DNA of 64,000 bases. Source: Liolophura sinensis. Lineage: Eukaryota > Mollusca > Polyplacophora > Chitonida > Chitonidae. The notes under the pieces are model-generated. The model made no database searches, was not told where the DNA came from, and saw only the letters and a program-made list of their open reading frames with translations. Position 1 is the first letter of the stretch; every line of letters starts with the position of its first letter. Made by a program: the position numbers and the translations under genes. The DNA is taken from the NCBI RefSeq assembly GCF_032854445.1, contig NC_088300.1:80962101-81026100 (forward strand), written 5' to 3'. Of this stretch, positions 1 to 64,000 are shown in pieces.

Positions 1-171
1 GAGTATGACGAGACATTCTCTGACCAGCTAGCTGAGGATATGGAATTAATCCTGTTGGGGTCATCTGTTGGGGTTAGTCCATATTTTGTGGTCTTAACAG
101 TCTGTGCTACTTCTCCGGACAGATTGGATCCTAGTACCCTGAACCAATCAAATAAATAAAAAGTTTTTAAG

Positions 172-398
172 GAAATGCCACCATTGGCAGCTATAAAACC
201 CTTTCCTCCCTGAATCAGCTAGGGACGTCAAACACTGAAGCTTTGGTCCATCTGTTCCAGTTCCAGTCCAACCTGTACCACCTTCTGATGAACATAGGCA
301 GTGAGAAGGCCCAACAGAGGATTGACAATGTCAGCTATCAGTTTGTGCACTGTGTCCATCAGCTACTCTCTGCCACAAAATTCCTTACATATGCCTGA
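172..398 (+). CDS. Probable 3' terminal exon of an unrecognised gene (partial)
   Basis: After a possible acceptor (TTTTTAAG, AG at 170-171) a frame stays open for 74 codons and ends at TGA 396-398. The peptide is well mixed, amphipathic and protein-like, with segments such as ALVHLFQFQSNLYHLLMN and RIDNVSYQFVHCVHQLL, suggesting a helical C-terminus. I do not recognise the family. A further short open stretch at 1-60 (EYDETFSDQLAEDMELIL) may be the preceding exon; between them lies what looks like a decayed SINE tail (about 130-160). The 3' part of the exon is repeated twice more downstream, which supports its being older unique sequence caught in a tandem duplication. The start of the gene is outside the window. 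It could be a non-coding chance frame, but the composition argues against that. Confidence 0.4.
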
Positions 399-735
399 GG
401 TCATATTGGTATCTAGTAACTCTGTAACAGGGGGCCTGATAGAGTAAAGGCCCAACAGAGGATTGACAATGTCAGCTATCAGTTTGTGCACTGTGTCCAT
501 CAGCTACTCTCTGCCACAAAATTCCTTACATATGCCTGAGGTCATATTGGTATCAAGTAACTCTGTAACAGGGGGCCTGATAGAGTAAAGGCCCAACAAA
601 GGATTGACAATGTCAGCTATCAGTTTGTGCACTGTGTCCATCAGCTACTCTGCCACAAAATTCCTTACATATGCCTGAGGTCATAGCAGAACCCAGTGAC
701 TCAGTTACATCTGACGCAGGTCCATCCACACAGGG
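306..735 (+). repeat. 141-bp tandem repeat, about 3 copies, carrying the end of the terminal exon
   Basis: Copies begin at 306, 447 and 588 with AAGGCCCAACA. The unit includes the last 30 or so codons of the exon at 172-398, its stop codon and 3' flank. Copies 1 and 2 are almost identical; copy 3 diverges after about 690. The array therefore duplicates an exon end, as at several other exons in this window. Confidence 0.85.
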
Positions 736-1125
736 CCTTAGGAAGTAAAGACAATATGAGGCCAGTGTCTGCCCTGGCCTTGAGAATATCCAGCACAAAT
801 TACAAGTAAAAACAGGAGACAAAAGTCTGATTTGACATCTTCACAATGTAATAAAATCTTTCACATCATTCCATGGGTGATAAGTGTATGTTTGTTTTCA
901 CACCAACTTGTACATAACATGTTTATTTACAAAATTTATTAAATAATTGTATTTGAAGCTGTGTTGTAATTGTGTTTTTTATAAAATGACCAAGCTTACT
1001 CAGAAATTTGGAGGTTCTAATACAGACTCCAACATCTGAACAAAACTGCTGCCTTTTAGGAGTTTGTAGAATAACCAATACGTGCCCAGTTTGGCAGCTT
1101 TTATATAGATACGTACCAGGTTGTG
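736..1125. other. No gene seen
   Basis: AT-rich flank with an AATAAAATCTTT stretch near 850 that could be a poly(A) signal for the left-edge gene. No coding or element signature is visible. Confidence 0.3.
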
Positions 1126-1129
1126 TAGA

Positions 1130-1455
1130 TCTCTGTGAGACAAATGTATGCTGTAATACCCAGACACAGTAGCTGTATGAACAAGAAAAAACAGGAAACC
1201 ACCAAGCTGTGTGTTCTGGCAATTGTATGCTGTAATACCCAGACACAGTAGCTGTATGAACAAGAAAAAACAGGAAACCACCAAGCTGTGTGTTCTGGCA
1301 AATGTATGCTGTAATACCCAGACACAGTAGCTGTATGAACAAGAAAAAACAGGAAACCACCAAGCTGTGTGTTCTGGCAAATGTATGCTGCAATACCCAG
1401 ACACAGTAGCTGTATGAACAGGAAAAAAACAGGAAACCACCAAGCTGTGTGAGGA
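1130..1455. repeat. Minisatellite, ~80-bp unit, about 4 copies
   Basis: Repeats of a unit holding GCTGTAATACCCAGACACAG and AGGAAACCACCAAGCTGTG. Long open frames through it encode the same repeat peptide and are artefacts of the array. Confidence 0.9.
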
Positions 1456-2510
1456 TGTTACAGGATAATAAGGTGATAACAAACATACACATGACTGTCA
1501 TTATTTATTCATTTGTAATAAAACCACACTCAAAGTAAACAACCAACCTTTGTCAAGTCAGAGAAAACCTTTCCCATATAGATTTCTGTATGCCATATTG
1601 GTAGGAGAAACTTATGTAAAACCACCTATTAAAACTTCCAATCAAATGCCTTTTTGCCACAAAGGATTCCCTGTACAAAGGCTGGGATTGAACCAACACC
1701 TCAGGTATTAAAGTATAACCGATTTAACCATTCATCCACAACCAGTCTCACACAGTGTAATGCCCGTTTCTTAAGTAAGGTCATACTGCTCATTTTAAAT
1801 TGGGGTGGTACACCGATTCATTTACTTATTCGATTGGTGTTTTACGCCGTACACAAGGGTGGTACGCAGAATATAGATATATATATCTGAATTATGGGTT
1901 TGGGTGGGTTTGGGTGTAAAATATTGCAAAAATACTGACATTTTAACATTACTGAGTAGTTTATCCCAAGCCACACCAATTAGGGGTCCAGGCTAGTTCC
2001 TAGTGGATTAATTGGATTATTAGTCAACTTGTAAAATTGCAATATCTCGAAAACTATAAAAGGCAGAAAAACCAAACTTTGGAGTCTTACTAAGGACCAT
2101 ATGAAGCAACTTTAGATGTTTCGTGCTGTTTTACTAGTCATTTGATTTTGCGGCCATTTTGAATTTTATCGATAAGCTAAAAAAATCTTCTCCAAAAGGG
2201 CTAAACCTATTGAGATGAGATTTTCATTTACTGTTTTAAGGTGGATCACCCTACCCATATTGTAAAAATCTTTTAGTTTGGTATGCAAATAAGGCCAAAA
2301 CTAACCAAGAAATTGGCTCAAAAGTAGGTCAATTTTTAAAACTGCTTAAAATAATAAGATAAACACACTATTCAATGCCCCTTGACGTCACAAATATAAA
2401 TCTGCAAATTTGTTTTTGTACTTTGTGTTGTTTTCATGTTATGACCAAAAATTTAACAAAACCATCCTATGAAAAATAACGCGGGAGTTTCGTCCTACAC
2501 TGCATGAACC
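1456..2510. other. Intergenic, with a short reverse SINE tail
   Basis: GATTGGTGTTTTACGCCGTAC at 1833-1853 is the reverse complement of the SINE 3' end seen elsewhere in the window. The rest is AT-rich with no recognisable gene. Confidence 0.4.
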
Positions 2511-2539
2511 ATTGACTGCAGATTACCGTGGGAACGCGC

Positions 2540-3015
2540 ATCAGCTCTGCAACAATGCATTCTTTGTCTTCTGCCCTCCAGCACCAACTTCACAACAATG
2601 CATTCTTTGTCTTCTGAGCTCAAGCACCAACTTCACAACAATGCATTCTTTGTCTGCGCTCCAGCACCAACTTCACAACAATGCATTCTTTGTCTTCTGA
2701 GCTCAAGCACCAACTTCACAACAATGCATTCTTTGTCTGCGCTCCAGCACCAACTTCACAACAATGCATTCTTTGTCTTCTGAGCTCAAGCACCAACTTC
2801 ACAACAATGCATTCTTTGTCTGCGCTCCAGCACCAACTTCACAACAATGCATTCTTTGTCTGCGCTCCAGCACCAACTTCACAACAATGCATTCTTTGTC
2901 TGCGCTCCAGCACCAACTTCACAACAATGCATTCTTTGTCTTCTGAGCTCAAGCACCAACTTCACAACAATGCATTCTTTGTCTTCTGAGCTCAAGCACC
3001 AACTTCACAACAAAG
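2540..3015. repeat. Minisatellite, 41-42-bp unit, about 12 copies
   Basis: Unit: CACCAACTTCACAACAATGC plus ATTCTTTGTC and either TTCTGAGCTCAAG or TGCGCTCCAG. Two unit variants alternate, giving a higher-order pattern. The open frames here are repeat translations, not genes. Confidence 0.95.
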
Positions 3016-3684
3016 TATTCTTTCTGTCTTTTGTCCTGGGGGCATCAGCAGAAGATCAAAACCGCCCAATCTCTATTCTAGTCTTGGCCAATTGTAAATG
3101 ATTCTTGGCAGTGTAGGGTTCAAATTAGTACATTCCTTTACATTTTTTTCATGTTTTTTAGCATTATCATGAACTTTATAGACATCAGGTTACCAGACGT
3201 GGTAAAAGTCTAGTGGCGTGGACCCCGGCAACGCTGTTGGATAACAGCTTTAATTACATTTTATGTTTTATGAGTAAGTCAACACTAAAAAGTCTGAAAG
3301 TGAAATGAAACTAAGATTCCACTATCTTCATGGTTTTTCATGGATTTCTGATAACTTAATGCATTGGTGTGACTTAACCATGAATATTGCCATGTTATAA
3401 GATGGGCAAGAAGCTCTACCATGCCAAGTGGAGATATTTTATACTGAAATGTCATTGTGTTGTCATGAGCACATAACTTGACAACTTGAATTCAGCTGTG
3501 GTGATACTTAATATGCACTGGCCATACATCAGCTGATAGAAACTGGGGGCATACTATATCTCGGCAGACATTCAGTTTAACATTTCCAGGTGGAAACAAT
3601 CTCTGCCTATAAAGGTATCGGTAGCTAGCTGTCACCGCCGGGGAATCAGCGTGCCAGCACAATGCAATACACAGGAATGTCTGT

Positions 3685-3805
3685 CAGCAACCTGTCTGTC
3701 ATGGGTCGTGGGTCTCTCTGGTTTCCTCCAACCATAATGCCATCGTATAAGTGAAATATTCTTGAGTACAGTGTAATACATCAATCATATAAATAAATAA
3801 ACAAG
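3685..3805 (+). repeat. SINE copy (type 1), 5' truncated
   Basis: It contains GTCAGCAACCTG, a TTTCCTCCAACCATAATGCC segment, GTGAAATATTCTTGAGTACA and an A/T-rich AATAAATAAA tail. The same ordered blocks occur at 7720, 22595, 31380, 48775 and 59395, and in reverse at 10533 and 24935. No gene is seen between 3016 and 3684. Confidence 0.75.
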
Positions 3806-3824
3806 CACGTTCATCACACTATAC

Positions 3825-3830
3825 TTTATT
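3825..3830 (-). terminator. Candidate poly(A) signal of NDUFA9
   Basis: AATAAA on the minus strand (TTTATT on plus) lies about 460 nt past the NDUFA9 stop codon, with no coding sequence between. Confidence 0.45.
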
Positions 3831-4287
3831 TACAAGACACATGTGTATGTGAATTGCAACAACCAACTGTTTTGTAGGTTTAAGGTAAATGTAGCACTTC
3901 TCTTGTGATGTCCACTGAGACATGGTTTAACATCCACAATACGCCCTGTAACAGGTCACATGAGCTGAGCAGCCGAGTCCTCTACATCAATCAGACAAAC
4001 GCTGGGCAGTTTCAACATCTCAAGTACACAAAGAACAATCTCAATTATTATGATCTACAATAATGTTGTTAGATCTGGACACTTTTCATCCACACAACTG
4101 GATTCTCGTCCAGATGTCAGGAGCTGAAGATCTGAAGAGAACCATCAGTAGAATTATCCTCAGCATTTTTCTGGAATAAGACAACAAATCACCAGTACAC
4201 GTATGCATTCAATCCACCTGCATAACTCTTCTCACCATGTGGACTTCACAGCCTCCCCGGTTTCATCTGGAAGCAAACTAGAATTAT

Positions 4288-7200
4288 CTACAAGCCTAGT
4301 ACTTTCTCTGGAGGGTTAGGTTTGGGAAACTCGCCCAGCTTGTCCTCATAATAGGCATACAGACGGTAAGGTTTTAGTTCATAGTCAGCCCTGTCTTCTA
4401 GCCGTGTCAACTCCACACCAAGGTCCTCCAGGTTGGGCAGGCCTGTCACCACATCTGTCACATGTTCCTGTGAGAGACAGAGGTCATGCACTGCTTAAAT
4501 ACAGGAGAGTCATGTAGCCAGTAAGATACATCTGGCCAGGTTGCTCAAAGAACTATACATGTGAAGCAAGATGAAATGATAAAGATCAAGAAAGTCTAAA
4601 CTGCCTCCCTAGTTTGACAAAAAATACAGTATGTTACAACTGCTAAATTGGATAATATGAAACCAAAGCCCTTCTGTTGCCACTTCACAGTAAGTGAGGA
4701 AATTTCATCACAGAGCCACATCTGTACTCTCCTATTAGGACATGTGTACCTTAACGTGAACATGTGAGAGTGGGAAGGTACAAATTACTTATCCAAGTCG
4801 TAGGCTGACCCCTAACTTAGTGTGTCCAGTGGCAAAAGTCTTCAGTGGAGGATATCTGAACAGTAGCCTCGATACAAATCAGGGTTGGATCCAGAAATTT
4901 TTGTAAAGTCCGATTTAAGCTGTTTGTGCAAATATTATGAAAGGAACATATTAGTGACATCCACACAATATAGCCGGGATGTTGTTATAATCTGATTGAC
5001 TGGAGTTTTACTTTGCAACTATTACTTGAAACCATGGGATATCCTACAAAAGGAATGGTAACGTTGTATTTATACCAGCATATGAAATAATAATTAATTA
5101 GCCCACTACCAGTACAAAAACCAAAGAAGACAATGTTTGGAGCCAATATATTGAGCCTTTTGAATTAAATTGTCCCTCTTCGTCGAAAATCGAACAAACC
5201 GTTGTATTTTTACACTACATAAATGTTGTTAGAACTAACAGTATCCAAAAATCGCTAGCTCAAATCAGCAAGGCATGACAAGGGAGGTAACTCTTCATCA
5301 GCTTTCATGATTTTGTTACAGTAAAGTCCATGCACTTTAATGCAATAATGGCTGTTAAAAAAGACATTATGAACACCAGCTGACTTCATGACAAACACAA
5401 GACGTTATTTTTGGGAGAAAAGCTATTAATCGGCAAGAACTAAGTTGGTTGCAGTAGCTGGTTCCACAAAACATAACACACTTCTTCTTTACAGAACCAC
5501 ATGTAAACAAGGCTGCAGCTCGAAACATGAACACGTGGAAGTCTTATGGTGTTTTTGTTTCTTCTTCTCCATTGATCCTGCCATTAGCGACCCCAGTAGT
5601 AAAAGACTCGGGGTACTTACAGTACAGACTAAATAAAAAGGTTTAATATTTTGACAAAATCATTTCATTTTGCTTTATTTTTGGACCTACTGATTTTTTA
5701 GAAGAGTCCGTCTGACGGACACAAAGAGACCCTGTATCCAACCCTGCAAATTGACATCAAATCTAGTGAGTTAATCACTAATAAACGGCTACCTACTATA
5801 ACACCCTTCTTTTCTGCAAACCACTTATCAGTCTGACAACAGTACCTAAAATTTAATTACTTCTCTGTGAAAAACGAACCTCTAAGGCTTAATAATGTAA
5901 CAATGTTCAAACAACATGCTATGTTACATAAGTAGCCTTACTGCTTCCACTTTCTCCATGTTAAACCTTGGGTAATTTGGCATCATTCCCATAACTGTGG
6001 CAGTCAACCTGTAACACAAGACACCAAGTCAAAAGGCTTTACAAAAAGGAGTAACAAAAAGTAGCAGAAATTCCTTTAAAGAAAGTATTGCTCATAAAAT
6101 AGTGGCCTTGTTGCACTATGCAATAAACCTCACGTGACAAGCAGTGATCACAGCAGGGAACAGGTTCACTTACTTCAACAGCGGTGATACATTTGTGATC
6201 TTGAAATCTTCGTATCTCATAAGCTTGTATATGTAGTCAATGATGTCACACAGGTAGTATCGATGAGGGCTGAAATCAAGAACAGATGTAGTCAATGATA
6301 TAAGACAGGTGGTAACAATGAGGGCTAACAGAACAGATATAGAGTTACCACAATCAGTTACCAAAGTCATAACACCTGCAGTGCTCCTCACATCAATGAG
6401 TTAACACAGTTACAACACTGGCAGTGATCCTCCCATCAATGAGTTAACACAACTACAACACTGGCAGTGATCCTCCCATCAATGAGTTAACACAAATTAC
6501 AACACTGGCAGTGATCCTCCCATCAATGAGTTAACACAATTACAACACTGGCAGTGATCCTCCCATCAATGAGTTAACACAATTACAACACTGGCAGTGA
6601 TCCTCCCATCAATGAGTTAACACAGTTACAACACTGGCAGTGATCCTCCCATCAATGAGTTAACACAGTTACAACACTGGCATGATCCTCGCATTAATGA
6701 GTTAACACAGTTACAACACTGGCAAGATACTCACATTAATGAGTTAACACAGTTACAACATTGGCAGTGCTCCTCCCATCAATGAGTTAACACAGTTACA
6801 ACACTGGCAGTGATCCTCCCATCAATGAGTTAACACAATTACAACACTGGCAGTGATCCTCCCATCAATGAGTTAACACAGTTACAACACTGGCAGTGCT
6901 CCTCCCGTCAATGAGTTAACACAGTTACAACACTGGCAGTGCTCCTCCCATCAACAGATAGTTCCATTGAGTACAGGTCTAATTCTGAGTCCATGGAAGA
7001 CATGTGGTACATGTGATACATGTGGTACAGGAAGACACGCATACAGCAATAAGCACAGAGTTTAATTTCAATTCCAGAAAAACACAGAAAACAAAACTGC
7101 ACCATGAGCTTGACAAAAGGCTACCAATTAACAGCTAACAGGGTCACATAATACTTTTTTTAATGGCATTTAGAAGTTGAATTGGATAACAGAATGAATT

Positions 7201-10200
7201 TATGGATCACAACTTCTATTTATTCAGTGAGCGATGTTTGGGGTATAGTGACTAATATCGTTACCAAACATAATGATCAATTAGTTACAACAATGGGTAC
7301 TTAATGAGAGGGCTACCTTGTTAATTTCAAGATATGGACAAAGAGGAAACATACAACGGATTGACAAGATGGACAAGAGAGGGTGGCGCTGAATACAGCG
7401 CCAGTTTTCCCTTTGTGCTGGGTCAGGAAAGTCCACAATACCATTGTAGCATTACAACCAGACCACGACCCAAAATAGCTTCTAGACCACATCACAAACC
7501 AACAGCCCCGCATCAAATTTAACATGGAGACAGAAGTCAACCAGCAGTTAACATTCCTAGATGTTCTTGTCAGAAGAGATGACAAGCTGCAAACCTGTGT
7601 TTATCGCAAACCAACGTACATTGACCAGTATATCAACTATAAGTCCAATCACCCGACCAAAATAAAAACTGGCATGATATCAGCACTAACCAAGAGAGCC
7701 GTCAATTTATCATCCAATCGTATGTGGTAAGGTCTGCCAGTAACCTGCGGATGGTCATGGGTTTCCCCCAGACTCTGCCCTATTTCCTCCCACCATAACG
7801 CTGGACGCCGTCATATGTGAAATATTCTTCAGTACGGCGTAAAACGCCAATCAAATAAATAAATATCATCCAATCAACAAGCCCTAGACTCAGAGATAGC
7901 CCATCTCAAGACAATTTTTACTGAACTGAACCCTCTGGCCCTTACAAACTGGCCCTTTCTCACGTCATCAGACCATCTTGCCCAGAGAAACTGCCAGCCA
8001 AGGATCCATCACCTATTACAGTCACACTCCCCTTCATCAGCAAAATCAGCTACCAGATAAGATGCCTCTTAAAACAGGCCAATACTGACACCATTTTCAG
8101 TAGCATTAACACCTTCAAAGACCTTTTGAACACTTCAGGAAAACGATCTCCAACTACCTGTCACCCCAGCCCCAAGCCCCAACCCCCACCCCCCCTCCCT
8201 TCACAATTATGAAATTAAATGCTTTAAATGACATCGAAATGTTGCTCAGTGAATAAACAGAAGTTCTTATCCCTAAATTCGTTTTGGTAAGATCACATAC
8301 TGTATTTCACCTAAAGTTGTTATCCATACATACGTTCTGTTAAGGTCATATACTGTATTTCACCTAAAGTTGTTATCCATACATTTGTTCTGTTAAGGTC
8401 ACATGCTGTGTTTCACCTAAAGTTGTTATCCATACATTTGTTCTGTTAAGGTCACATGCTGTGTTTCACCTAAAGTTGTTATCCATACATTTGTTCTGTT
8501 AAGGTCACATGCTGTGTTTCACCTAAAGTTGTTATCCATACATTTGTTCTGTTAAGGTCACATGCTGTGTTTCACCTAAAGTTGTTATCCATACATTCGT
8601 TCTGTTAAGGTCATATACTGTATTTCACCTAAAGTTGTTATCCATACATTTGTTCTGTTAAGGTCACATACTGTGTTTCACCTAATGTTGTTATCCATAC
8701 ATTTGTTCTGTTAAGGTCACATGCTGTGTTTCACCTAAAGTTGTTATCCATACATTCGTTCTGTTATCCATACATTCGTTCATTTTGACGTCACATGCTG
8801 TGTTTCACCTAAAGTTGTTATCCATACATTCGTTCTGTTATCCATACATTCGTTCATTTTGAGGTCACATGCTGTGTTTCACCTAAAGTTGTTATCCATA
8901 CATTCGTTCTGTTATCCATACATTTGTTCATTTTGAGGTCACATGCTGTGTTTCACCTAAAGTTGTTACCCATACATTCGTTCTGTTATCCATACATTCG
9001 TTCATTTTGAGGTCACATACTGTGTTTCACCTAAAGTTGTTATCCATACATTCGTTCATTTTGAGGTCACATGCTGTGTTTCACCTAAAGTTGTTATCCA
9101 TACATTCCTTCTGTTATCCATACATTTGTTCTGTTAAGTTCACATATTTTTCAGGTGACAGTTTGCTTAATTCTGATTGATTCATCCACCGAATAGGGCC
9201 ACTAAAGAGCTTTTTTGTTACATTTGATGAAATTCTCATCAGGAAAACTTAGGTGATGGCATCTAAGAAGCATTTTATGGCTTTTCTGTGCTTCTGAAAG
9301 AGCATTGTTACCGGCCAAAATTGTAGGTGAAATACAGTATTTGAAATCCAGGTCAAATATTCTTGAGCATATCATAGAACGTGAAATTGACATGACAGGT
9401 AACATACCCAACAATTTCAAATGTTTTGCCAGCCGTGCTTGGATCTCGGATCGCAGCAACAACTCCAGCTGCCACGTCTGATACCTACAACAGTAAGAAT
9501 GTCAACTATAAAACTATAGAAAGGAATCAACATTTTTCACCTTTTGCACATTAACTTTTAACAAATTCATGAAAGCTAACCAGTGAAAATATTAATACAT
9601 GTACATTGTGACTGAAAAAATCAGGTACACAACTTACGAATATTATCTGGACAAAAGCAACTCAAAAAAAAAAGGTAATGCACCACAATATTAACTCGCA
9701 AAGGAAAATAAAATGAAGATTAGAAAGCAATATGACATGCACCACTGATGTAAGCATTAGCCCAATTCAGAAATCACCACAAAATCAACTTGCACTTGGA
9801 GGGGATAACAGGCAGACTTCACTTACAAATACAGGTTGTTTTATGGTCTGTCTTCCTTTCTTCCACAAGCCAAGAGAATTTGATGTCGATCGTCTCCCTA
9901 GATGAGCAAAAAAAATTTCAATTTTATGAATGTAAATCCACATTTCCACATTACAACAAAAGTAAAAACTTAAACTCCATTCGAAACGATAATTATCCGT
10001 GACTTCAAATACTTGCACATATTCACTCCAGAAGTAGATTGGGAGAAGATATGAGGATGGTTAAAGATGTTCTTAAATACTAAGAGCAAAATTCTTCACA
10101 TCAGCCAATACTTAGGGAATCACTTTACCCACTATCTCACCATATCAAACAGAAGAGTTGAGAAATTACTTTCTATCAGAAAACCTTATTTCTGAGCAAA

Positions 10201-13200
10201 TTCTATGAAGGCAAACCAGTTAAAAAAGCTGGTTATTACAAGCTACCAACATGCACTTAAACATGACGAGCAGGTACTTTTGGAACTTTTGTTTGAGGAC
10301 ATCATCAGTTGTGACAATCTTGTGTAACGTAACTTTGTGCAGACTTACAGTAGTTGGAGTAATAGCGGAGGAATCTGTCTTCTTGGCCGTAGATGTCGGC
10401 GGGACGGAATATCGTCGCATCCGGGAACTCTTCCTTCACTGCTAGCTCACCTTTAGCCTGCAGATGACAGACCTAAGGCTTAACAACCAATACATTTCTA
10501 CTACTTCATATGAGAGTTCATCAGGATATTTTTATTTAGTTTGATTGGTGTTTTACTCAGTACTCAAGAGTATTTCACTTATACCACGGCGGCCAAAATT
10601 ATGATGCAATGAAACCGGGCAGGGCCCTGTGGTAATCCAAGATCAGGTTGCTAGCAGACCTTCACATGTATGGCCAAAGAGGGAGCCAGCAGAGAGCTAA
10701 CTTGAACTCACAATGAGCACATTGGTGAGAGACTGAATCAGAACTAGGCTAAGGCATCACCGCATGACCCAACAAACTATCCACAACAGAGAAAAGAAAA
10801 AAAAATACTGTGCCATGTAAACAAAACCCCTCAGCCTTAAGTCAAAACAATTAAAAAAAAGTCAAGGGACAAATCAGGAAAAACATGACAAGCACGCTGA
10901 AAGTCAGTACAGTTCTTGGGGAACTTAAGTTCATTGTTCAAGAGATAGCGGGATAGAGTGTTTAGCGGGCAATAACCAGACGGATCAAGATATGGATGGC
11001 CGGATGGACTAACACTGGACAGACAATGTTAATTTCCATTGGATTCCTGGTGAAAACAATTGTGATGTAAAGATTGAACATTTGTAGTCAATGTGTGGGA
11101 CATCGGGATACTCTATCTGCAACAATACTGCTTGTGATTGGTTACTTGTCTGTTATTGATTGACAGTACGGAAAGGTCTATTGGTCATGAAACACTGACA
11201 ATAAATCAACAAGAAAATGAGCAGACACACACCAACAGCTATGACACCACAGCTAAGCCAAAATAGGCTGAGGGGTAAAAAACTATACTTCCCACCACCT
11301 GAAAGAGAGCTCACTTATCTTGGTAATGAGATAATGGGAGTCTTGCTTCATACAGAGAGCTCACTTATCTTGGTAATGAGATAATGGGAGTCTTGCTTCA
11401 TACAGAGCTCACTTATCTTGGTAATGAGATAATGGGAGTCTTGCTTCATACAGAGAGCTAACTTACCATGGTGATGAGATACAGGGAGTCTTGCTTGATA
11501 CAGAGAGCTAACTTACCTTGAAGATGAGATTCTGGGTCTTGCTTGATACAGAGAGCTAACATACCTTGAAGATGAGACTCTGGGAGTCTTGCTTCATACA
11601 GAGAGCTAACTTACCATGGTGATGAGATACTGGGAGTTGTTTCATACAGTGAGCTAACTTACATTGGTGATGAGATACTGGGAGTCTTGCTTCACACAGA
11701 GAGCTAACTTACCTTGGTTATGGGATACTAGGGGACTTCCTCCACACAGAGAACTAACTTTATTTCTTGGTGATGATGATACTGGAAAACTTGCTTCACA
11801 CAGAGAGCTAATTTACCCAGTGATGAGATATTGGGAGTCTTGCTTCACACTGAGAGCTAACTTACCATGGTGATGAGATACTGGGAGTCTGGCTTCATAC
11901 AGAAAGCTAATTTACCACGGTGATGAGATACTGGGAGTCTGGCTTCACACAGAAAGCTAATTTACCATGGTGATGAGATACTGGGAGTCTTGCTTCACAC
12001 AGACAGCAAATTCACCATGGTGATGAGATAGAGGGAGTCTTGCTTCACACAGAGAGCTAACTTACGACGGTGATGGGATAGTGGGAGACTTGCATCACAT
12101 AAAAAGCTAACTTACCTTGGAAATAAGATATTGGGAGACTTGCTTCACACAGAGAGCTAACTTACTTTTGTGATGAGAAACTGGGAGTCTTGCTTCACAC
12201 AGAGCTAACTTACCACGGTGATGAGATAGTGGGAGACTTGCAACACACAAAAAGCTAACTTACCTTGTTGATGAGATACTGGGGGTCTTGCTTCACACAG
12301 AGAGCTAACTTACTTTGGTGATGAGACACTGGAACCTCACCTCATGTAGACAGCTGACTTACTTTGGTGATGAGATACTGGGAGTCTTGCTTCATACAGA
12401 GTGCTCTGCCCGGTTTCCTCCCACCAAATCATACAGAGTGCTAAGTTACCTTGGTGATGAGATACTGGGAGCCTTGCTTCATGTAAAGAGGTAACTTACT
12501 TTGGTGATGAGATACTGGGAGCCTTGCTTCATGTAGAAAGCTAACTTACTTTGGTGATGAGATACTGGGAGCCTTGCTTCATGTAGAAAGCTAACTTACT
12601 TTGGTGATGAGATACTGGGAGCCTTGCTTCATGTAGAAAGCTAACTTACTTTGGTGATGAGATACTGGGAGCCTTGCTTCATGTAAAGAGCTGACTTACT
12701 TTGGTGATGAGATACTGGGAGCCTTGCTTCATGTAGAAAGCTAACTTACTTTGGTGATGAGATACTGGGAGCCTTGCTTCATGTAAAGAGGTGACTTACT
12801 TTGGTGATGAGATACTGGGAGAATTGCTTCATGTAGAAAGCTAACTTACTTTGGTGATGAGATACTGGGAGCCTTGCTTCATGTAAAGAGCTGACTTACG
12901 TTGGTGATGAGATACTGGGAGCCTTGCTTCATGTAGAAAGCTAACTTACTTTGGTGATGAGATACTGGGAGCCTTGCTTCATGTAAAGAGGTAACTTACT
13001 TTGGTGATGAGATACTGGGAGCCTTGCTTCATGTAGAAAGCTAACTTACTTTGGTGATGAGATACTGGGAGCCTTGCTTCATGTAGAAAGCTAACTTACT
13101 TTGGTGATGAGATACTGGGAGCCTTGCTTCATGTAGATGATCTGAGGGTTAAGACTGGCGTTGAGAGCAGAGAAGTGTATCAGTCTGGACACACCACATT

Positions 13201-16200
13201 CCCGCGCTAGTCTGGCGATACGGCGACTCCCTTCCACATTCACATCATTCAATTTGTAATTCCTATTCACAAAACAAATAGTAGCAAGATACACTCACTG
13301 TAAATTTACTAAAGCATTCACATACGTGTAGACACCATACATAAAACTGGTTACAACAGCTTTACCAACACTGGACAGCAGAAAACAAAATGTTTTTGGG
13401 TTTGACCTGTCACATGCAACAGGTACTGATTTTTGTTATCTGTCTCTCTCAAATTTTATCTGTGCCAGTCTCACTATGAGAAGCCTCAATGTAGCGTGCA
13501 ATCTGATAAAATGCGACTCAGATCTTGTCCCCTAAAAATATGTGGTGTGTTTTCATGAGTAACGTGTTTGGATTCAAAAGAAAATAAAGTAAAACTGCAA
13601 CTTGCAGTTTTAATCTTTCACCAAAGAAATATATAACATGTAAATAGCACAAGATTATTGGCTTTATTTCTACTGTTACTCTGTGACCCATGGGATATTT
13701 GGTATTTTAGGTTACTCTGTGACCCATGGGATATTTGGTATTTTAGGTTACTCTGTGACCCATGGGATATTTGGTATTTTAGGTCAATCTGTGACCCATG
13801 GGATATTTGGTATTGTAGGCTACTCTGTGACCCATGGGATATTTGGTATTTTAGGTTTAAGATGATGAATATAACATCCATATAAGCAAAAGCAAAAGGG
13901 TTTTTCTGTGAATAATGGAAGAGGGTGTTCAATTGGCTACTTTTCTTTGTGAACGAGTTCAATTCCAAATGCACAAGTCATGATGTTGTTGCTTCCGCGC
14001 GAGTGTGGCGTCGTCAGCAATACAGAACACACTTGGCTCCCTGTGACAGGCGTATCTCATCATAAAGGTTTTAATGTTTGTACACTTTCAGTAAATGCCT
14101 ATAGCTTTCATCAGAATGGCTGTAAAAATTGGTGTGAAACAAGAGGGGGTGAGATTTGGCTTACTGGCATGTTAACATGTTGGAGTACAGACTTCCCCGA
14201 ACGTTTGAGAATGGCTTCTTTCCTTCATTTAATACACTGATTTAGCATAACATACATTAAAATGGCGATCATTTTACAAATTTGTTGGTTTAGTAGCTAT
14301 AAAACAATGATATTTGCACTATGGGCAATAACCCCAAGTCACTACTCACATTTAAGTTGCAATTTCTATCATCGGAAACGCATGTTAACTCCCGGAACAT
14401 TTCAGCACCCGACTTATCGATCCTTATCTCATGATATACACTGTTCTAAACTGGATTTCTTACCTGTCACTAGCAACAGGTAAGATTTTATTCTACCTGC
14501 CACAAGCCAATTTTATCTGTCCTCGAAAGGTGGACACATGAACATTTTGCGCCCTGCGGAGGCATGCTGACTTCAGCAGAAACTTCCACTGTTTTGCTCT
14601 TTTGCGAACTCCTACCAGATAAGAATCTCAAATTACAAAAACAAAATGAATTTCCTGGTGAAAATCTACCTGGTGTATTTAATTATGCACCCTGTCATAT
14701 CCTGTGTAACTCAGAGAAGGCTTACCACAATGAAATCTGCATTAATACCTATTACAGGTTATACAAGCCAGTGATGCAATCAACTCACTGTGGAAGAAAT
14801 AATACTATGCCTTCTGTCCAAATTGCCAGGCTTACTTTGTCTTGTAGTCCTTTCCTATCAAGTTGACAACCACATTAGAGTAAAGAAATAAAGGTGTACA
14901 TGGAAATGTCAGGCTTACTTTGTCTGGTCTTCCCTTCCTATTAAGTTGACAACCACATCAGAGTAAAGAAATAAAGGTGTACATGGAAATGTCAGGCTTA
15001 CTTTGTCTGGTATTCCCTTCCTATCAAGTTGACAACCACATCAAAGTAAAGAAATAAAGGTGTACATGGAAATGTCAGGCTTACTTTGTCTGGAATTCCT
15101 TTCCTATCAAGTTGACCACCACATTAGAGTAAAGAAATAAAGGTGTACATGGAAATGTCAGGCTTACTTTGTCTCGTATTCCCTTCCTATCAAGTTGACA
15201 ACCACATTAGAGTACTGCATGGCCTGGCGTACAGACTCTTCATTCCGTAGTTCATATGGCTGCAATCAGTAAGCAATATTATCACAACACTTCTCAAACC
15301 ACCGGAAACAAAACTGGGTTCTACCTGTCAGAATTTTCATATGTACAAACATTTTCAACTGACCACTTAATTAATATGGCTAACAGAAATCACAGTGTGT
15401 TTTGTAAATGCTCTTGCCTCAGGAGACAGAGTTTGTAATACCAGTGTCATGAGAGACAAATGATACTTACCAAATACACCACGAGGTGAAGAGAGGCAAA
15501 TGACAATCACCAAATCCACCACAGAGCGATGACAGACAAATGACACTCACCTAATCCATGATGAGAGGCGAATGACAATCACCAAATCCACCACAGAGCG
15601 ATGAAAGACAAATGACACTCACCAAATCCACCACAGAGCGATGAAAGACAAATGACAATCACCAAATCCACCACAGAGCGATGAAAGACAAATGACACTC
15701 ACCAAATCCACCACAGAGCGATGAAAGACAAATGACAATCACCAAATCCACCACAGAGCGATGAAAGACAAATGACACTCACCAAATCCACCACAGAGCG
15801 ATGAAAGACAAATGACAATCACCAAATCCACCACAGAGCGATGAAAGACAAATGACACTCACCAAATCCACCACAGAGCGATGAAAGACAAATGACACTC
15901 ACCAAATCCACCACAGAGCGATGAAAGACAAATGACACTCAACAAATCCACCACAGAGCGATGAAAGACAAATGACAATCACCAAATCCACCACAGTGAT
16001 GAAAGACAAATGACACTCACCAAATCACCACAGAGCAATGAAAGACAAATGACACTCACCAAATCTGTGATGAGAGACAAATGACACTCGCCAAATCCAC
16101 CACAGAGGTATGACAGACAAATGACACTCACCAATCTCGCAATGAGAGGCGAATAACAATCACCAAATCCACCACGTGGTGATGAGAGGCGAATGACACT

Positions 16201-18950
16201 CACCAAATCCACCACAAAGCAATGAGAGACAAATGACATTCACCAAATCCACCACGGAGCGATGAGAGGCAAATGACACTCACGAAATCCGCGATGAGAG
16301 GCGAATGACACTCACCAAATCCACCACTGAGCGATGAAAGACAAATGACACTAACCAAATCAACTACGAAGCAATGACAGACAAAATGACACTCATTAAA
16401 TCCACCACGAAGCAATGAGAGACAAATGACACTCACCAAATCCACCACGAAGCAATGAGAGATGAATGACACTCACCAAATCCACCATGAAGTGATAAGA
16501 AACAAATGATACTCACCAAATCCACCACCAGGCAAAGAGAGGCGAATGACACTCACCAAATCCACCATGAGGCATTGAGAGACGAATGACACTCACCAAA
16601 TTCACCATGAAGTGATGAGAGACAAATGATACTCACCAAATCCACCTCGAAGCCATGCGAGACAAGTGACACTCACCAAATTCACCATGAAGTGTTGAGA
16701 GACAAATGACACTCACCAAATTCACCATGAAGTGATGAGAGACAAATGATACTCGCCAAATCCACCTCAAAGCCATGCGAGACAAGTGACACTCACCAAA
16801 TTCACCATGAAGTGTTGAGAGAAAAATGACACTCACCAAATTCACCATGAAGTGATGAGAGACAAATGATACTCACCAAATCCACCATGAAGTGATAAGA
16901 GACAAGTGACACTCACCAAATTCACCATGAAGTGATGAGAGACAAATGATACTCACCAAATCCACCTAGAAGCCATGAGGGACAAGTAACACTCACCAAA
17001 TTCACCATGAGGTGATGAGAGACAAATGATACTCACCAAATCCACCATGAAGTGATAAGAGACAAATGATACTTACCAAATCCACCATGAAGTCATGAGA
17101 GATAAATGATACTCACCAAGAAGAGAATCTGTCCCAAGTCACCACAAAGTTTAAGAGGTGCCACATCATAAGGGTCCCCACGGTAAGGGATAATCACCTG
17201 AGATCCAATCTTACCTGTCATGCAAAAACACATGAATTAACACCAGCTCCTAAATGTCTCATCAGTAATCTCTCTTGGAATTCCTCTTTTATTTACTGAT
17301 CTATCCTGATGCAAGTGATCATTATGCATTTATTATGTTTTAATTTGCTTGGTTCTTGGAACATTTTAAAGAGAAAGATAAAAGAATATATATACCGCCA
17401 AAAATATCAAAAATGTTAAATACCTAATAAAAAGTCTCTCTTCCTCACAGGAGAAATACGAGGTGATAAACAAATCCATGAAGTTTCACCTTGGCTGTAT
17501 TTTCAAAACAACCTTCCTCATGGCATGAACTCATTCTCCTGGGATTTGTGACAACTAAGATCCAGACCAGTTGTCTTTCTGCTATTACCTGAACATAAGT
17601 GATCCTACATGTAACTGGCTTACCCAGCTTGTTGACAACATAGCTTCCCACGAAGCCAGATGCTCCAAACACAGTGGCAACAATTCCACTAAATGACGAC
17701 CGTCCTCCACGTCCTCTCTTCAGGGCAGCCAGGTTTGTGGCACTGCTGTCATGGCGCCTCTGCACAAACACTGCTCCGTTCACACAGGGAGCTTGGTGCC
17801 CTAGAGAAATCAGTGAAGTCAGGGACAGGTCAATAATCTTAAGTCTAACTTAACTTAACTTAGTCTAAAGTCATCAGGTTTATGAGTTCCTAAAAATCCA
17901 CAAGTTTATTCACTAAAACTGTGCAACCTCTTGTTTTCCAAAATGACCAATCAGAACATACAATTAAGTGTCTTGGGTTAGATTATTTATTCACAAGTCT
18001 GTTGTTAGTTATTGAAAACAGATGTATTAATTGAATGGATGTCCTTTACTTTCTTTCTGGGATGTCTATCCAAGGATCCCTTTCCAAACAGCTAAGTTAG
18101 CTGCCAAGATTTCTCTGGTATTAGCTTTTGCAAAATTTTATTCGGCCAAGAATGACCCCTCACTTTATTTAAAAACCTCATGCAGTTACCTGCCCTTTAG
18201 TTCAATTAAATAAAATGTTGAGGTCTATCTTCAACAATTTCTGATACTTGCCTGCCTCAACAATTAATCGTTCAGGCAGATAAATATCAGAAATTGATGA
18301 AGACCTCAACATTTAATTCAATTGAACTATCTGCCTTTGTAAAATATGTTGTGGCAGTCAGTACAAGGGGTCCCTTTGGGCATCACCAAGGAATCTCAGA
18401 CCCATGCAGCCTAGGACAGCCGATCGACTTTGTGCTTGACAGACGAAGATAAGTGTAAAGACGATGGGTAATTTTTGTCTTAAACACCCGGCCAGACAAA
18501 CTGCAACGGCAGCTGCACCAGATTTTTAAATGGATGGTGCTCTTCTGTTGGTTTCAGTTCATATCTGAACAAAATGTTTGCCAAACCTAATGTGGAGATT
18601 TTAAACTTGAGTGATGTCACGTGGTTAAGTGACGTTAAGTCGTTGAAGAGGCAGCTTTTCATAATAAACCTCTGAGAAGGAGCTGATTGAATAACAATAG
18701 GATCACCTTAGTCTTTACAACTGCCTACTGTATCCAAGGGCTAGCACCATGCAGAGCCTAATTATCGTAGCGTTTTCCAGTCGCCTTCGCCAGTGGTTAA
18801 CTCTTGACAATTGCATGTTCAACATGTGATGAAACAAGTTATTTCGACTAAGTCTCAAGATTGCTTTGTAAATTCTAAAACGCTCAAATGTGAAAAAGAA
18901 AACGTCTTACGCCCAGCAACGGCGATATTTCTCAGCACCAACACCGACAT
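4288..18950 (-). CDS. NDUFA9: NADH:ubiquinone oxidoreductase subunit A9 (complex I, 39 kDa), 11 exons, 389 aa
   Basis: Accessory subunit of mitochondrial complex I, an atypical short-chain dehydrogenase fold that binds NADPH structurally on the matrix arm. Exons, high to low: 18950-18911, 17800-17624, 17214-17117, 15259-15168, 13262-13100, 10457-10349, 9897-9827, 9484-9408, 6269-6174, 6008-5942, 4467-4288. All introns are GT-AG and phases join to 1170 nt including TAG. The N-terminus has several Arg and no acidic residue before Asp31, fitting a mitochondrial presequence. Residues 59-65 are GASGFVG, the Rossmann glycine motif, and [19 protein letters not shown] matches the family signature. 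Length is close to human (377 aa). Introns 3, 4 and 5 largely consist of minisatellites whose units contain the 3' edge and donor of exons 3, 4 and 5. The gene looks intact. Confidence 0.95.
4880..5746. mobile_element. Non-autonomous DNA transposon, hAT-like, 867 bp
   Basis: Inverted termini: CAGGGTTGGATCCAG at the left, and the reverse complement of CAGGGTTGGATACAG at the right (14 of 15 match). The element is flanked by CAAAT direct repeats at 4875-4879 and 5747-5751, a likely 5-bp target duplication. It sits in NDUFA9 intron 10 and has no transposase frame. CAGGG ends suggest hAT, although hAT usually makes 8-bp duplications, so the superfamily is tentative. Confidence 0.65.
6233..6340 (-). 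repeat. Diverged duplicate of the NDUFA9 exon 9 acceptor edge
   Basis: Exon 9's first 40 nt and acceptor (6233-6280) have an imperfect second copy at about 6286-6335: TGTAGTCAATGAT, ACAGGT.GTA and GATGAGGGCT recur in order. It is older and weaker than the other exon-edge duplications. Confidence 0.5.
6395..6960. repeat. Minisatellite, ~43-bp unit, about 13 copies
   Basis: Unit built from ACAACACTGGCAGTGATCC and CCCATCAATGAGTTAACAC, in NDUFA9 intron 8. Divergent units lie in the middle (6680-6760), uniform ones at the ends. Confidence 0.95.
7480..8110 (+). mobile_element. Penelope-like retroelement fragment (reverse transcriptase 3' part)
   Basis: The frame from 7524 reads [24 protein letters not shown] and [17 protein letters not shown]. 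These resemble the FLD...YRKPTHTDRYL...HP block of Penelope-like reverse transcriptases. Homology resumes after a nested SINE at 7865, where a segment around [17 protein letters not shown] matches the next conserved block. It lies antisense in NDUFA9 intron 8, is 5' truncated, and is not functional. A related non-LTR family cannot be excluded. Confidence 0.6.
7720..7864 (+). repeat. SINE (type 1) inserted in the Penelope-like fragment
   Basis: Flanked by perfect ATCATCCAATC direct repeats at 7709-7719 and 7865-7875, an 11-bp target duplication. It contains AAGGTCTGCCAGTAACCTGC, GGGTTTCCCCC, CCTCCCACCATAA, GTGAAATATTCTTCAGTACG and the AAACGCCAATCAAATAAATA tail. The 5' end is truncated: no tRNA head is present. 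Confidence 0.85.
8290..9150. repeat. Minisatellite, ~53-bp unit, about 15 copies
   Basis: Unit: TTGTTATCCATACATTTGTT, CTGTTAAGGTCACATGCTG and TGTTTCACCTAAAG. In the 3' half a longer variant with a second TTATCCATACATTCGTTC appears, so two unit lengths coexist. It lies in NDUFA9 intron 8, just short of exon 8. Confidence 0.95.
10533..10720 (-). repeat. SINE copy (type 1), reverse orientation
   Basis: Reading minus strand: AAAACACCAATCAAAC tail at 10535-10555, AAATACTCTTGAGTAC, then the CCGCCGTGG, AGGTCTGC and TAGCAACCTG blocks. Same family as 7720-7864. It lies in NDUFA9 intron 5. Confidence 0.7.
11290..13130 (-). repeat. 50-bp minisatellite containing the NDUFA9 exon 5 donor, ~36 copies
   Basis: On the gene strand the unit holds ATGAAGCAAGGCTCCCAGTA, TCTCATCACCAAA, then GTAAGTTAGCTTTC. 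The first 33 nt are the last 33 nt of exon 5 (ends 13100), followed by its donor. Units near the exon are almost identical; those from 11290 to 12300 are diverged, with many keeping GTAAGTTAGC or similar. Intron 5 thus carries dozens of decoy copies of the exon 5 edge. Read-through from exon 5 meets TAG within three codons. Confidence 0.95.
13680..13856. repeat. 36-bp minisatellite, 5 copies
   Basis: Unit: TTACTCTGTGACCCATGGGA followed by TATTTGGTATTTTAGG, period exactly 36 bp, so both strands show open repeat frames that are not genes. NDUFA9 intron 4. Confidence 0.95.
13857..14820. other. NDUFA9 intron 4 sequence without recognisable element
   Basis: Several 60-100 codon frames occur here but none has recognisable protein character. 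No repeats were noticed. Confidence 0.4.
14822..15200 (-). repeat. 83-bp tandem repeat containing the NDUFA9 exon 4 donor, ~4-5 copies
   Basis: Each unit repeats the last 45 nt or so of exon 4 (gene strand: TAATGTGGTTGTCAACTTGA, TAGGAAGGGAA, ACAAA) and the donor GTAAGCCTGACA plus intron sequence. The copy that continues into a complete exon ends at 15168. GGCTTAC recurs every 83 bp (near 14912, 14995, 15078, 15161). Confidence 0.92.
15465..17117 (-). repeat. 40-bp minisatellite starting at the NDUFA9 exon 3 donor, ~41 copies
   Basis: On the gene strand each unit has TTGGTGAGTGTCATTTGTC, TTTCATCGCTCTGTGGTGGA and TT. The real exon 3 ends TTCTTG and its donor is GTGAGTATCATTTATC, so the array begins exactly at the junction and nearly every unit repeats TTGGTGAGT. 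It fills almost all of intron 3. Distal units are very uniform; those near the exon vary more. Confidence 0.95.
18195..18335. repeat. Imperfect palindrome / MITE-like inverted repeat
   Basis: GTTCAATTAAATAAAATGTT at about 18200 and its imperfect reverse complement AACATTTAATTCAATTGAAC at 18309-18328 close a stem of about 55 bp (AGGTCT, CAATTTCTGATA and GCCTG also pair), with a short loop near 18262. It could be a small MITE in NDUFA9 intron 1; its ends were not resolved. Confidence 0.6.
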
Positions 18951-20044
18951 TTTGCCACTGAATGTCAGTGGAATGCAATTTCTTAACTGAAATTCTAATA
19001 CGGACAGAAAGTCAGACTATTCAGTTATGGTGACGTCTTCACTTCTCTGATAACTTCCATTTTCCTTCTGGACACGAATCTGCGTTGGTTATTTGACTTT
19101 AAGAATCTTAAACTCTAAAATACACTGTATGGGAAGAATAAGGAATAATTCCGTATCCGTAAGTTTTTCGATTTACTTTTAAAAATTCGATCATCTATGG
19201 AGCCGAGTGAATGATTTTCTCTTTCTTACTGATCGCTTTCAGACATTGCTTTAAGTTATCGTAACGGTAAGTAACACTAGATAATATTTAATAAAGCTTG
19301 CTTTGACTTTGATTCATTGAAAGAAGTAAAATAAGCTTATTTAGTAATATTCCAAAAAAGTGTAGGAAGATTTCCATTTCGTGTTGGTATATCTCGAAAA
19401 TACGACGTGCATAGGGTTTTTCATAACTTTCATGACTAAAGCAACAAAACTGCTCGTTTCCATCATGTAGCTGTTGCTCATTTATGTCGGAGATTCCCTG
19501 CTTGTACAGATTAATGAATTGAATCTTTGAAACAGAAACAAACCACGACCAATAGACAGCGAGATGCCTGAAACTCAAAGGAGTGCAGTATGATTATGTG
19601 TTATACAGCCGGCCTATTGCCGACATATAGCAAGAGATCGTTTGACTTGTTGAACTAGACTACGTGATGTAAATATTGCATAAATAAATAAATAAATATT
19701 AAGATAAAATTTTATTTTAAGGCAAAGAAATAGATGCTGAAACTTGCACTTTCCAATAGGATATCATCCTTAAAAGCTAACACATACCTTTTTAAGATCA
19801 CAAGTACACTCACGATCAGACAAAGTGTGCAACATAATCAAGGATCACGCCTTCACATCACAATTAATAATTCACTGTTATTTGCTTTAAAAGTTTTTAA
19901 TAAGTAGTCTGAAATATTGAATATGCATCAGCTTATCTTTATACTGGCATTTAGTAAGTTGGCTGAGATATGATTACCCCTGGTGCATCCACTGGTACAT
20001 GTAGAATATATTATATGAGTTCAATTCATTTTTGTTTCTTTTCA
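18951..20044. promoter_or_regulatory. Divergent promoter region between NDUFA9 and TXNL4A
   Basis: The two genes point away from each other across about 1.1 kb. NDUFA9's ATG is at 18948-18950. An acceptor (TTGTTTCTTTTCAG) ends at 20045, implying an upstream non-coding TXNL4A exon in this interval. No clear TATA box was found. A short AAAT repeat lies at 19680-19698. Confidence 0.4.
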
Positions 20045-20083
20045 GATTAATGCTGTGGGAGGAACTTTGAACCAGAACTAACC

Positions 20084-20512
20084 ATGTCTTACATGTTAGC
20101 TCATTTACATAATGGTTGGCAAGTCGATCAGGCCATTTTGTCGGAGGAGGATCGGGTCGTGGTGATACGATTTGGACACGACTGGGACCCCACCTGCATG
20201 GTAATGGATGAGACCCTATACAAGTGTGCCGAGAGGATACAAAAATTTGCTGTGGTGTATTTAGTGGACATATCTGAGGTGCCAGACTTTAACAAAATGT
20301 ATGAGTTGTACGATCCTTGTACAAGTATGTTTTTCTACAGAAACAAGCACATCATGATTGACTTGGGCACGGGAAACAACAACAAGATCAACTGGGCAAT
20401 GGAGGATGTGCAAGAGTTCATTGACATTGTAGAAACGGTGTATCGTGGCGCGAGGAAAGGTCGTGGCTTGGTAGTCTCACCTAAAGACTACTCCACCAAA
20501 TACCGCTACTGA
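20084..20512 (+). CDS. TXNL4A: Thioredoxin-like 4A / DIM1, U5 snRNP 15 kDa protein, 142 aa
   Basis: Spliceosomal protein of U5 snRNP, with a thioredoxin fold lacking the CxxC redox pair. The 142-residue length equals human, the start MSYM(L)AHLHNGWQVDQAI and the end GRGLVVSPKDYSTKYRY are family-invariant, and FGHDWDPTC replaces the redox motif. Most differences lie in the segment DETLYKCAERIQKFAVVY. The coding region is a single uninterrupted exon, though vertebrate genes are split. An acceptor at 20045 ahead of the ATG indicates a spliced 5' UTR, so this looks like a real gene with intron loss rather than a processed copy. No poly-A tract or target duplication was noticed. Confidence 0.97.
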   Translation: MSYMLAHLHNGWQVDQAILSEEDRVVVIRFGHDWDPTCMVMDETLYKCAERIQKFAVVYLVDISEVPDFNKMYELYDPCTSMFFYRNKHIMIDLGTGNNNKINWAMEDVQEFIDIVETVYRGARKGRGLVVSPKDYSTKYRY

Positions 20513-20972
20513 CAGCATTGCAAACTCTCATTGTATTGTGACTGTACACTTCTTGTCATGGTTAAATGGGTGCGGATATGAGTAGTGGACATGACGTCGG
20601 AGAGACTTAAGCTGGCAAGCTGTCATGTAGCGTTGACCTCACGACAGGTCACAACAATTTACGTACATCATTTATGTATGATGCCACATCTATTGATCAT
20701 TCATCAGTGTCGTCATCGATATTAATTATTTTGACCAATACAAGCATGTTACACACATATGCTGAAATAAGGTGTTAGACTGTAGCTTAACAGTGTCTGG
20801 TCAGCCAGTCAAGGTGTAAAGTCCAGAGGCATATGTGATCATTTGTCAACCTCACATTCCACTGTGTCAGCTCTGGAAAAGTCAAATGTACTATTACGTG
20901 TACTTCGATGTGTTTCTTTTGCAGGTCAGGAATGTTAAGGTCAGACCTTGTGATGAGTAGATTTACATTTTG

Positions 20973-20978
20973 AATAAA
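20973..20978 (+). terminator. Candidate poly(A) signal of TXNL4A
   Basis: AATAAA about 460 nt after the stop, followed by a GT-rich stretch (TGAGTTTTGTGTGTTGG) typical of a cleavage-downstream element. Confidence 0.6.
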
Positions 20979-20984
20979 CAAAGA

Positions 20985-22590
20985 TGTACAAATGAGTTTT
21001 GTGTGTTGGAACGTGCTCTTCTTTAAGTCAGATCAGACTTTACAGGCTCTCTGCAGCTAAGTCCAATTCTGGCAGGTAGTATAGCAAGAAAAGTAAACAG
21101 GAGGATTTGGTTAGAAATAAAGGGAAAGTCATGGAGATATGGCCTCTATTTCTGGTACCAGCATGTCATTTAGAGGATACCTGAAAAAACGCTTGTTTGT
21201 TGTTTCTAAAAACAAAGTATAATGTGATGTAATGTAGCCCAAAAGCTTTTTTCTTGATGATAATAAATGGCTTCAAGCTACAGAGAGTATTGAAATGAAG
21301 CAGTCTGCTGTGGTGATGCCCACCTTGATAGCAGTCAGAACAACTTTGTTGGTTGGGGAGACTGAATTGGTGTACTTTGGCTGGTCCTGCGTTCCTAATA
21401 CTTTAATCGATGACATCATTTCCAAATAGTTTTTACCATTGACGGAAAATATATATAAGTTGAGAGTTATTAAGAAATATGAAATATGCCACAAAAAAGA
21501 ATATTTATTATCTAATTTTCCTTAAAAGCATATTTTTCGTTTAATATTACCGTTTGATGTATCCTTTCTTAGAACAAATCCAAAGAACACATTCTGAAAT
21601 CAGAAGCTTTCAGAATGTCTTAGTTGGACTTTTTCTAGTTTGTGAAGAAGGAATGAGATACAGCAGCTTTTTAGACATGTTGGCGTTCTTGACCTGTCAG
21701 CAGGGACCTGCGTTAAAGGAAAAGAAAACTTAAAAACATGAAACTACAGGCTGAAAAGAGCACATTTTTTCTATCTGGTGGTGCCTGCTGCATAATTTTG
21801 CGATTTTTCCTCGCCATACATGTAAAGCCTGAAAACGGCCAAGCTGGCATAAATCGCTGTCCACGCTGTCCCCCATCTTCAGCACCCTGTAATTTATGCT
21901 GGGGGTGTGTTGCCAATGTGAGTCATTAAAAGTGGTATTTCATTGATATTTAAATTTTCTTCTCCTTTAAGCGTAAAATCATATGGTGGACTAGCTGTGC
22001 ACCGGTTTACGTACAGGGAGGAAAAAAAATAAATATCTAGCAGATCAAGGTAGGTAATCCATGAGGCCATTTGAAAAGAGTTGTCTCCCTTCCCGTTATG
22101 CAACCGTCTGTTGGCCGACGTGGAAGGTTATACTACTGCCAGGTGTAGGTTGATATTTTCAGAAGCTGAGGGGATACAGATGGTTATATGGTTGTACTGT
22201 TTACCTGGGATTCAGTGAGATGTTTTAAAACCGGAAATGTGATTGGCATGTATGCTCTTGTCACTTGTTGCGCATGACAGTATGATGTAAACAGCAGTAC
22301 GGTCATGACGGTCTAACTAGCAACGTCATTACATGTAGTGAAACAGCGCCTACGTTAGATCTCAAGGCTACGCTGCAATGCGGGGCACACATATCTCTCA
22401 TATTTTCTCGATTGTAATGGGTGGAGCCTGGTTTACTACAGCTTTAGATGGATGATTGACTTGTGACATTTCTTCGTGACAGTCATTCATAACAATAAAA
22501 TTTACAACACCACACCAGTATGATAGGTGGACACTGTGTATTATTTTAAAATTCGCAGTGAGTGTAAGTTGCAGCTCATGCTGGCTTCCT
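20985..22590. other. Intergenic region between TXNL4A and the renalase-like gene
   Basis: No recognisable protein, repeat array or element. The renalase-like gene's promoter and a 5' untranslated exon may lie here. Confidence 0.35.
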
Positions 22591-22594
22591 CTCC

Positions 22595-22715
22595 GGCCTT
22601 AAGTGGGAAGGTCTGCCAAAAACCAGTGGATGGTTGTGGATTTCCTCCAATGATAATGCTGTCCGCCATCATATAAGTGAAACGACATAAAACACAAATC
22701 AAATCAATAAGTAAA
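22595..22715 (+). repeat. SINE copy (type 1)
   Basis: GTGGGAAGGTCTGCCAAAAA, GATGGTTGTGGATTTCCTCC, GCCATCATATAAGTGAAA and an AATCAAATCAATAA tail, in the usual order; the block between ATAAGTGAAA and the tail is partly deleted. Confidence 0.75.
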
Positions 22716-22769
22716 CTGATAGAATTTTGATATTCATTGTACCGGTAACATGGTTGTGATGAGTTAACA

Positions 22770-23520
22770 GTGTTACAGTACCACAAATGTGAGAGTTATC
22801 TGTGGTACCATGCGATGAATATCAGAATTATCAGTGTTATGATGACTGTCAGAATTATCAGTGTTATGACGCATATCAGTTACCAGTGTTACGATGAATG
22901 TGAGAATTATCGGTGTTAGGATATGACAAATGTGAGAATTATCAGTGTTATGATGAATGTGAGAATTATCAGTGTTAGCATATGACAAATGTGAGAATTA
23001 TCAGTGTCATGATGAATGTGAGAATTATCAGTGTTAGCATATGACAAATGTGGGAATTATCAGTGTTATGATGAATGTGAGAATTATCAGTGTTATGATG
23101 AATGTGAGAATTATCAGTGTTTCCATATAAAAAATGTGAGAATTATCAGTGTCATGATAAATGTCAGAATGGGATACCAGGAGAAATCCGAACAGATCAT
23201 TCTGACATTCATCATTTCACTGATAATTCTGATATTTACCATCACACTGATCATTACGATGCATGACCGAATTATCAGTGTAATGAGGAATGTCAGAATT
23301 ATCAGTGTTATGATGACTGTCAGAGTTATCAGTGTTGTGATGCATATCAGAATTATCAGTGTTATGATGAATATCAGAATTATAAGTGTTATGATGAATA
23401 TCAGAATTATCAGTGTTATGATGAATGTCAGAGTTATCAGTGTTGTGATGCATATCAGAATTATCAGTGTTATGATGAATATCAGAATTATCAGTGTTAT
23501 GATGAATGTCAAAATTTTAG
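22770..23520. repeat. ~30-bp minisatellite with an internal inverted block
   Basis: Unit: GAATTATCAGTGTTATGATG plus AATGT(G/C)A. Between about 23197 and 23256 the unit runs in the opposite direction (ATTCTGACATTCATCATTTC, CTGATAATTCTGATA), so the array contains a head-to-head inversion. The long open frames over it are repeat translations. Confidence 0.93.
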
Positions 23521-23897
23521 GATACAGTTCAGGATACAGTTCAGTATGTAATACAGTAATGTCTCCATTGTCCACCATAAACCATAATTTTGCTTCATTT
23601 GATCTAAAATCTCCTCCTCCTCCCCACCAAACCCACCCCCACCCCACCCCACCCCCACCTCCACCAAAAAGTACGGGTACATTTTCAGAGACAAGTGAAC
23701 TTAAATGTCATAAGATATTACCTTTGTGGCTGGAAAAAATGTTTCCAGTAGGTTATCGTCCAACCTTGCAACGAAACCTTCAAATGTTCTTCTAAAATCA
23801 GTGGAATTCAGAACTTTGCAAAATGAATAACTTTGTAATGGATTACAGGTCAGATGCAGATATGAAACCTTCAGCTTTTGTTTCATTGTAGATAAGA

Positions 23898-26800
23898 ATG
23901 TCTGTAGAAGGCAGTTCTGTGGCCATCGTAGGAGGTGGGATTTCTGGCCTGGTGTGTGCTGTTAGGTTAGGGCAACTTGGCATCCGTAACACAACAGTGT
24001 TTGACACAGGTGAGCTACAGGTGGTGTCTTTTCTCAGGTAGACATCCATAACACAACAGCGTGTGAAACAGGGAGCTGCAGGCGGTGTCTGTTTCCAGGT
24101 AGACATCCGTAACACAACATTTTGTGACACAGGTGAGCTGCAGGTGGTGTCTGTTTCCAGGTAGACATCCATAACACAACAGTGTGTGACACAGGTGAGT
24201 TACAGGTGGTGTCTGTTTCCAGATAGACATCCATAACACAACAGTGTGTGACACAGGTGAGCTGCAGGTGGTATCTGTTTCCAGGTAGGCAGCCATAACA
24301 CAACAGTGTGTGACACAGATGAGCTGTAGGTGGTGTCTTTTCTCAGGTAGACATCCATAACAGAACAGTGTGTGACACAGGTCAGCTGTAGGTGGTGTCT
24401 GTTTCCAGGTGGGCAGCCATAACAACAGTGTGTGATACAGGTGAATTACAGGTGATCTACGGGTGAATTACAGGCGATCAACAGGTGAATTACAGGTGAT
24501 CTACAGGTGAATTACAGGTGATCTACAGGTGAATTACAGGTGATCATGTGGTGAGATACCGGTGAAATGTAGGTATTATTCATGTGAGTTACTGGTGACT
24601 TCCAGGTGGCCTACAGACAAGTGAGCAGTGGTCTGCAGATAAGTTAGACATGGTCTACAGATGAGTTACAGGGACCTACAGGTGAGTTATAGGTGGGCTA
24701 GCTCCTGTTCTCAGGTAGGCTGTTCATTAATCACTACAAGAACACCAGGCATATTTGGTGTAGTGAGCCCAGTTATCCCCACCCTTAAAGCAGGCTATTG
24801 TTGTAGAACTTCCTTACTGAAAACTTTAGAATGCACAGCACTTACAGATCAATGATAAGAACATGTGCATTGAGTGGGCTTGTAATTGTGAGCACCTACA
24901 ACCATTCTAATGTGTCAGTGTAAGGCTTACTGGTTATTTATGTATTTATTTATTTATTTAATAGGTGTTCAATAACATATTTAAGACTATTTCACCTGTA
25001 CCACGACAGCCATCATTATGCTGGTAGGAAATCAGGCAGAGCCAATGGAAAGCCATGGCCATTTGCAGGTTGCTAGAAGACCTTCCCACAGACAACTGGA
25101 GAGGGAGTCAGCATGTGCTGGACTTTACCTCCCACATGAACATAAATCTAATCAGTCTGTATTGTTGTCTTTGATCTTCAGGTAAGAATGCTCCAGGTGG
25201 CCGGTGCTCCAGCAGACTTTTACAGAGTGGTCAGACTCACTATGTCTTTGACCACTCTACCCAGTATTTCACTGTCACTGACCAGCGTTTCTCCAAGATT
25301 GTTTCCTATCTCCATGCAAAGGGAGCGGTCAAGATATGGACAGGCCCTATTGGCCACCTTAGAGATAATGGTCAGTTTGAGAAGGATCAGACATTAACAC
25401 AGGCTTTTGTTGGAACTGGGGGCATGTGTAGTATCCCACAATGCTTAGCATCCATGGTACACGTCCGCCGACCAGTCTGGGTGGGGGGAGGTCGTGTGGG
25501 AGGAGGGCAGTAAGAAATGGAATGTGGGAGGCCAGGGTTACTTTGACTACCTTGTCATAGCACATAATGGGAAGTGTGCTGACAGATTGATGGCTAATGC
25601 AGGAGTGCCAAGGATCCATAAACTGCTGCAAGTCAGATTTGGATCACGCTTAGTTCCAAAAGATCTCAGAATGCAGCTCTGCTCGCTGTGGGTGCTGCTA
25701 GCAATTTTTCCTACCAGTCTGAAACTCAAATACCAAGGGGCACATGTGGATGGTGGAATAATTTCCTGGGTTGCAAACAATACTGCCAAACTATCCGCTG
25801 GTACAACTCAGAGCACAGGAGGATCATGTGTTGGTCAAGAATGCTGGACTGTTTTCAGTACACGTGATTTTGCAGCAACCAACAAAGTGCCTCAAGAGAA
25901 CATTCCACCAAGCAAGAGAAGGGAGGTAACTAACAAGCTGTTGTCAGAGTTTGGCAGAGTTACAGGCCTTGGTGACAGGCTGCCTAAGCCAAGCAAGACC
26001 TTTGTTCAGCTTTGGGGGGCCGCCGTACCTATGAACACGCTTGAGACGAGTGAAGAGTGTGTGTTTGATGGCCTGCACCACGTGGGTGTCTGTGGAGACT
26101 GGCTGGTCAGTCCCTGTATACAAGGAGCAGCTATCAGCGGCTTGGCTCTGGCAGAACACATCCACAAACATGCCTCAGGTAAACCAGACCACCTTATGTT
26201 GTAGGATAAATGATCAGGTAACCAATGAGCCTGATATCAAGTAAGGCTTGGCTCTGGCAGAACACATCCACAAACATGCCTCAGGTAAACCAGACCACCT
26301 TATGTTGCAGGATAAATGATCAGGTAACCAATGAGCCTGATATCAAGTAAGGCTTGGCTCTGGCAGAACACATCCACAAACATGCCTCAGGTAAACCAGA
26401 CCACCTTATGTTGTAGGATAAATGATCAGGTAACCAATGAGCCTGATATCAAGTAAGGCTTGGCTCTGGCAGAACACATCCACAAACATGCCTCAGGTAA
26501 ACCAGACCACCTTATGATGTAGGATAAATGATCAGGTAACCAGTCAGCCTGATATCAAGTAAGGCTTGGCTCTGGCAGAACACATCCACAAACATGCCTC
26601 AGGTAAACCAGACCACCTTATGTTGTAGGATAAATGATCAGGTAACCAATGAGCCTGATATCAAGTAAGGCTTGGCTCTGGCAGAACACATCCACAAACA
26701 TGCCTCCGGTAAACCAGACCACCTTTTGGTGTAGGATAAATGATGAGTATGGTGAACCAGTTTGATCAGGTAACCAATGAGCCTGATATTAAGCAAAACA

Positions 26801-28383
26801 GTTCAAGTGAAAACATTTGATGACTTGAGATAACCAGTGTGAATTTATGAAACAAGTAGCCGTAACTTTGTAATGTGATTTGGCTGGTCAAGTTGTATGG
26901 ACTATTCTAATATGGCTGGTCAAGTTGTATGGGCTATCCTAATATGGCTGGTCAAGTTGTATGGGCTATCCTAATATGGCTGGTCAAGTTGTATGGGCTA
27001 TCCTAATATGGCTGGTCGAGTTGTATGGGCTATCCTAATATGGCTGGTCAAGTTGTATGGGCTATTCTAATATGGCTGCTCAAGTTGTATGGGCTATCCT
27101 AATATGGTTGGTCAAGTTGTATGGGCTATTCTAATGTGGCTGGTCGAGTTGTATGGGCTATCCTAATATGGCTGGTCAAGTTGTATGGGCTATTCTAATA
27201 TGGCTGCTCAAGTTGTATGGGCTATCCTATTATGGCTGGTCAAGTTGTATGGGCTATCCTAATATGGCTGGTCAAGTTGTATGGGCTATTCTAATGTGGC
27301 TCCTCAAGTTGTATTTGCTATCCTAATATGGCTGGTCAAGTTGTACGGGCTATCCTAATATGGCTGGTCAAGTTGTATGGGCTATTCTAATGTGGCTGGT
27401 CAAGTTGTATGGGCTATCCTAATATGGCTGGTCAAGTTGTATGGGCTATCCTAATATGGCTGGTCAAGTTGTATGGGCTATCCTAATATGGCTGGTCAAG
27501 TTGTATGGGCTATTCTAATGTGGCTGGTCAAGTTGTATGGGCTATTCTAATATGGCTGGTCAAGTTGTATGGGCTATTCTAATATGGCTGGTCAAGTTGT
27601 ATGGGCTATCCTAATATGGCTGGTCAAGTTGTATGGGCTATCCTAATATGGCTGGTCAAGTTGTATGGGCTATCCTAATATGGCTGGTCAAGTTGTATGG
27701 GCTATTCTAATATGGCTGCTCAAGTTGTATGGGCTATCCTAATATGGCTGGTCAAGTTGTATGGGCTATCCTAATATGGCTGGTCGAGTTGTATGGGCTA
27801 TCCTAATATGGCTGGTCAAGGTGTATGGGCTATTCTAATATGGCTGGTCAAGTTGTATGGGCTATCCTATTATGGCTGGTCAAGTTGTATGGGCTATCGT
27901 AATATGGCTGGTCAAGTTGTATGGGCTATTCTAATGTGGCTGCTCAGGTTGTATGGGCTATCCTAATATGGCTGGTCAAAACACTTCCAGGACAAACTAC
28001 TCTGATGAAAACATGGAAGTCTGATTTGAAGATTGTCATTTGTGTGTATTATTGATCATACTGTACTATGACTAGGCTGATTTATCAAGCTAAGAAATAA
28101 ATATTTGAAAAATATCTGAATTGCAAGTGAATATCCCATATCAGATGGATGGTAATGTTACATGCGTCCTAACTCTAGACAGTGATTACCAGCTTTACTT
28201 CAGCCCAAAGACTTTCTGATCAAATGTGTACAAATGGGTCCATTTTAATGTGCTTATCTTATTGGTGTTTTGACAGGTCTTGGTACAGACAGCCCTCTTC
28301 TTCAAAAATTCCGGCCAGCAAGTTCAGAAATGATCGGAGCTTTCCCCACAGACCCCAACATGATGTTTAATCCCAAAAAATAA
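23898..28383 (+). CDS. Renalase-like FAD-dependent oxidoreductase, 3 exons, ~404 aa, one frame slip
   Basis: Predicted flavoprotein of the renalase / COG3380 type; the substrate cannot be told. Exons: 23898-24009, 25182-26178, 28277-28383. Exon 1 opens with VAIVGGGISGLVCAVRL, the FAD-binding glycine motif near residue 12. Exon 2 begins KNAPGGRCSSRL and VFDHSTQYFTVTD, matching GGR.STR and FD.GAQYFT of the family, and ends GVCGDWLVSPCIQGAAISG, the C-terminal FAD-contact block. In exon 2 the frame of residues 1-140 meets TAA at 25511, while the next frame is open for about 236 codons. The G6 run at 25483-25488 is one base too long; with five Gs the exon phase also fits exon 3 exactly. This is a homopolymer error or a recent mutation. 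Exon 1 has an acceptor (TTTCATTGTAG) just 5' of the ATG, so there is an untranslated first exon. The stop overlaps an AATAAA. Confidence 0.8.
23968..24425 (+). repeat. 62-bp repeat containing the renalase-like exon 1 donor, ~7 copies
   Basis: Each unit copies the last 29 nt or so of exon 1 (CATCCATAACACAACAGTGT, GTGACACAG) and its donor GTGAGCTGCAGG, then ends in CTGTTTCCAGGTAGA. Each unit therefore has an acceptor-like CTGTTTCCAG and a donor, framing possible micro-exons of 34 nt. Confidence 0.92.
24440..24690 (+). repeat. 22-bp repeat, several copies, decaying
   Basis: GTGAATTACAGGTGATCTAC repeats four to five times to about 24545, then degenerates (GTGAGTTACAGG, GGTCTACAGAT). It looks derived from the GTGAGCTACAGG segment of the neighbouring 62-bp unit. 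Confidence 0.75.
24935..25135 (-). repeat. SINE copy (type 1), reverse orientation
   Basis: TTTATTTATTTATTTAATAG head-on tail, TATTTCACCTGTACCACGAC, CATCATTATGCTGG, GCAGGTTGCTAGAAGACC. It sits about 45 bp upstream of exon 2 of the renalase-like gene. Confidence 0.75.
26140..26745 (+). repeat. 106-bp repeat containing the renalase-like exon 2 donor, ~6 copies
   Basis: The unit begins GGCTTGGCTCTGGCAGAACA, continues to ATGCCTCAG (last 39 nt of exon 2) and the donor GTAAACCAGACC, then intron sequence ending GATATCAAGTAA. Copies are about 98% alike. The first copy is the true exon edge (donor at 26179). Confidence 0.95.
26885..27980 (+). repeat. 32-bp minisatellite, ~34 copies
   Basis: Unit: TATGGCTGGTCAAGTTGTAT plus GGGCTATCCTAA, in intron 2 of the renalase-like gene. 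Variants (GCTGCTC, GGTCGAG, TATTCTAA) recur in blocks, indicating higher-order spread. The following 27981-28276 shows only the intron end. Confidence 0.97.
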
Positions 28384-28419
28384 ATGAGACATAAGTGCTT
28401 TGCTTGTTTTGTGTCGTTA

Positions 28420-31075
28420 TTAGGTCTCTGGTATAAGAGGATTGTCAGACACATGTGCACTGCCTGCTGGGTCTCTGGTATAAGGGGATGGTCAGACACA
28501 TGTGCACTACCTGCTGGGTCTCTTGTATAAGGGGATGGTCAGACACGTGTGCACTGCCTGCTGGATCTCTGGTATAAGGGGATGGTCAGACACGTGCACT
28601 GCCTGCTGGATCTCTGGTATAAGGGGATGGTCAGACACACGTGCACTACCTGCTGGGTCTCTGGTATACGGGGATGGTCAGACACATGTGCACTACCTGC
28701 TGGATCTCTGGTATAAGGGGATGGTCAGACACGTGCACTGCCTGCTGGATCTCTGGTATAAGGGGATGGTCAGACACACATGCACTACCTGATGGGTCTC
28801 TGGTATAAGGGGATGGTCAGACACATGTGCACTACCTGATGGGTCTCTGGTATAAGGGGATGGTCAGACACACGTGCACTACCTGATGGGTCTCTTGTAT
28901 AAGGGGATGGTCAGACACACGTGCACTACCTGATGGGTCTCTGGTATAAGGGGATGGTCAGACACGTGCACTACCTGCTGGGTCTCTGGTATAAGGGGAT
29001 GGTCAGACACATGTGCACTGCCTGCTGGGTCTCTGGTATAAGGGGATGGTCAGACAAGTGCACTACCTGCTGGATCTCTGGTATAAGGGGATGGTCAGAC
29101 ACATGCACTACCTGCTGGATCTCTTGTATAAGGGGATGGTCAGACACACATGCACTACCTGCTGGGTCTCTGGTATAAGGGGATGGTCAGACACATGCAC
29201 TACCTGCTGGGTCTCTTGTATAAGGGGATGGTCAGACACACATGCACTACCTGCTGGGTCTCTGGTATAAGGGAATGGTCAGACACATGCACTGCCTGCT
29301 GGATCTCTGGTATAAGAGGATGGTCAGACACACGTGCACTGCCTGCTGGGTCTCTGGTATAAGAGGATGGTCAGACACGTGCACTACCTGCTGGGTCTCT
29401 TGTATAACGGGATGGTCAGACACATGCACTACCTGCTGGGTCTCTGGTATAAGAGGATGGTCAGACAAGTGCACTACCTGCTGAGTCTCTGGTATAAGAG
29501 GATGGTCAGACACGTGCACTACCTGCTGAGTCTCTGGTATAAGAGGATGGTCAGACACGTGCACTGCCTGCTGGATATCTGGTATAAGAGGATGGCCAGA
29601 CACATGTGCACTGCCTGATGGGTCTCTGGTATAAGGGGATGGTCAGACACACATGCACTACCTGATGGGTCTCTGGTATAAGGGGATGGTCAGACACATG
29701 TGCACTACCTGATGGGTCTCTGGTATAAGGGGATGGTCAGACACACGTGCACTACCTGATGGGTCTCTTGTATAAGGGGATGGTCAGACACACGTGCACT
29801 ACCTGATGGGTCTCTGGTATAAGGGGATGGTCAGACACGTGCACTACCTGCTGGGTCTCTGGTATAAGGGGATGGTCAGACACATGTGCACTGCCTGCTG
29901 GGTCTCTGGTATAAGGGGATGGTCAGACAAGTGCACTACCTGCTGGATCTCTGGTATAAGGGGATGGTCAGACACATGCACTACCTGCTGGATCTCTTGT
30001 ATAAGGGGATGGTCAGACACACATGCACTACCTGCTGGGTCTCTGGTATAAGGGGATGGTCAGACACATGCACTACCTGCTGGGTCTCTTGTATAAGGGG
30101 ATGGTCAGACACACATGCACTACCTGCTGGGTCTCTGGTATAAGGGAATGGTCAGACACATGCACTGCCTGCTGGATCTCTGGTATAAGAGGATGGTCAG
30201 ACACACGTGCACTGCCTGCTGGGTCTCTGGTATAAGAGGATGGTCAGACACGTGCACTACCTGCTGGGTCTCTTGTATAACGGGATGGTCAGACACATGC
30301 ACTACCTGCTGGGTCTCTGGTATAAGAGGATGGTCAGACAAGTGCACTACCTGCTGAGTCTCTGGTATAAGAGGATGGTCAGACACGTGCACTACCTGCT
30401 GAGTCTCTGGTATAAGAGGATGGTCAGACACGTGCACTGCCTGCTGGATATCTGGTATAAGAGGATGGCCAGACACATGTGCACTGCCTGATGGGTCTCT
30501 GGTATAAGGGGATAGTCAGACAAGTGCACTACCTGCTGGGTCTCTGGTATAAGAGGATGGTCAGACACGTGCACTGCCTGCTGGGTCTCTGGTATAAGGG
30601 GATGGTCAGACACACGTGCACTACCTGCTGGGTCTCTGGTATAAGGGGATGGTCAGACACACGTGCACTGCCTGCTGGGTCTCTGGTATAAGGGGATGGT
30701 CAGACACGTGCACTACCTGCTGGGTCTCTGGTATAAGGGGATGGTCAGACACACGTGCACTGCGTGCTGGGTCTCTGGTATAAGGGGATGGTCAGACACA
30801 CGTGCACTGCCTGCTGAGTCTCTGGTATAAGAGGATGGTCAGACACATGTGCACTACCTGCTGGGTCTCTGGTACAAGAGGATGGTCAGACACGTGCACT
30901 ACCTGCTGGGTCTCTGGTATAAGGGGATTGTCAGACACATGCACTACCTGCTGGGTCTCTGGTATAAGGGGATGGTCAGACACACATGTGCACTGCCTGC
31001 TGGATCTCTGGTATAAGGGGATGGTCAGGCACGTGCTAAGGGCAGGGTCAGACACATGTGCACTGCCTGCTGGGA
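28420..31075. repeat. ~46-bp minisatellite, ~57 copies, with an 873-bp higher-order duplication
   Basis: Unit: GGTCTCTGGTATAAGGGGAT, GGTCAGACACATG, TGCACTACCTGCTG. A block from about 28775 to 29646 is repeated without any difference I could see from about 29648 to 30515, an 873-bp offset. It starts just after the last exon of the renalase-like gene, so its 3' end may lie in the array. Repeat frames on both strands are not genes. Confidence 0.96.
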
Positions 31076-31214
31076 TGTGTAGACCACATTGGTGGCTTAA
31101 TAGTGACAGCATCTTCCTCAAAGTTTTGAGACCTGGGATGAAACCAAGGTTGGGTCACACCAAAGACTTTAAAAATCGTACTTGTCGTCAGCACTGAGAG
31201 GTTAGAGCAAGGAA

Positions 31215-31330
31215 ACAAGACTGGTTGGCTGATGTCACTGAGAAGGGTGTCATGGTTGGTGTCCTTTGCATGATACTTCAGTGGCTGCAACACTTTGGCG
31301 ACATGGACTCGCCTCGCCACAAAAACACGT
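31215..31330 (+). repeat. SINE (type 2) fragment
   Basis: GGGTGTCATGGTTGGTGTCC, TTTGCATGATACTTCAGTGG and GACATGGACTCGCCTCGCCA match the element at 50785-51000 in order. The 3' tail is absent. Confidence 0.6.
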
Positions 31331-31374
31331 AGTACATGTACATGCACCTAATGGCATCTCATCATCATAGTTAG

Positions 31375-31592
31375 GGATCCAGGAGCCTCTCACCTATGCT
31401 GTTGCTGTGAGTTCAAGTCCAGCTCATGATGGCTTCTGCTCTGGCTACATGTGGAAAAGTCTGTCAGATTGACCATCAGCCTGGTCAAGTGTTTCCCCAA
31501 CCCCGGTATCCGCCCACTGTATTGCTGGCCGTCAAGTGCAATATTCTTGAATACGGCGTAAAACACCAATCAAATTAATAAATAAAAAAATC
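31375..31592 (+). repeat. SINE (type 1), near full length with tRNA-like head
   Basis: The head carries a B-box-like GAGTTCAAGTCC. Then follow GTGGAAAAGTCTGTCAG, CAAGTGTTTCCCC, GCAATATTCTTGAATACGGC and the GTAAAACACCAATCAAATTA tail with AATAAATAAAA. This is the most complete copy of the family here and shows a pol III tRNA-derived origin. Confidence 0.8.
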
Positions 31593-31689
31593 CTAGGTGG
31601 TAACAAGGCAGTAAAGGGAGTGACTAATACATCTGACTGTAATGAGATTGGTACTCGGATCTAGTTAGCAACAGATTTTAGATCTGTAC

Positions 31690-32605
31690 AGGGATTGAGA
31701 CATCTCTGAATACCAGATCTGACCAGTGAGATTGGTATTATCTCAGATCAAGTCAGTGCAAAATAGGGAGTGGATTCTAGATCTTACCAGGGAGGCTGGT
31801 ATTATCTCAGATCTAGTTAGTGACAAGTCGGAATAATGGGGTGCAGATTCTAGACCTGACCAATGAGATTGGTATTATCTCAGATCTAGTTAGTGACAAG
31901 TCGGTGTAACAGGGAACAGATTCTAGACCTGACCAGTGAGATTGGTATTATCTCAGATCTAGTTAGTGACAAGTCGGTATAACAGGGAACAGATTCTAGA
32001 CCTGACCAGTGAGATTGGTATTATCTCAGACCTAGGTAGTGACAAGTCAGTGCAAAATAGGGAGTGGATTCTAGATCTGACCAGTGAGACTGGTACATCT
32101 CAGATCTGGTTAGAGACAAATCAGTATGATAGGGGGCAGATTCTGGACCTGACCAGTGAGATTGGTATTGTCAGATCTAATTAGTGACAAGTCAGTGCAA
32201 AATAGGGAGTGGATTCTAGATCTGACCAGTGAGACTGGTATATCTCAAATCTGGTTAGAGACAAATCAGTATATCTCAGGTCTAGTTAATGACCAGTCAG
32301 AATAATGGGGTGCAGATTCTAGACCTGACCAATGAGATTGATATTATCTCAGATCTAGTTGATGACAAATCAGTATGATGGGGTGCAGATTCTAGACCTG
32401 ACCAATGAGATTGGTATTATCTCAGATCTAATAAGTGACAAGTCGGTATAACAGGGAACAGATTCTAGACCTGACCAGTGAGATTAGTATTATCTCAGAT
32501 CTAGTTAGTGACAAGTCAGTATAACAGGGAACAGATTCTAGACCTGACCAGTGAGATTGGTATTGTCTCAGATCTGGTTAGCATTAAATCAGTATAGGGA
32601 ATGTC
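31690..32605. repeat. ~73-bp minisatellite, ~12 copies
   Basis: Unit includes GATTCTAGACCTGACCAGTG, AGATTGGTATTATCTCAGAT and CTAGTTAGTGACAAGTC. AGATCT and TCTAGA palindromes recur through it. Units vary in length by deletion. Confidence 0.93.
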
Positions 32606-33540
32606 TAGTAGATCTGACGGTAGTGAGACTGGAACTACATCAAAAATAGTCAGCAACGGGTCTGGTGAAGAGATTTGACATTTGTGAAATTATGACATCC
32701 ATTGTTTCCTTACATTCGTCCTTATAAACAAGTCTGGAATTTCAATACCTGTGAAATTCAAGCAGTGTTAACTTGAAGCAAGGGAGATAACTGAGATCAG
32801 TTAAAGCCTGGCTGTCTTACCGTGCAAAGTTAGACTGGATATGGATTATCAACAAACACACTGACATTTTACACCGTGGTAAAGTTTATTCTTTAACACA
32901 TAACCTTTACTTACAGCTGATAAATAATAGAACTGCACACAGGTACAACTTTGCACAACGTGAATAGAAAAAATACGACAATAATTGATGATATTTGTGA
33001 ATGTTTTACAACTATAATGCTGATCACCTACACTTACTGTGCTCAACAATACAAGTACTCATCTCCCAACTGGTGGCTCATACTCAATACTCTTTCTTTC
33101 ATTAATATTCACAAAGAATAACCCACAGAACACCCAAGTATTTCACAAAATTTTCAGGAAATACAAGTACTTCATGTTCTCAAAAAAAGTACAAGAACGG
33201 ATAAATATACTATCAACCAAAGCAAAATGTTTCATGATAAACAAAAGGAATATATTCTTAATTCCACAATTAGTGGTAAGTATTAAACTCAATACCTAAC
33301 CAAAACATAAGCTCCAAATACGAAGAGATGTGTACAGGAGTAGTACCATAAAAATATATGTGAACAAGGAGCATTAAGAAACAGAGGAAAATGCAAGTTG
33401 AGCAACAGCTCTGATATACCTGCAGGAGACAGTCAAAGTACATTTTCATTATGCAATGTCAACTGACATACAAATACACCAAATCACAGAAACACAACCT
33501 GGTCATGACGAGATTTGTACACTTGATTTATCTATTCTGT
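32606..33540. other. Intergenic; possible 3' end of ELOVL-A transcript
   Basis: A minus-strand AATAAA (plus GTTTATTC at about 32884-32891) could end a long ELOVL-A 3' UTR. No gene is recognisable. Confidence 0.35.
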
Positions 33541-33544
33541 TCAT

Positions 33545-33905
33545 GTACCACGTGTTCAAGGTAACTACACAATAGTGATGGCCATTCTGTTCATGTACCA
33601 CGTGGTCAAGATAACTACACAATTGTGATGGCCAATCTGTTCATGGACCACGTGCTCAAGATAACTACACAATTGTGATGGCCAATCTGTTCATGTACCA
33701 CGTGTTCAAGATAACTACACAACCGTGATGTCCAATCTGTTCATGTACCACATGTTCAAGATAACTACACAACCGTGATGTCCAATCTGTTCATGTACCA
33801 CGTGTTCAAGATAACTACACAACCGTGATGTCCAATCTGTTCGTGTACCACATGTTCAAGATAACTACACAATCGTGATGTCCAATCTGTTCATGTACCA
33901 CATGT
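33545..33905. repeat. 50-bp minisatellite, ~7 copies
   Basis: Unit: GTCCAATCTGTTCATGTACC, ACGTGTTCAAGATAACTACA, CAACCGTGAT. It would lie inside the ELOVL-A 3' UTR if the poly(A) site near 32885 is used. Confidence 0.95.
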
Positions 33906-34947
33906 GAAGTGACAATATGAGTATGTACACAGATTAAGGGATTTGTCATTTTTATGCTGCACACATTTTTTTTAGCAATACTAACTTTGACATCTGCACA
34001 TAAGTGTGGTATCTGATGTTGTAATGTAGCTGGACAGCACTTGATTTCAGAAACACAGACCATTATTCAGCAGCTGATTGTCAACACCACACAAATGGCA
34101 TAGCAAAGGGAGACCAAAGTTTGAGTTTCAGTATCACTGATTGCAGGTAATTGTTTGGCAGTGGTAATGTACGATGATATACGCTTTACATCTCAAACGA
34201 AATTCTTCAGTATGGCTAACAACAATCACAATAAATAAATCAAACTCTATTTCAATTATTTTTTCATTATGTTTAAAAAATTCACATCTTCGCTCTGGAA
34301 AACACAGTAATATTGATATTCTAGTACAGACTACAACACCCTGTAAAATGAACATGTTTTCCAATGAAGAATATAAATACACATGAACAAATGAAAACAG
34401 TGAAAAACGGATGACTGGTGGTAATGTATGTAAAAATGCATACTAATAACAGAGTACCAGTTCAAGATGGACAATAGTAAGACTGCTGGAAATTTAACCA
34501 CTGTTTTGTATTTTATATTTTAAAAAGCAATGACAAAATCTAGAAATTATTCTGACAATCTGCAATATGAGTTTGAAAGCAACTTATTGTACCGTGAAAA
34601 ATGTACACATACATGCAGTTTTACCTCTTTTTTAAAATTCAGTAAGAAATGCTTTTCTAATTTACAAACCACAGATGTACTTTATCTACATTTGCACATT
34701 ACAGCATGTATGGATTAGATATATAATGACATGCAACAGTAAAATTGGTGATGTTATACTTCCATACTGCCCCTGACTTGTGTTCAACAAATCAGAGGTT
34801 AGAATATCACAGATTTTATGTGAAGTCATAACTCCATGCTCATATGCACAAATCAATTACATCATAACTGACACTTGCATGTTGAATTAAAAACCGCATG
34901 TACACAAGTCAGATGACAAGCAGAGTGCCTGGTACACATTACACTTG
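33906..34947 (-). other. Likely 3' UTR of ELOVL-A
   Basis: AT-rich sequence directly after the ELOVL-A stop codon, with no other gene. The transcript end was not located. Confidence 0.4.
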
Positions 34948-37900
34948 CTATTTCTCCTTCTTGTGCTCCTGAATGTCTCCACTGCCATGAGCGACTCCGT
35001 TGTGAGCTGCCTTCCCATTGGACACGCTGCCATTCTGTGTTTTGCCCTTCTCTATCGCCTACAATAAAACAGGAGTATATTACATGTCATGGAGATATGT
35101 AATTACCTTTTTGTTACTTATCTGAACAGTCAATCTAATGTGCGATAAACACGATTAGCATGGTACTTAACAGACAGATCGTCTCTTCTAACTATACAGC
35201 TGATAACTGTAAACAAATCACCAGTCTATAAAGGATACTTTTAAACTGTAAGTTTAATGTATACTTTCACCGGCATTTCTTTACATAATTGTCCCACGAC
35301 TCATTGGTACTCAGAGAAAGGCCAAATTTTCACAAGTCTAACAAACTGAAGTTCACAAGTCATGCATTCAAGACTGACACGGTTCATACAGTACCAGTAT
35401 GAACGGTGAAATCCAGCTCTATCTGTTATGATTATACGTGTACAATAACAGATCTAATGACCTGTAGGATGGCAGTCAGTTTTATGGGTTGAGGAAACCT
35501 ACTGTGTCTGGGGAAAACCTACTGTGCCTGGGGAAAACCTACTGTGCCTGTGTCTGGGGAAAACCTACTGTGCCTGGGGAAAACCTACTGTGCCTGGGGA
35601 AAACCTACTGTGCCTGTGTCTGGGGAAAACCTACTGTGCCTGGGGAAAACCTACTGTGTCTGGGGAAAACCTACTGTGCCTGTGTCTGGGGAAAACCTAC
35701 TGTGCCTGGGGAAAACCTACTGTGCCTGGGGAAAACCTACTGTGCCTGTGTCTGGGGAAAACCTACTGTGCCTGGGGAAAACCTACTGTGTCTGGGGAAA
35801 ATCTACTGTGTCTGGGGAAAACCTACTGTGCCTGTGTCTGGGGAAAACCTACTGTGCCTGGGGAAAACCTACTGTGCCTGGGGAAAACCTACTGTGCCTG
35901 GGGAAAACCTACTGTGCCTGTGTCTGGGGAAAACCTACTGTGCCTGGGGAAAACCTACTGTGCCTGGGGAAAACCTACTGTGTCTGGGGAAAACCTACTG
36001 TGCCTGGGGAAAACCTACTGTGCCTGGGGAAAACCTACTGTGCCTGTGTCTGGGGAAAACCTACTGTGCCTGGGGAAAACCTACTGTGTCTGGGGAAAAC
36101 CTACTGTGCCTGGGGAAAACCTACTGTGCCTGGGGAAAACCACTGATCGTGTCATGTACAGACTGTTCTAGGCCATATTGGAGGACAAATTGTCTTCAAT
36201 TAATGTCATGACTGCGCAAATTCCCACATGAGCATCTTAAACTGTTTGTTGTCACACATCCCTCCCCCCCACCAAACAGTGAAAGTACGAAATATACCAA
36301 ACTACTGTCCAAGACCGGGTTGGAACCCAAACCTAGTGTCTCCTAGCAGCTGAATTCTTCTATGACGATCATTCTGGTTTACAAACTTATCTCTAAATAT
36401 GGAATAACCATTATTTGCCACAGAGAGGTTAATTTATCTGACTTGTTTTCTTTGATTATACAAACTGGCAGTTTCCTGCGTGAAGGTAATTTCATATTCA
36501 CTACTTTTCCCCTCAGCTCTATCTTTTAAATTATTTGTTAAGCACAATAACTATGGGGATAACACTGCTGAAAGACAAACCCTTTACCTTTTTCCGGGAG
36601 GATTTGATGTACGTTTGTACATAGAAATTCAAAAACAGCAGTAGGATGGTGAATGCGTAGAAAATTAGCGCCCAGTGCATCCAGGCAGGGAAGTTACATC
36701 CCCAGAACAAAGAGCGTGCCGTATGTGCAATGCCCGTCACGAACTGAATCTAAAATCATCAGCAAAAGGAAGAAGACATTAGCATTAAAGGTGTAACAGA
36801 TTCATCATTTACCTGTTGCTTTCTGTCAGCCTTGATGTAAGCTTGTGTGTAAAAGTTGAGGAATAAAGTAATTATGGTGACTCCGTAAGCGACGGCTGAC
36901 CATTGCATCCAGCGTGGAAAGTCACAGTCAGAGTAGAGCGAGTTGAAGCCGTAAACCATGCCTACAAAGAACTGTGTCTGGTCCGGAGAAACGGGGGACA
37001 AAGTGGAAACAGTCACTGGTTAGTTCATCTACTAAGCAATGGACATCGGTCAAGACAAGGCAAAAAACAACGTAGGTGGGCAACATTTACTATACCTCAA
37101 TAGGCATGTCCCTTAGCTACCTGTACTACTGCTTTAATAAAATACCTACAGGTATTCAAGTTTCTGGTATCTTCTGCTTTCCAAACATGCTTCATTGAAG
37201 GTGTGAAAGGTTTTGGTCTGGAGAGTTCAACCACAACAAAGCCTGGCAGAATTCCTGCTATTTTTAATAAAACCTCAAGATTTCCGGTGTTGTAGCTTGC
37301 TTAATCTCAGTGCTCAGGAAGGATGTATTAATTTGTTAGAAAGTTGTAATACTTGTTCCCTAAACTCCAAACACCACCACCCCCACCTCCCACCCTCCAC
37401 CCTAGCGTTAGAGTGTTAGGAACAAGATTGCTGTTTACAGGTGTCACAAACACACGGGTTATACGCAAAACCAGAAGTGAGTTAGAACATGTGAAGGTGG
37501 GTTATGAGTGTGCAGTGGTACAAGCTGGGTACCTGCATATAATAACTGTCTATAGGGGTGTGCCCAGCAGGTACCCAGCTTGTACCACTGCACACACCTC
37601 ACTAACAGCTGTCTATATGGGGTGTTCAGATACCCAGTTTGTACCACTACACACACCTCACTAACAGCTGTCTATATGGGGTGTTCAGGTACCCAGTTTG
37701 TACCACTACAAACACCTCACTAACAGCTGTCTCTATGGGTGTTTAGGTACCCAGTTTGTACCACTACAAACACCTCACTAACAGCTGTCTATATGGGTGT
37801 TCAGGTACCCAGCTTGTACCACTACAAACACCTCACTAACAGCTGTCTATATGGGGTGTTCAGGTACCCAGTTTGTACCACTACAAACACCTCACTAACA

Positions 37901-40900
37901 GCTGTCTATATGGGGTGTCCAGGTACCCAGTTTGTACCACTACACACACCTCACTAACAGCTGTCTATATGGGGTGTTCAGGTACCCAGTTTGTACCACT
38001 ACACACACCTCACTAACAGCTGTCTATATGGGGTGTTCAGGTACCCAGTTTGTACCACTACACACACCTCACTAACAGCTGTCTATATGGGGTGTTCAGG
38101 TACCCAGCTTGTACCACTACACACACCTCCCTAACAGCTGTCTATATGGGGTGTTCAGGTACCCAGTTTGTACCACTACACACACCTCACTAACAGCTGT
38201 CTATATGGGGTGTTCAGGTACCCAGTTTGTACCACTACACACACCTCACTAACAGCTGTCTATATGGGGTGTTCAGGTACCCAGTTTGTACCACTACACA
38301 CACCTCACTAACAGCTGTCTCTATGGGGTGTTCAGGTACCCAGTTTGTACCACTACAAACACCTCACTAACAGCTGTCTCTATGGGTGTTCAGGTACCCA
38401 GTTTGTACCACTACAAACACCTCACTAACAGCTGTCTATATGGGGTGTTCAGGTACCCAGTTTGTACCACTACACACACCTCACTAACAGCTGTCTATAT
38501 GGGGTGTTCAGATACCCAGCTTGTACCACTACACACACCTCACTAACAGCTCTTTACAGCAGACTCATACTCAAATCCATAGAAGCATGCAGAGTTTCAG
38601 AGAACAGAAGCAAAGAGTGAGAAAAGAAAGAAGAGACTAAGAGAAAAAACAAGCCTACAAAGTATTCTATTAAGTCAAAGAGGGAACAAAAATAAGAGGT
38701 TGGGGCTCATCTGTCAGACCACAGTTCTTTGTAATAGTGGGGAAAGGCATAGTCGCTTCTTGTCAGAAATTCAGACATTATTTTTTCATTTACAGGTATA
38801 CGAGATAACTGTGTGAAATCAAAGCGCCTTAACTAGCAATATGGCAGGTGAAATAAACTACACGCAACTAAAAACACCTCAAAAGAATTAGAGAAAAATG
38901 AGAAAATCCGAGAATGTCAGAAGCCAAATGAACCAGGCCCTGCATGTATTCTCCTCAGTTTTTTGGGTAACAATAAATTACAATTTTGAAGAGGCCAGCT
39001 TAATACATGGCCATGCAATTAGAGTGAGTATAGCAACACCAAATCATACTCAGCATTTGAACACTGACTTTCATAATAACTATATAATGCAACAAGTAAG
39101 AAGATAAATGATAAGGGTTTCAAACAATTAAAAAAGAAATAATTGATAATGAAACACAAAGTACACACCAGAAAACAACAAGTAAGCATCAAAATAACAA
39201 TACAACAACATCATTGTTAACATGAGAGAACAGTACCATTCCACTGGGCATTTCATCATACCTTCACTGCAGACCTTTCATCAGTCACAGTGTTTATACC
39301 TGGTTACACATTACACACTGACTATCAATCACATGCGACATTGTCCACCTCAATTATAACAAAATATTTGACATTCTTTAAAGATCAATTCTTGCACAAA
39401 TTGCTGCTGATACACTTCTTCTGTTATTTTCACATAGAAAACATTCAACCTTATGTTATAGCTTAATAAAGGTGAGCTGTATTAAGTTAACTGGTCTTTG
39501 ATCTGAACTGAAAGTTATCAAAATAAACACATGGATATATTATGTTTTTCACTTATTTTATGTACATGTATGCAATCTGTAATATGGCCAGAAATAAACC
39601 ATACAAATCTAGACAGTCTTTAATCTCTTGTAAACACCCTGGCTTGCTCCTATTGGATTTTTGGGAACTTTGTGACATCAAAGTGGGCCTGGATCATGTC
39701 TGTGACCATCATCAATGGCATCACCAATGATGTCATCAAGTTAAAAAAACAAAGTCAGATAAGCAATGAACATTTTCTGTACAATAATGAGCAAGCTCAT
39801 TATAGACTGTCGTCCAGCTTTGTGGGATGTATGTCTATCCAAACAACAGCTACAAGGTATGTATACTCAGAGAAAATATCAGAAAAATGGAATTCAGTCA
39901 TGCCCATGTCTTTACTCGGATCATTTTCAGATTAAAATCAAAACCCTTCGCAGTTCACAATGAAATCGTTTTATGCAGAGAAGTTTGATTTCACAACATA
40001 TATGTGTTAATGTTTAATGAATTATTATGTAAGATCATTTACTGATTTGTTCCACAAAAAGTAAAACAAAACAAAAAAAAACATTCTCTCTGAAGAAATT
40101 CGGGAGTCTAAAATGTAACATTAGCATGCAACAACTAAAATCCCTCAGCAACATGAAATACTTAACACCTCATGCAATGCACACGTGGTAATAACACTGA
40201 TTTGGTTCAAGATAAAATGTACAAAAAACTGACATTCTGTTTACAAGTGGAGGTTATCTTCTAATTCTAGGTTGAAAGCACGATGGTTGTTTTGCCAGCA
40301 TGTACACAAACCCTTACCCAGCTCAGGCAGAAAATCTATAACAACATTACTGAAGCACAATTTATCCTTCTTTCTCATCACCCTAAAGGAACAAAGTAGA
40401 GCAAATCTACCTGTGCTACTGCCTAATATCAAAGAATACACAAAGCTCGTAATTGGGTGAATGACAGACTAAAGATAGAACTTTTCAATGAAAAGCACAA
40501 AATGTAATTATCATAGCATTTGTAAAACTAATGGAGGAAAAAAAGACAACCTTAACAAAATTAAACAGATAAAAGGGGAAAGTGGGTCATGAAATTTACT
40601 GAGAAGTGTAATATCTTGTTTGTACCCAGGTGATGAGACGCCCAAACCCTGGAGACCAACAACATCAAACACATCACATGTATCAGGTGTCGGCTGAACA
40701 ACATTGATAATTAACATATAAATTAGGAATTTGTACGAACAGGTTTGTGATTCAAACAACAGAGATGTGAACATGTTTCAGCGTGACTCACCAGCTGGAG
40801 TTTGGTCAGGGATTTGTATTAACAGATTTGTGATTCAAACAACAGAGATGTGAACATGTTTCAGCGTGACTCACCAGCTGGAGTTTGGTCAGGGATTTGT

Positions 40901-43900
40901 ATGAACAGATTTGTGATTCAAACCACAGAGATGTGAACATGTTTCAGCATGACTCACCAGCTGGAGTTTGGTCAGGGATTTGTATGAACATGTTTCAGCG
41001 TGACTCACCAGCTGGAGTTTGGTCATGGATTTGTATGAACATGTTTTAGGGTGACTCACCAGGTGGAGCGTGGTCAGGGATTTGTATGAACATGTTTCAG
41101 CGTGATTCACCAGCTGTAGTTTGGTCAGGGATTTGTATGAACATGTTTCAGCGTGACTCACCAGCTGGAGTTTGGTCAGGGATTTGTATGAACATGTTTC
41201 AGCGTGACTCACCAGCTGGAGTTTGGTCATGGATTTGTATGAACAGATTTGTGATTCAAACAACAGAGATGTAAACATGTTTCAGCGTGACTCACCAGCT
41301 GGAGTTTGGTCATGGATTTGTATGAACATGTTTTAGGGTGACTCACCAGGTGGAGCGTGGTCAGGGATTTGTATGAACATGTTTCAGCGTGATTCACCAG
41401 CTGTAGTTTGGTCAGGGATTTGTATGAACATGTTTCAGCGTGACTCACCAGCTGGAGTTTGGTCAGGGATTTGTATGAACATGTTTCAGCGTGACTCACC
41501 AGCTGGAGTTTGGTCAGGGATTTGTATGAACAGATTTGTGATTCAAACAACAGAGATGTAAACATGTTTCAGCGTGACTCACCAGCTGGAGTTTGGTCAG
41601 TGATTTGTATGAACATGTTTCAGCGTGACTCACCAGCTGGAGTTTGATCAGGGATTTCTATGAACATGTTTCAGCGTGACTCACCAGCTGGAGTTTGGTC
41701 ATGGATTTGTATGAACATGTTTCAGGGTGACTCACCAGGTGGAGCGTGGTCAGGGATTTGTATGAACATGTTTCAGCGTGATTCACCAGCTGGAGTTTGG
41801 TCAGGGATTTGTATGAACATGTTTCAGCGTGATTCACCAGCTGGAGTTTGGTCAGGGATTTGTATGAACATGTTTCAGCGTGACTCACCAGCAGGAGTTT
41901 GGTCAGGGATTTGTATGAACAGATTTGTGATTCAAACAACAGAGATGTGAACATGTTTCAGCGTGATTCACCAGCTGGAGTTTGGTCAGGGATTTGTATG
42001 AACATGTTTTAGCGTGACTCACCAGGTGGAGCGTGGTCAGGGATTTGTATGAACATGTTTCAGCGTGATTCACCAGCTGGAGTTTGGTCAGGGATTTGCA
42101 TGAACAGATTTGTGATTCAAACAACAGAGATGTGAACATGTTTCGGCGTGACACACCAGCTGGAATTTGGTCAGGGATTTGTATGAACAGATTTGTGATT
42201 CAAACAACAGAGATGTGAACATGTTTCAGCATGGCTCACCAGCTGGAGTTTGATCAGGGATTTGTATCAACATGTTTTAGCATGACTCACCAGCTGGAGT
42301 TTGGTCAGGGATTTGTATGAACATGTTTCAGCGTGACTCACCAGCTGGAGTTTGGTCATGGATTTGTATGAACATGTTTCAGCGTGACTCACCCGCTGGA
42401 GTTTGGTCAGTGATTTGTATGAACATGTTTCAGCGTGACTCACCAGCTGGAGTTTGGTCAGGGATTTGTATGAACATGTTTCAGCGTGACTCACCAGCTG
42501 GAGTTTGGTCAGGGATTTGTATGAACATGTTTCAGCGTGACTCACCAGCTGGAGTTTGGTCAGTGATTTGTATGAACATGTTTCAGCGTGACTCACCAGC
42601 TGGAGTTTGGTCAGTGATTTGTATGAACATGTTTCAGCGTGACTCACCAGCTGGAGTTTGGTCAGGGATTTGTATGAACATGTTTTAGCGTGACTCACCA
42701 GCTGGAGTTTGGTCAGGGATTTGTATGAACATGTTTCAGCGTGACTCACCAGCTGGAGTTTGGTCAGGGATTTGTATGAACATGTTTCAGCGTGACTCAC
42801 CAGCTGGAGTTTGGTCAGGGATTTGTATGAACATGTTTCAGCGTGACTCACCAGCTGAAGTTTGGTCAGGGATTTGTATGAACATGTTTTAGCGTGACTC
42901 ACCAGCTGGAGTTTGGTCAGGTAGCGCTTCCACCAGAGGTACTTCTGAAACTGTGGTCCCAGAGCCGAGACTCCATAGTACGTATACATCACAACATGGA
43001 TGAAAGAGTTCAGCATGGCACCGAAGAAAGCTGAAAAACATGAAAACACAGATTCAACACCTGTGTTCACATAACCCCACTGTCATCACATCGTAATCTG
43101 TAATTCATAACAATAACAAATTACCCGATCTGGGATTACATCAACTGGAAGTGGACCGAATTTCGCAAGATTTTTCTCTGGTAACATACATAGACTTTGT
43201 AGAAAGTTTAAAATACCCCCTGATTCATATGATCAGTTAGGCTGTATTTCATGCAGACAAACAATTTTAACTTGTGCAATCAGATGGTAGCAGTTTTGAC
43301 GCTTGTTCATCAAAGCTTAGCTTTTACAAATCTACCTGATAGCTAAGGGAGACCACTCCAATAAACTACTAACTCCACAGCTACAGTTTAGAGAACAAAG
43401 ATTTCCAGTTTGATACAGGAAAAAGTGAAGTTGTCTTACACTGTCCTCCTGCGACCCACTTGACACCGATCCACCAGATAGGAAACATGGTCGCGTGATG
43501 ATACACATGCAGAAATGACACCTGATTGTTTTTTTTCCGTAAAATGAAGAAAACTGTATCAAGCATTTCCACACATTTGGAGAAGTAAAACCACCACAAA
43601 GCCTTTGCTATCTGTAAAAACACAAACAATCAATTACATCACATGACGTTTTACAATGTTCTTTACTCAGGAAAATAAAATTAGGGTTTAATGCAAAAAC
43701 AAAGCAACATTTATATGAAATTTAGTTTCAAAAAAATCAAAAATTTAATGAGAGTTGTTTTGTGTTTAAACATCATACTAATTCCGAATTTTGTAAAAAC
43801 ACTTTGATATAACCAACTCACCCTCATTTCATTCACATCGTACGTATAATTAACAGGCTGGCAATAATAACTATATCAAACTAATTCCGAATTTTGTAAA

Positions 43901-46266
43901 AACACTTTGATATAACCAACTCACCCTCATTTCATTCACATCGTACGTATAATTAACAGGCTGGCAATAATAACTATATCAAACTAATTCCGAATTTTGT
44001 AAAAACACTTTGATATAACCAACTCACCCTCATTTCATTCACATCGTACGTATAATTAACAGGCTGGCAATAATAACTATATCAAACTAATTCCGAATTT
44101 TGTAAAAACACTTTGATATAACCAACTCACCCTCATTTCATTCACATCGTACGTATAATTAACAGGCTGGCAATAATAACTATATCAAACTAATTCCGAA
44201 TTTTGTAAAAACACTTTTATATAACCAACTCACCCTCATTTCATTCACATCGTACGTGTAATTAACAGGCTGGCAATAATAACTGTATCCCAGATTTGTG
44301 GACGCAATAATGATCTGAAACAGAATTACAAAATAAATACACGTACACCAAAATTCATAGTTCTAAAAAAAAGCCCCCTTGTAATGAAGGTTCTACTTAC
44401 AATGGGCAAATTTTACACTTGAGGTCAACATCTAGAGCACAGAATTATGACACTGATTACCTGTTTCTGACAATGTACAGAAGACAGCAAAAATGACCAA
44501 GAGAATAACATATTTAACAATAATACTCCATCATGGTAACTTTAAAGCTATTTCGCATATGCCTTCAAGTTTTATCTTAATGTTTCAGGCCAATATTATA
44601 TTTTTACTATTTACGTAGAGTCTATCTTCAGAGACAATACTGGAGATTTTTTGTAAAAAATTGGTAAGCACTAATCAGAGTGATTGCATTTCACCCACTA
44701 TTTTGCAGTGACCAGTATTTTCTGGTTTAGCCTCTCTAATTAGAACACATATGAGAAGAGCAGTCTTTGACCAGGCACAATGCAAACCATCTGAGATCAT
44801 ACCTCTGTGAATATATGCAAATTCATGATGATTAGACACAAGTTGTAAAAGAAGAGTGTGTATTTGAATTTCAATGCTTCCCGACTCTCCATGATTTTGG
44901 GACCGATCCATACAATAAAGAGATAGAGGCCTGTGATGGCTAAAGTGGGCAGGTAACTCTGCATCAGAAACCAGTTGGCCACCCGTTCATCTGAAAGCAA
45001 ACCAATGGGGGAGGCACTTGTGAATTCCCAGATGTCAGCTTTACAACAGATACTGTATTTACAGCTGTAACTGAAAAAAGATTTACCACAGGTACATGTA
45101 TATATTTCCATCAAATAACATCAGCTTTAATAGAGGTAGTCGTGCAGCAATCAATATACCTTCATCACCTCCATCAGTTTTAATACAGGTAAATATACTT
45201 TACTCAAATCAACTTCAATACAGATATCATACAAATACCTTACAAACTTTTTTGATTGTCCATAAAACATTCACTACATTACACTTACATGTACTATTAT
45301 AGTATATATGCCAGCAATGAATCGCATAGTACAAGCTTTATATAAAGAAAAACACGGGCTTTAATTTTTTGACATTAACCATATATGTAATGTCGCACTT
45401 CTATTACTAATCAATATGCAGAGCTACATATACTTGAGACAGGGATGTTGTATAGATGCAGGAGGTCATCGACGAGAGAACACAGATGTTACAGAGTTCT
45501 GGCTGTGTCCTAATGACCTCAACCATACCTGTGTCAGACAAAAAGGCACCTGGAAGTGTACAATGCCTCAGTGTATCATATGACACACCAGAAATGGTGA
45601 CATACACCTGCACAGGTGCACAACTATAGAGTCCACTATATCATTACACTGCACCTAATCTGCATCTGCTGATCTGCAGTCCATTCAATAAATGCTACTG
45701 TGTGGGCTACATACTCCCGGCACTGCGGCTGATCCAGAACAACATCTGACCCTGTGATAGCTACACTAAGCAGGCACACAGTAAGAGTACATAGTTCGGA
45801 TACCCTCAATGGTGCACGTCTTCAAGAACTTCAACAATAAGGTAACATTTAACACAAAATATCTGGCTTCATTCTATCAAAAATTAATACACCATTAAAC
45901 TATTGCACAGTGAGATAACAATATGGGTCAAGGCATATATTTTGATACATGATTTAAATTTATAATTAGCTCAAGAACTGGAAAAAACCTATCTTACATG
46001 TGTAGTTCTGACTGGAAAGTCCTGAGGAATTTCTCACATATCAAGAATTGATTGAGAATGAAAACCATACAGAGCTCATGTCTATAGATGTGTATGCTGA
46101 AACCTGACGGTTGTACTACTGATATAACTGACATCCACTAATCATCACTGACAAAACGTGATCCTTCGGGAAGATGGAAGGAGAAAGTGAGATCATTACC
46201 TGACATGGAATGGGCCTTGTTGTAGAAGGTTTGAAAATGGTGAATCTTGTCCATAATGAGATCCAT
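34948..46266 (-). CDS. ELOVL4: ELOVL4-type very-long-chain fatty acid elongase, 7 coding exons, 302-303 aa (ELOVL-A)
   Basis: ER multipass 3-ketoacyl-CoA synthase that adds two carbons to long acyl-CoAs. Exons, high to low: 46266-46200, 44990-44803, 44314-44234, 43611-43440, 43030-42903, then 6A 36749-36588 or 6B 36977-36813, and 35058-34948. All are GT-AG and phases agree: 909 nt with 6A, 912 with 6B. The catalytic HxxHH box is HVYHH at residues 147-151. [31 protein letters not shown] and [16 protein letters not shown] are ELOVL4-like. The C-terminus is HKKEK, a KKxx ER-retrieval signal. The 5' UTR is spliced (acceptor ending at 46291). Exons 1, 3 and 5 each have their edge and splice site copied in an adjacent array. 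Orthology to vertebrate ELOVL4 is inferred from motifs only. Confidence 0.92.
35490..36145. repeat. 20/26-bp minisatellite, ~31 copies
   Basis: Unit GGGGAAAACCTACTGTGCCT, with some units longer by GTGTCT. Because of this mix all three forward frames stay open for 200 or more codons, a pure artefact. ELOVL-A intron 6. Confidence 0.97.
36588..36749 (-). CDS. ELOVL4: ELOVL-A exon 6A (alternative)
   Basis: A 162-nt, phase 0-0 exon with acceptor GATGATTTTAG and donor GTAAAG. It encodes 54 residues from [15 protein letters not shown] through [15 protein letters not shown] to [16 protein letters not shown], the last transmembrane helices and cytosolic tail of an elongase. It is closer to ELOVL4 (CPFPKWMHWALIAYA in human) than 6B. 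It is homologous along its whole length to the exon 63 nt upstream. Confidence 0.9.
36813..36977 (-). CDS. ELOVL4: ELOVL-A exon 6B (alternative)
   Basis: A 165-nt, phase 0-0 exon with acceptor CTCCGGACCAG and donor GTAAATG. It encodes 55 residues from [15 protein letters not shown] through [15 protein letters not shown] to [17 protein letters not shown], matching 6A position by position at about half its residues. The intron between 6B and 6A is only 63 nt. Including both would insert an extra pair of helices, so exclusive use is the likely mode. No stop or broken splice site is present in either copy. Confidence 0.85.
37508..37595. repeat. 29-bp perfect inverted repeat, 30-nt loop
   Basis: GTGTGCAGTGGTACAAGCTG... 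at 37508-37536 is the exact reverse complement of 37567-37595. The right arm is the start of the first unit of the 59-bp array that follows, so the array begins with one inverted partial unit. Confidence 0.92.
37567..38560. repeat. 59-bp minisatellite, ~17 copies
   Basis: Unit: GGTACCCAGTTTGTACCACT, ACACACACCTCACTAACAGC, TGTCTATATGGGGTGTTCA. In ELOVL-A intron 5; no exon edge is included. Confidence 0.97.
38561..40770. other. ELOVL-A intron 5 sequence, no element recognised
   Basis: AT-rich; short frames only. Nothing supports a gene or a named repeat. Confidence 0.4.
40775..42925 (-). repeat. 51-bp minisatellite containing the ELOVL-A exon 5 donor, ~37 copies
   Basis: On the gene strand the unit is CTGACCAAACTCCAGCTG (the last 18 nt of exon 5), then GTGAGTCACGCTGAAACA and TGTTCATACAAATCC. 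The true junction is at 42903. Units from 42300 to 42900 are nearly identical. Below 42200 a longer variant carrying GATTTGTGATTCAAACAACA recurs about every 290-ish bp, a higher-order pattern. The unit is 17 codons and has no stop, so the exon frame runs on through some 12 units. Confidence 0.97.
43780..44285 (-). repeat. 103-bp repeat containing the ELOVL-A exon 3 donor, 5 copies
   Basis: CTCACCCTCATTTCATTCAC recurs every 103 bp (43818, 43921, 44024, 44127, 44230). Each unit copies the last ~50 nt of exon 3 and its donor GTGAGTTGG plus intron sequence ending in ATTAGTTTGATATAG. Copies 1-4 are almost base-identical; the true exon copy (ending 44234) differs at a few sites. Confidence 0.95.
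44991..46199. other. ELOVL-A intron 1, no element recognised
   Basis: AT-rich with short frames. A degenerate TTTAATACAGGT-like repeat near 45125-45230 was noticed but is too short to name. Confidence 0.4.
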
Positions 46267-46269
46267 GGT

Positions 46270-46630
46270 TAAAAATTATACCTGTGTCACCTGAAACAAC
46301 AGAAATGTCACAAATTATACCTATGTCACATGAAACAACAGAAACGTCACAAATTATACCTGTGTCACCTGAAACAACAGAAACGTCACACATTATACCT
46401 ATGTCACCTGAAACAACAGAAACGTCACAAATTATACCTGTGTCACCTGAAACAGAAACATCACAAATTATACCTGTGTCGCCCGAAACAACAGAAACAT
46501 CACAAATTATACCTGTGTCACCTGAACAACAGAAATGTCACAAATTATACCCGTGTCACCTGAAACAACAGAAATGTCACAAATTATACCTGTGTCACCC
46601 GAAACAACAGAAATGTCACAAATTCGATAC
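46270..46630 (-). repeat. 39-bp repeat containing the ELOVL-A exon 1 acceptor, ~9 copies
   Basis: Gene strand unit: GACGTTTCTGTTGTTTCAG followed by GTGACACAGGTATAATTTGT. The exon holding the start codon begins with GTGACACAGG after TGTTTCAG at 46291, so each unit repeats the polypyrimidine tract, AG and the first 15 or so exon bases. Unlike most others here this array extends from an acceptor. Confidence 0.88.
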
Positions 46631-47414
46631 AATATACCTGTTTGATTAACAGCAATTTTCACAGATTCAGAAATTTTCATTTGTAGAACAAAAGATTACC
46701 CAGTGATAATAACACACACGTTACTACAGTGTACGCTCTATCAAAACAGATCTAACACGAACCGGTGAGTCATAATGTAAAGAGCACTGATTTCCAGACA
46801 AGACTAACAACCTCAAGTAACTATGAGCCTATAAGTAACTTGTAGATTTTCCTCATACATCATGCTATTGACAAATGTGCATGTACCTCTGCAATGTGCA
46901 TGTACCTCTGCAATGTGCACGTACCTCTGCTATGTGCACGAACCTGTCACAGGGTCTGATAGATGTGTGCATGTGCAGACACCACAGACTCAAAACTTAA
47001 AGTCACACATGTAGAATGTGTCAAAGGGTGGTTATACACAGAGGTGTACTTTTTTGCATTTTCAACTTCAGTACATGTTTTTTTTTTATCCACCAATGTT
47101 GTATGTTTTATTCCAAAGTATCATTGTAATTAGCATATTGTACTTGAATAAAATTCACAATTATAACTCTGTGGGTTCTCCAGATAAATACTTTGAGCAA
47201 GAAATGCGTTGATTTCTTAGCTTATTCTTCGCGACGAAGTTTGACATGCACTGACAATGTCTTTTCGACCTCCGTTTTTTCATTGCCACGAATGCCTTAC
47301 CTTGGTCTTTTATACATTCCATAGCAAATGAAATCGCGTTTTTTGGGGTGATTAGCAAATAAAACACGTTTATCTGGTGTTTCCTTGGAAAATATTGGTT
47401 CCAGTTAGTTGTTA
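46631..47414. other. Intergenic / 5' intron of ELOVL-A, nothing recognised
   Basis: A short GCAATGTGCATGTACCTCT triplication at 46870-46945 is the only structure seen. Confidence 0.4.
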
Positions 47415-48110
47415 GTTGGACGAACATTGTCCGTCATCCCCTAAATAAATCTTTGAATGTTCTATTTTGAGAAAGAAATAAAAGTTACTTGAAATTTTTG
47501 AAGTCACTGTGTCTTGTTTGTTGATGTTTTTAATGTGATCAGTCAAGAATGGTCTTGCTTTCCGTTGTTTTCGAGAAAAGACAATTAAAAAGAATGTACT
47601 TCGCTTTCTGTCCGAAGTTACGCCCAACAAACAGGTGTGTGTAAACCCCAATAAACCAGGCTATTTATAGAAAACGTGCGGTCTACGTCATCAGTTCGGC
47701 ACCTAAATGTCATTTCCACCAGCGTCTCTGTTGACAAGCAGATGACAAGATGGCTCGATGGAAGTTAAGGGAGTCTGTCAAGGTAAGTTCCGCTTTCAAC
47801 TGATGTTACGGGCGACACACGTAATTATGATACCATAATAACGGTCTTAGTACCCCATGTAAGATTTGTAGCGGTCCCCAACTTCGAAATTTGCCAGTTT
47901 CTTGCTGTTTGCTGATGAGTTTCAAGCGTAGGTGTTGTGCAAAATGGTTCGTTTGGCTAAATTTTGAGTCGGGCGTAACAATTAGACGGACAATAGATTT
48001 GTCGGGCGTAACAATTAGACGGACAATAGATTTGTCGGACGTAACAACTTGACGGAGGGCACTTGCGTCGGACATAACATCCTGACGGAATTACATTGTG
48101 TTGGACAAAC
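47415..48110 (-). repeat. Left subterminal motif cluster
   Basis: GTTGGACGAACA 47415-47426 and TTGTCCGTC 47427-47435; GTTACGCCCAACA 47617-47629; TGTTACGGGCGACA 47804-47817; GTCGGGCGTAACA 47968-47980 and 48001-48013, each followed by ATTA and GACGGACAA; GTCGGACGTAACA 48034-48046 and GTCGGACATAACA 48067-48079, followed by GACGGA; GTTGGACAAACA near 48099. Two 33-bp units are exact tandem copies. Confidence 0.8.
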
Positions 48111-50763
48111 ATTTGATGGATTTTTCGTTATGTGGGATTAACCGACCAAAAACGGACGGAAATCAACTGGCTTTGAGTGAGGACAGGTGTGATAAACAAA
48201 CTGCAATAAATATAAACCTCTCTTTTAGTTTAAAAGATACTATACCATAGATTATTGGCCAAAAGTCTATCAGTGCTAATCAAGCTAACGTTTTTGTATT
48301 TGTGGGGAATAGCCGAACTCAAATCAAATAAAAAAAATAAAAACAAAAAACATTAAAACTGGCATGTATAGTATTATATTTTGTTAAACTGATATTAAAG
48401 TTGGGAAAGTCTATAATTCGACCAGAATGATTACCATTTTTTTTTTCAAAAATCTGTGGTATAGTACCTTCAGGTTTCATAATCCATAGAGACAACAATA
48501 GTTCTTGCAATATTTCATGACGACATGGATTATGGCATCTGCAAATTCAGTTTACAGATGTTTATTTTAATTCTTTTCTGTTTTATATAAGATATAAGAA
48601 AAATTAAGACTGATGGAATTTATGGTATTCTGTTTTTTCAAACACTTCCTTAAACTAACTTGATTATTGTTCCCCTTTTTTCCACATTTTGTCCCCTTTT
48701 TTTACACATTTGGAGACCAGTTCATGGGTTAATATGAGATTGATGGGCAGTGAATTAAAAACATAACAGTATGTGGGAAGGTCTGTCAGCAACTTGGTCG
48801 TGGGTTTCCCTGGGTGCCGCCAGATTTCCTTTCACCCTAATTCTGGTTGTGTAAGTGAGATATACCCGAGTACAGTGTAAGACAACAATCAAATTAATAA
48901 ATATAAACATAACATAGAACTCAGAACAACACAAAACATTTTTTTAACTTATTCCTGGTGTTTTTTCCAGACACCAGGAGATTCTGGTCAAGCTCATAAA
49001 AAGACAACAAATGCCAAAAGATGCAAAGCTTACAGACAAAAGGCAAAGGACGTCAGAACAACTAAGAAAAAAACTGTTCCGAAGTAACAGGACTGAGGAA
49101 CAAAAAGTACACGATCGGGAACTAGCTCGACTTCGGATGGCCAAAAAACGAGCGTTAGACAAACAGACGGAAACACACGCACAAGCAAAAAAATCTGTAG
49201 CAGCGCCAAGCACTAGGAAAAAGAAATTAGAGCAACGTCAAAAGTGGAGAGAAGCTCAACAAAAGTACAGGTGAAAAAACTTTTGATTTTTCCCTTTTTT
49301 CTTTTACTGTTTATGAAAATTTTTAAGAGATTCTGTTCTAAATTCATGGACCTTCTAATTCAAGTGAAATATTGACTGACTGACTGTCATTTCATTCATA
49401 ATTCCTGACAATTCCTTTCTCCTAACTGAACTTGGACCCAGAGCTGAAGTAAAATACAATTCCACATGTGTACACTTTTAGCACACCTTTATTGCTCAAA
49501 AGATCAACCATATTTACTGAAATGTGTAAAGCTATCCTGTATTTTTTGTCAACAGAATGAACATGAGTGGCCAAAAAAAGAGGCGTGTGAGAGAGAAAGA
49601 CAGGGAGACAAAGGCGGCTTGCAGGGAACTGGCCAAGAAGTCGTCAGTTAATTACTTGATGGACCAACCGGACACTACATACAGCACACCTAGTGCACAA
49701 AGAAAGGCAGTTAGCAGGGTGAAAAGTGCTTTTCCCAACAGTGCATCGAAATTCAGCTCTGTGCTCCATGGGCTGATTAAAAGTGCATGCCGTACACCAA
49801 GAAAAAGAAAACTCCTGCACGAGTCTGGTGTAATTTTGATGCCCAATAAGAAGCGAAGAATTGAGTTTTTGGAATGCACAATGACCACATTTAAGGAGTA
49901 TTATCAGAAATTGAAGGAATCAAGGAAATCCAAAGACACAAAGCAACGACATGTACTGGGTAGTCATGTAGCTCGAATGAAAAACCACAAGAGAAAATGC
50001 TGGGAAATGGGAATTCGGGGTGCAACACTTATTAAATGGTCAAAGCTTGATGAAGCTACCATGAAGATCCACATTCCCACACATGAAGCTGTGCAAAACT
50101 TCTACATGAAGCCTTACATCTGGTACATTCATTCAGGCAAAAAAGCTGTACTCAAGCGATTAAATAAACAAAGACAAACAATGACCAGAACCCTTCGGTC
50201 TGCATATGAAATTTACAAGTCTGAAAATCCGAATATAAAACTGTCCTACAGCAAATTTACTAAACTCAGACCTAAGCATGTTCAAACTCAAGACCGTGGT
50301 AAGTTTTTTACATGCTTATGTGAAAAGTGTGTAAATATAGAAATGAAGCTGAAGGCAATCAACTCAACAGGTGAAAGACAGTTGGGGAATAAGTACGAAG
50401 CAACAGGGATCACACTGTGTGATTACCCCAAAGGCTCTCTGCCAAACATAAAATGTGCGAAAAGGCAATGCCATCAGTGTGGCACCAAAAAGTTGAAAGA
50501 ACGGCTTCACTCAGAACTGTCATCTAAGGCACAAGTCATGTGTCTGCATGTTTCAGGTGGTTGATGCTCCTGCAGAATATGAAGATCCACCGAAAGGCAC
50601 CTTCTATGCACACTATTTCCATCCCAGTATCAACAACCAAGATGAATGGACAATGGACAAAACCATACACCTTATTACTGTCGATGAGGTGGTCCATAGC
50701 CTGACACCCCCAGACATTCTTTCTCATGGACAACGTGTCATGTATATTTTTGAGGACTTTTAA
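47750..50763 (+). CDS. Spliced gene for an uncharacterised transposase-like protein, internally deleted
   Basis: Apparent exons: 47750-47782 (MARWKLRESVK, donor AAGGTAAG), 48971-49270, 49556 to about 50550, and a last segment ending TAA 50763. Exons 2 and 3 join in phase (TAC AG|A ATG). The N-terminal half is very Lys/Arg rich with KRCKAYRQKAK and LARLRMAKKRALDKQ; then come AVQNFYMKPYIWYIHSGKK, LSYSKFTKLRPKHVQ and CLCEKC, CHQCG. I associate this order with a family of uncharacterised, multicopy proteins in invertebrates and fish. Exon 2 starts in one frame and ends in another; an extra A in the run near 49063-49070 explains both and fits the splice phases. Between CHQCG and the last segment (VVDAPAEYEDPPK) the central, presumably catalytic, part seems absent. 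Function is not known. Confidence 0.5.
48775..48903 (+). repeat. SINE copy (type 1)
   Basis: GTGGGAAGGTCTGTCAGCAA, GTCGTGGGTTTCCC, CGAGTACAGTGTAAGACAAC, AATCAAATTAATAAATATAA. It lies in intron 1 of the transposase-like gene. Confidence 0.78.
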
Positions 50764-50784
50764 TTTACACAGTCTTCTTCCCAT

Positions 50785-51000
50785 CAGCAAGGTCAGGAGA
50801 TCCAGGTTCAAGCCAGTATAATGTGACTGGGTGGGGTGTCATGTTTGGTGTCTTTGGCATGATGTTCCAGTGGCGGCATGGACTCGCCCTGCCACAAGAA
50901 GACACACTATATATGCCCACACCAGAAGGACTCCTCGTTGTCATATGACTGAAATACTGTTAAGTATGACGTTAAACCCCAGGCGCTCACTTACTCCTGT
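50785..51000 (+). repeat. SINE (type 2) with tRNA-like head
   Basis: B-box-like CAGGTTCAAGCC, body GGGTGTCATGTTTGGTGTCT and CATGGACTCGCCCTGCCACA, tail AATACTGTTAAGTATGACGT followed by TAAACCCCAGGCGCTCACTT. This tail type differs from SINE type 1. A second partial copy is at 31215-31330. Confidence 0.7.
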
Positions 51001-51866
51001 CAGCAAGATGGATAATGCGTTTATAGGCTACGTTAACACCCTTTCTTCACTGTACATTTGAAAGTCTTCAGAAAACTGCTCTTTCGACAGACAACAGCAT
51101 TGTGATCCAAGTACCTCTGCCAGGGCATTTTCAGCCAATCATCGATCGTTCGGTATAAGTGGGCATTTCCTTATTTAGAAGTAGCTCTAGATAGCTGTAC
51201 ACCTTCACTACCACTATGGGGTGGAACATTCTATTTGATTCTTGTGTAGTAGTGCCAGAGTTCTGCCATCTCGCACCTCAGGCACTTTTCCCATGTCTCC
51301 TTTGAAAGAACAGGCCAACACAAATATGCATGCTACAATCATGGAGGCCTTGCCTTGATTCCTTTGGAAGAAAATCATCACCCCACATTCAAATAAAAAC
51401 GACGCCATGTTTATGGCGGCTCCCCGTCTTCGGTTAGCACTTTCGGTTGGGCCGCATACAACAAAGTAACAAATCTGACACCTTTCTATTTTCCTCAGTT
51501 TTGGTTCAAATTCCTGATTTAGTCGTACGCATCCCAATCAGAAGTGCTAGTAGAAGATGGGGAGCCATCATAAACAAAAACAATCAAAGGATTTAGGGTA
51601 AATGCCAATCATACCAACTGAAAATTGGAGTTCTCTAACATACTGAACACAAGCTATAATGGAATTTAAAAAGCAACAAGGAAAAGGCAACAAACTCCAA
51701 CGTTGGTAGCTGTCGAGTAAAGAATGAAGCAAAATTAGCATGCTGTGGTTGAGTAGTTGGTACAGAACAGGAGGCTAAAATAATTATTGACACACTTTCA
51801 TATGTTGTTTGCTTCCTACAATAGTGGAAAGAATAGTTCTCACTTTATACCAATATCCAATTTATG
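51001..51866. other. No gene recognised
   Basis: A 107-codon minus-strand frame at 51214-51537 has no recognisable motif. The stretch lies inside the putative transposon. Confidence 0.35.
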
Positions 51867-52266
51867 TGTTCGTCCAACATCTAAGTTGTCCGTCTTATGT
51901 TCGTCCAACATATATTTTGTTTTTTTCAAGTGTTTATTTTATGGACAAGATCAGTTTTCAGGCATTTTTTTTTTATGAAATCATTCTACTAGCAACTGTT
52001 TACATTTTCTTAACCAGCTGCATTTAAGGGCAATATTATTAGGGCAATATTATTTGGACATTTGGAGAGGACATTGTCCGTCTTGTGTTCGTCCAACATA
52101 AAGTAGGTATTTCTGTAAAACATACTAATTCAGAAATTTTTGCAGACTTCTTTACTTCAGAATTGGTTTGCACTCTCAAACAAATGCATTTTTAATAAAC
52201 TTTTCCATGAAAAGCTATTATTGTGTATGAAATTCACTTGTGTGTCTGTCAATGTTCATCCAACAT
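51867..52266 (+). repeat. Right subterminal motif cluster
   Basis: TGTTCGTCCAACAT at 51867-51880, 51898-51911 and 52086-52099, TGTTCATCCAACAT at 52253-52266, with TTGTCCGTC at 51886-51894 and 52074-52082. Spacing between the two parts is 3 nt, as on the left but inverted. Confidence 0.8.
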
Positions 52267-52429
52267 ACTAAAACCATCTACTATTCTCGGAATGTTATAG
52301 GTCAACAGGGCTGCTTAGTTATCTAATAGATATGCTTTTCAGAAAATATAATGATTATTTTATGTGAAAAACAATTGATAATGTGAATCATGGTATTTTG
52401 AAAATTTTTTCAATTGTCACACGTCATGG

Positions 52430-52600
52430 TACACCTTTGCATATAAGCACCCCAAAGTTACTGACTTAAAACTGAACACACCCAATGTCACCAGTGCAGA
52501 CTGTGTCACAGCTACCAACTCAGAACTTAGCATGCCCACTGTCACCAGTGCAGACTGTGTCACAGCTACCGACTCAGAACTTAGCATACCCAATGTCATG
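52430..52600. repeat. ~66-bp repeat, ~2.5 copies
   Basis: CCAGTGCAGACTGTGTCACA and GCTACCAACTCAGAACTTAG recur at 66-bp spacing. Confidence 0.85.
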
Positions 52601-52787
52601 AATGTACTGAAAAAAAACCCAAACTATCAATGTGGAATTTGAGGATTTTTTAGCTGTGTCTTACATGAAAAATATGACCCTTGGGTCCATAAAATCTTTA
52701 GTTTTCAAGTTTTTCACTTAAATTTTGGGGGGAAATGTGTGAAATTTTTGGTTTTCACAAACATATTTATGTGAATTTTATACCCTT

Positions 52788-52945
52788 GTTTTCTGCATGT
52801 CAGCTTGTTTTCTGCATGTCAGCTTGTTTTCTGCATTCCAGCGTGTTTTCTGCTTTCCAGCTTGTTTTCTGCATGCCAGCTTGTTTTCTGCTTTCCAGCT
52901 TGTTTTCTGCATGCCTGCTTGTTTTCTGCATTCCAGCTTTCAGTG
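52788..52945. repeat. ~20-bp repeat, ~8 copies
   Basis: GTTTTCTGCATGTCAGCTT and GTTTTCTGCTTTCCAGCTT alternate. The frame through it is a repeat translation. Confidence 0.92.
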
Positions 52946-54369
52946 GAGAGAAAACAAATGTCTGTGCTAAATTCATGTCATTGACAGCTCATCAGAGTTC
53001 ACCAATGCCAGGTTTTTGTTCTATTCAAAACTTTAGATTACAGCACTGTCAGTTGGACACTAGGGAATACAGGCCAGTGCCGTACCTTGTGAGAGTAGCT
53101 GACTCCACAGATGTAGGCTTGATATTGTTACTAAAGCTCTATTAGCAGTTCCACAACTACAGTTATCTCCCTTTGTGTCCATTCTCTATTCCTGCTACAT
53201 CAAATCATGAAGATTGTATTTTGATGTTATGCCTCCTCAACAGCTGTAAACCTACAAATACACATCCATGATGATGTCACCCTGGTGCACCTTATGTCTA
53301 TGGATGGCATGCTGATTCGACAGTACTGGGTGTAGAGCTCACAACCATGTCACTGTTAGTGTACAAGACTGCTGAGGGTTCCAACACAACTAACATGTCA
53401 TCACACAATTGCTGTTACATTGTTACAAATGAAAATCTTCTCAGCAAAAGTGACTTCTCAGGAAGGAATCATACACGTATTAAAGGGAGTGGGGGAGATG
53501 ACAACTGCATGTTTCACGACAGATAGTTAAATGTATCTTTGAGCAACCACAAAGCTTGAAGTTAACCATTTCTGTCTGACCTGATGAGTGTAAATTACAT
53601 GGGTGACCAACTGCTACATGCATACAGACCCACAGTAAATGCTACACTGCATCAAACAAGGTGAAATCTATGCCTCCATACATACAACTTAGTTATAATT
53701 AACCTTTTCTGACTCACTGCACCAAAACAAAACACACGAATGAAAATAAATTAAAAAAACACCGGGCATACAGAAGAACAGCATATGATAACAGGTTAAT
53801 CAGAGAGATGGGGTACAGGATAGTCAGCTTTTCGACAAGAGTTCTTGCGCAATCTGACCTGTCTTGAGGTTCTCGTGAGTGTGTTCTGGACTTAACTTTT
53901 GAGTACATACTATATAGTGTGTCATGCAGGCTACTTAACCGTGCCAGTCGCATGGATGGCCTGGGTTGATCCAGTAAGCGAGGCTTTTACGTACACATGT
54001 TCAGAGCTGAATGTGTTTCACTGTGAATACGTCACACGTGTAGGGAATATACGATATGATGTACACAAAACAACTGTAAACGCTTGATGACAACTCCGTG
54101 CGTACACCCATACAGTTAACACCCCTACAGTTAACACCCCCGATCTGTCCCGTACACAAATCTCCGTCACATAGCCCTATTACACCGAGACATGTCTACA
54201 GTCCATGTGGTTTCGTTACAGTGGTACAATGTTCACGATGTGAACACACAGTTTTGCCGGCAACTTCCTTATCCATGTGCTTGCAGACGCCTTAACCACG
54301 CCTCGTTTCCCACTATATAGCCATTTCTCCGATTTTTCATGGATGTAAGAATTAAGTCGAGGTACTTAC
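52946..54369. other. No gene recognised
   Basis: Unique sequence without coding character. It may be intronic to ELOVL-A if its first exon lies near 54370. Confidence 0.35.
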
Positions 54370-54600
54370 CTATAAAAATGATACATGGACAATCCCGCTA
54401 ATGTCGACCCAGTATCGGTATAGTCAAGATATACCCTGAGAGGTAATGTTGCCACTGACTACGCGGGAACAAATTCCACCCCTGGAAACAGGTCAAAGGT
54501 TATCTTCAGATAACCAGCCAATCGCTGGCGTCGTCTCAGCGCGCACATGTTGTCACATGTCAAACGCATCTCGCTTGGACTTCGGCGTATCTGAACATGC
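54364..54600 (-). promoter_or_regulatory. Possible non-coding first exon and promoter of ELOVL-A
   Basis: On the minus strand TTTTTATAG is followed by a consensus donor GTAAGTACC (54369-54361). ELOVL-A needs an upstream 5' UTR exon because its start-codon exon begins at an acceptor. The next 230 bp are richer in CpG. Nothing else ties it to the gene, so this is a guess by position. Confidence 0.25.
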
Positions 54601-55430
54601 ATCTAGTATTACAGTAAGGCGTCTTACAGAAACTCAACAACTAATGTATGCTTCACTGACCTTGACTTGGTTAAGCACAAAAAGGAAAACCACAGTTCAA
54701 ATGTACAATTAAACTGGTTTTGCTTGTGAAAGTCTCAAATATATAGCTGTGTAAGATCATAGGCGTTTGTAATACCGGTATTTGATACAGGCCTGTATGT
54801 AGCCTATGCGGCACCTGGATTGTGAGGATAAATCCATAGGCCTACAGCTATCATATTATTTGGCATATTATTTATTTTATTCCAACAGTATTGATATAAC
54901 CTATCATGATGAGCATATTCCAAAACGCACCTACACTACAGCGCGTATAAATACAGCCTGTACTTACATGCCTACTATCCGGGCCATGCTGATTTTGGGA
55001 TGGACATCGATTAGCTTATACCCTATAGCTAAGCCACGGTGCATGTATTTCTAGTAGCCTACTCTGTATTTCAACAGTCTGCTCTACAGCAGCATAGTTT
55101 CTCTAACCGTCTATTCCCAAGGGTTTACAGAATATTATAAGTTTACCTCATGTATTATGCATTTTGTTACAGGGAATCCTATACGTCTATTTCATCAAAT
55201 AAAAGGGAGAGACAAATAAAAATGAAGTAGGACCTATAAAATTCACTTCGAACACCATTAAATATGTCTGATGTTTTGTTTTTCGCTTCACTGAATTTAT
55301 TCAATGCAGTGAAATATTTTGGAGTGTAAGGAAGGCTTCACTGCCAGATTGGTTATAAATGTGATCTGAAGGACGTCGAATTGACTTTTCTCTGGTGCTA
55401 AGAGATATTTAATGTTTGATGCCTGTTTCG
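54601..55430. other. No gene recognised
   Basis: Unique AT-rich sequence; short frames only. Confidence 0.35.
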
Positions 55431-55432
55431 TG

Positions 55433-55491
55433 TACAGCGGCGGACTAACGTGTACAGCGGCGGACTAACGTGTACAGCGGCGGACTAACAG
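55433..55491. repeat. 20-bp repeat, 3 copies
   Basis: GTGTACAGCGGCGGACTAAC three times in perfect tandem, notably GC-rich for this region. Confidence 0.93.
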
Positions 55492-56370
55492 TAGATGACT
55501 GAAGTTTAAGAATTTTATTCAGATATATACAGGGACGTAGGAAGCCAATGGCAACTGTGTGTGTGCGTGGGGGTGGGCGGCGGGGGGGGACATTATCACA
55601 ACCAATGAAGCTCTCCGACCTTATATAGCCGTACGCGCGTTTGAATGTGTTATAAAAGAAAAAAATGTCCATCCTCAAGGTTGTGATGAAGACGACCTAT
55701 ACTGCGCATTTTGGCACAAATTTAGTTTTCGGATTGCTTCCATAGTTTACATGTATATACTAACTTTCTGTTGAAAAACTGACACGCGCCTGAAATATTA
55801 CTTTAATAACGGATAAATTGAACAATGTTTATTATATACTGACCACAGTAATCAGGCCTGCAGGCAGCGAGGTGGAGAGGTGTTGTGGCCGTATATAGGC
55901 AAGCGGAACGACTACCTCAATCTAAGTCAATTTCTTAGATGCGTGGGGGCGGAGACATGTTCTAAATGCCTTTTCGACCAATTAAAGTAAATACAAAGAT
56001 GCATGGAGCCTTTAACTTGAAAATATTGAAAATTTGTGTGCTAAGATGGAATCATCTGAACGGGGAGCTAGAAGCATCCACAAAATCACAAAAGAGAATT
56101 CCTGTTCAGCATTATGATAAAAACCTGAAAACTCGATATTTATATTCTTATTTTTTGTGTGTTAGAAAACATGTAGGCATGGCCTCATAAACCATTAGCA
56201 TCGTTTGCAAGTTTTATCGCCTTGCTGAACATATGCCATGAAATAGGGCAAATACTGCACTGAGTTTTGCTGGGTGCTGGAGGATAAGAGGCCCTCCAGA
56301 GGAATTAAGAGACGTGAGTTTTCACTCCGTTTGAATGCTCAGTTACATTGTCCAGTTCAAAATTTCAGAA
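55492..56370. other. No gene recognised
   Basis: Includes a G-rich stretch (GGGGGTGGGCGGCGGGGGGG at about 55567) but no coding or repeat family. A poly-G run of about 18 follows at 56376. Confidence 0.35.
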
Positions 56371-56439
56371 CAACATGGGGGGGGGGGGGGGGCTCCACTC
56401 CCACCCGTCGCTTCCTACGCCACTGAGGAACATTTTGCC

Positions 56440-57010
56440 AACCATGCACACTGACCTCTGACCCACCATAAAGACTGTTTACCCACCACATATACAGACC
56501 GTTTACCCACCACATATACAGACCTTTTACCCACCATATGTACAGGCCTCTTACCAACCACACAGACCTTTAACTCACCCACCATAGACATTTCACCCAC
56601 CATCCGGATTTTTTACCCACCATACAAATTTTTTACCCACCATATTGATCATTTCCCGACCATACAGACCTTTTACCCACCATACAGACGTTTTACCCAC
56701 CATACAGATCGTTTATCCACCATAGAGCTTTTACCCACCACACAGACCGCTTACCCACCATACAGACCGCTTACCCACCATATGTATTGGTGTTTTACCC
56801 ACCATATGTATTGACCGTTTACCCACCGCAGACCTTTAACTTACCCATCATAGACCTTTTACCCACCATACAGACCTTTTACCCACCACACAGACCAATT
56901 ACCGACCATACAAACCTTTTACCCACCATACAGATCGTTTACCAACCATACAGATCGTTTACCAACCATACAGACCGTTTACCCACCATATGTACAGACC
57001 GTTTAACCCA
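56440..57010. repeat. ~20-bp minisatellite, ~26 copies
   Basis: Unit TTTACCCACCATACAGACC with many variants. A 92-codon frame on plus is a repeat translation. Confidence 0.92.
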
Positions 57011-57599
57011 CATAATAAACTTTCAAGTTAATAGAAAATCGCTGACTGACCAGTACATGACATAGTCCTTGCCTCATACTGGAGGCTGAGATACTATAGA
57101 TGGCTTAGCATACGCGCTCAATCTAGACTGATTTGTATTTGGAGTTCTTATCTCCGTGTTAACACTCGCACCCGACTTCTGGCTAAAACTATCGATCTCC
57201 ACTGTCCCACTTAGACTTGTAATTCGCATGAAAAAATTACAAATATGTCACATTCCACTTCTGTCCGTTTTCAAGAATGTGTATTCTGACCTATTCGTTT
57301 GCTTATACCGACTGGATCAGAAAACTTGCTCTGACCTTTGTGGTTCTCTCCATTGCCTTTTAACACGGACAAAGTCAAATGTACGAAACTCGCGAGCAGA
57401 CACCCCTTTTCCCCATCATAGTACTTTTTGTTTTTGGACTCACACGATTTCGCGCGCGTGTTAATCGCTTCTGCGGAGTGTGGAGTTAGCGGTGTAGTAA
57501 TGTCTCGTATGTCAAAGCTGTGCGCATGTGTCGACCGTGTAATATGATGGATGGAGACTCTCCAGTGGTAGGATGGCAAGTAGCTCTGCATGAACCTAA

Positions 57600-59165
57600 A
57601 AACTCGGTGACGACAGTTTCAACATTCAGTTTCTGAAATCCAGTTGACTGAATAACCTCTTTCAAAATCCTATTGAAATGCTCAACTTCTTTATTTCCCT
57701 ACAGGTGATATATAGACGAAAGTCTGTGTTAAATATCTCTCGATCTGAGGAAATCTTCAAAGTCATGTGAAATCAACTGAGGGCCATTATCGGTTACAAT
57801 CTTAGCCGGATAACCCTCTCTACTAAAAACTTTAATCAAAAAGTCTTTCACAGTCGCAGTAGTGATATCACGAGCGAAAGCCGCTTCAGGCCACTTGCTT
57901 CTGTAATCAATCAAAAACAAATCATAAATCGCTCAGGAGTTGTCAGGCGTGACAAAATCAAGGCCAAACTTACGCCAAGCTTGCTCCGGTAAAGGAACAG
58001 ATTGTATTGGAGCAACTCGTACAGATGCGGAATTGTCATTCATGTGACAAGTTAGACAGTGCTTCACAGCTTCTTCCACGTCAGTATCCATTTTCGGCCA
58101 CCAATATAAATCACGGATTCTCTGTTTAGTTTTGACAATGCCTTGGTGATCAGCATGTGCCAATCGCAGCACATTTCGTTGCAGTTCGGCAGAAACGACA
58201 ACTCGACCACCTCGGAAAATTACATTGTATCAATGTGGGAAATGAATTTGCGACATGTCTCTTCGGACACCGTAGCATTGCGGAGTTCGGGAGCAGAAAT
58301 TACAGCATTTTCATCATTTAAAACAGTTTCACAATCAACGTCACAATCTTCCTCATTGGGATGGGTAGAGGTATTCAGGGGTAGGCACCATAACGCGTCA
58401 GCCACCTTATTCTGTGTACCCGGCTTGTGCGAGACTGAATAATTGTGATGCGTCCAACGGGCATTCCATCTGGCAATACGCACAAATCTGTGACCTTGAC
58501 CTCTTGACGACACCAGCGTAGTCAGAGTTTGGGGATCTGTTCGCTTTTCGACCACATAAATAAGTATGCCATTTTTCCACGGCCCACACACATTCGCGTT
58601 CACCTGCGGAATACTTTCTCCCCTGTGCCGTTAACGTAAGCGAGGCACAAGTGATCAGACCATTCATGATTTGCGTATGAGTGGCACCCAGACCATAGCC
58701 ACTTGCGTCAGTTGTGACTATGGTCTCGCAATTTGGGTCTAAGAGACATAAAACAGGACTGTCCACTATAACTTTCTTAACTGAGCTGAATGTATGATCA
58801 GTGACATCTGACCAGACAAACCGGTCGCGTTGCAGTAAATCGCAAATCGGAGGAACGTGAGACGAAAAAATTCGGCACAAAATTTCGCGTAATACGCAGC
58901 CATACCTAGCCTGGGTCGGCCTTGGTCATTATTTTCTGGAACATGCGCGTCGACTGCTTGTACTAGTTCAGGGTTAGGGTCAATTCCCTGTGAATCAATC
59001 ACATACTCCAGAATACCAAGTCGATCAGCGCCGAACTGACATTTCTCATTTAAGGTAAAGTTCGCATTCTTCAAACGCTGTAGTACTGCTCGTTAGCTGC
59101 GGTCATGCTCGGCTTGTGTTTTACCATATACCATTATGTCGTCAATGGTAACAGATTTATAACAG
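57600..59165 (-). mobile_element. Ty3/gypsy (Metaviridae) LTR retrotransposon fossil, pol part only
   Basis: Reading on the minus strand, the order is reverse transcriptase (palm end and thumb), RNase H, integrase zinc-binding domain, integrase core, as in Ty3/gypsy. Recognisable pieces include TTDASGYGLGA of RNase H, a HHCC-type segment and IVTDNGPQ of the integrase. It is broken, with several breaks, and lacks gag, protease and visible LTRs. Without LTRs its age cannot be estimated; intermediate decay suggests it is neither very recent nor ancient. Confidence 0.9.
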
Positions 59166-59394
59166 ATTGCTCATCTGAAGCAAGACGGTGCAGACGAAAG
59201 ACAAAAAACAAACTCTCTCGAAACGAATAATAAATTTACGATTTTCAGTGATGAAATTACTTACATGTTATTATAAAACGTATCTCAAATTTTTGTCGGC
59301 AGAGCTATAATTTAGATGTTTAGACTTAATTCACCAACACACCTAAATGACGGGTATTTTACACCCCTTCTATATAGGGCCCTCCGGCCCTACG

Positions 59395-59540
59395 TGGGAA
59401 GGTCTCTCAGCAACCTGCGGATGGTCGTGGGTTTCCTCCTGACTATGCACCGTTTCCTCCCACCATAATGCTGGTCGCCGTCGTATGAATGAAATATTCT
59501 TAAGTACAGCTTGAAACACCAATCAAATAAATGAATAAAA
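59395..59540 (+). repeat. SINE copy (type 1)
   Basis: GTGGGAAGGTCTCTCAGCAA, CTGCGGATGGTCGTGGG, CCTCCCACCATAATGCTGG, ATATTCTTAAGTACAGC and AACACCAATCAAATAAATGA. TATATAGGGCC flanks both sides (59371 and 59542), a possible target duplication. Confidence 0.82.
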
Positions 59541-60667
59541 TATATAGGGCCTATATACCCACGGGTGTTAACTATCCCTTTATTGGATCAGTTTAACTTA
59601 TTACGCAAGGGGTTTAAATAATATATAAGCTTGCGTTTATGCTAGCGTGTATCCATTGGCCAGTCGTACAAATGCAATCATTTCAGACAGGGGATTCCCC
59701 ATGACTGAATGTGGCTTGCACGTGGCATCTGGTCTACCTGAATCCCAGGTAGCATATACCGCTGGTCTCTGATTTTAAATTTTGCAAAATTCTAAATAAA
59801 TGTACGTGTACTAACTGGAAAGTTAGTGGTCATAAAAAATTTCCTACAAAACAGCACATCGATGAAACGAAATTTGTTTGTTTTGTGTGATATAACATCC
59901 TCAGAAGTAGTATTAAATGGCAAAGTATATTACGTTCCGCTAAAAAGTGTTTGAAGTCATGCAATAAAGCCTGTAACATGGGAAGTGAGTGCAAATTTGG
60001 AAGTTGGCTGTAGATCGTGGATGCTAAACATCGCTGAGGCCCACACGTGTAGTACGACTGGACATGCGTCGTGCGGGCACCTGTAGGCAGGCTCCCCGTG
60101 TGTGCATGTCCTGCTCTGTGTTCATACCCATACCACACTAACCTACATTAACACTGACAGATGTCTAATGAGGCATGAACACAGAATCAACACAATCAAA
60201 GCATGCGTTGCTATCAACAACTCGTCGTGGTGATCCCCTTTGCCCATAAATAACTCTATCACACCCAGCCAATGAATAAATCCGAAAAGACAATATTGAC
60301 AGTTCATGTCAAATAAGATAGATGTTGATTGGCTGTAGCGCACACCCTATTTCACACACGTGTGGCGAGCGTAAGCACGTTGGACTGTATTAGCTGATAG
60401 CAACGGTAATGTACCGATACTTAAGATTATTCAATAAGCAATCCCTCTCAGCTGTTTTTATCTTCCAAATAATTGTGGGGTAAATCATGTATAAGGTCAG
60501 TTGTTCAATTATGACAGCTTAAGAAAAAAAGTTAGAAAAAGGAAATTTAGTCACCTTAATTGTGAACAAAATACAACAGGTCCAGACATCAGAATTTGTT
60601 GACGTTAACATAAGGGGTCATCTGTTTTGTTACCAAGAAGAAATGTATTTTCTCCCGTTCTTTTCAG
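59541..60667. promoter_or_regulatory. Upstream region of ELOVL-B
   Basis: Contains no recognisable gene. The start-codon exon of ELOVL-B begins at an acceptor (CGTTCTTTTCAG at 60667), so the promoter and an untranslated exon should lie in or above this stretch. Confidence 0.35.
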
Positions 60668-60687
60668 AACCCTTGCTGGTTTTTACA

Positions 60688-63600
60688 ATGCTGTCATTGA
60701 TATCTGCGACACGTAACTTTGAGAAGATGTCCAAGGAGCTAGCAGGTGATTGTGTTTGTTGTTGTTAGGTATATTTACATAGGCTAGCTAACTATCTCAC
60801 TGCAGTTTAATATTACATCAATATTGGCACAAACAATCATTTCAGTCAATCATTTATTTAACCTGTTCTGTGCTTTTGCTCCAGACTCCCACACATCAGA
60901 CTGGTTCCTCATATCTAACCCCTGGCCCACCCTTGCCCTGATATGTATGTACGTCATCCTGGTGTTGTATCAGCTAATCTGTCGTGTATTATTGCTCCAG
61001 ATTCCTGCACATCAGACTGGTTCCTCATACCTTACCCCTGGCCCACCCTTGCCCTGATGGGTATGTACTTCATCCTGGTGTTGTATCAGCTAATCTGTCG
61101 TGTATTATTGCTCCAGATTCCCACACATCAGACTGGTTCCTCATATCTTACCCCTGGCCTACCCTTGCCCTGATGGGTATGTACTTCATCCTGGTGTTGT
61201 ATCAGCTAATCTGTCGTGTATTATTGCTCCAGATTCCCGCACATCAGACTGGTTCCTCATATCTTACCCCTGGCCCACCCTTGCCCTGATGGGTATGTAC
61301 GTCATCCTGGTGCTGTATCAGCTAATCTGTCCTGTGGTATTGCTTCATACTCCCGCACATTAGACTGGTTCCTCATACCTTACCCCTGGCCCACCCTTGC
61401 CCTGATGGGTATGTACTTCATCCTGGTGTTGTATCAGCTAATCTGTCGTGTATTATTGCTCCAGATTCCCACACATCAGACTGGTTCCTCATATCTTACC
61501 CCTGGCCTACCCTTGCCCTGATGGGTATGTACTTCATCCTGGTGTTGTATCAGCTAATCTGTCGTGTATTATTGCTCCAGATTCCCGCACATCAGACTGG
61601 TTCCTCATATCTTACCCCTGGCCCACCCTTGCCCTGATGGGTATGTACGTCATCCTGGTGCTGTATCACCTAATCTGTCCTGTGTTATTACTCCAGACTC
61701 CCGTACATCAGACTGGTTCCTCATATCCTCCCCGTGGCCCACCCTTACCCTGGTGAGTGTGTACGTCATCCTGGTGCTGTATCAGCTAATCCGTCCTGTG
61801 TTATTGCTCCAGACTCCCGTACATCAGACTGGTTCCTCATATCCTCCCCGTGGCCCACCCTTACCCTGGTGAGTGTGTACGTCATCCTGGTGCTGTATCA
61901 GCTAATCTGTCCTGTGTTATTACTCCAGACTCCCGTACATCAGACTGGTTCCTCATATCCTCCCCGTGGCCCACCCTTACCCTGGTTAGTGTGTACGTCA
62001 TCCTGGTGCTGTATCAGCTAATCTGTCCTGTGTTATTACTCCAGACTCCCGTACATCAGACTGGTTCCTCATATCCTCCCCGTGGCCCACCCTTACCCTG
62101 GTGAGTGTGTACGTCATCTTGGTGCTTCAGGGACAACAATGGATGAAGAAGAGAGAGGCATTTCAGCTGAAGACGCTCATGCTGGTGTATAATGCCACAC
62201 TGGTCATCCTTTCCTTGTATATGTTTTATGAGGTAGGTCATATCACATCGGAATCAAAAACTGTATACCCACGCACATCCATATTTGACTTTACAGCAAC
62301 CCAATGTTTGTGTATTAAAACACGCCTACTTACAGATGCTAAGTCAAAAAAGGTAATATTCTGGATGTGATACAAGGTATAAGTAGGAGGCAGCCAATTC
62401 CTGTTCAATGTGTACAGAAATGAAAGTACTTTTCCGTTCAGCACATGTGGAGCGGTTTAAGTGAAAGTCTGCCTTTCTTCAGATCATTCTCTCAGCAAAT
62501 AACATTCTCTGCTTCATTACTACAGGATTGTCGTTGAAAATGCCCAAAACCATCATGCTCTAACACTGACTGTCAATCATTTTAGTTCCTGGTGTCGTCG
62601 TGGTTACGACCTGGTTTCAGCCTCATATGTCAGCCGCTGGAGTATGACCAGCCTGCAGCACTAAGGGTGAGAGACAGCAGACCAGCACAATACCAGCAAT
62701 TCTCCAACTTTAATCAATGTAGTAATATTTTATATGCATTCTGAAAACATAGATGATATGATTTTGAAGATTTTAAAATGTATTCTTAAACAGAAATTAT
62801 AAAAGAATCTGTCAATGTCAGACAACATTTCTCTCATATGCTATAGCATGAACTATGTATGGGGGTGAGTTTGTGAAGGATTTAGTTTTCTCTGAAGCCT
62901 GGTGTATTAACTCCTCCCAGTTTGTGAAGAATTAGGCAAGCACAAACACTTGTTAGGGCAGCTTACCAGTTTGAAACATCTCATGCGTATCTAATGCTGA
63001 GTAACATAAGCTCTACAGCTACGATAAGTTCACTTTATGTGACATATATTGCAACAATCGCAGCTAATTTTCAGTTGTTTTCAAATGAATTTCACTTTGT
63101 GATTGTGACTTCCACTGTTGTGCTGAGTACAACCATGCATAAGCTAATGAGCTTTCTTCTGGGTAGCAGTTGTGGGCAGACAAGTAACAGAAAACAGAAT
63201 CTCGTCTATTTGTGACATCTTTTCTTCCTCTAGCTTGCGGAAGTCTGCTGGTGGTATTACGTCTCCAAACTCATTGAGCTGATGGACACGGTGAGTAGCC
63301 TGTGGTAATCTGTCGACAAAAAAAATTCCTTTCCAGTTCAGGTGTCCTTCAAATTTCAGGCCAAAAATAGCCTAATGCAATTTTAATGCCTTCAGGTTAT
63401 CAAACATTCAACATGATTAAATCAGGCTGATTAACTTTGGTTTACCAGTTCCTGTGCTGCTCATTAGACACATGTTCCTGTGCTGCTCATTAGGCGCATG
63501 TTCCTGTGCTGCTCATTCGGCACATGTTCCTGTGCTGCTCATGTCTCAATAGACACGCGTTTCTGTGCTGCTCAATAGACACGCGTTTCTGTGCTGCTCA

Positions 63601-63995
63601 ATGGACGCATGTTTCTGTGCTGCTCATTAGGTGCATGTTCCTGTGCTGCTCATTAGGCGCATGTTCCTGTGCTGCTCATGTTTCTGTGCTGCTCATTAGA
63701 CACATTCCTGTGCTGCTCATTAGACGCATGTTCATGTGCTGCTCAATAGACACACGTTTCTGTGCTGCTCAATGGATGCATGTTTCTGTGCTGCTCATTA
63801 GTCGCACGAGTCTGTTCTGCACATGATATGACCGACTCATAATGTACCTTTACCCTACTGTACGCATATTTTAATTTCAGTTCTTTTTTGTTCTGCGGAA
63901 GAAGAACAGCCAGGTAACATTCCTGCACGTGTACCACCACTCCACAATGCCCATCCTCTGGTGGATTGGAGTCAGATTTGCACCTGGTGGCGAGG
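60688..63995 (+). CDS. Second ELOVL fatty acid elongase (ELOVL-B), exons 1-5, runs off the right edge
   Basis: ER elongase of very-long-chain fatty acids, partial. Exons: 60688-60745, 62045-62232, 62586-62666, 63234-63290, 63881-63995, each GT-AG, all in phase. Exon 1 gives [19 protein letters not shown]; exon 2 [19 protein letters not shown] and [17 protein letters not shown]; exon 5 [20 protein letters not shown], with the HVYHH catalytic box at residues 144-148, then [11 protein letters not shown]. Exons 2 and 3 are 188 and 81 nt in the same phases as in ELOVL-A, and exons 4 plus 5 (57+115) equal ELOVL-A exon 4 (172 nt), so an intron was gained here or lost there. Whether it is ELOVL4 or ELOVL1/7 type cannot be decided from this part. 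The 5' half of exon 2 is repeated in an array in intron 1. Confidence 0.88.
60880..62105 (+). repeat. 116-bp repeat containing the ELOVL-B exon 2 acceptor, ~10.5 copies
   Basis: Unit: TATTATTGCTCCAG (tract and AG), then exon bases ACTCCCACACATCAGACTGG to GTACGTCATCCTGGTG, then TTGTATCAGCTAATCTGTC. The last unit, acceptor ending 62044, leads into the full exon. Each unit repeats the acceptor and about 80 nt of exon 2. The last four units have CTGGTGAGTGTG where earlier ones have CTGATGGGTATG, a variant shared with the real exon. Confidence 0.96.
63440..63810. repeat. ~27-bp minisatellite, ~14 copies
   Basis: Unit TGTTCCTGTGCTGCTCATTA plus GGCGCA, in ELOVL-B intron 4. Introns 2 and 3 (62233-62585, 62667-63233) hold nothing recognisable. 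Confidence 0.93.
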
Positions 63996-64000
63996 GTAGG

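Follow-up and report, generated by a model that had tools for sequence, protein, structure and literature searches.

Arrays across splice sites in the window

The window (the whole 64-kb stretch of DNA that we analyzed, from the chiton Liolophura japonica/sinensis, a mollusc) contains NDUFA9, a renalase-like gene, two ELOVL genes (ELOVL-A and ELOVL-B), and, at its left edge, the 3' end of a DNAI7-like gene. An earlier note on this DNA claimed that about ten minisatellite arrays in these genes have a repeat unit that includes an exon end and its splice site. We checked the junctions by spliced alignment and by counting copies. Given the gene models, six donors are clear cases, with 19–56 exon bases in the array, and so is one acceptor, with 82 (Table 1). 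Another donor is marginal, and three of the claimed sites were not confirmed.

Table 1. Arrays at or near exon edges in the window. Positions are those of the window.
Feature	Array	Strand	Repeat unit
DNAI7-like 3' coding end, stop codon (396-398), and 3' UTR	306..685	+	141 bp
NDUFA9 donor 13100 (exon 13262-13100)	11304..13137	-	50 bp
NDUFA9 donor 15168 (exon 15259-15168)	14827..15214	-	83 bp
NDUFA9 donor 17117 (exon 17214-17117)	15449..17119	-	40 bp, marginal
Renalase-like donor 24009 (exon 23898-24009)	23981..24444	+	62 bp
Renalase-like donor 26178 (exon 25182-26178)	26139..26744	+	106 bp
ELOVL-A donor 42903 (exon 43030-42903)	40725..42921	-	51 bp (and 83 bp)
ELOVL-A donor 44234 (exon 44314-44234)	43772..44289	-	103 bp
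Region upstream of the ELOVL-A start codon (46266)	46273..46624	-	39 bp
ELOVL-B acceptor 62045 (exon 62045-62232)	60876..62126	+	116 bp

For NDUFA9, the donors of exons 3, 4, and 5 had been proposed. Two of these are clear: donor 15168 has 47 exon bp per unit and five copies, all of which keep the GT, and donor 13100 has 38 exon bp in the unit and 34–35 copies, with the GT kept in 31 of 35. Donor 17117 is the marginal case. It is repeated, yet its array holds just 3 exon bp, and the junction-copy search found no 75% copy of its 40-base junction. Both proposed donors of the renalase-like gene (exons 1 and 2) do lie in arrays: donor 24009 with 29 exon bp and 9–11 copies, and donor 26178 with 40 exon bp and 6 copies. 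The same is true of the donors of ELOVL-A exons 3 and 5, where the array at 44234 holds 56 exon bp and 5 copies and the array at 42903 holds 19 exon bp and 38 copies, every one of them with its GT. The acceptor of ELOVL-B exon 2, also proposed, is the sole clear acceptor case, with 11 copies, 10 of which keep the AG. A possible ELOVL-A donor at 36588, where there is no array, was left out of the counts, as were C-terminal residues of NCBI's ELOVL-A protein that had no convincing placement.

The left-edge array had been taken for the splice edge of a terminal exon. We rejected this reading: the array covers the last coding bases of the DNAI7-like gene, its stop codon, and its 3' UTR. The DNAI7-like assignment comes from a short match (E = 5e-5); the codon score of the open reading frame is slightly negative (-1.7), and a Pfam search with it gave no match. 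The 39-bp array of ELOVL-A had been thought to carry an acceptor of exon 1. A gap of 7 bp separates it from the downstream ATG, and it contains six acceptor-like sites, of which the nearest (46290, score 5.0) is a possible 5' UTR acceptor. With no transcript that has a 5' UTR exon, the claim is unproven, and we kept 46290 out of the counts. The edge of NDUFA9 exon 9, a weak claim to begin with, was rejected as well: the region around it matches the nearby array in at most 18 of 24 bases, and this at a single place.

The unit lengths of the junction arrays range from 40 to 116 bp and differ between loci. Within the window, the 40-mers at the junctions match only their own arrays, with no copies on the opposite strand, so the arrays look independent and unrelated, as the earlier note had it, and not like one spreading family. 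In the six clear donor cases, junction copies are spread along nearly the whole array, including the parts away from the exon. The statement that the adjoining introns are largely built from copies of the exon's edge is correct for some introns.

Are splice sites in arrays more often than expected?

Arrays cover 32–33% of the window, which is about four times the 8.5% that we found with the same filter in 15 random 10-kb loci. Because the window is exceptionally rich in arrays, many splice sites must fall within them. Indeed, 7 of the 19 donors are in arrays, and rotating the arrays gives an expectation of 6.3 (P = 0.44), so the proposed excess over chance overlap is not seen. For acceptors, 1 of 21 is in an array, as compared to 6.9 expected by rotation (P = 0.010). 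Coding DNA is also poor in arrays (7.8% covered versus 33% by rotation, P = 0.002). We also placed the arrays at random positions with at most 85 exon bp allowed to be covered. This constrained placement gave 0.95 donors in arrays (1.2 in a second run), and none of 2,000 trials reached the observed 7; for acceptors, it gave 1.06, and 1 was seen. The number of donors in arrays is thus not above what array density predicts, yet it is above what random starts predict.

As a second set, we used eight CCT/HSP60 genes, which were chosen for their family and their compactness, without regard to arrays. These are 8 of the 11 clusters of matches to PF00118; the clusters at C3, C5:5566404, and C6:7942446 were left out. 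(At C5:5566404 and C6:7942446, the matching frames are long and unbroken.) Introns were dropped if they failed our filters for exon length (30 nt), protein gap (6 amino acids), or GT..AG ends. A codon-score exon finder gave few usable exons. Of 75 donors in the CCT/HSP60 genes, 4 are in arrays. This is fewer than expected by rotation (8.9, P = 0.016) and similar to constrained placement (2.7, P = 0.29), so seeding of arrays by exon edges as such was not supported. None of the 75 acceptors is in an array. If the two sets are pooled, 11 donors are in arrays versus 3.9 by constrained placement (P = 0.0007). The excess over constrained placement is present in the window and not in the CCT/HSP60 genes.

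These results bear on whether donors are active hotspots, with exon ends triggering tandem duplications through breaks linked to transcription, through R-loops, or through pausing of the polymerase. The excess over constrained placement, in the window and in the pooled sets, is what a hotspot would produce, and the extent of the junction copies along the six clear donor arrays fits too. But the CCT/HSP60 donors show no such excess and lie below the rotation expectation, and the pooled P value is driven by the window, which was itself picked for its exon-edge arrays. We consider a hotspot unlikely as the main cause.

Arrays run over donors but seldom over acceptors

The earlier note treated donors and acceptors together, and in our data they separate sharply. 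Among 110 paired introns, the donor is in an array in 13 cases and the acceptor in none (P = 0.0002, sign test). By set, the counts of donors and acceptors are 7 and 0 for 21 introns of the window's genes, 4 and 0 for 75 introns of the CCT/HSP60 genes, and 2 and 0 for 14 introns of four other genes. Outside the window, there are 6 donors and no acceptors in arrays among 89 paired introns (P = 0.03, sign test). The CCT/HSP60 genes alone are thin as a replication (4 versus 0, P = 0.12, Fisher's exact test). Two unpaired sites were considered apart, the ELOVL-B acceptor and a donor of an EGF-type gene in locus L011; with these, arrays hold 14 donors and 1 acceptor in total. At 100 bp inside the intron, array cover shows the same trend, with 16 of 93 introns covered on the donor side and 4 of 93 on the acceptor side (P = 0.008, Fisher's exact test).

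The further genes were recognized in the window's right flank and in the random loci. Two of the four, EDEM2 and RPS10, share the window's array-rich stretch, and L011 was taken up partly because arrays had been noticed beside its exons, which slightly lowered our confidence in the explanation favored below. The junction-copy count considered 19 donors and 21 acceptors in the window; the paired set of 21 introns has ELOVL-B extended into L017 and excludes unpaired sites. We left out position 446 of L021 (where a local alignment begins, and no acceptor), an array in L022 whose start is 2 bp into the intron, the outer exons of RPS10 and EDEM2, which are weak, and exon candidates in L003, L009, L012, L013, L015, and L016. 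In these data, the finding that stands is that arrays run over donors and nearly always spare acceptors.

This asymmetry also helps to judge chance combined with ascertainment, in which a window that is one-third arrays was noticed because some of the arrays touch exons. The agreement of the donor count with rotation and the fourfold array cover are as chance would have it. Chance leaves unexplained that none of the 96 paired acceptors in the window and the CCT/HSP60 genes is in an array, versus 16.0 expected by rotation, as well as the low array cover of coding DNA. We view it as improbable.

Are the copies of the donor used?

The gene models use copy 0, the one at the exon, in all 11 donor cases from the window and the CCT genes, and the last of the 11 copies in the acceptor case. 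NCBI's proteins for ELOVL-A (P0199) and the renalase-like gene (P0079) align across the array sites with no extra residues. Among nine donor cases with one open exon frame, eight have an in-frame stop 1–66 nt past the true donor, within the first unit, so using a later donor would truncate the protein.

The repeated donors might instead have been retained because they help to regulate splicing, as spares or decoys; conservation of the copies would be a sign of this. Many copies do keep the GT: besides donors 42903 and 13100, it is kept in 12/12 copies in another array, in 5/7 at one CCT3 site, and in 13/24 in CCT6. In 8 of 11 arrays, the donor core shows less divergence than the remainder of the unit does (118 changes in 8 columns versus 854 in 38). 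However, the core is more diverged in the other three arrays (13100, 26178, and one CCT3 site), and elsewhere the two can be nearly equal (0.030 versus 0.031, or 0.188 versus 0.205 in CCT6). Ranked against every 8-base slide, the core is in the lowest 5% only at 17117. Furthermore, we found the copies through their similarity near the junction, and this alone reduces the divergence there. Conservation of the copies is not convincing as a sign of use, and with stops after most of the true donors, we consider spare or decoy donors very unlikely.

Tandem arrays are a known cause of assembly error. It is nevertheless hardly credible that collapsed or expanded repeats misplaced the exon copies: HiFi coverage of the chiton assembly is reported as only 14x, but the longest arrays (2–2.6 kb) are below the mean HiFi read length of 8.3 kb given there (PMC11068029), the copies bear distinct substitutions, and the pattern was found again on contigs C1, C8, and C10.

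Similar arrays in other animals

The closest parallel that we found is the mirage minisatellites of amphioxus, which are described for Adh3, the globins BflGb6 and BflGb9, PGBD5, and TnC (PMC3087553, PMC3902484). According to these accounts, their units extend across an exon-intron boundary and include splice signals, and the unit length varies by gene. The chiton arrays share these traits: the unit crosses a real exon-intron boundary at six donors and one acceptor in the window and at four CCT donors, the copies contain splice signals, and unit lengths are specific to the locus, with no shared family. In contrast to amphioxus, the chiton is a mollusc, has many cases within 64 kb with up to 38 copies, and has almost only donors; the described amphioxus mirages include acceptors (BflGb6 and PGBD5; PMC3087553, PMC3902484). 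Also, length instability and regular splicing are reported from experiments in amphioxus; for the chiton, the gene models and the proteins P0079 and P0199 are compatible with normal mRNA spliced at the outermost junction.

Other systems are less similar. In the Rogers model, as cited in PMC3087553, introns are gained by tandem duplication of AG/GT proto-splice sites, which likewise copies splice signals; the chiton introns are at homology-supported positions and carry copies of their own edge. Among lophotrochozoans, ordinary minisatellites are reported within intron 3 of an abalone TSSK1-like gene (27-bp unit, PMC6905558) and intron 1 of an earthworm metallothionein (PMC12783039), and these accounts, as far as they were available, describe no exon edge in the unit. 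Human genes in segmental duplications can be modified by internal tandem repeats (PMC2812944), which, like the chiton arrays, lie inside genes and bear on exon structure. In the parts of the literature on repeats over exon-intron boundaries that we searched, we found no mollusc mirage and no genome-wide survey of mirages, and the portions of the chiton genome literature that we consulted, including PMC11068029, do not mention such arrays.

A probable tolerance for duplicated donors

We favor, as somewhat probable, the explanation that these arrays are mirage-type minisatellites that arise by ordinary tandem duplication, are tolerated over donors, and are mostly purged over acceptors. In repeat-rich DNA, tandem duplication would strike short segments at many sites, and the resulting arrays would then expand. 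After a duplication across a donor, the exon would remain joined to the first copy of its end and of the donor. If that first donor is the one spliced in vivo, as would fit the gene models, then later copies would be plain, unused intron and the change would be nearly neutral, so donor arrays could survive and grow. A duplication across an acceptor would instead set acceptors of equal quality 5' to the true one. Splicing to these would add repeat sequence to the exon, so acceptor arrays would mostly be removed. The DNAI7-like array, which starts in the coding end and passes the stop codon, would fit the same first-signal logic.

We infer that selection, rather than mutation, underlies the asymmetry. 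Among the mechanisms that the earlier note raised, the best fit is selection on the positions that intact junctions can occupy; it requires no breaks or R-loops at junctions, although these may contribute. Several observations temper this explanation. In the window, donor arrays exceed constrained placement, so a mutational preference for donors may play a part. The persistence of the ELOVL-B acceptor array counts against purging, and because the CCT/HSP60 donors are in arrays less often than rotation predicts, donors are not simply neutral ground.

More tentatively, we speculate that the first donor to be transcribed is used whatever follows it, that acceptors cannot be multiplied in this way, and that a donor hotspot may add to the effect. 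If so, conserved genes whose arrays hold up to 38 near-identical consensus donors would be a natural test of splice choice: such loci could reveal, with no engineering, how the spliceosome chooses among dozens of near-equal donors. If the pattern is general, the split between donors and acceptors across repeat-rich animal genomes would measure the order rule of splice-site choice. The proposal that arrays start at exon edges gives way to a sharper and testable one, that arrays cross donors and end short of acceptors. Mirage loci are also pitfalls when genes are predicted, and their introns are easily taken for exon duplications. Finally, these arrays extend a curiosity of amphioxus to a mollusc, which suggests that mirages can be frequent rather than exotic.

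Distribution of tandem arrays at splice sites

Across all paired introns, 13 of 110 donors lay within tandem arrays, as did 0 of 110 acceptors (Fisher test, P = 0.00017; sign test, P = 0.00024). Outside the window, the counts were 6/89 and 0/89 (P = 0.029 and P = 0.031), and for the CCT/HSP60 genes they were 4/75 and 0/75 (Fisher test, P = 0.12). These P values are optimistic because sites from the same gene are not fully independent. The acceptor of ELOVL-B exon 2 (62045) does lie in an array, and we held it outside the paired counts.

All of the data are from one assembly, with about 242 kb of genome outside the window, and the replicate is small. Within a genome of 609,464,459 bases in 632 contigs, the window occupies C6:80962101-81026100. 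The assembly's description, under the name Liolophura japonica, gives GCA_032854445.1 as 609.5 Mb in 632 scaffolds, with HiFi reads averaging 8.3 kb at 14x (PMC11068029).

Gene models were built by homology, using a purpose-written spliced aligner and GT..AG introns. Identity to NCBI proteins from Liolophura sinensis is 99% for the renalase-like gene of the window and 98% for the ELOVL genes. Spliced alignment did not find the first coding exon of NDUFA9 or ELOVL-B, and it gave no convincing placement for the C-terminal part of the NCBI ELOVL-A protein. The two ORFs that resemble the last exon of ELOVL-A are possibly alternative terminal exons or a remnant. The DIM1/TXNL4A-type ORF may be a functional retrocopy, or else a gene that has lost its introns.

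Genes and other features of the window
Feature	Position	Strand	Description
NDUFA9		minus	10 coding exons (spliced alignment)
Renalase-like gene		plus	3 exons (spliced alignment)
ELOVL-A		minus	6 clear exons (spliced alignment)
ELOVL-B		plus	Last exons in flanking locus L017 (spliced alignment)
Renalase-like exon	25182-26178	plus	One frame change in the assembly; NCBI protein labelled LOW QUALITY
ORF resembling last exon of ELOVL-A	36588-36749	minus	Matched by the NCBI ELOVL-A protein (36749-36588)
Neighbouring, similar ORF	36759-37019	minus	Also resembles last exon of ELOVL-A
DIM1/TXNL4A-type ORF	20051-20512	plus	Intact, in a single exon without introns (PF02966)
Retrotransposon pol gene pieces	57933-58925	minus	RT_RNaseH, integrase H2C2

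Tandem Repeats Finder reported 88 rows in the window, covering 33% of it. With one filter for all loci (period of at least 20, length of at least 100), arrays covered 32.1% of the window versus 8.5% of 15 random 10-kb loci combined (0–39% for single loci), so the window is array-rich. Its right flank is array-rich as well (29% across the window end and 20 kb).

For each modelled splice site in the window, we sought copies of its junction 40-mer (20 exon and 20 intron bases) across the window at 75% identity. Copies were found for 6/19 donors and 1/21 acceptors; every copy was confined to its own array, and none was on the opposite strand. Among control 40-mers, 33.9% of random noncoding (n = 3000), 48.2% of intronic (n = 1349), and 4.1% of wholly coding ones (n = 940) had a copy within 4 kb. 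In the window, therefore, the behaviour of donors is close to that of noncoding DNA, and acceptors resemble coding DNA. NDUFA9 17117 is the seventh donor to lie in an array and a marginal case, with just three exon bases in common with that array. On the donor side, array cover is level from the intron to the junction (7/19 at the junction) and is 0/18 at 60 bases into the exon. On the acceptor side, it falls from 8/16 at 500 bases to 3/21 at 100 bases and 1/21 at the junction.

To obtain other genes, we searched the Liolophura genome for PF00118, which gave 50 exon matches in 11 clusters. Eight clusters (seven CCT genes and one HSP60) were taken by compactness before repeats were inspected; with reference proteins, 75 introns passed the filter for exon length, protein gap and GT..AG ends. 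Four donors were in arrays (CCT5, CCT3 twice, and CCT6), and no acceptors were. Array density seems to be higher towards the donor end of introns: at 100 bases into the intron, cover was 9/73 on the donor side and 2/73 on the acceptor side. Several CCT exon matches (C1:72038329, C6:51811805, C6:7824721, and C1:56789306) lie in open frames of 458–779 aa, far exceeding the exon. Arrays do not explain all of these, as locus L019 has none.

Four extra genes with 14 introns gave two donor cases (EDEM2 and an EGF-type gene) and zero acceptor cases. These were EDEM2 and RPS10 from the right flank, a PGRP gene from random locus L014, and the EGF-type gene from random locus L011, which was chosen partly because arrays were already visible next to its exons. 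Copies in the EGF-type gene were too diverged for the 40-mer test. A further donor of this gene, modelled with no downstream exon, is in an 87-bp array and is outside the paired counts. Two arrays that begin just after a donor were left out of the donor cases (L022 2089-2340, 2 bases after; L018 2271-2622, about 23 bases after).

Comparison with null expectations

For the window and the CCT/HSP60 genes together (n = 96), rotating the arrays along the DNA gave expectations of 15.9 donors and 16.0 acceptors, versus 11 and 0 observed; none of 4000 trials gave as few as 0 acceptors. Random placement of arrays, allowed to cover at most 100 exon bases, gave 3.9 donors and 3.9 acceptors (P = 0.0007 for the excess of donors; P = 0.013 for the deficit of acceptors). 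Only in the window did donors exceed placement (7 versus 1.2 expected). The CCT/HSP60 genes had 4 donors versus 2.7 expected from placement (P = 0.29) and 8.9 from rotation (P = 0.016 for the deficit). Rotation is blind to the resistance of coding DNA to arrays, and placement is blind to array growth; the true expectation is bracketed by the two.

Position of the predicted functional copy

According to the gene models, each of the 11 donor cases from the window and CCT sets has copy 0 as its true donor, and the true acceptor of ELOVL-B is the last of 11 copies. Many of the other copies score as highly as the true site (28/37 at ELOVL-A 42903 and 23/34 at NDUFA9 13100). Splice-site strength by itself is therefore not enough to explain the choice. 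In 8/11 arrays, the donor core diverges less than other parts of the unit; however, the copies were selected by similarity around the core, and only at 17117 was it in the lowest 5% of slides.

An in-frame stop lies 1–66 nt past the true donor in 8 of the 9 cases with a single open exon frame. The remaining case, one CCT3 site, shows no in-frame stop over the 400 nt that were read. At ELOVL-A 42903, two frames are open, and one of them lacks a stop. For the renalase-like exon ending at 26178, the frame change precluded assigning a frame.

In amphioxus, repeats across exon-intron boundaries are called mirages, and regular splicing is apparently undisturbed, according to two reports (PMC3087553; PMC3902484). 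There, mirages are described as hitting both donors and acceptors. Literature searches on such repeats returned no mollusc case and no donor-versus-acceptor tally in the portions of the sources available.

The array at the left edge of the window takes in the end of the coding sequence, with its stop codon, of a DNAI7-like gene (matching residues 661–715 of 716 of a PDB 8j07 chain, E = 5e-5) and extends into the 3'UTR. Here too, the first copy is the one predicted to work, with later copies ignored. Under a neutral account, tandem duplication would be tolerated wherever function stays with the first copy, and would be purged where an upstream copy would supplant the working one. The copy pattern at donors and acceptors fits this account, as does the DNAI7-like array. 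A putative acceptor array in the 5'UTR of ELOVL-A would fit as well, because added 5'UTR leaves the frame unharmed.
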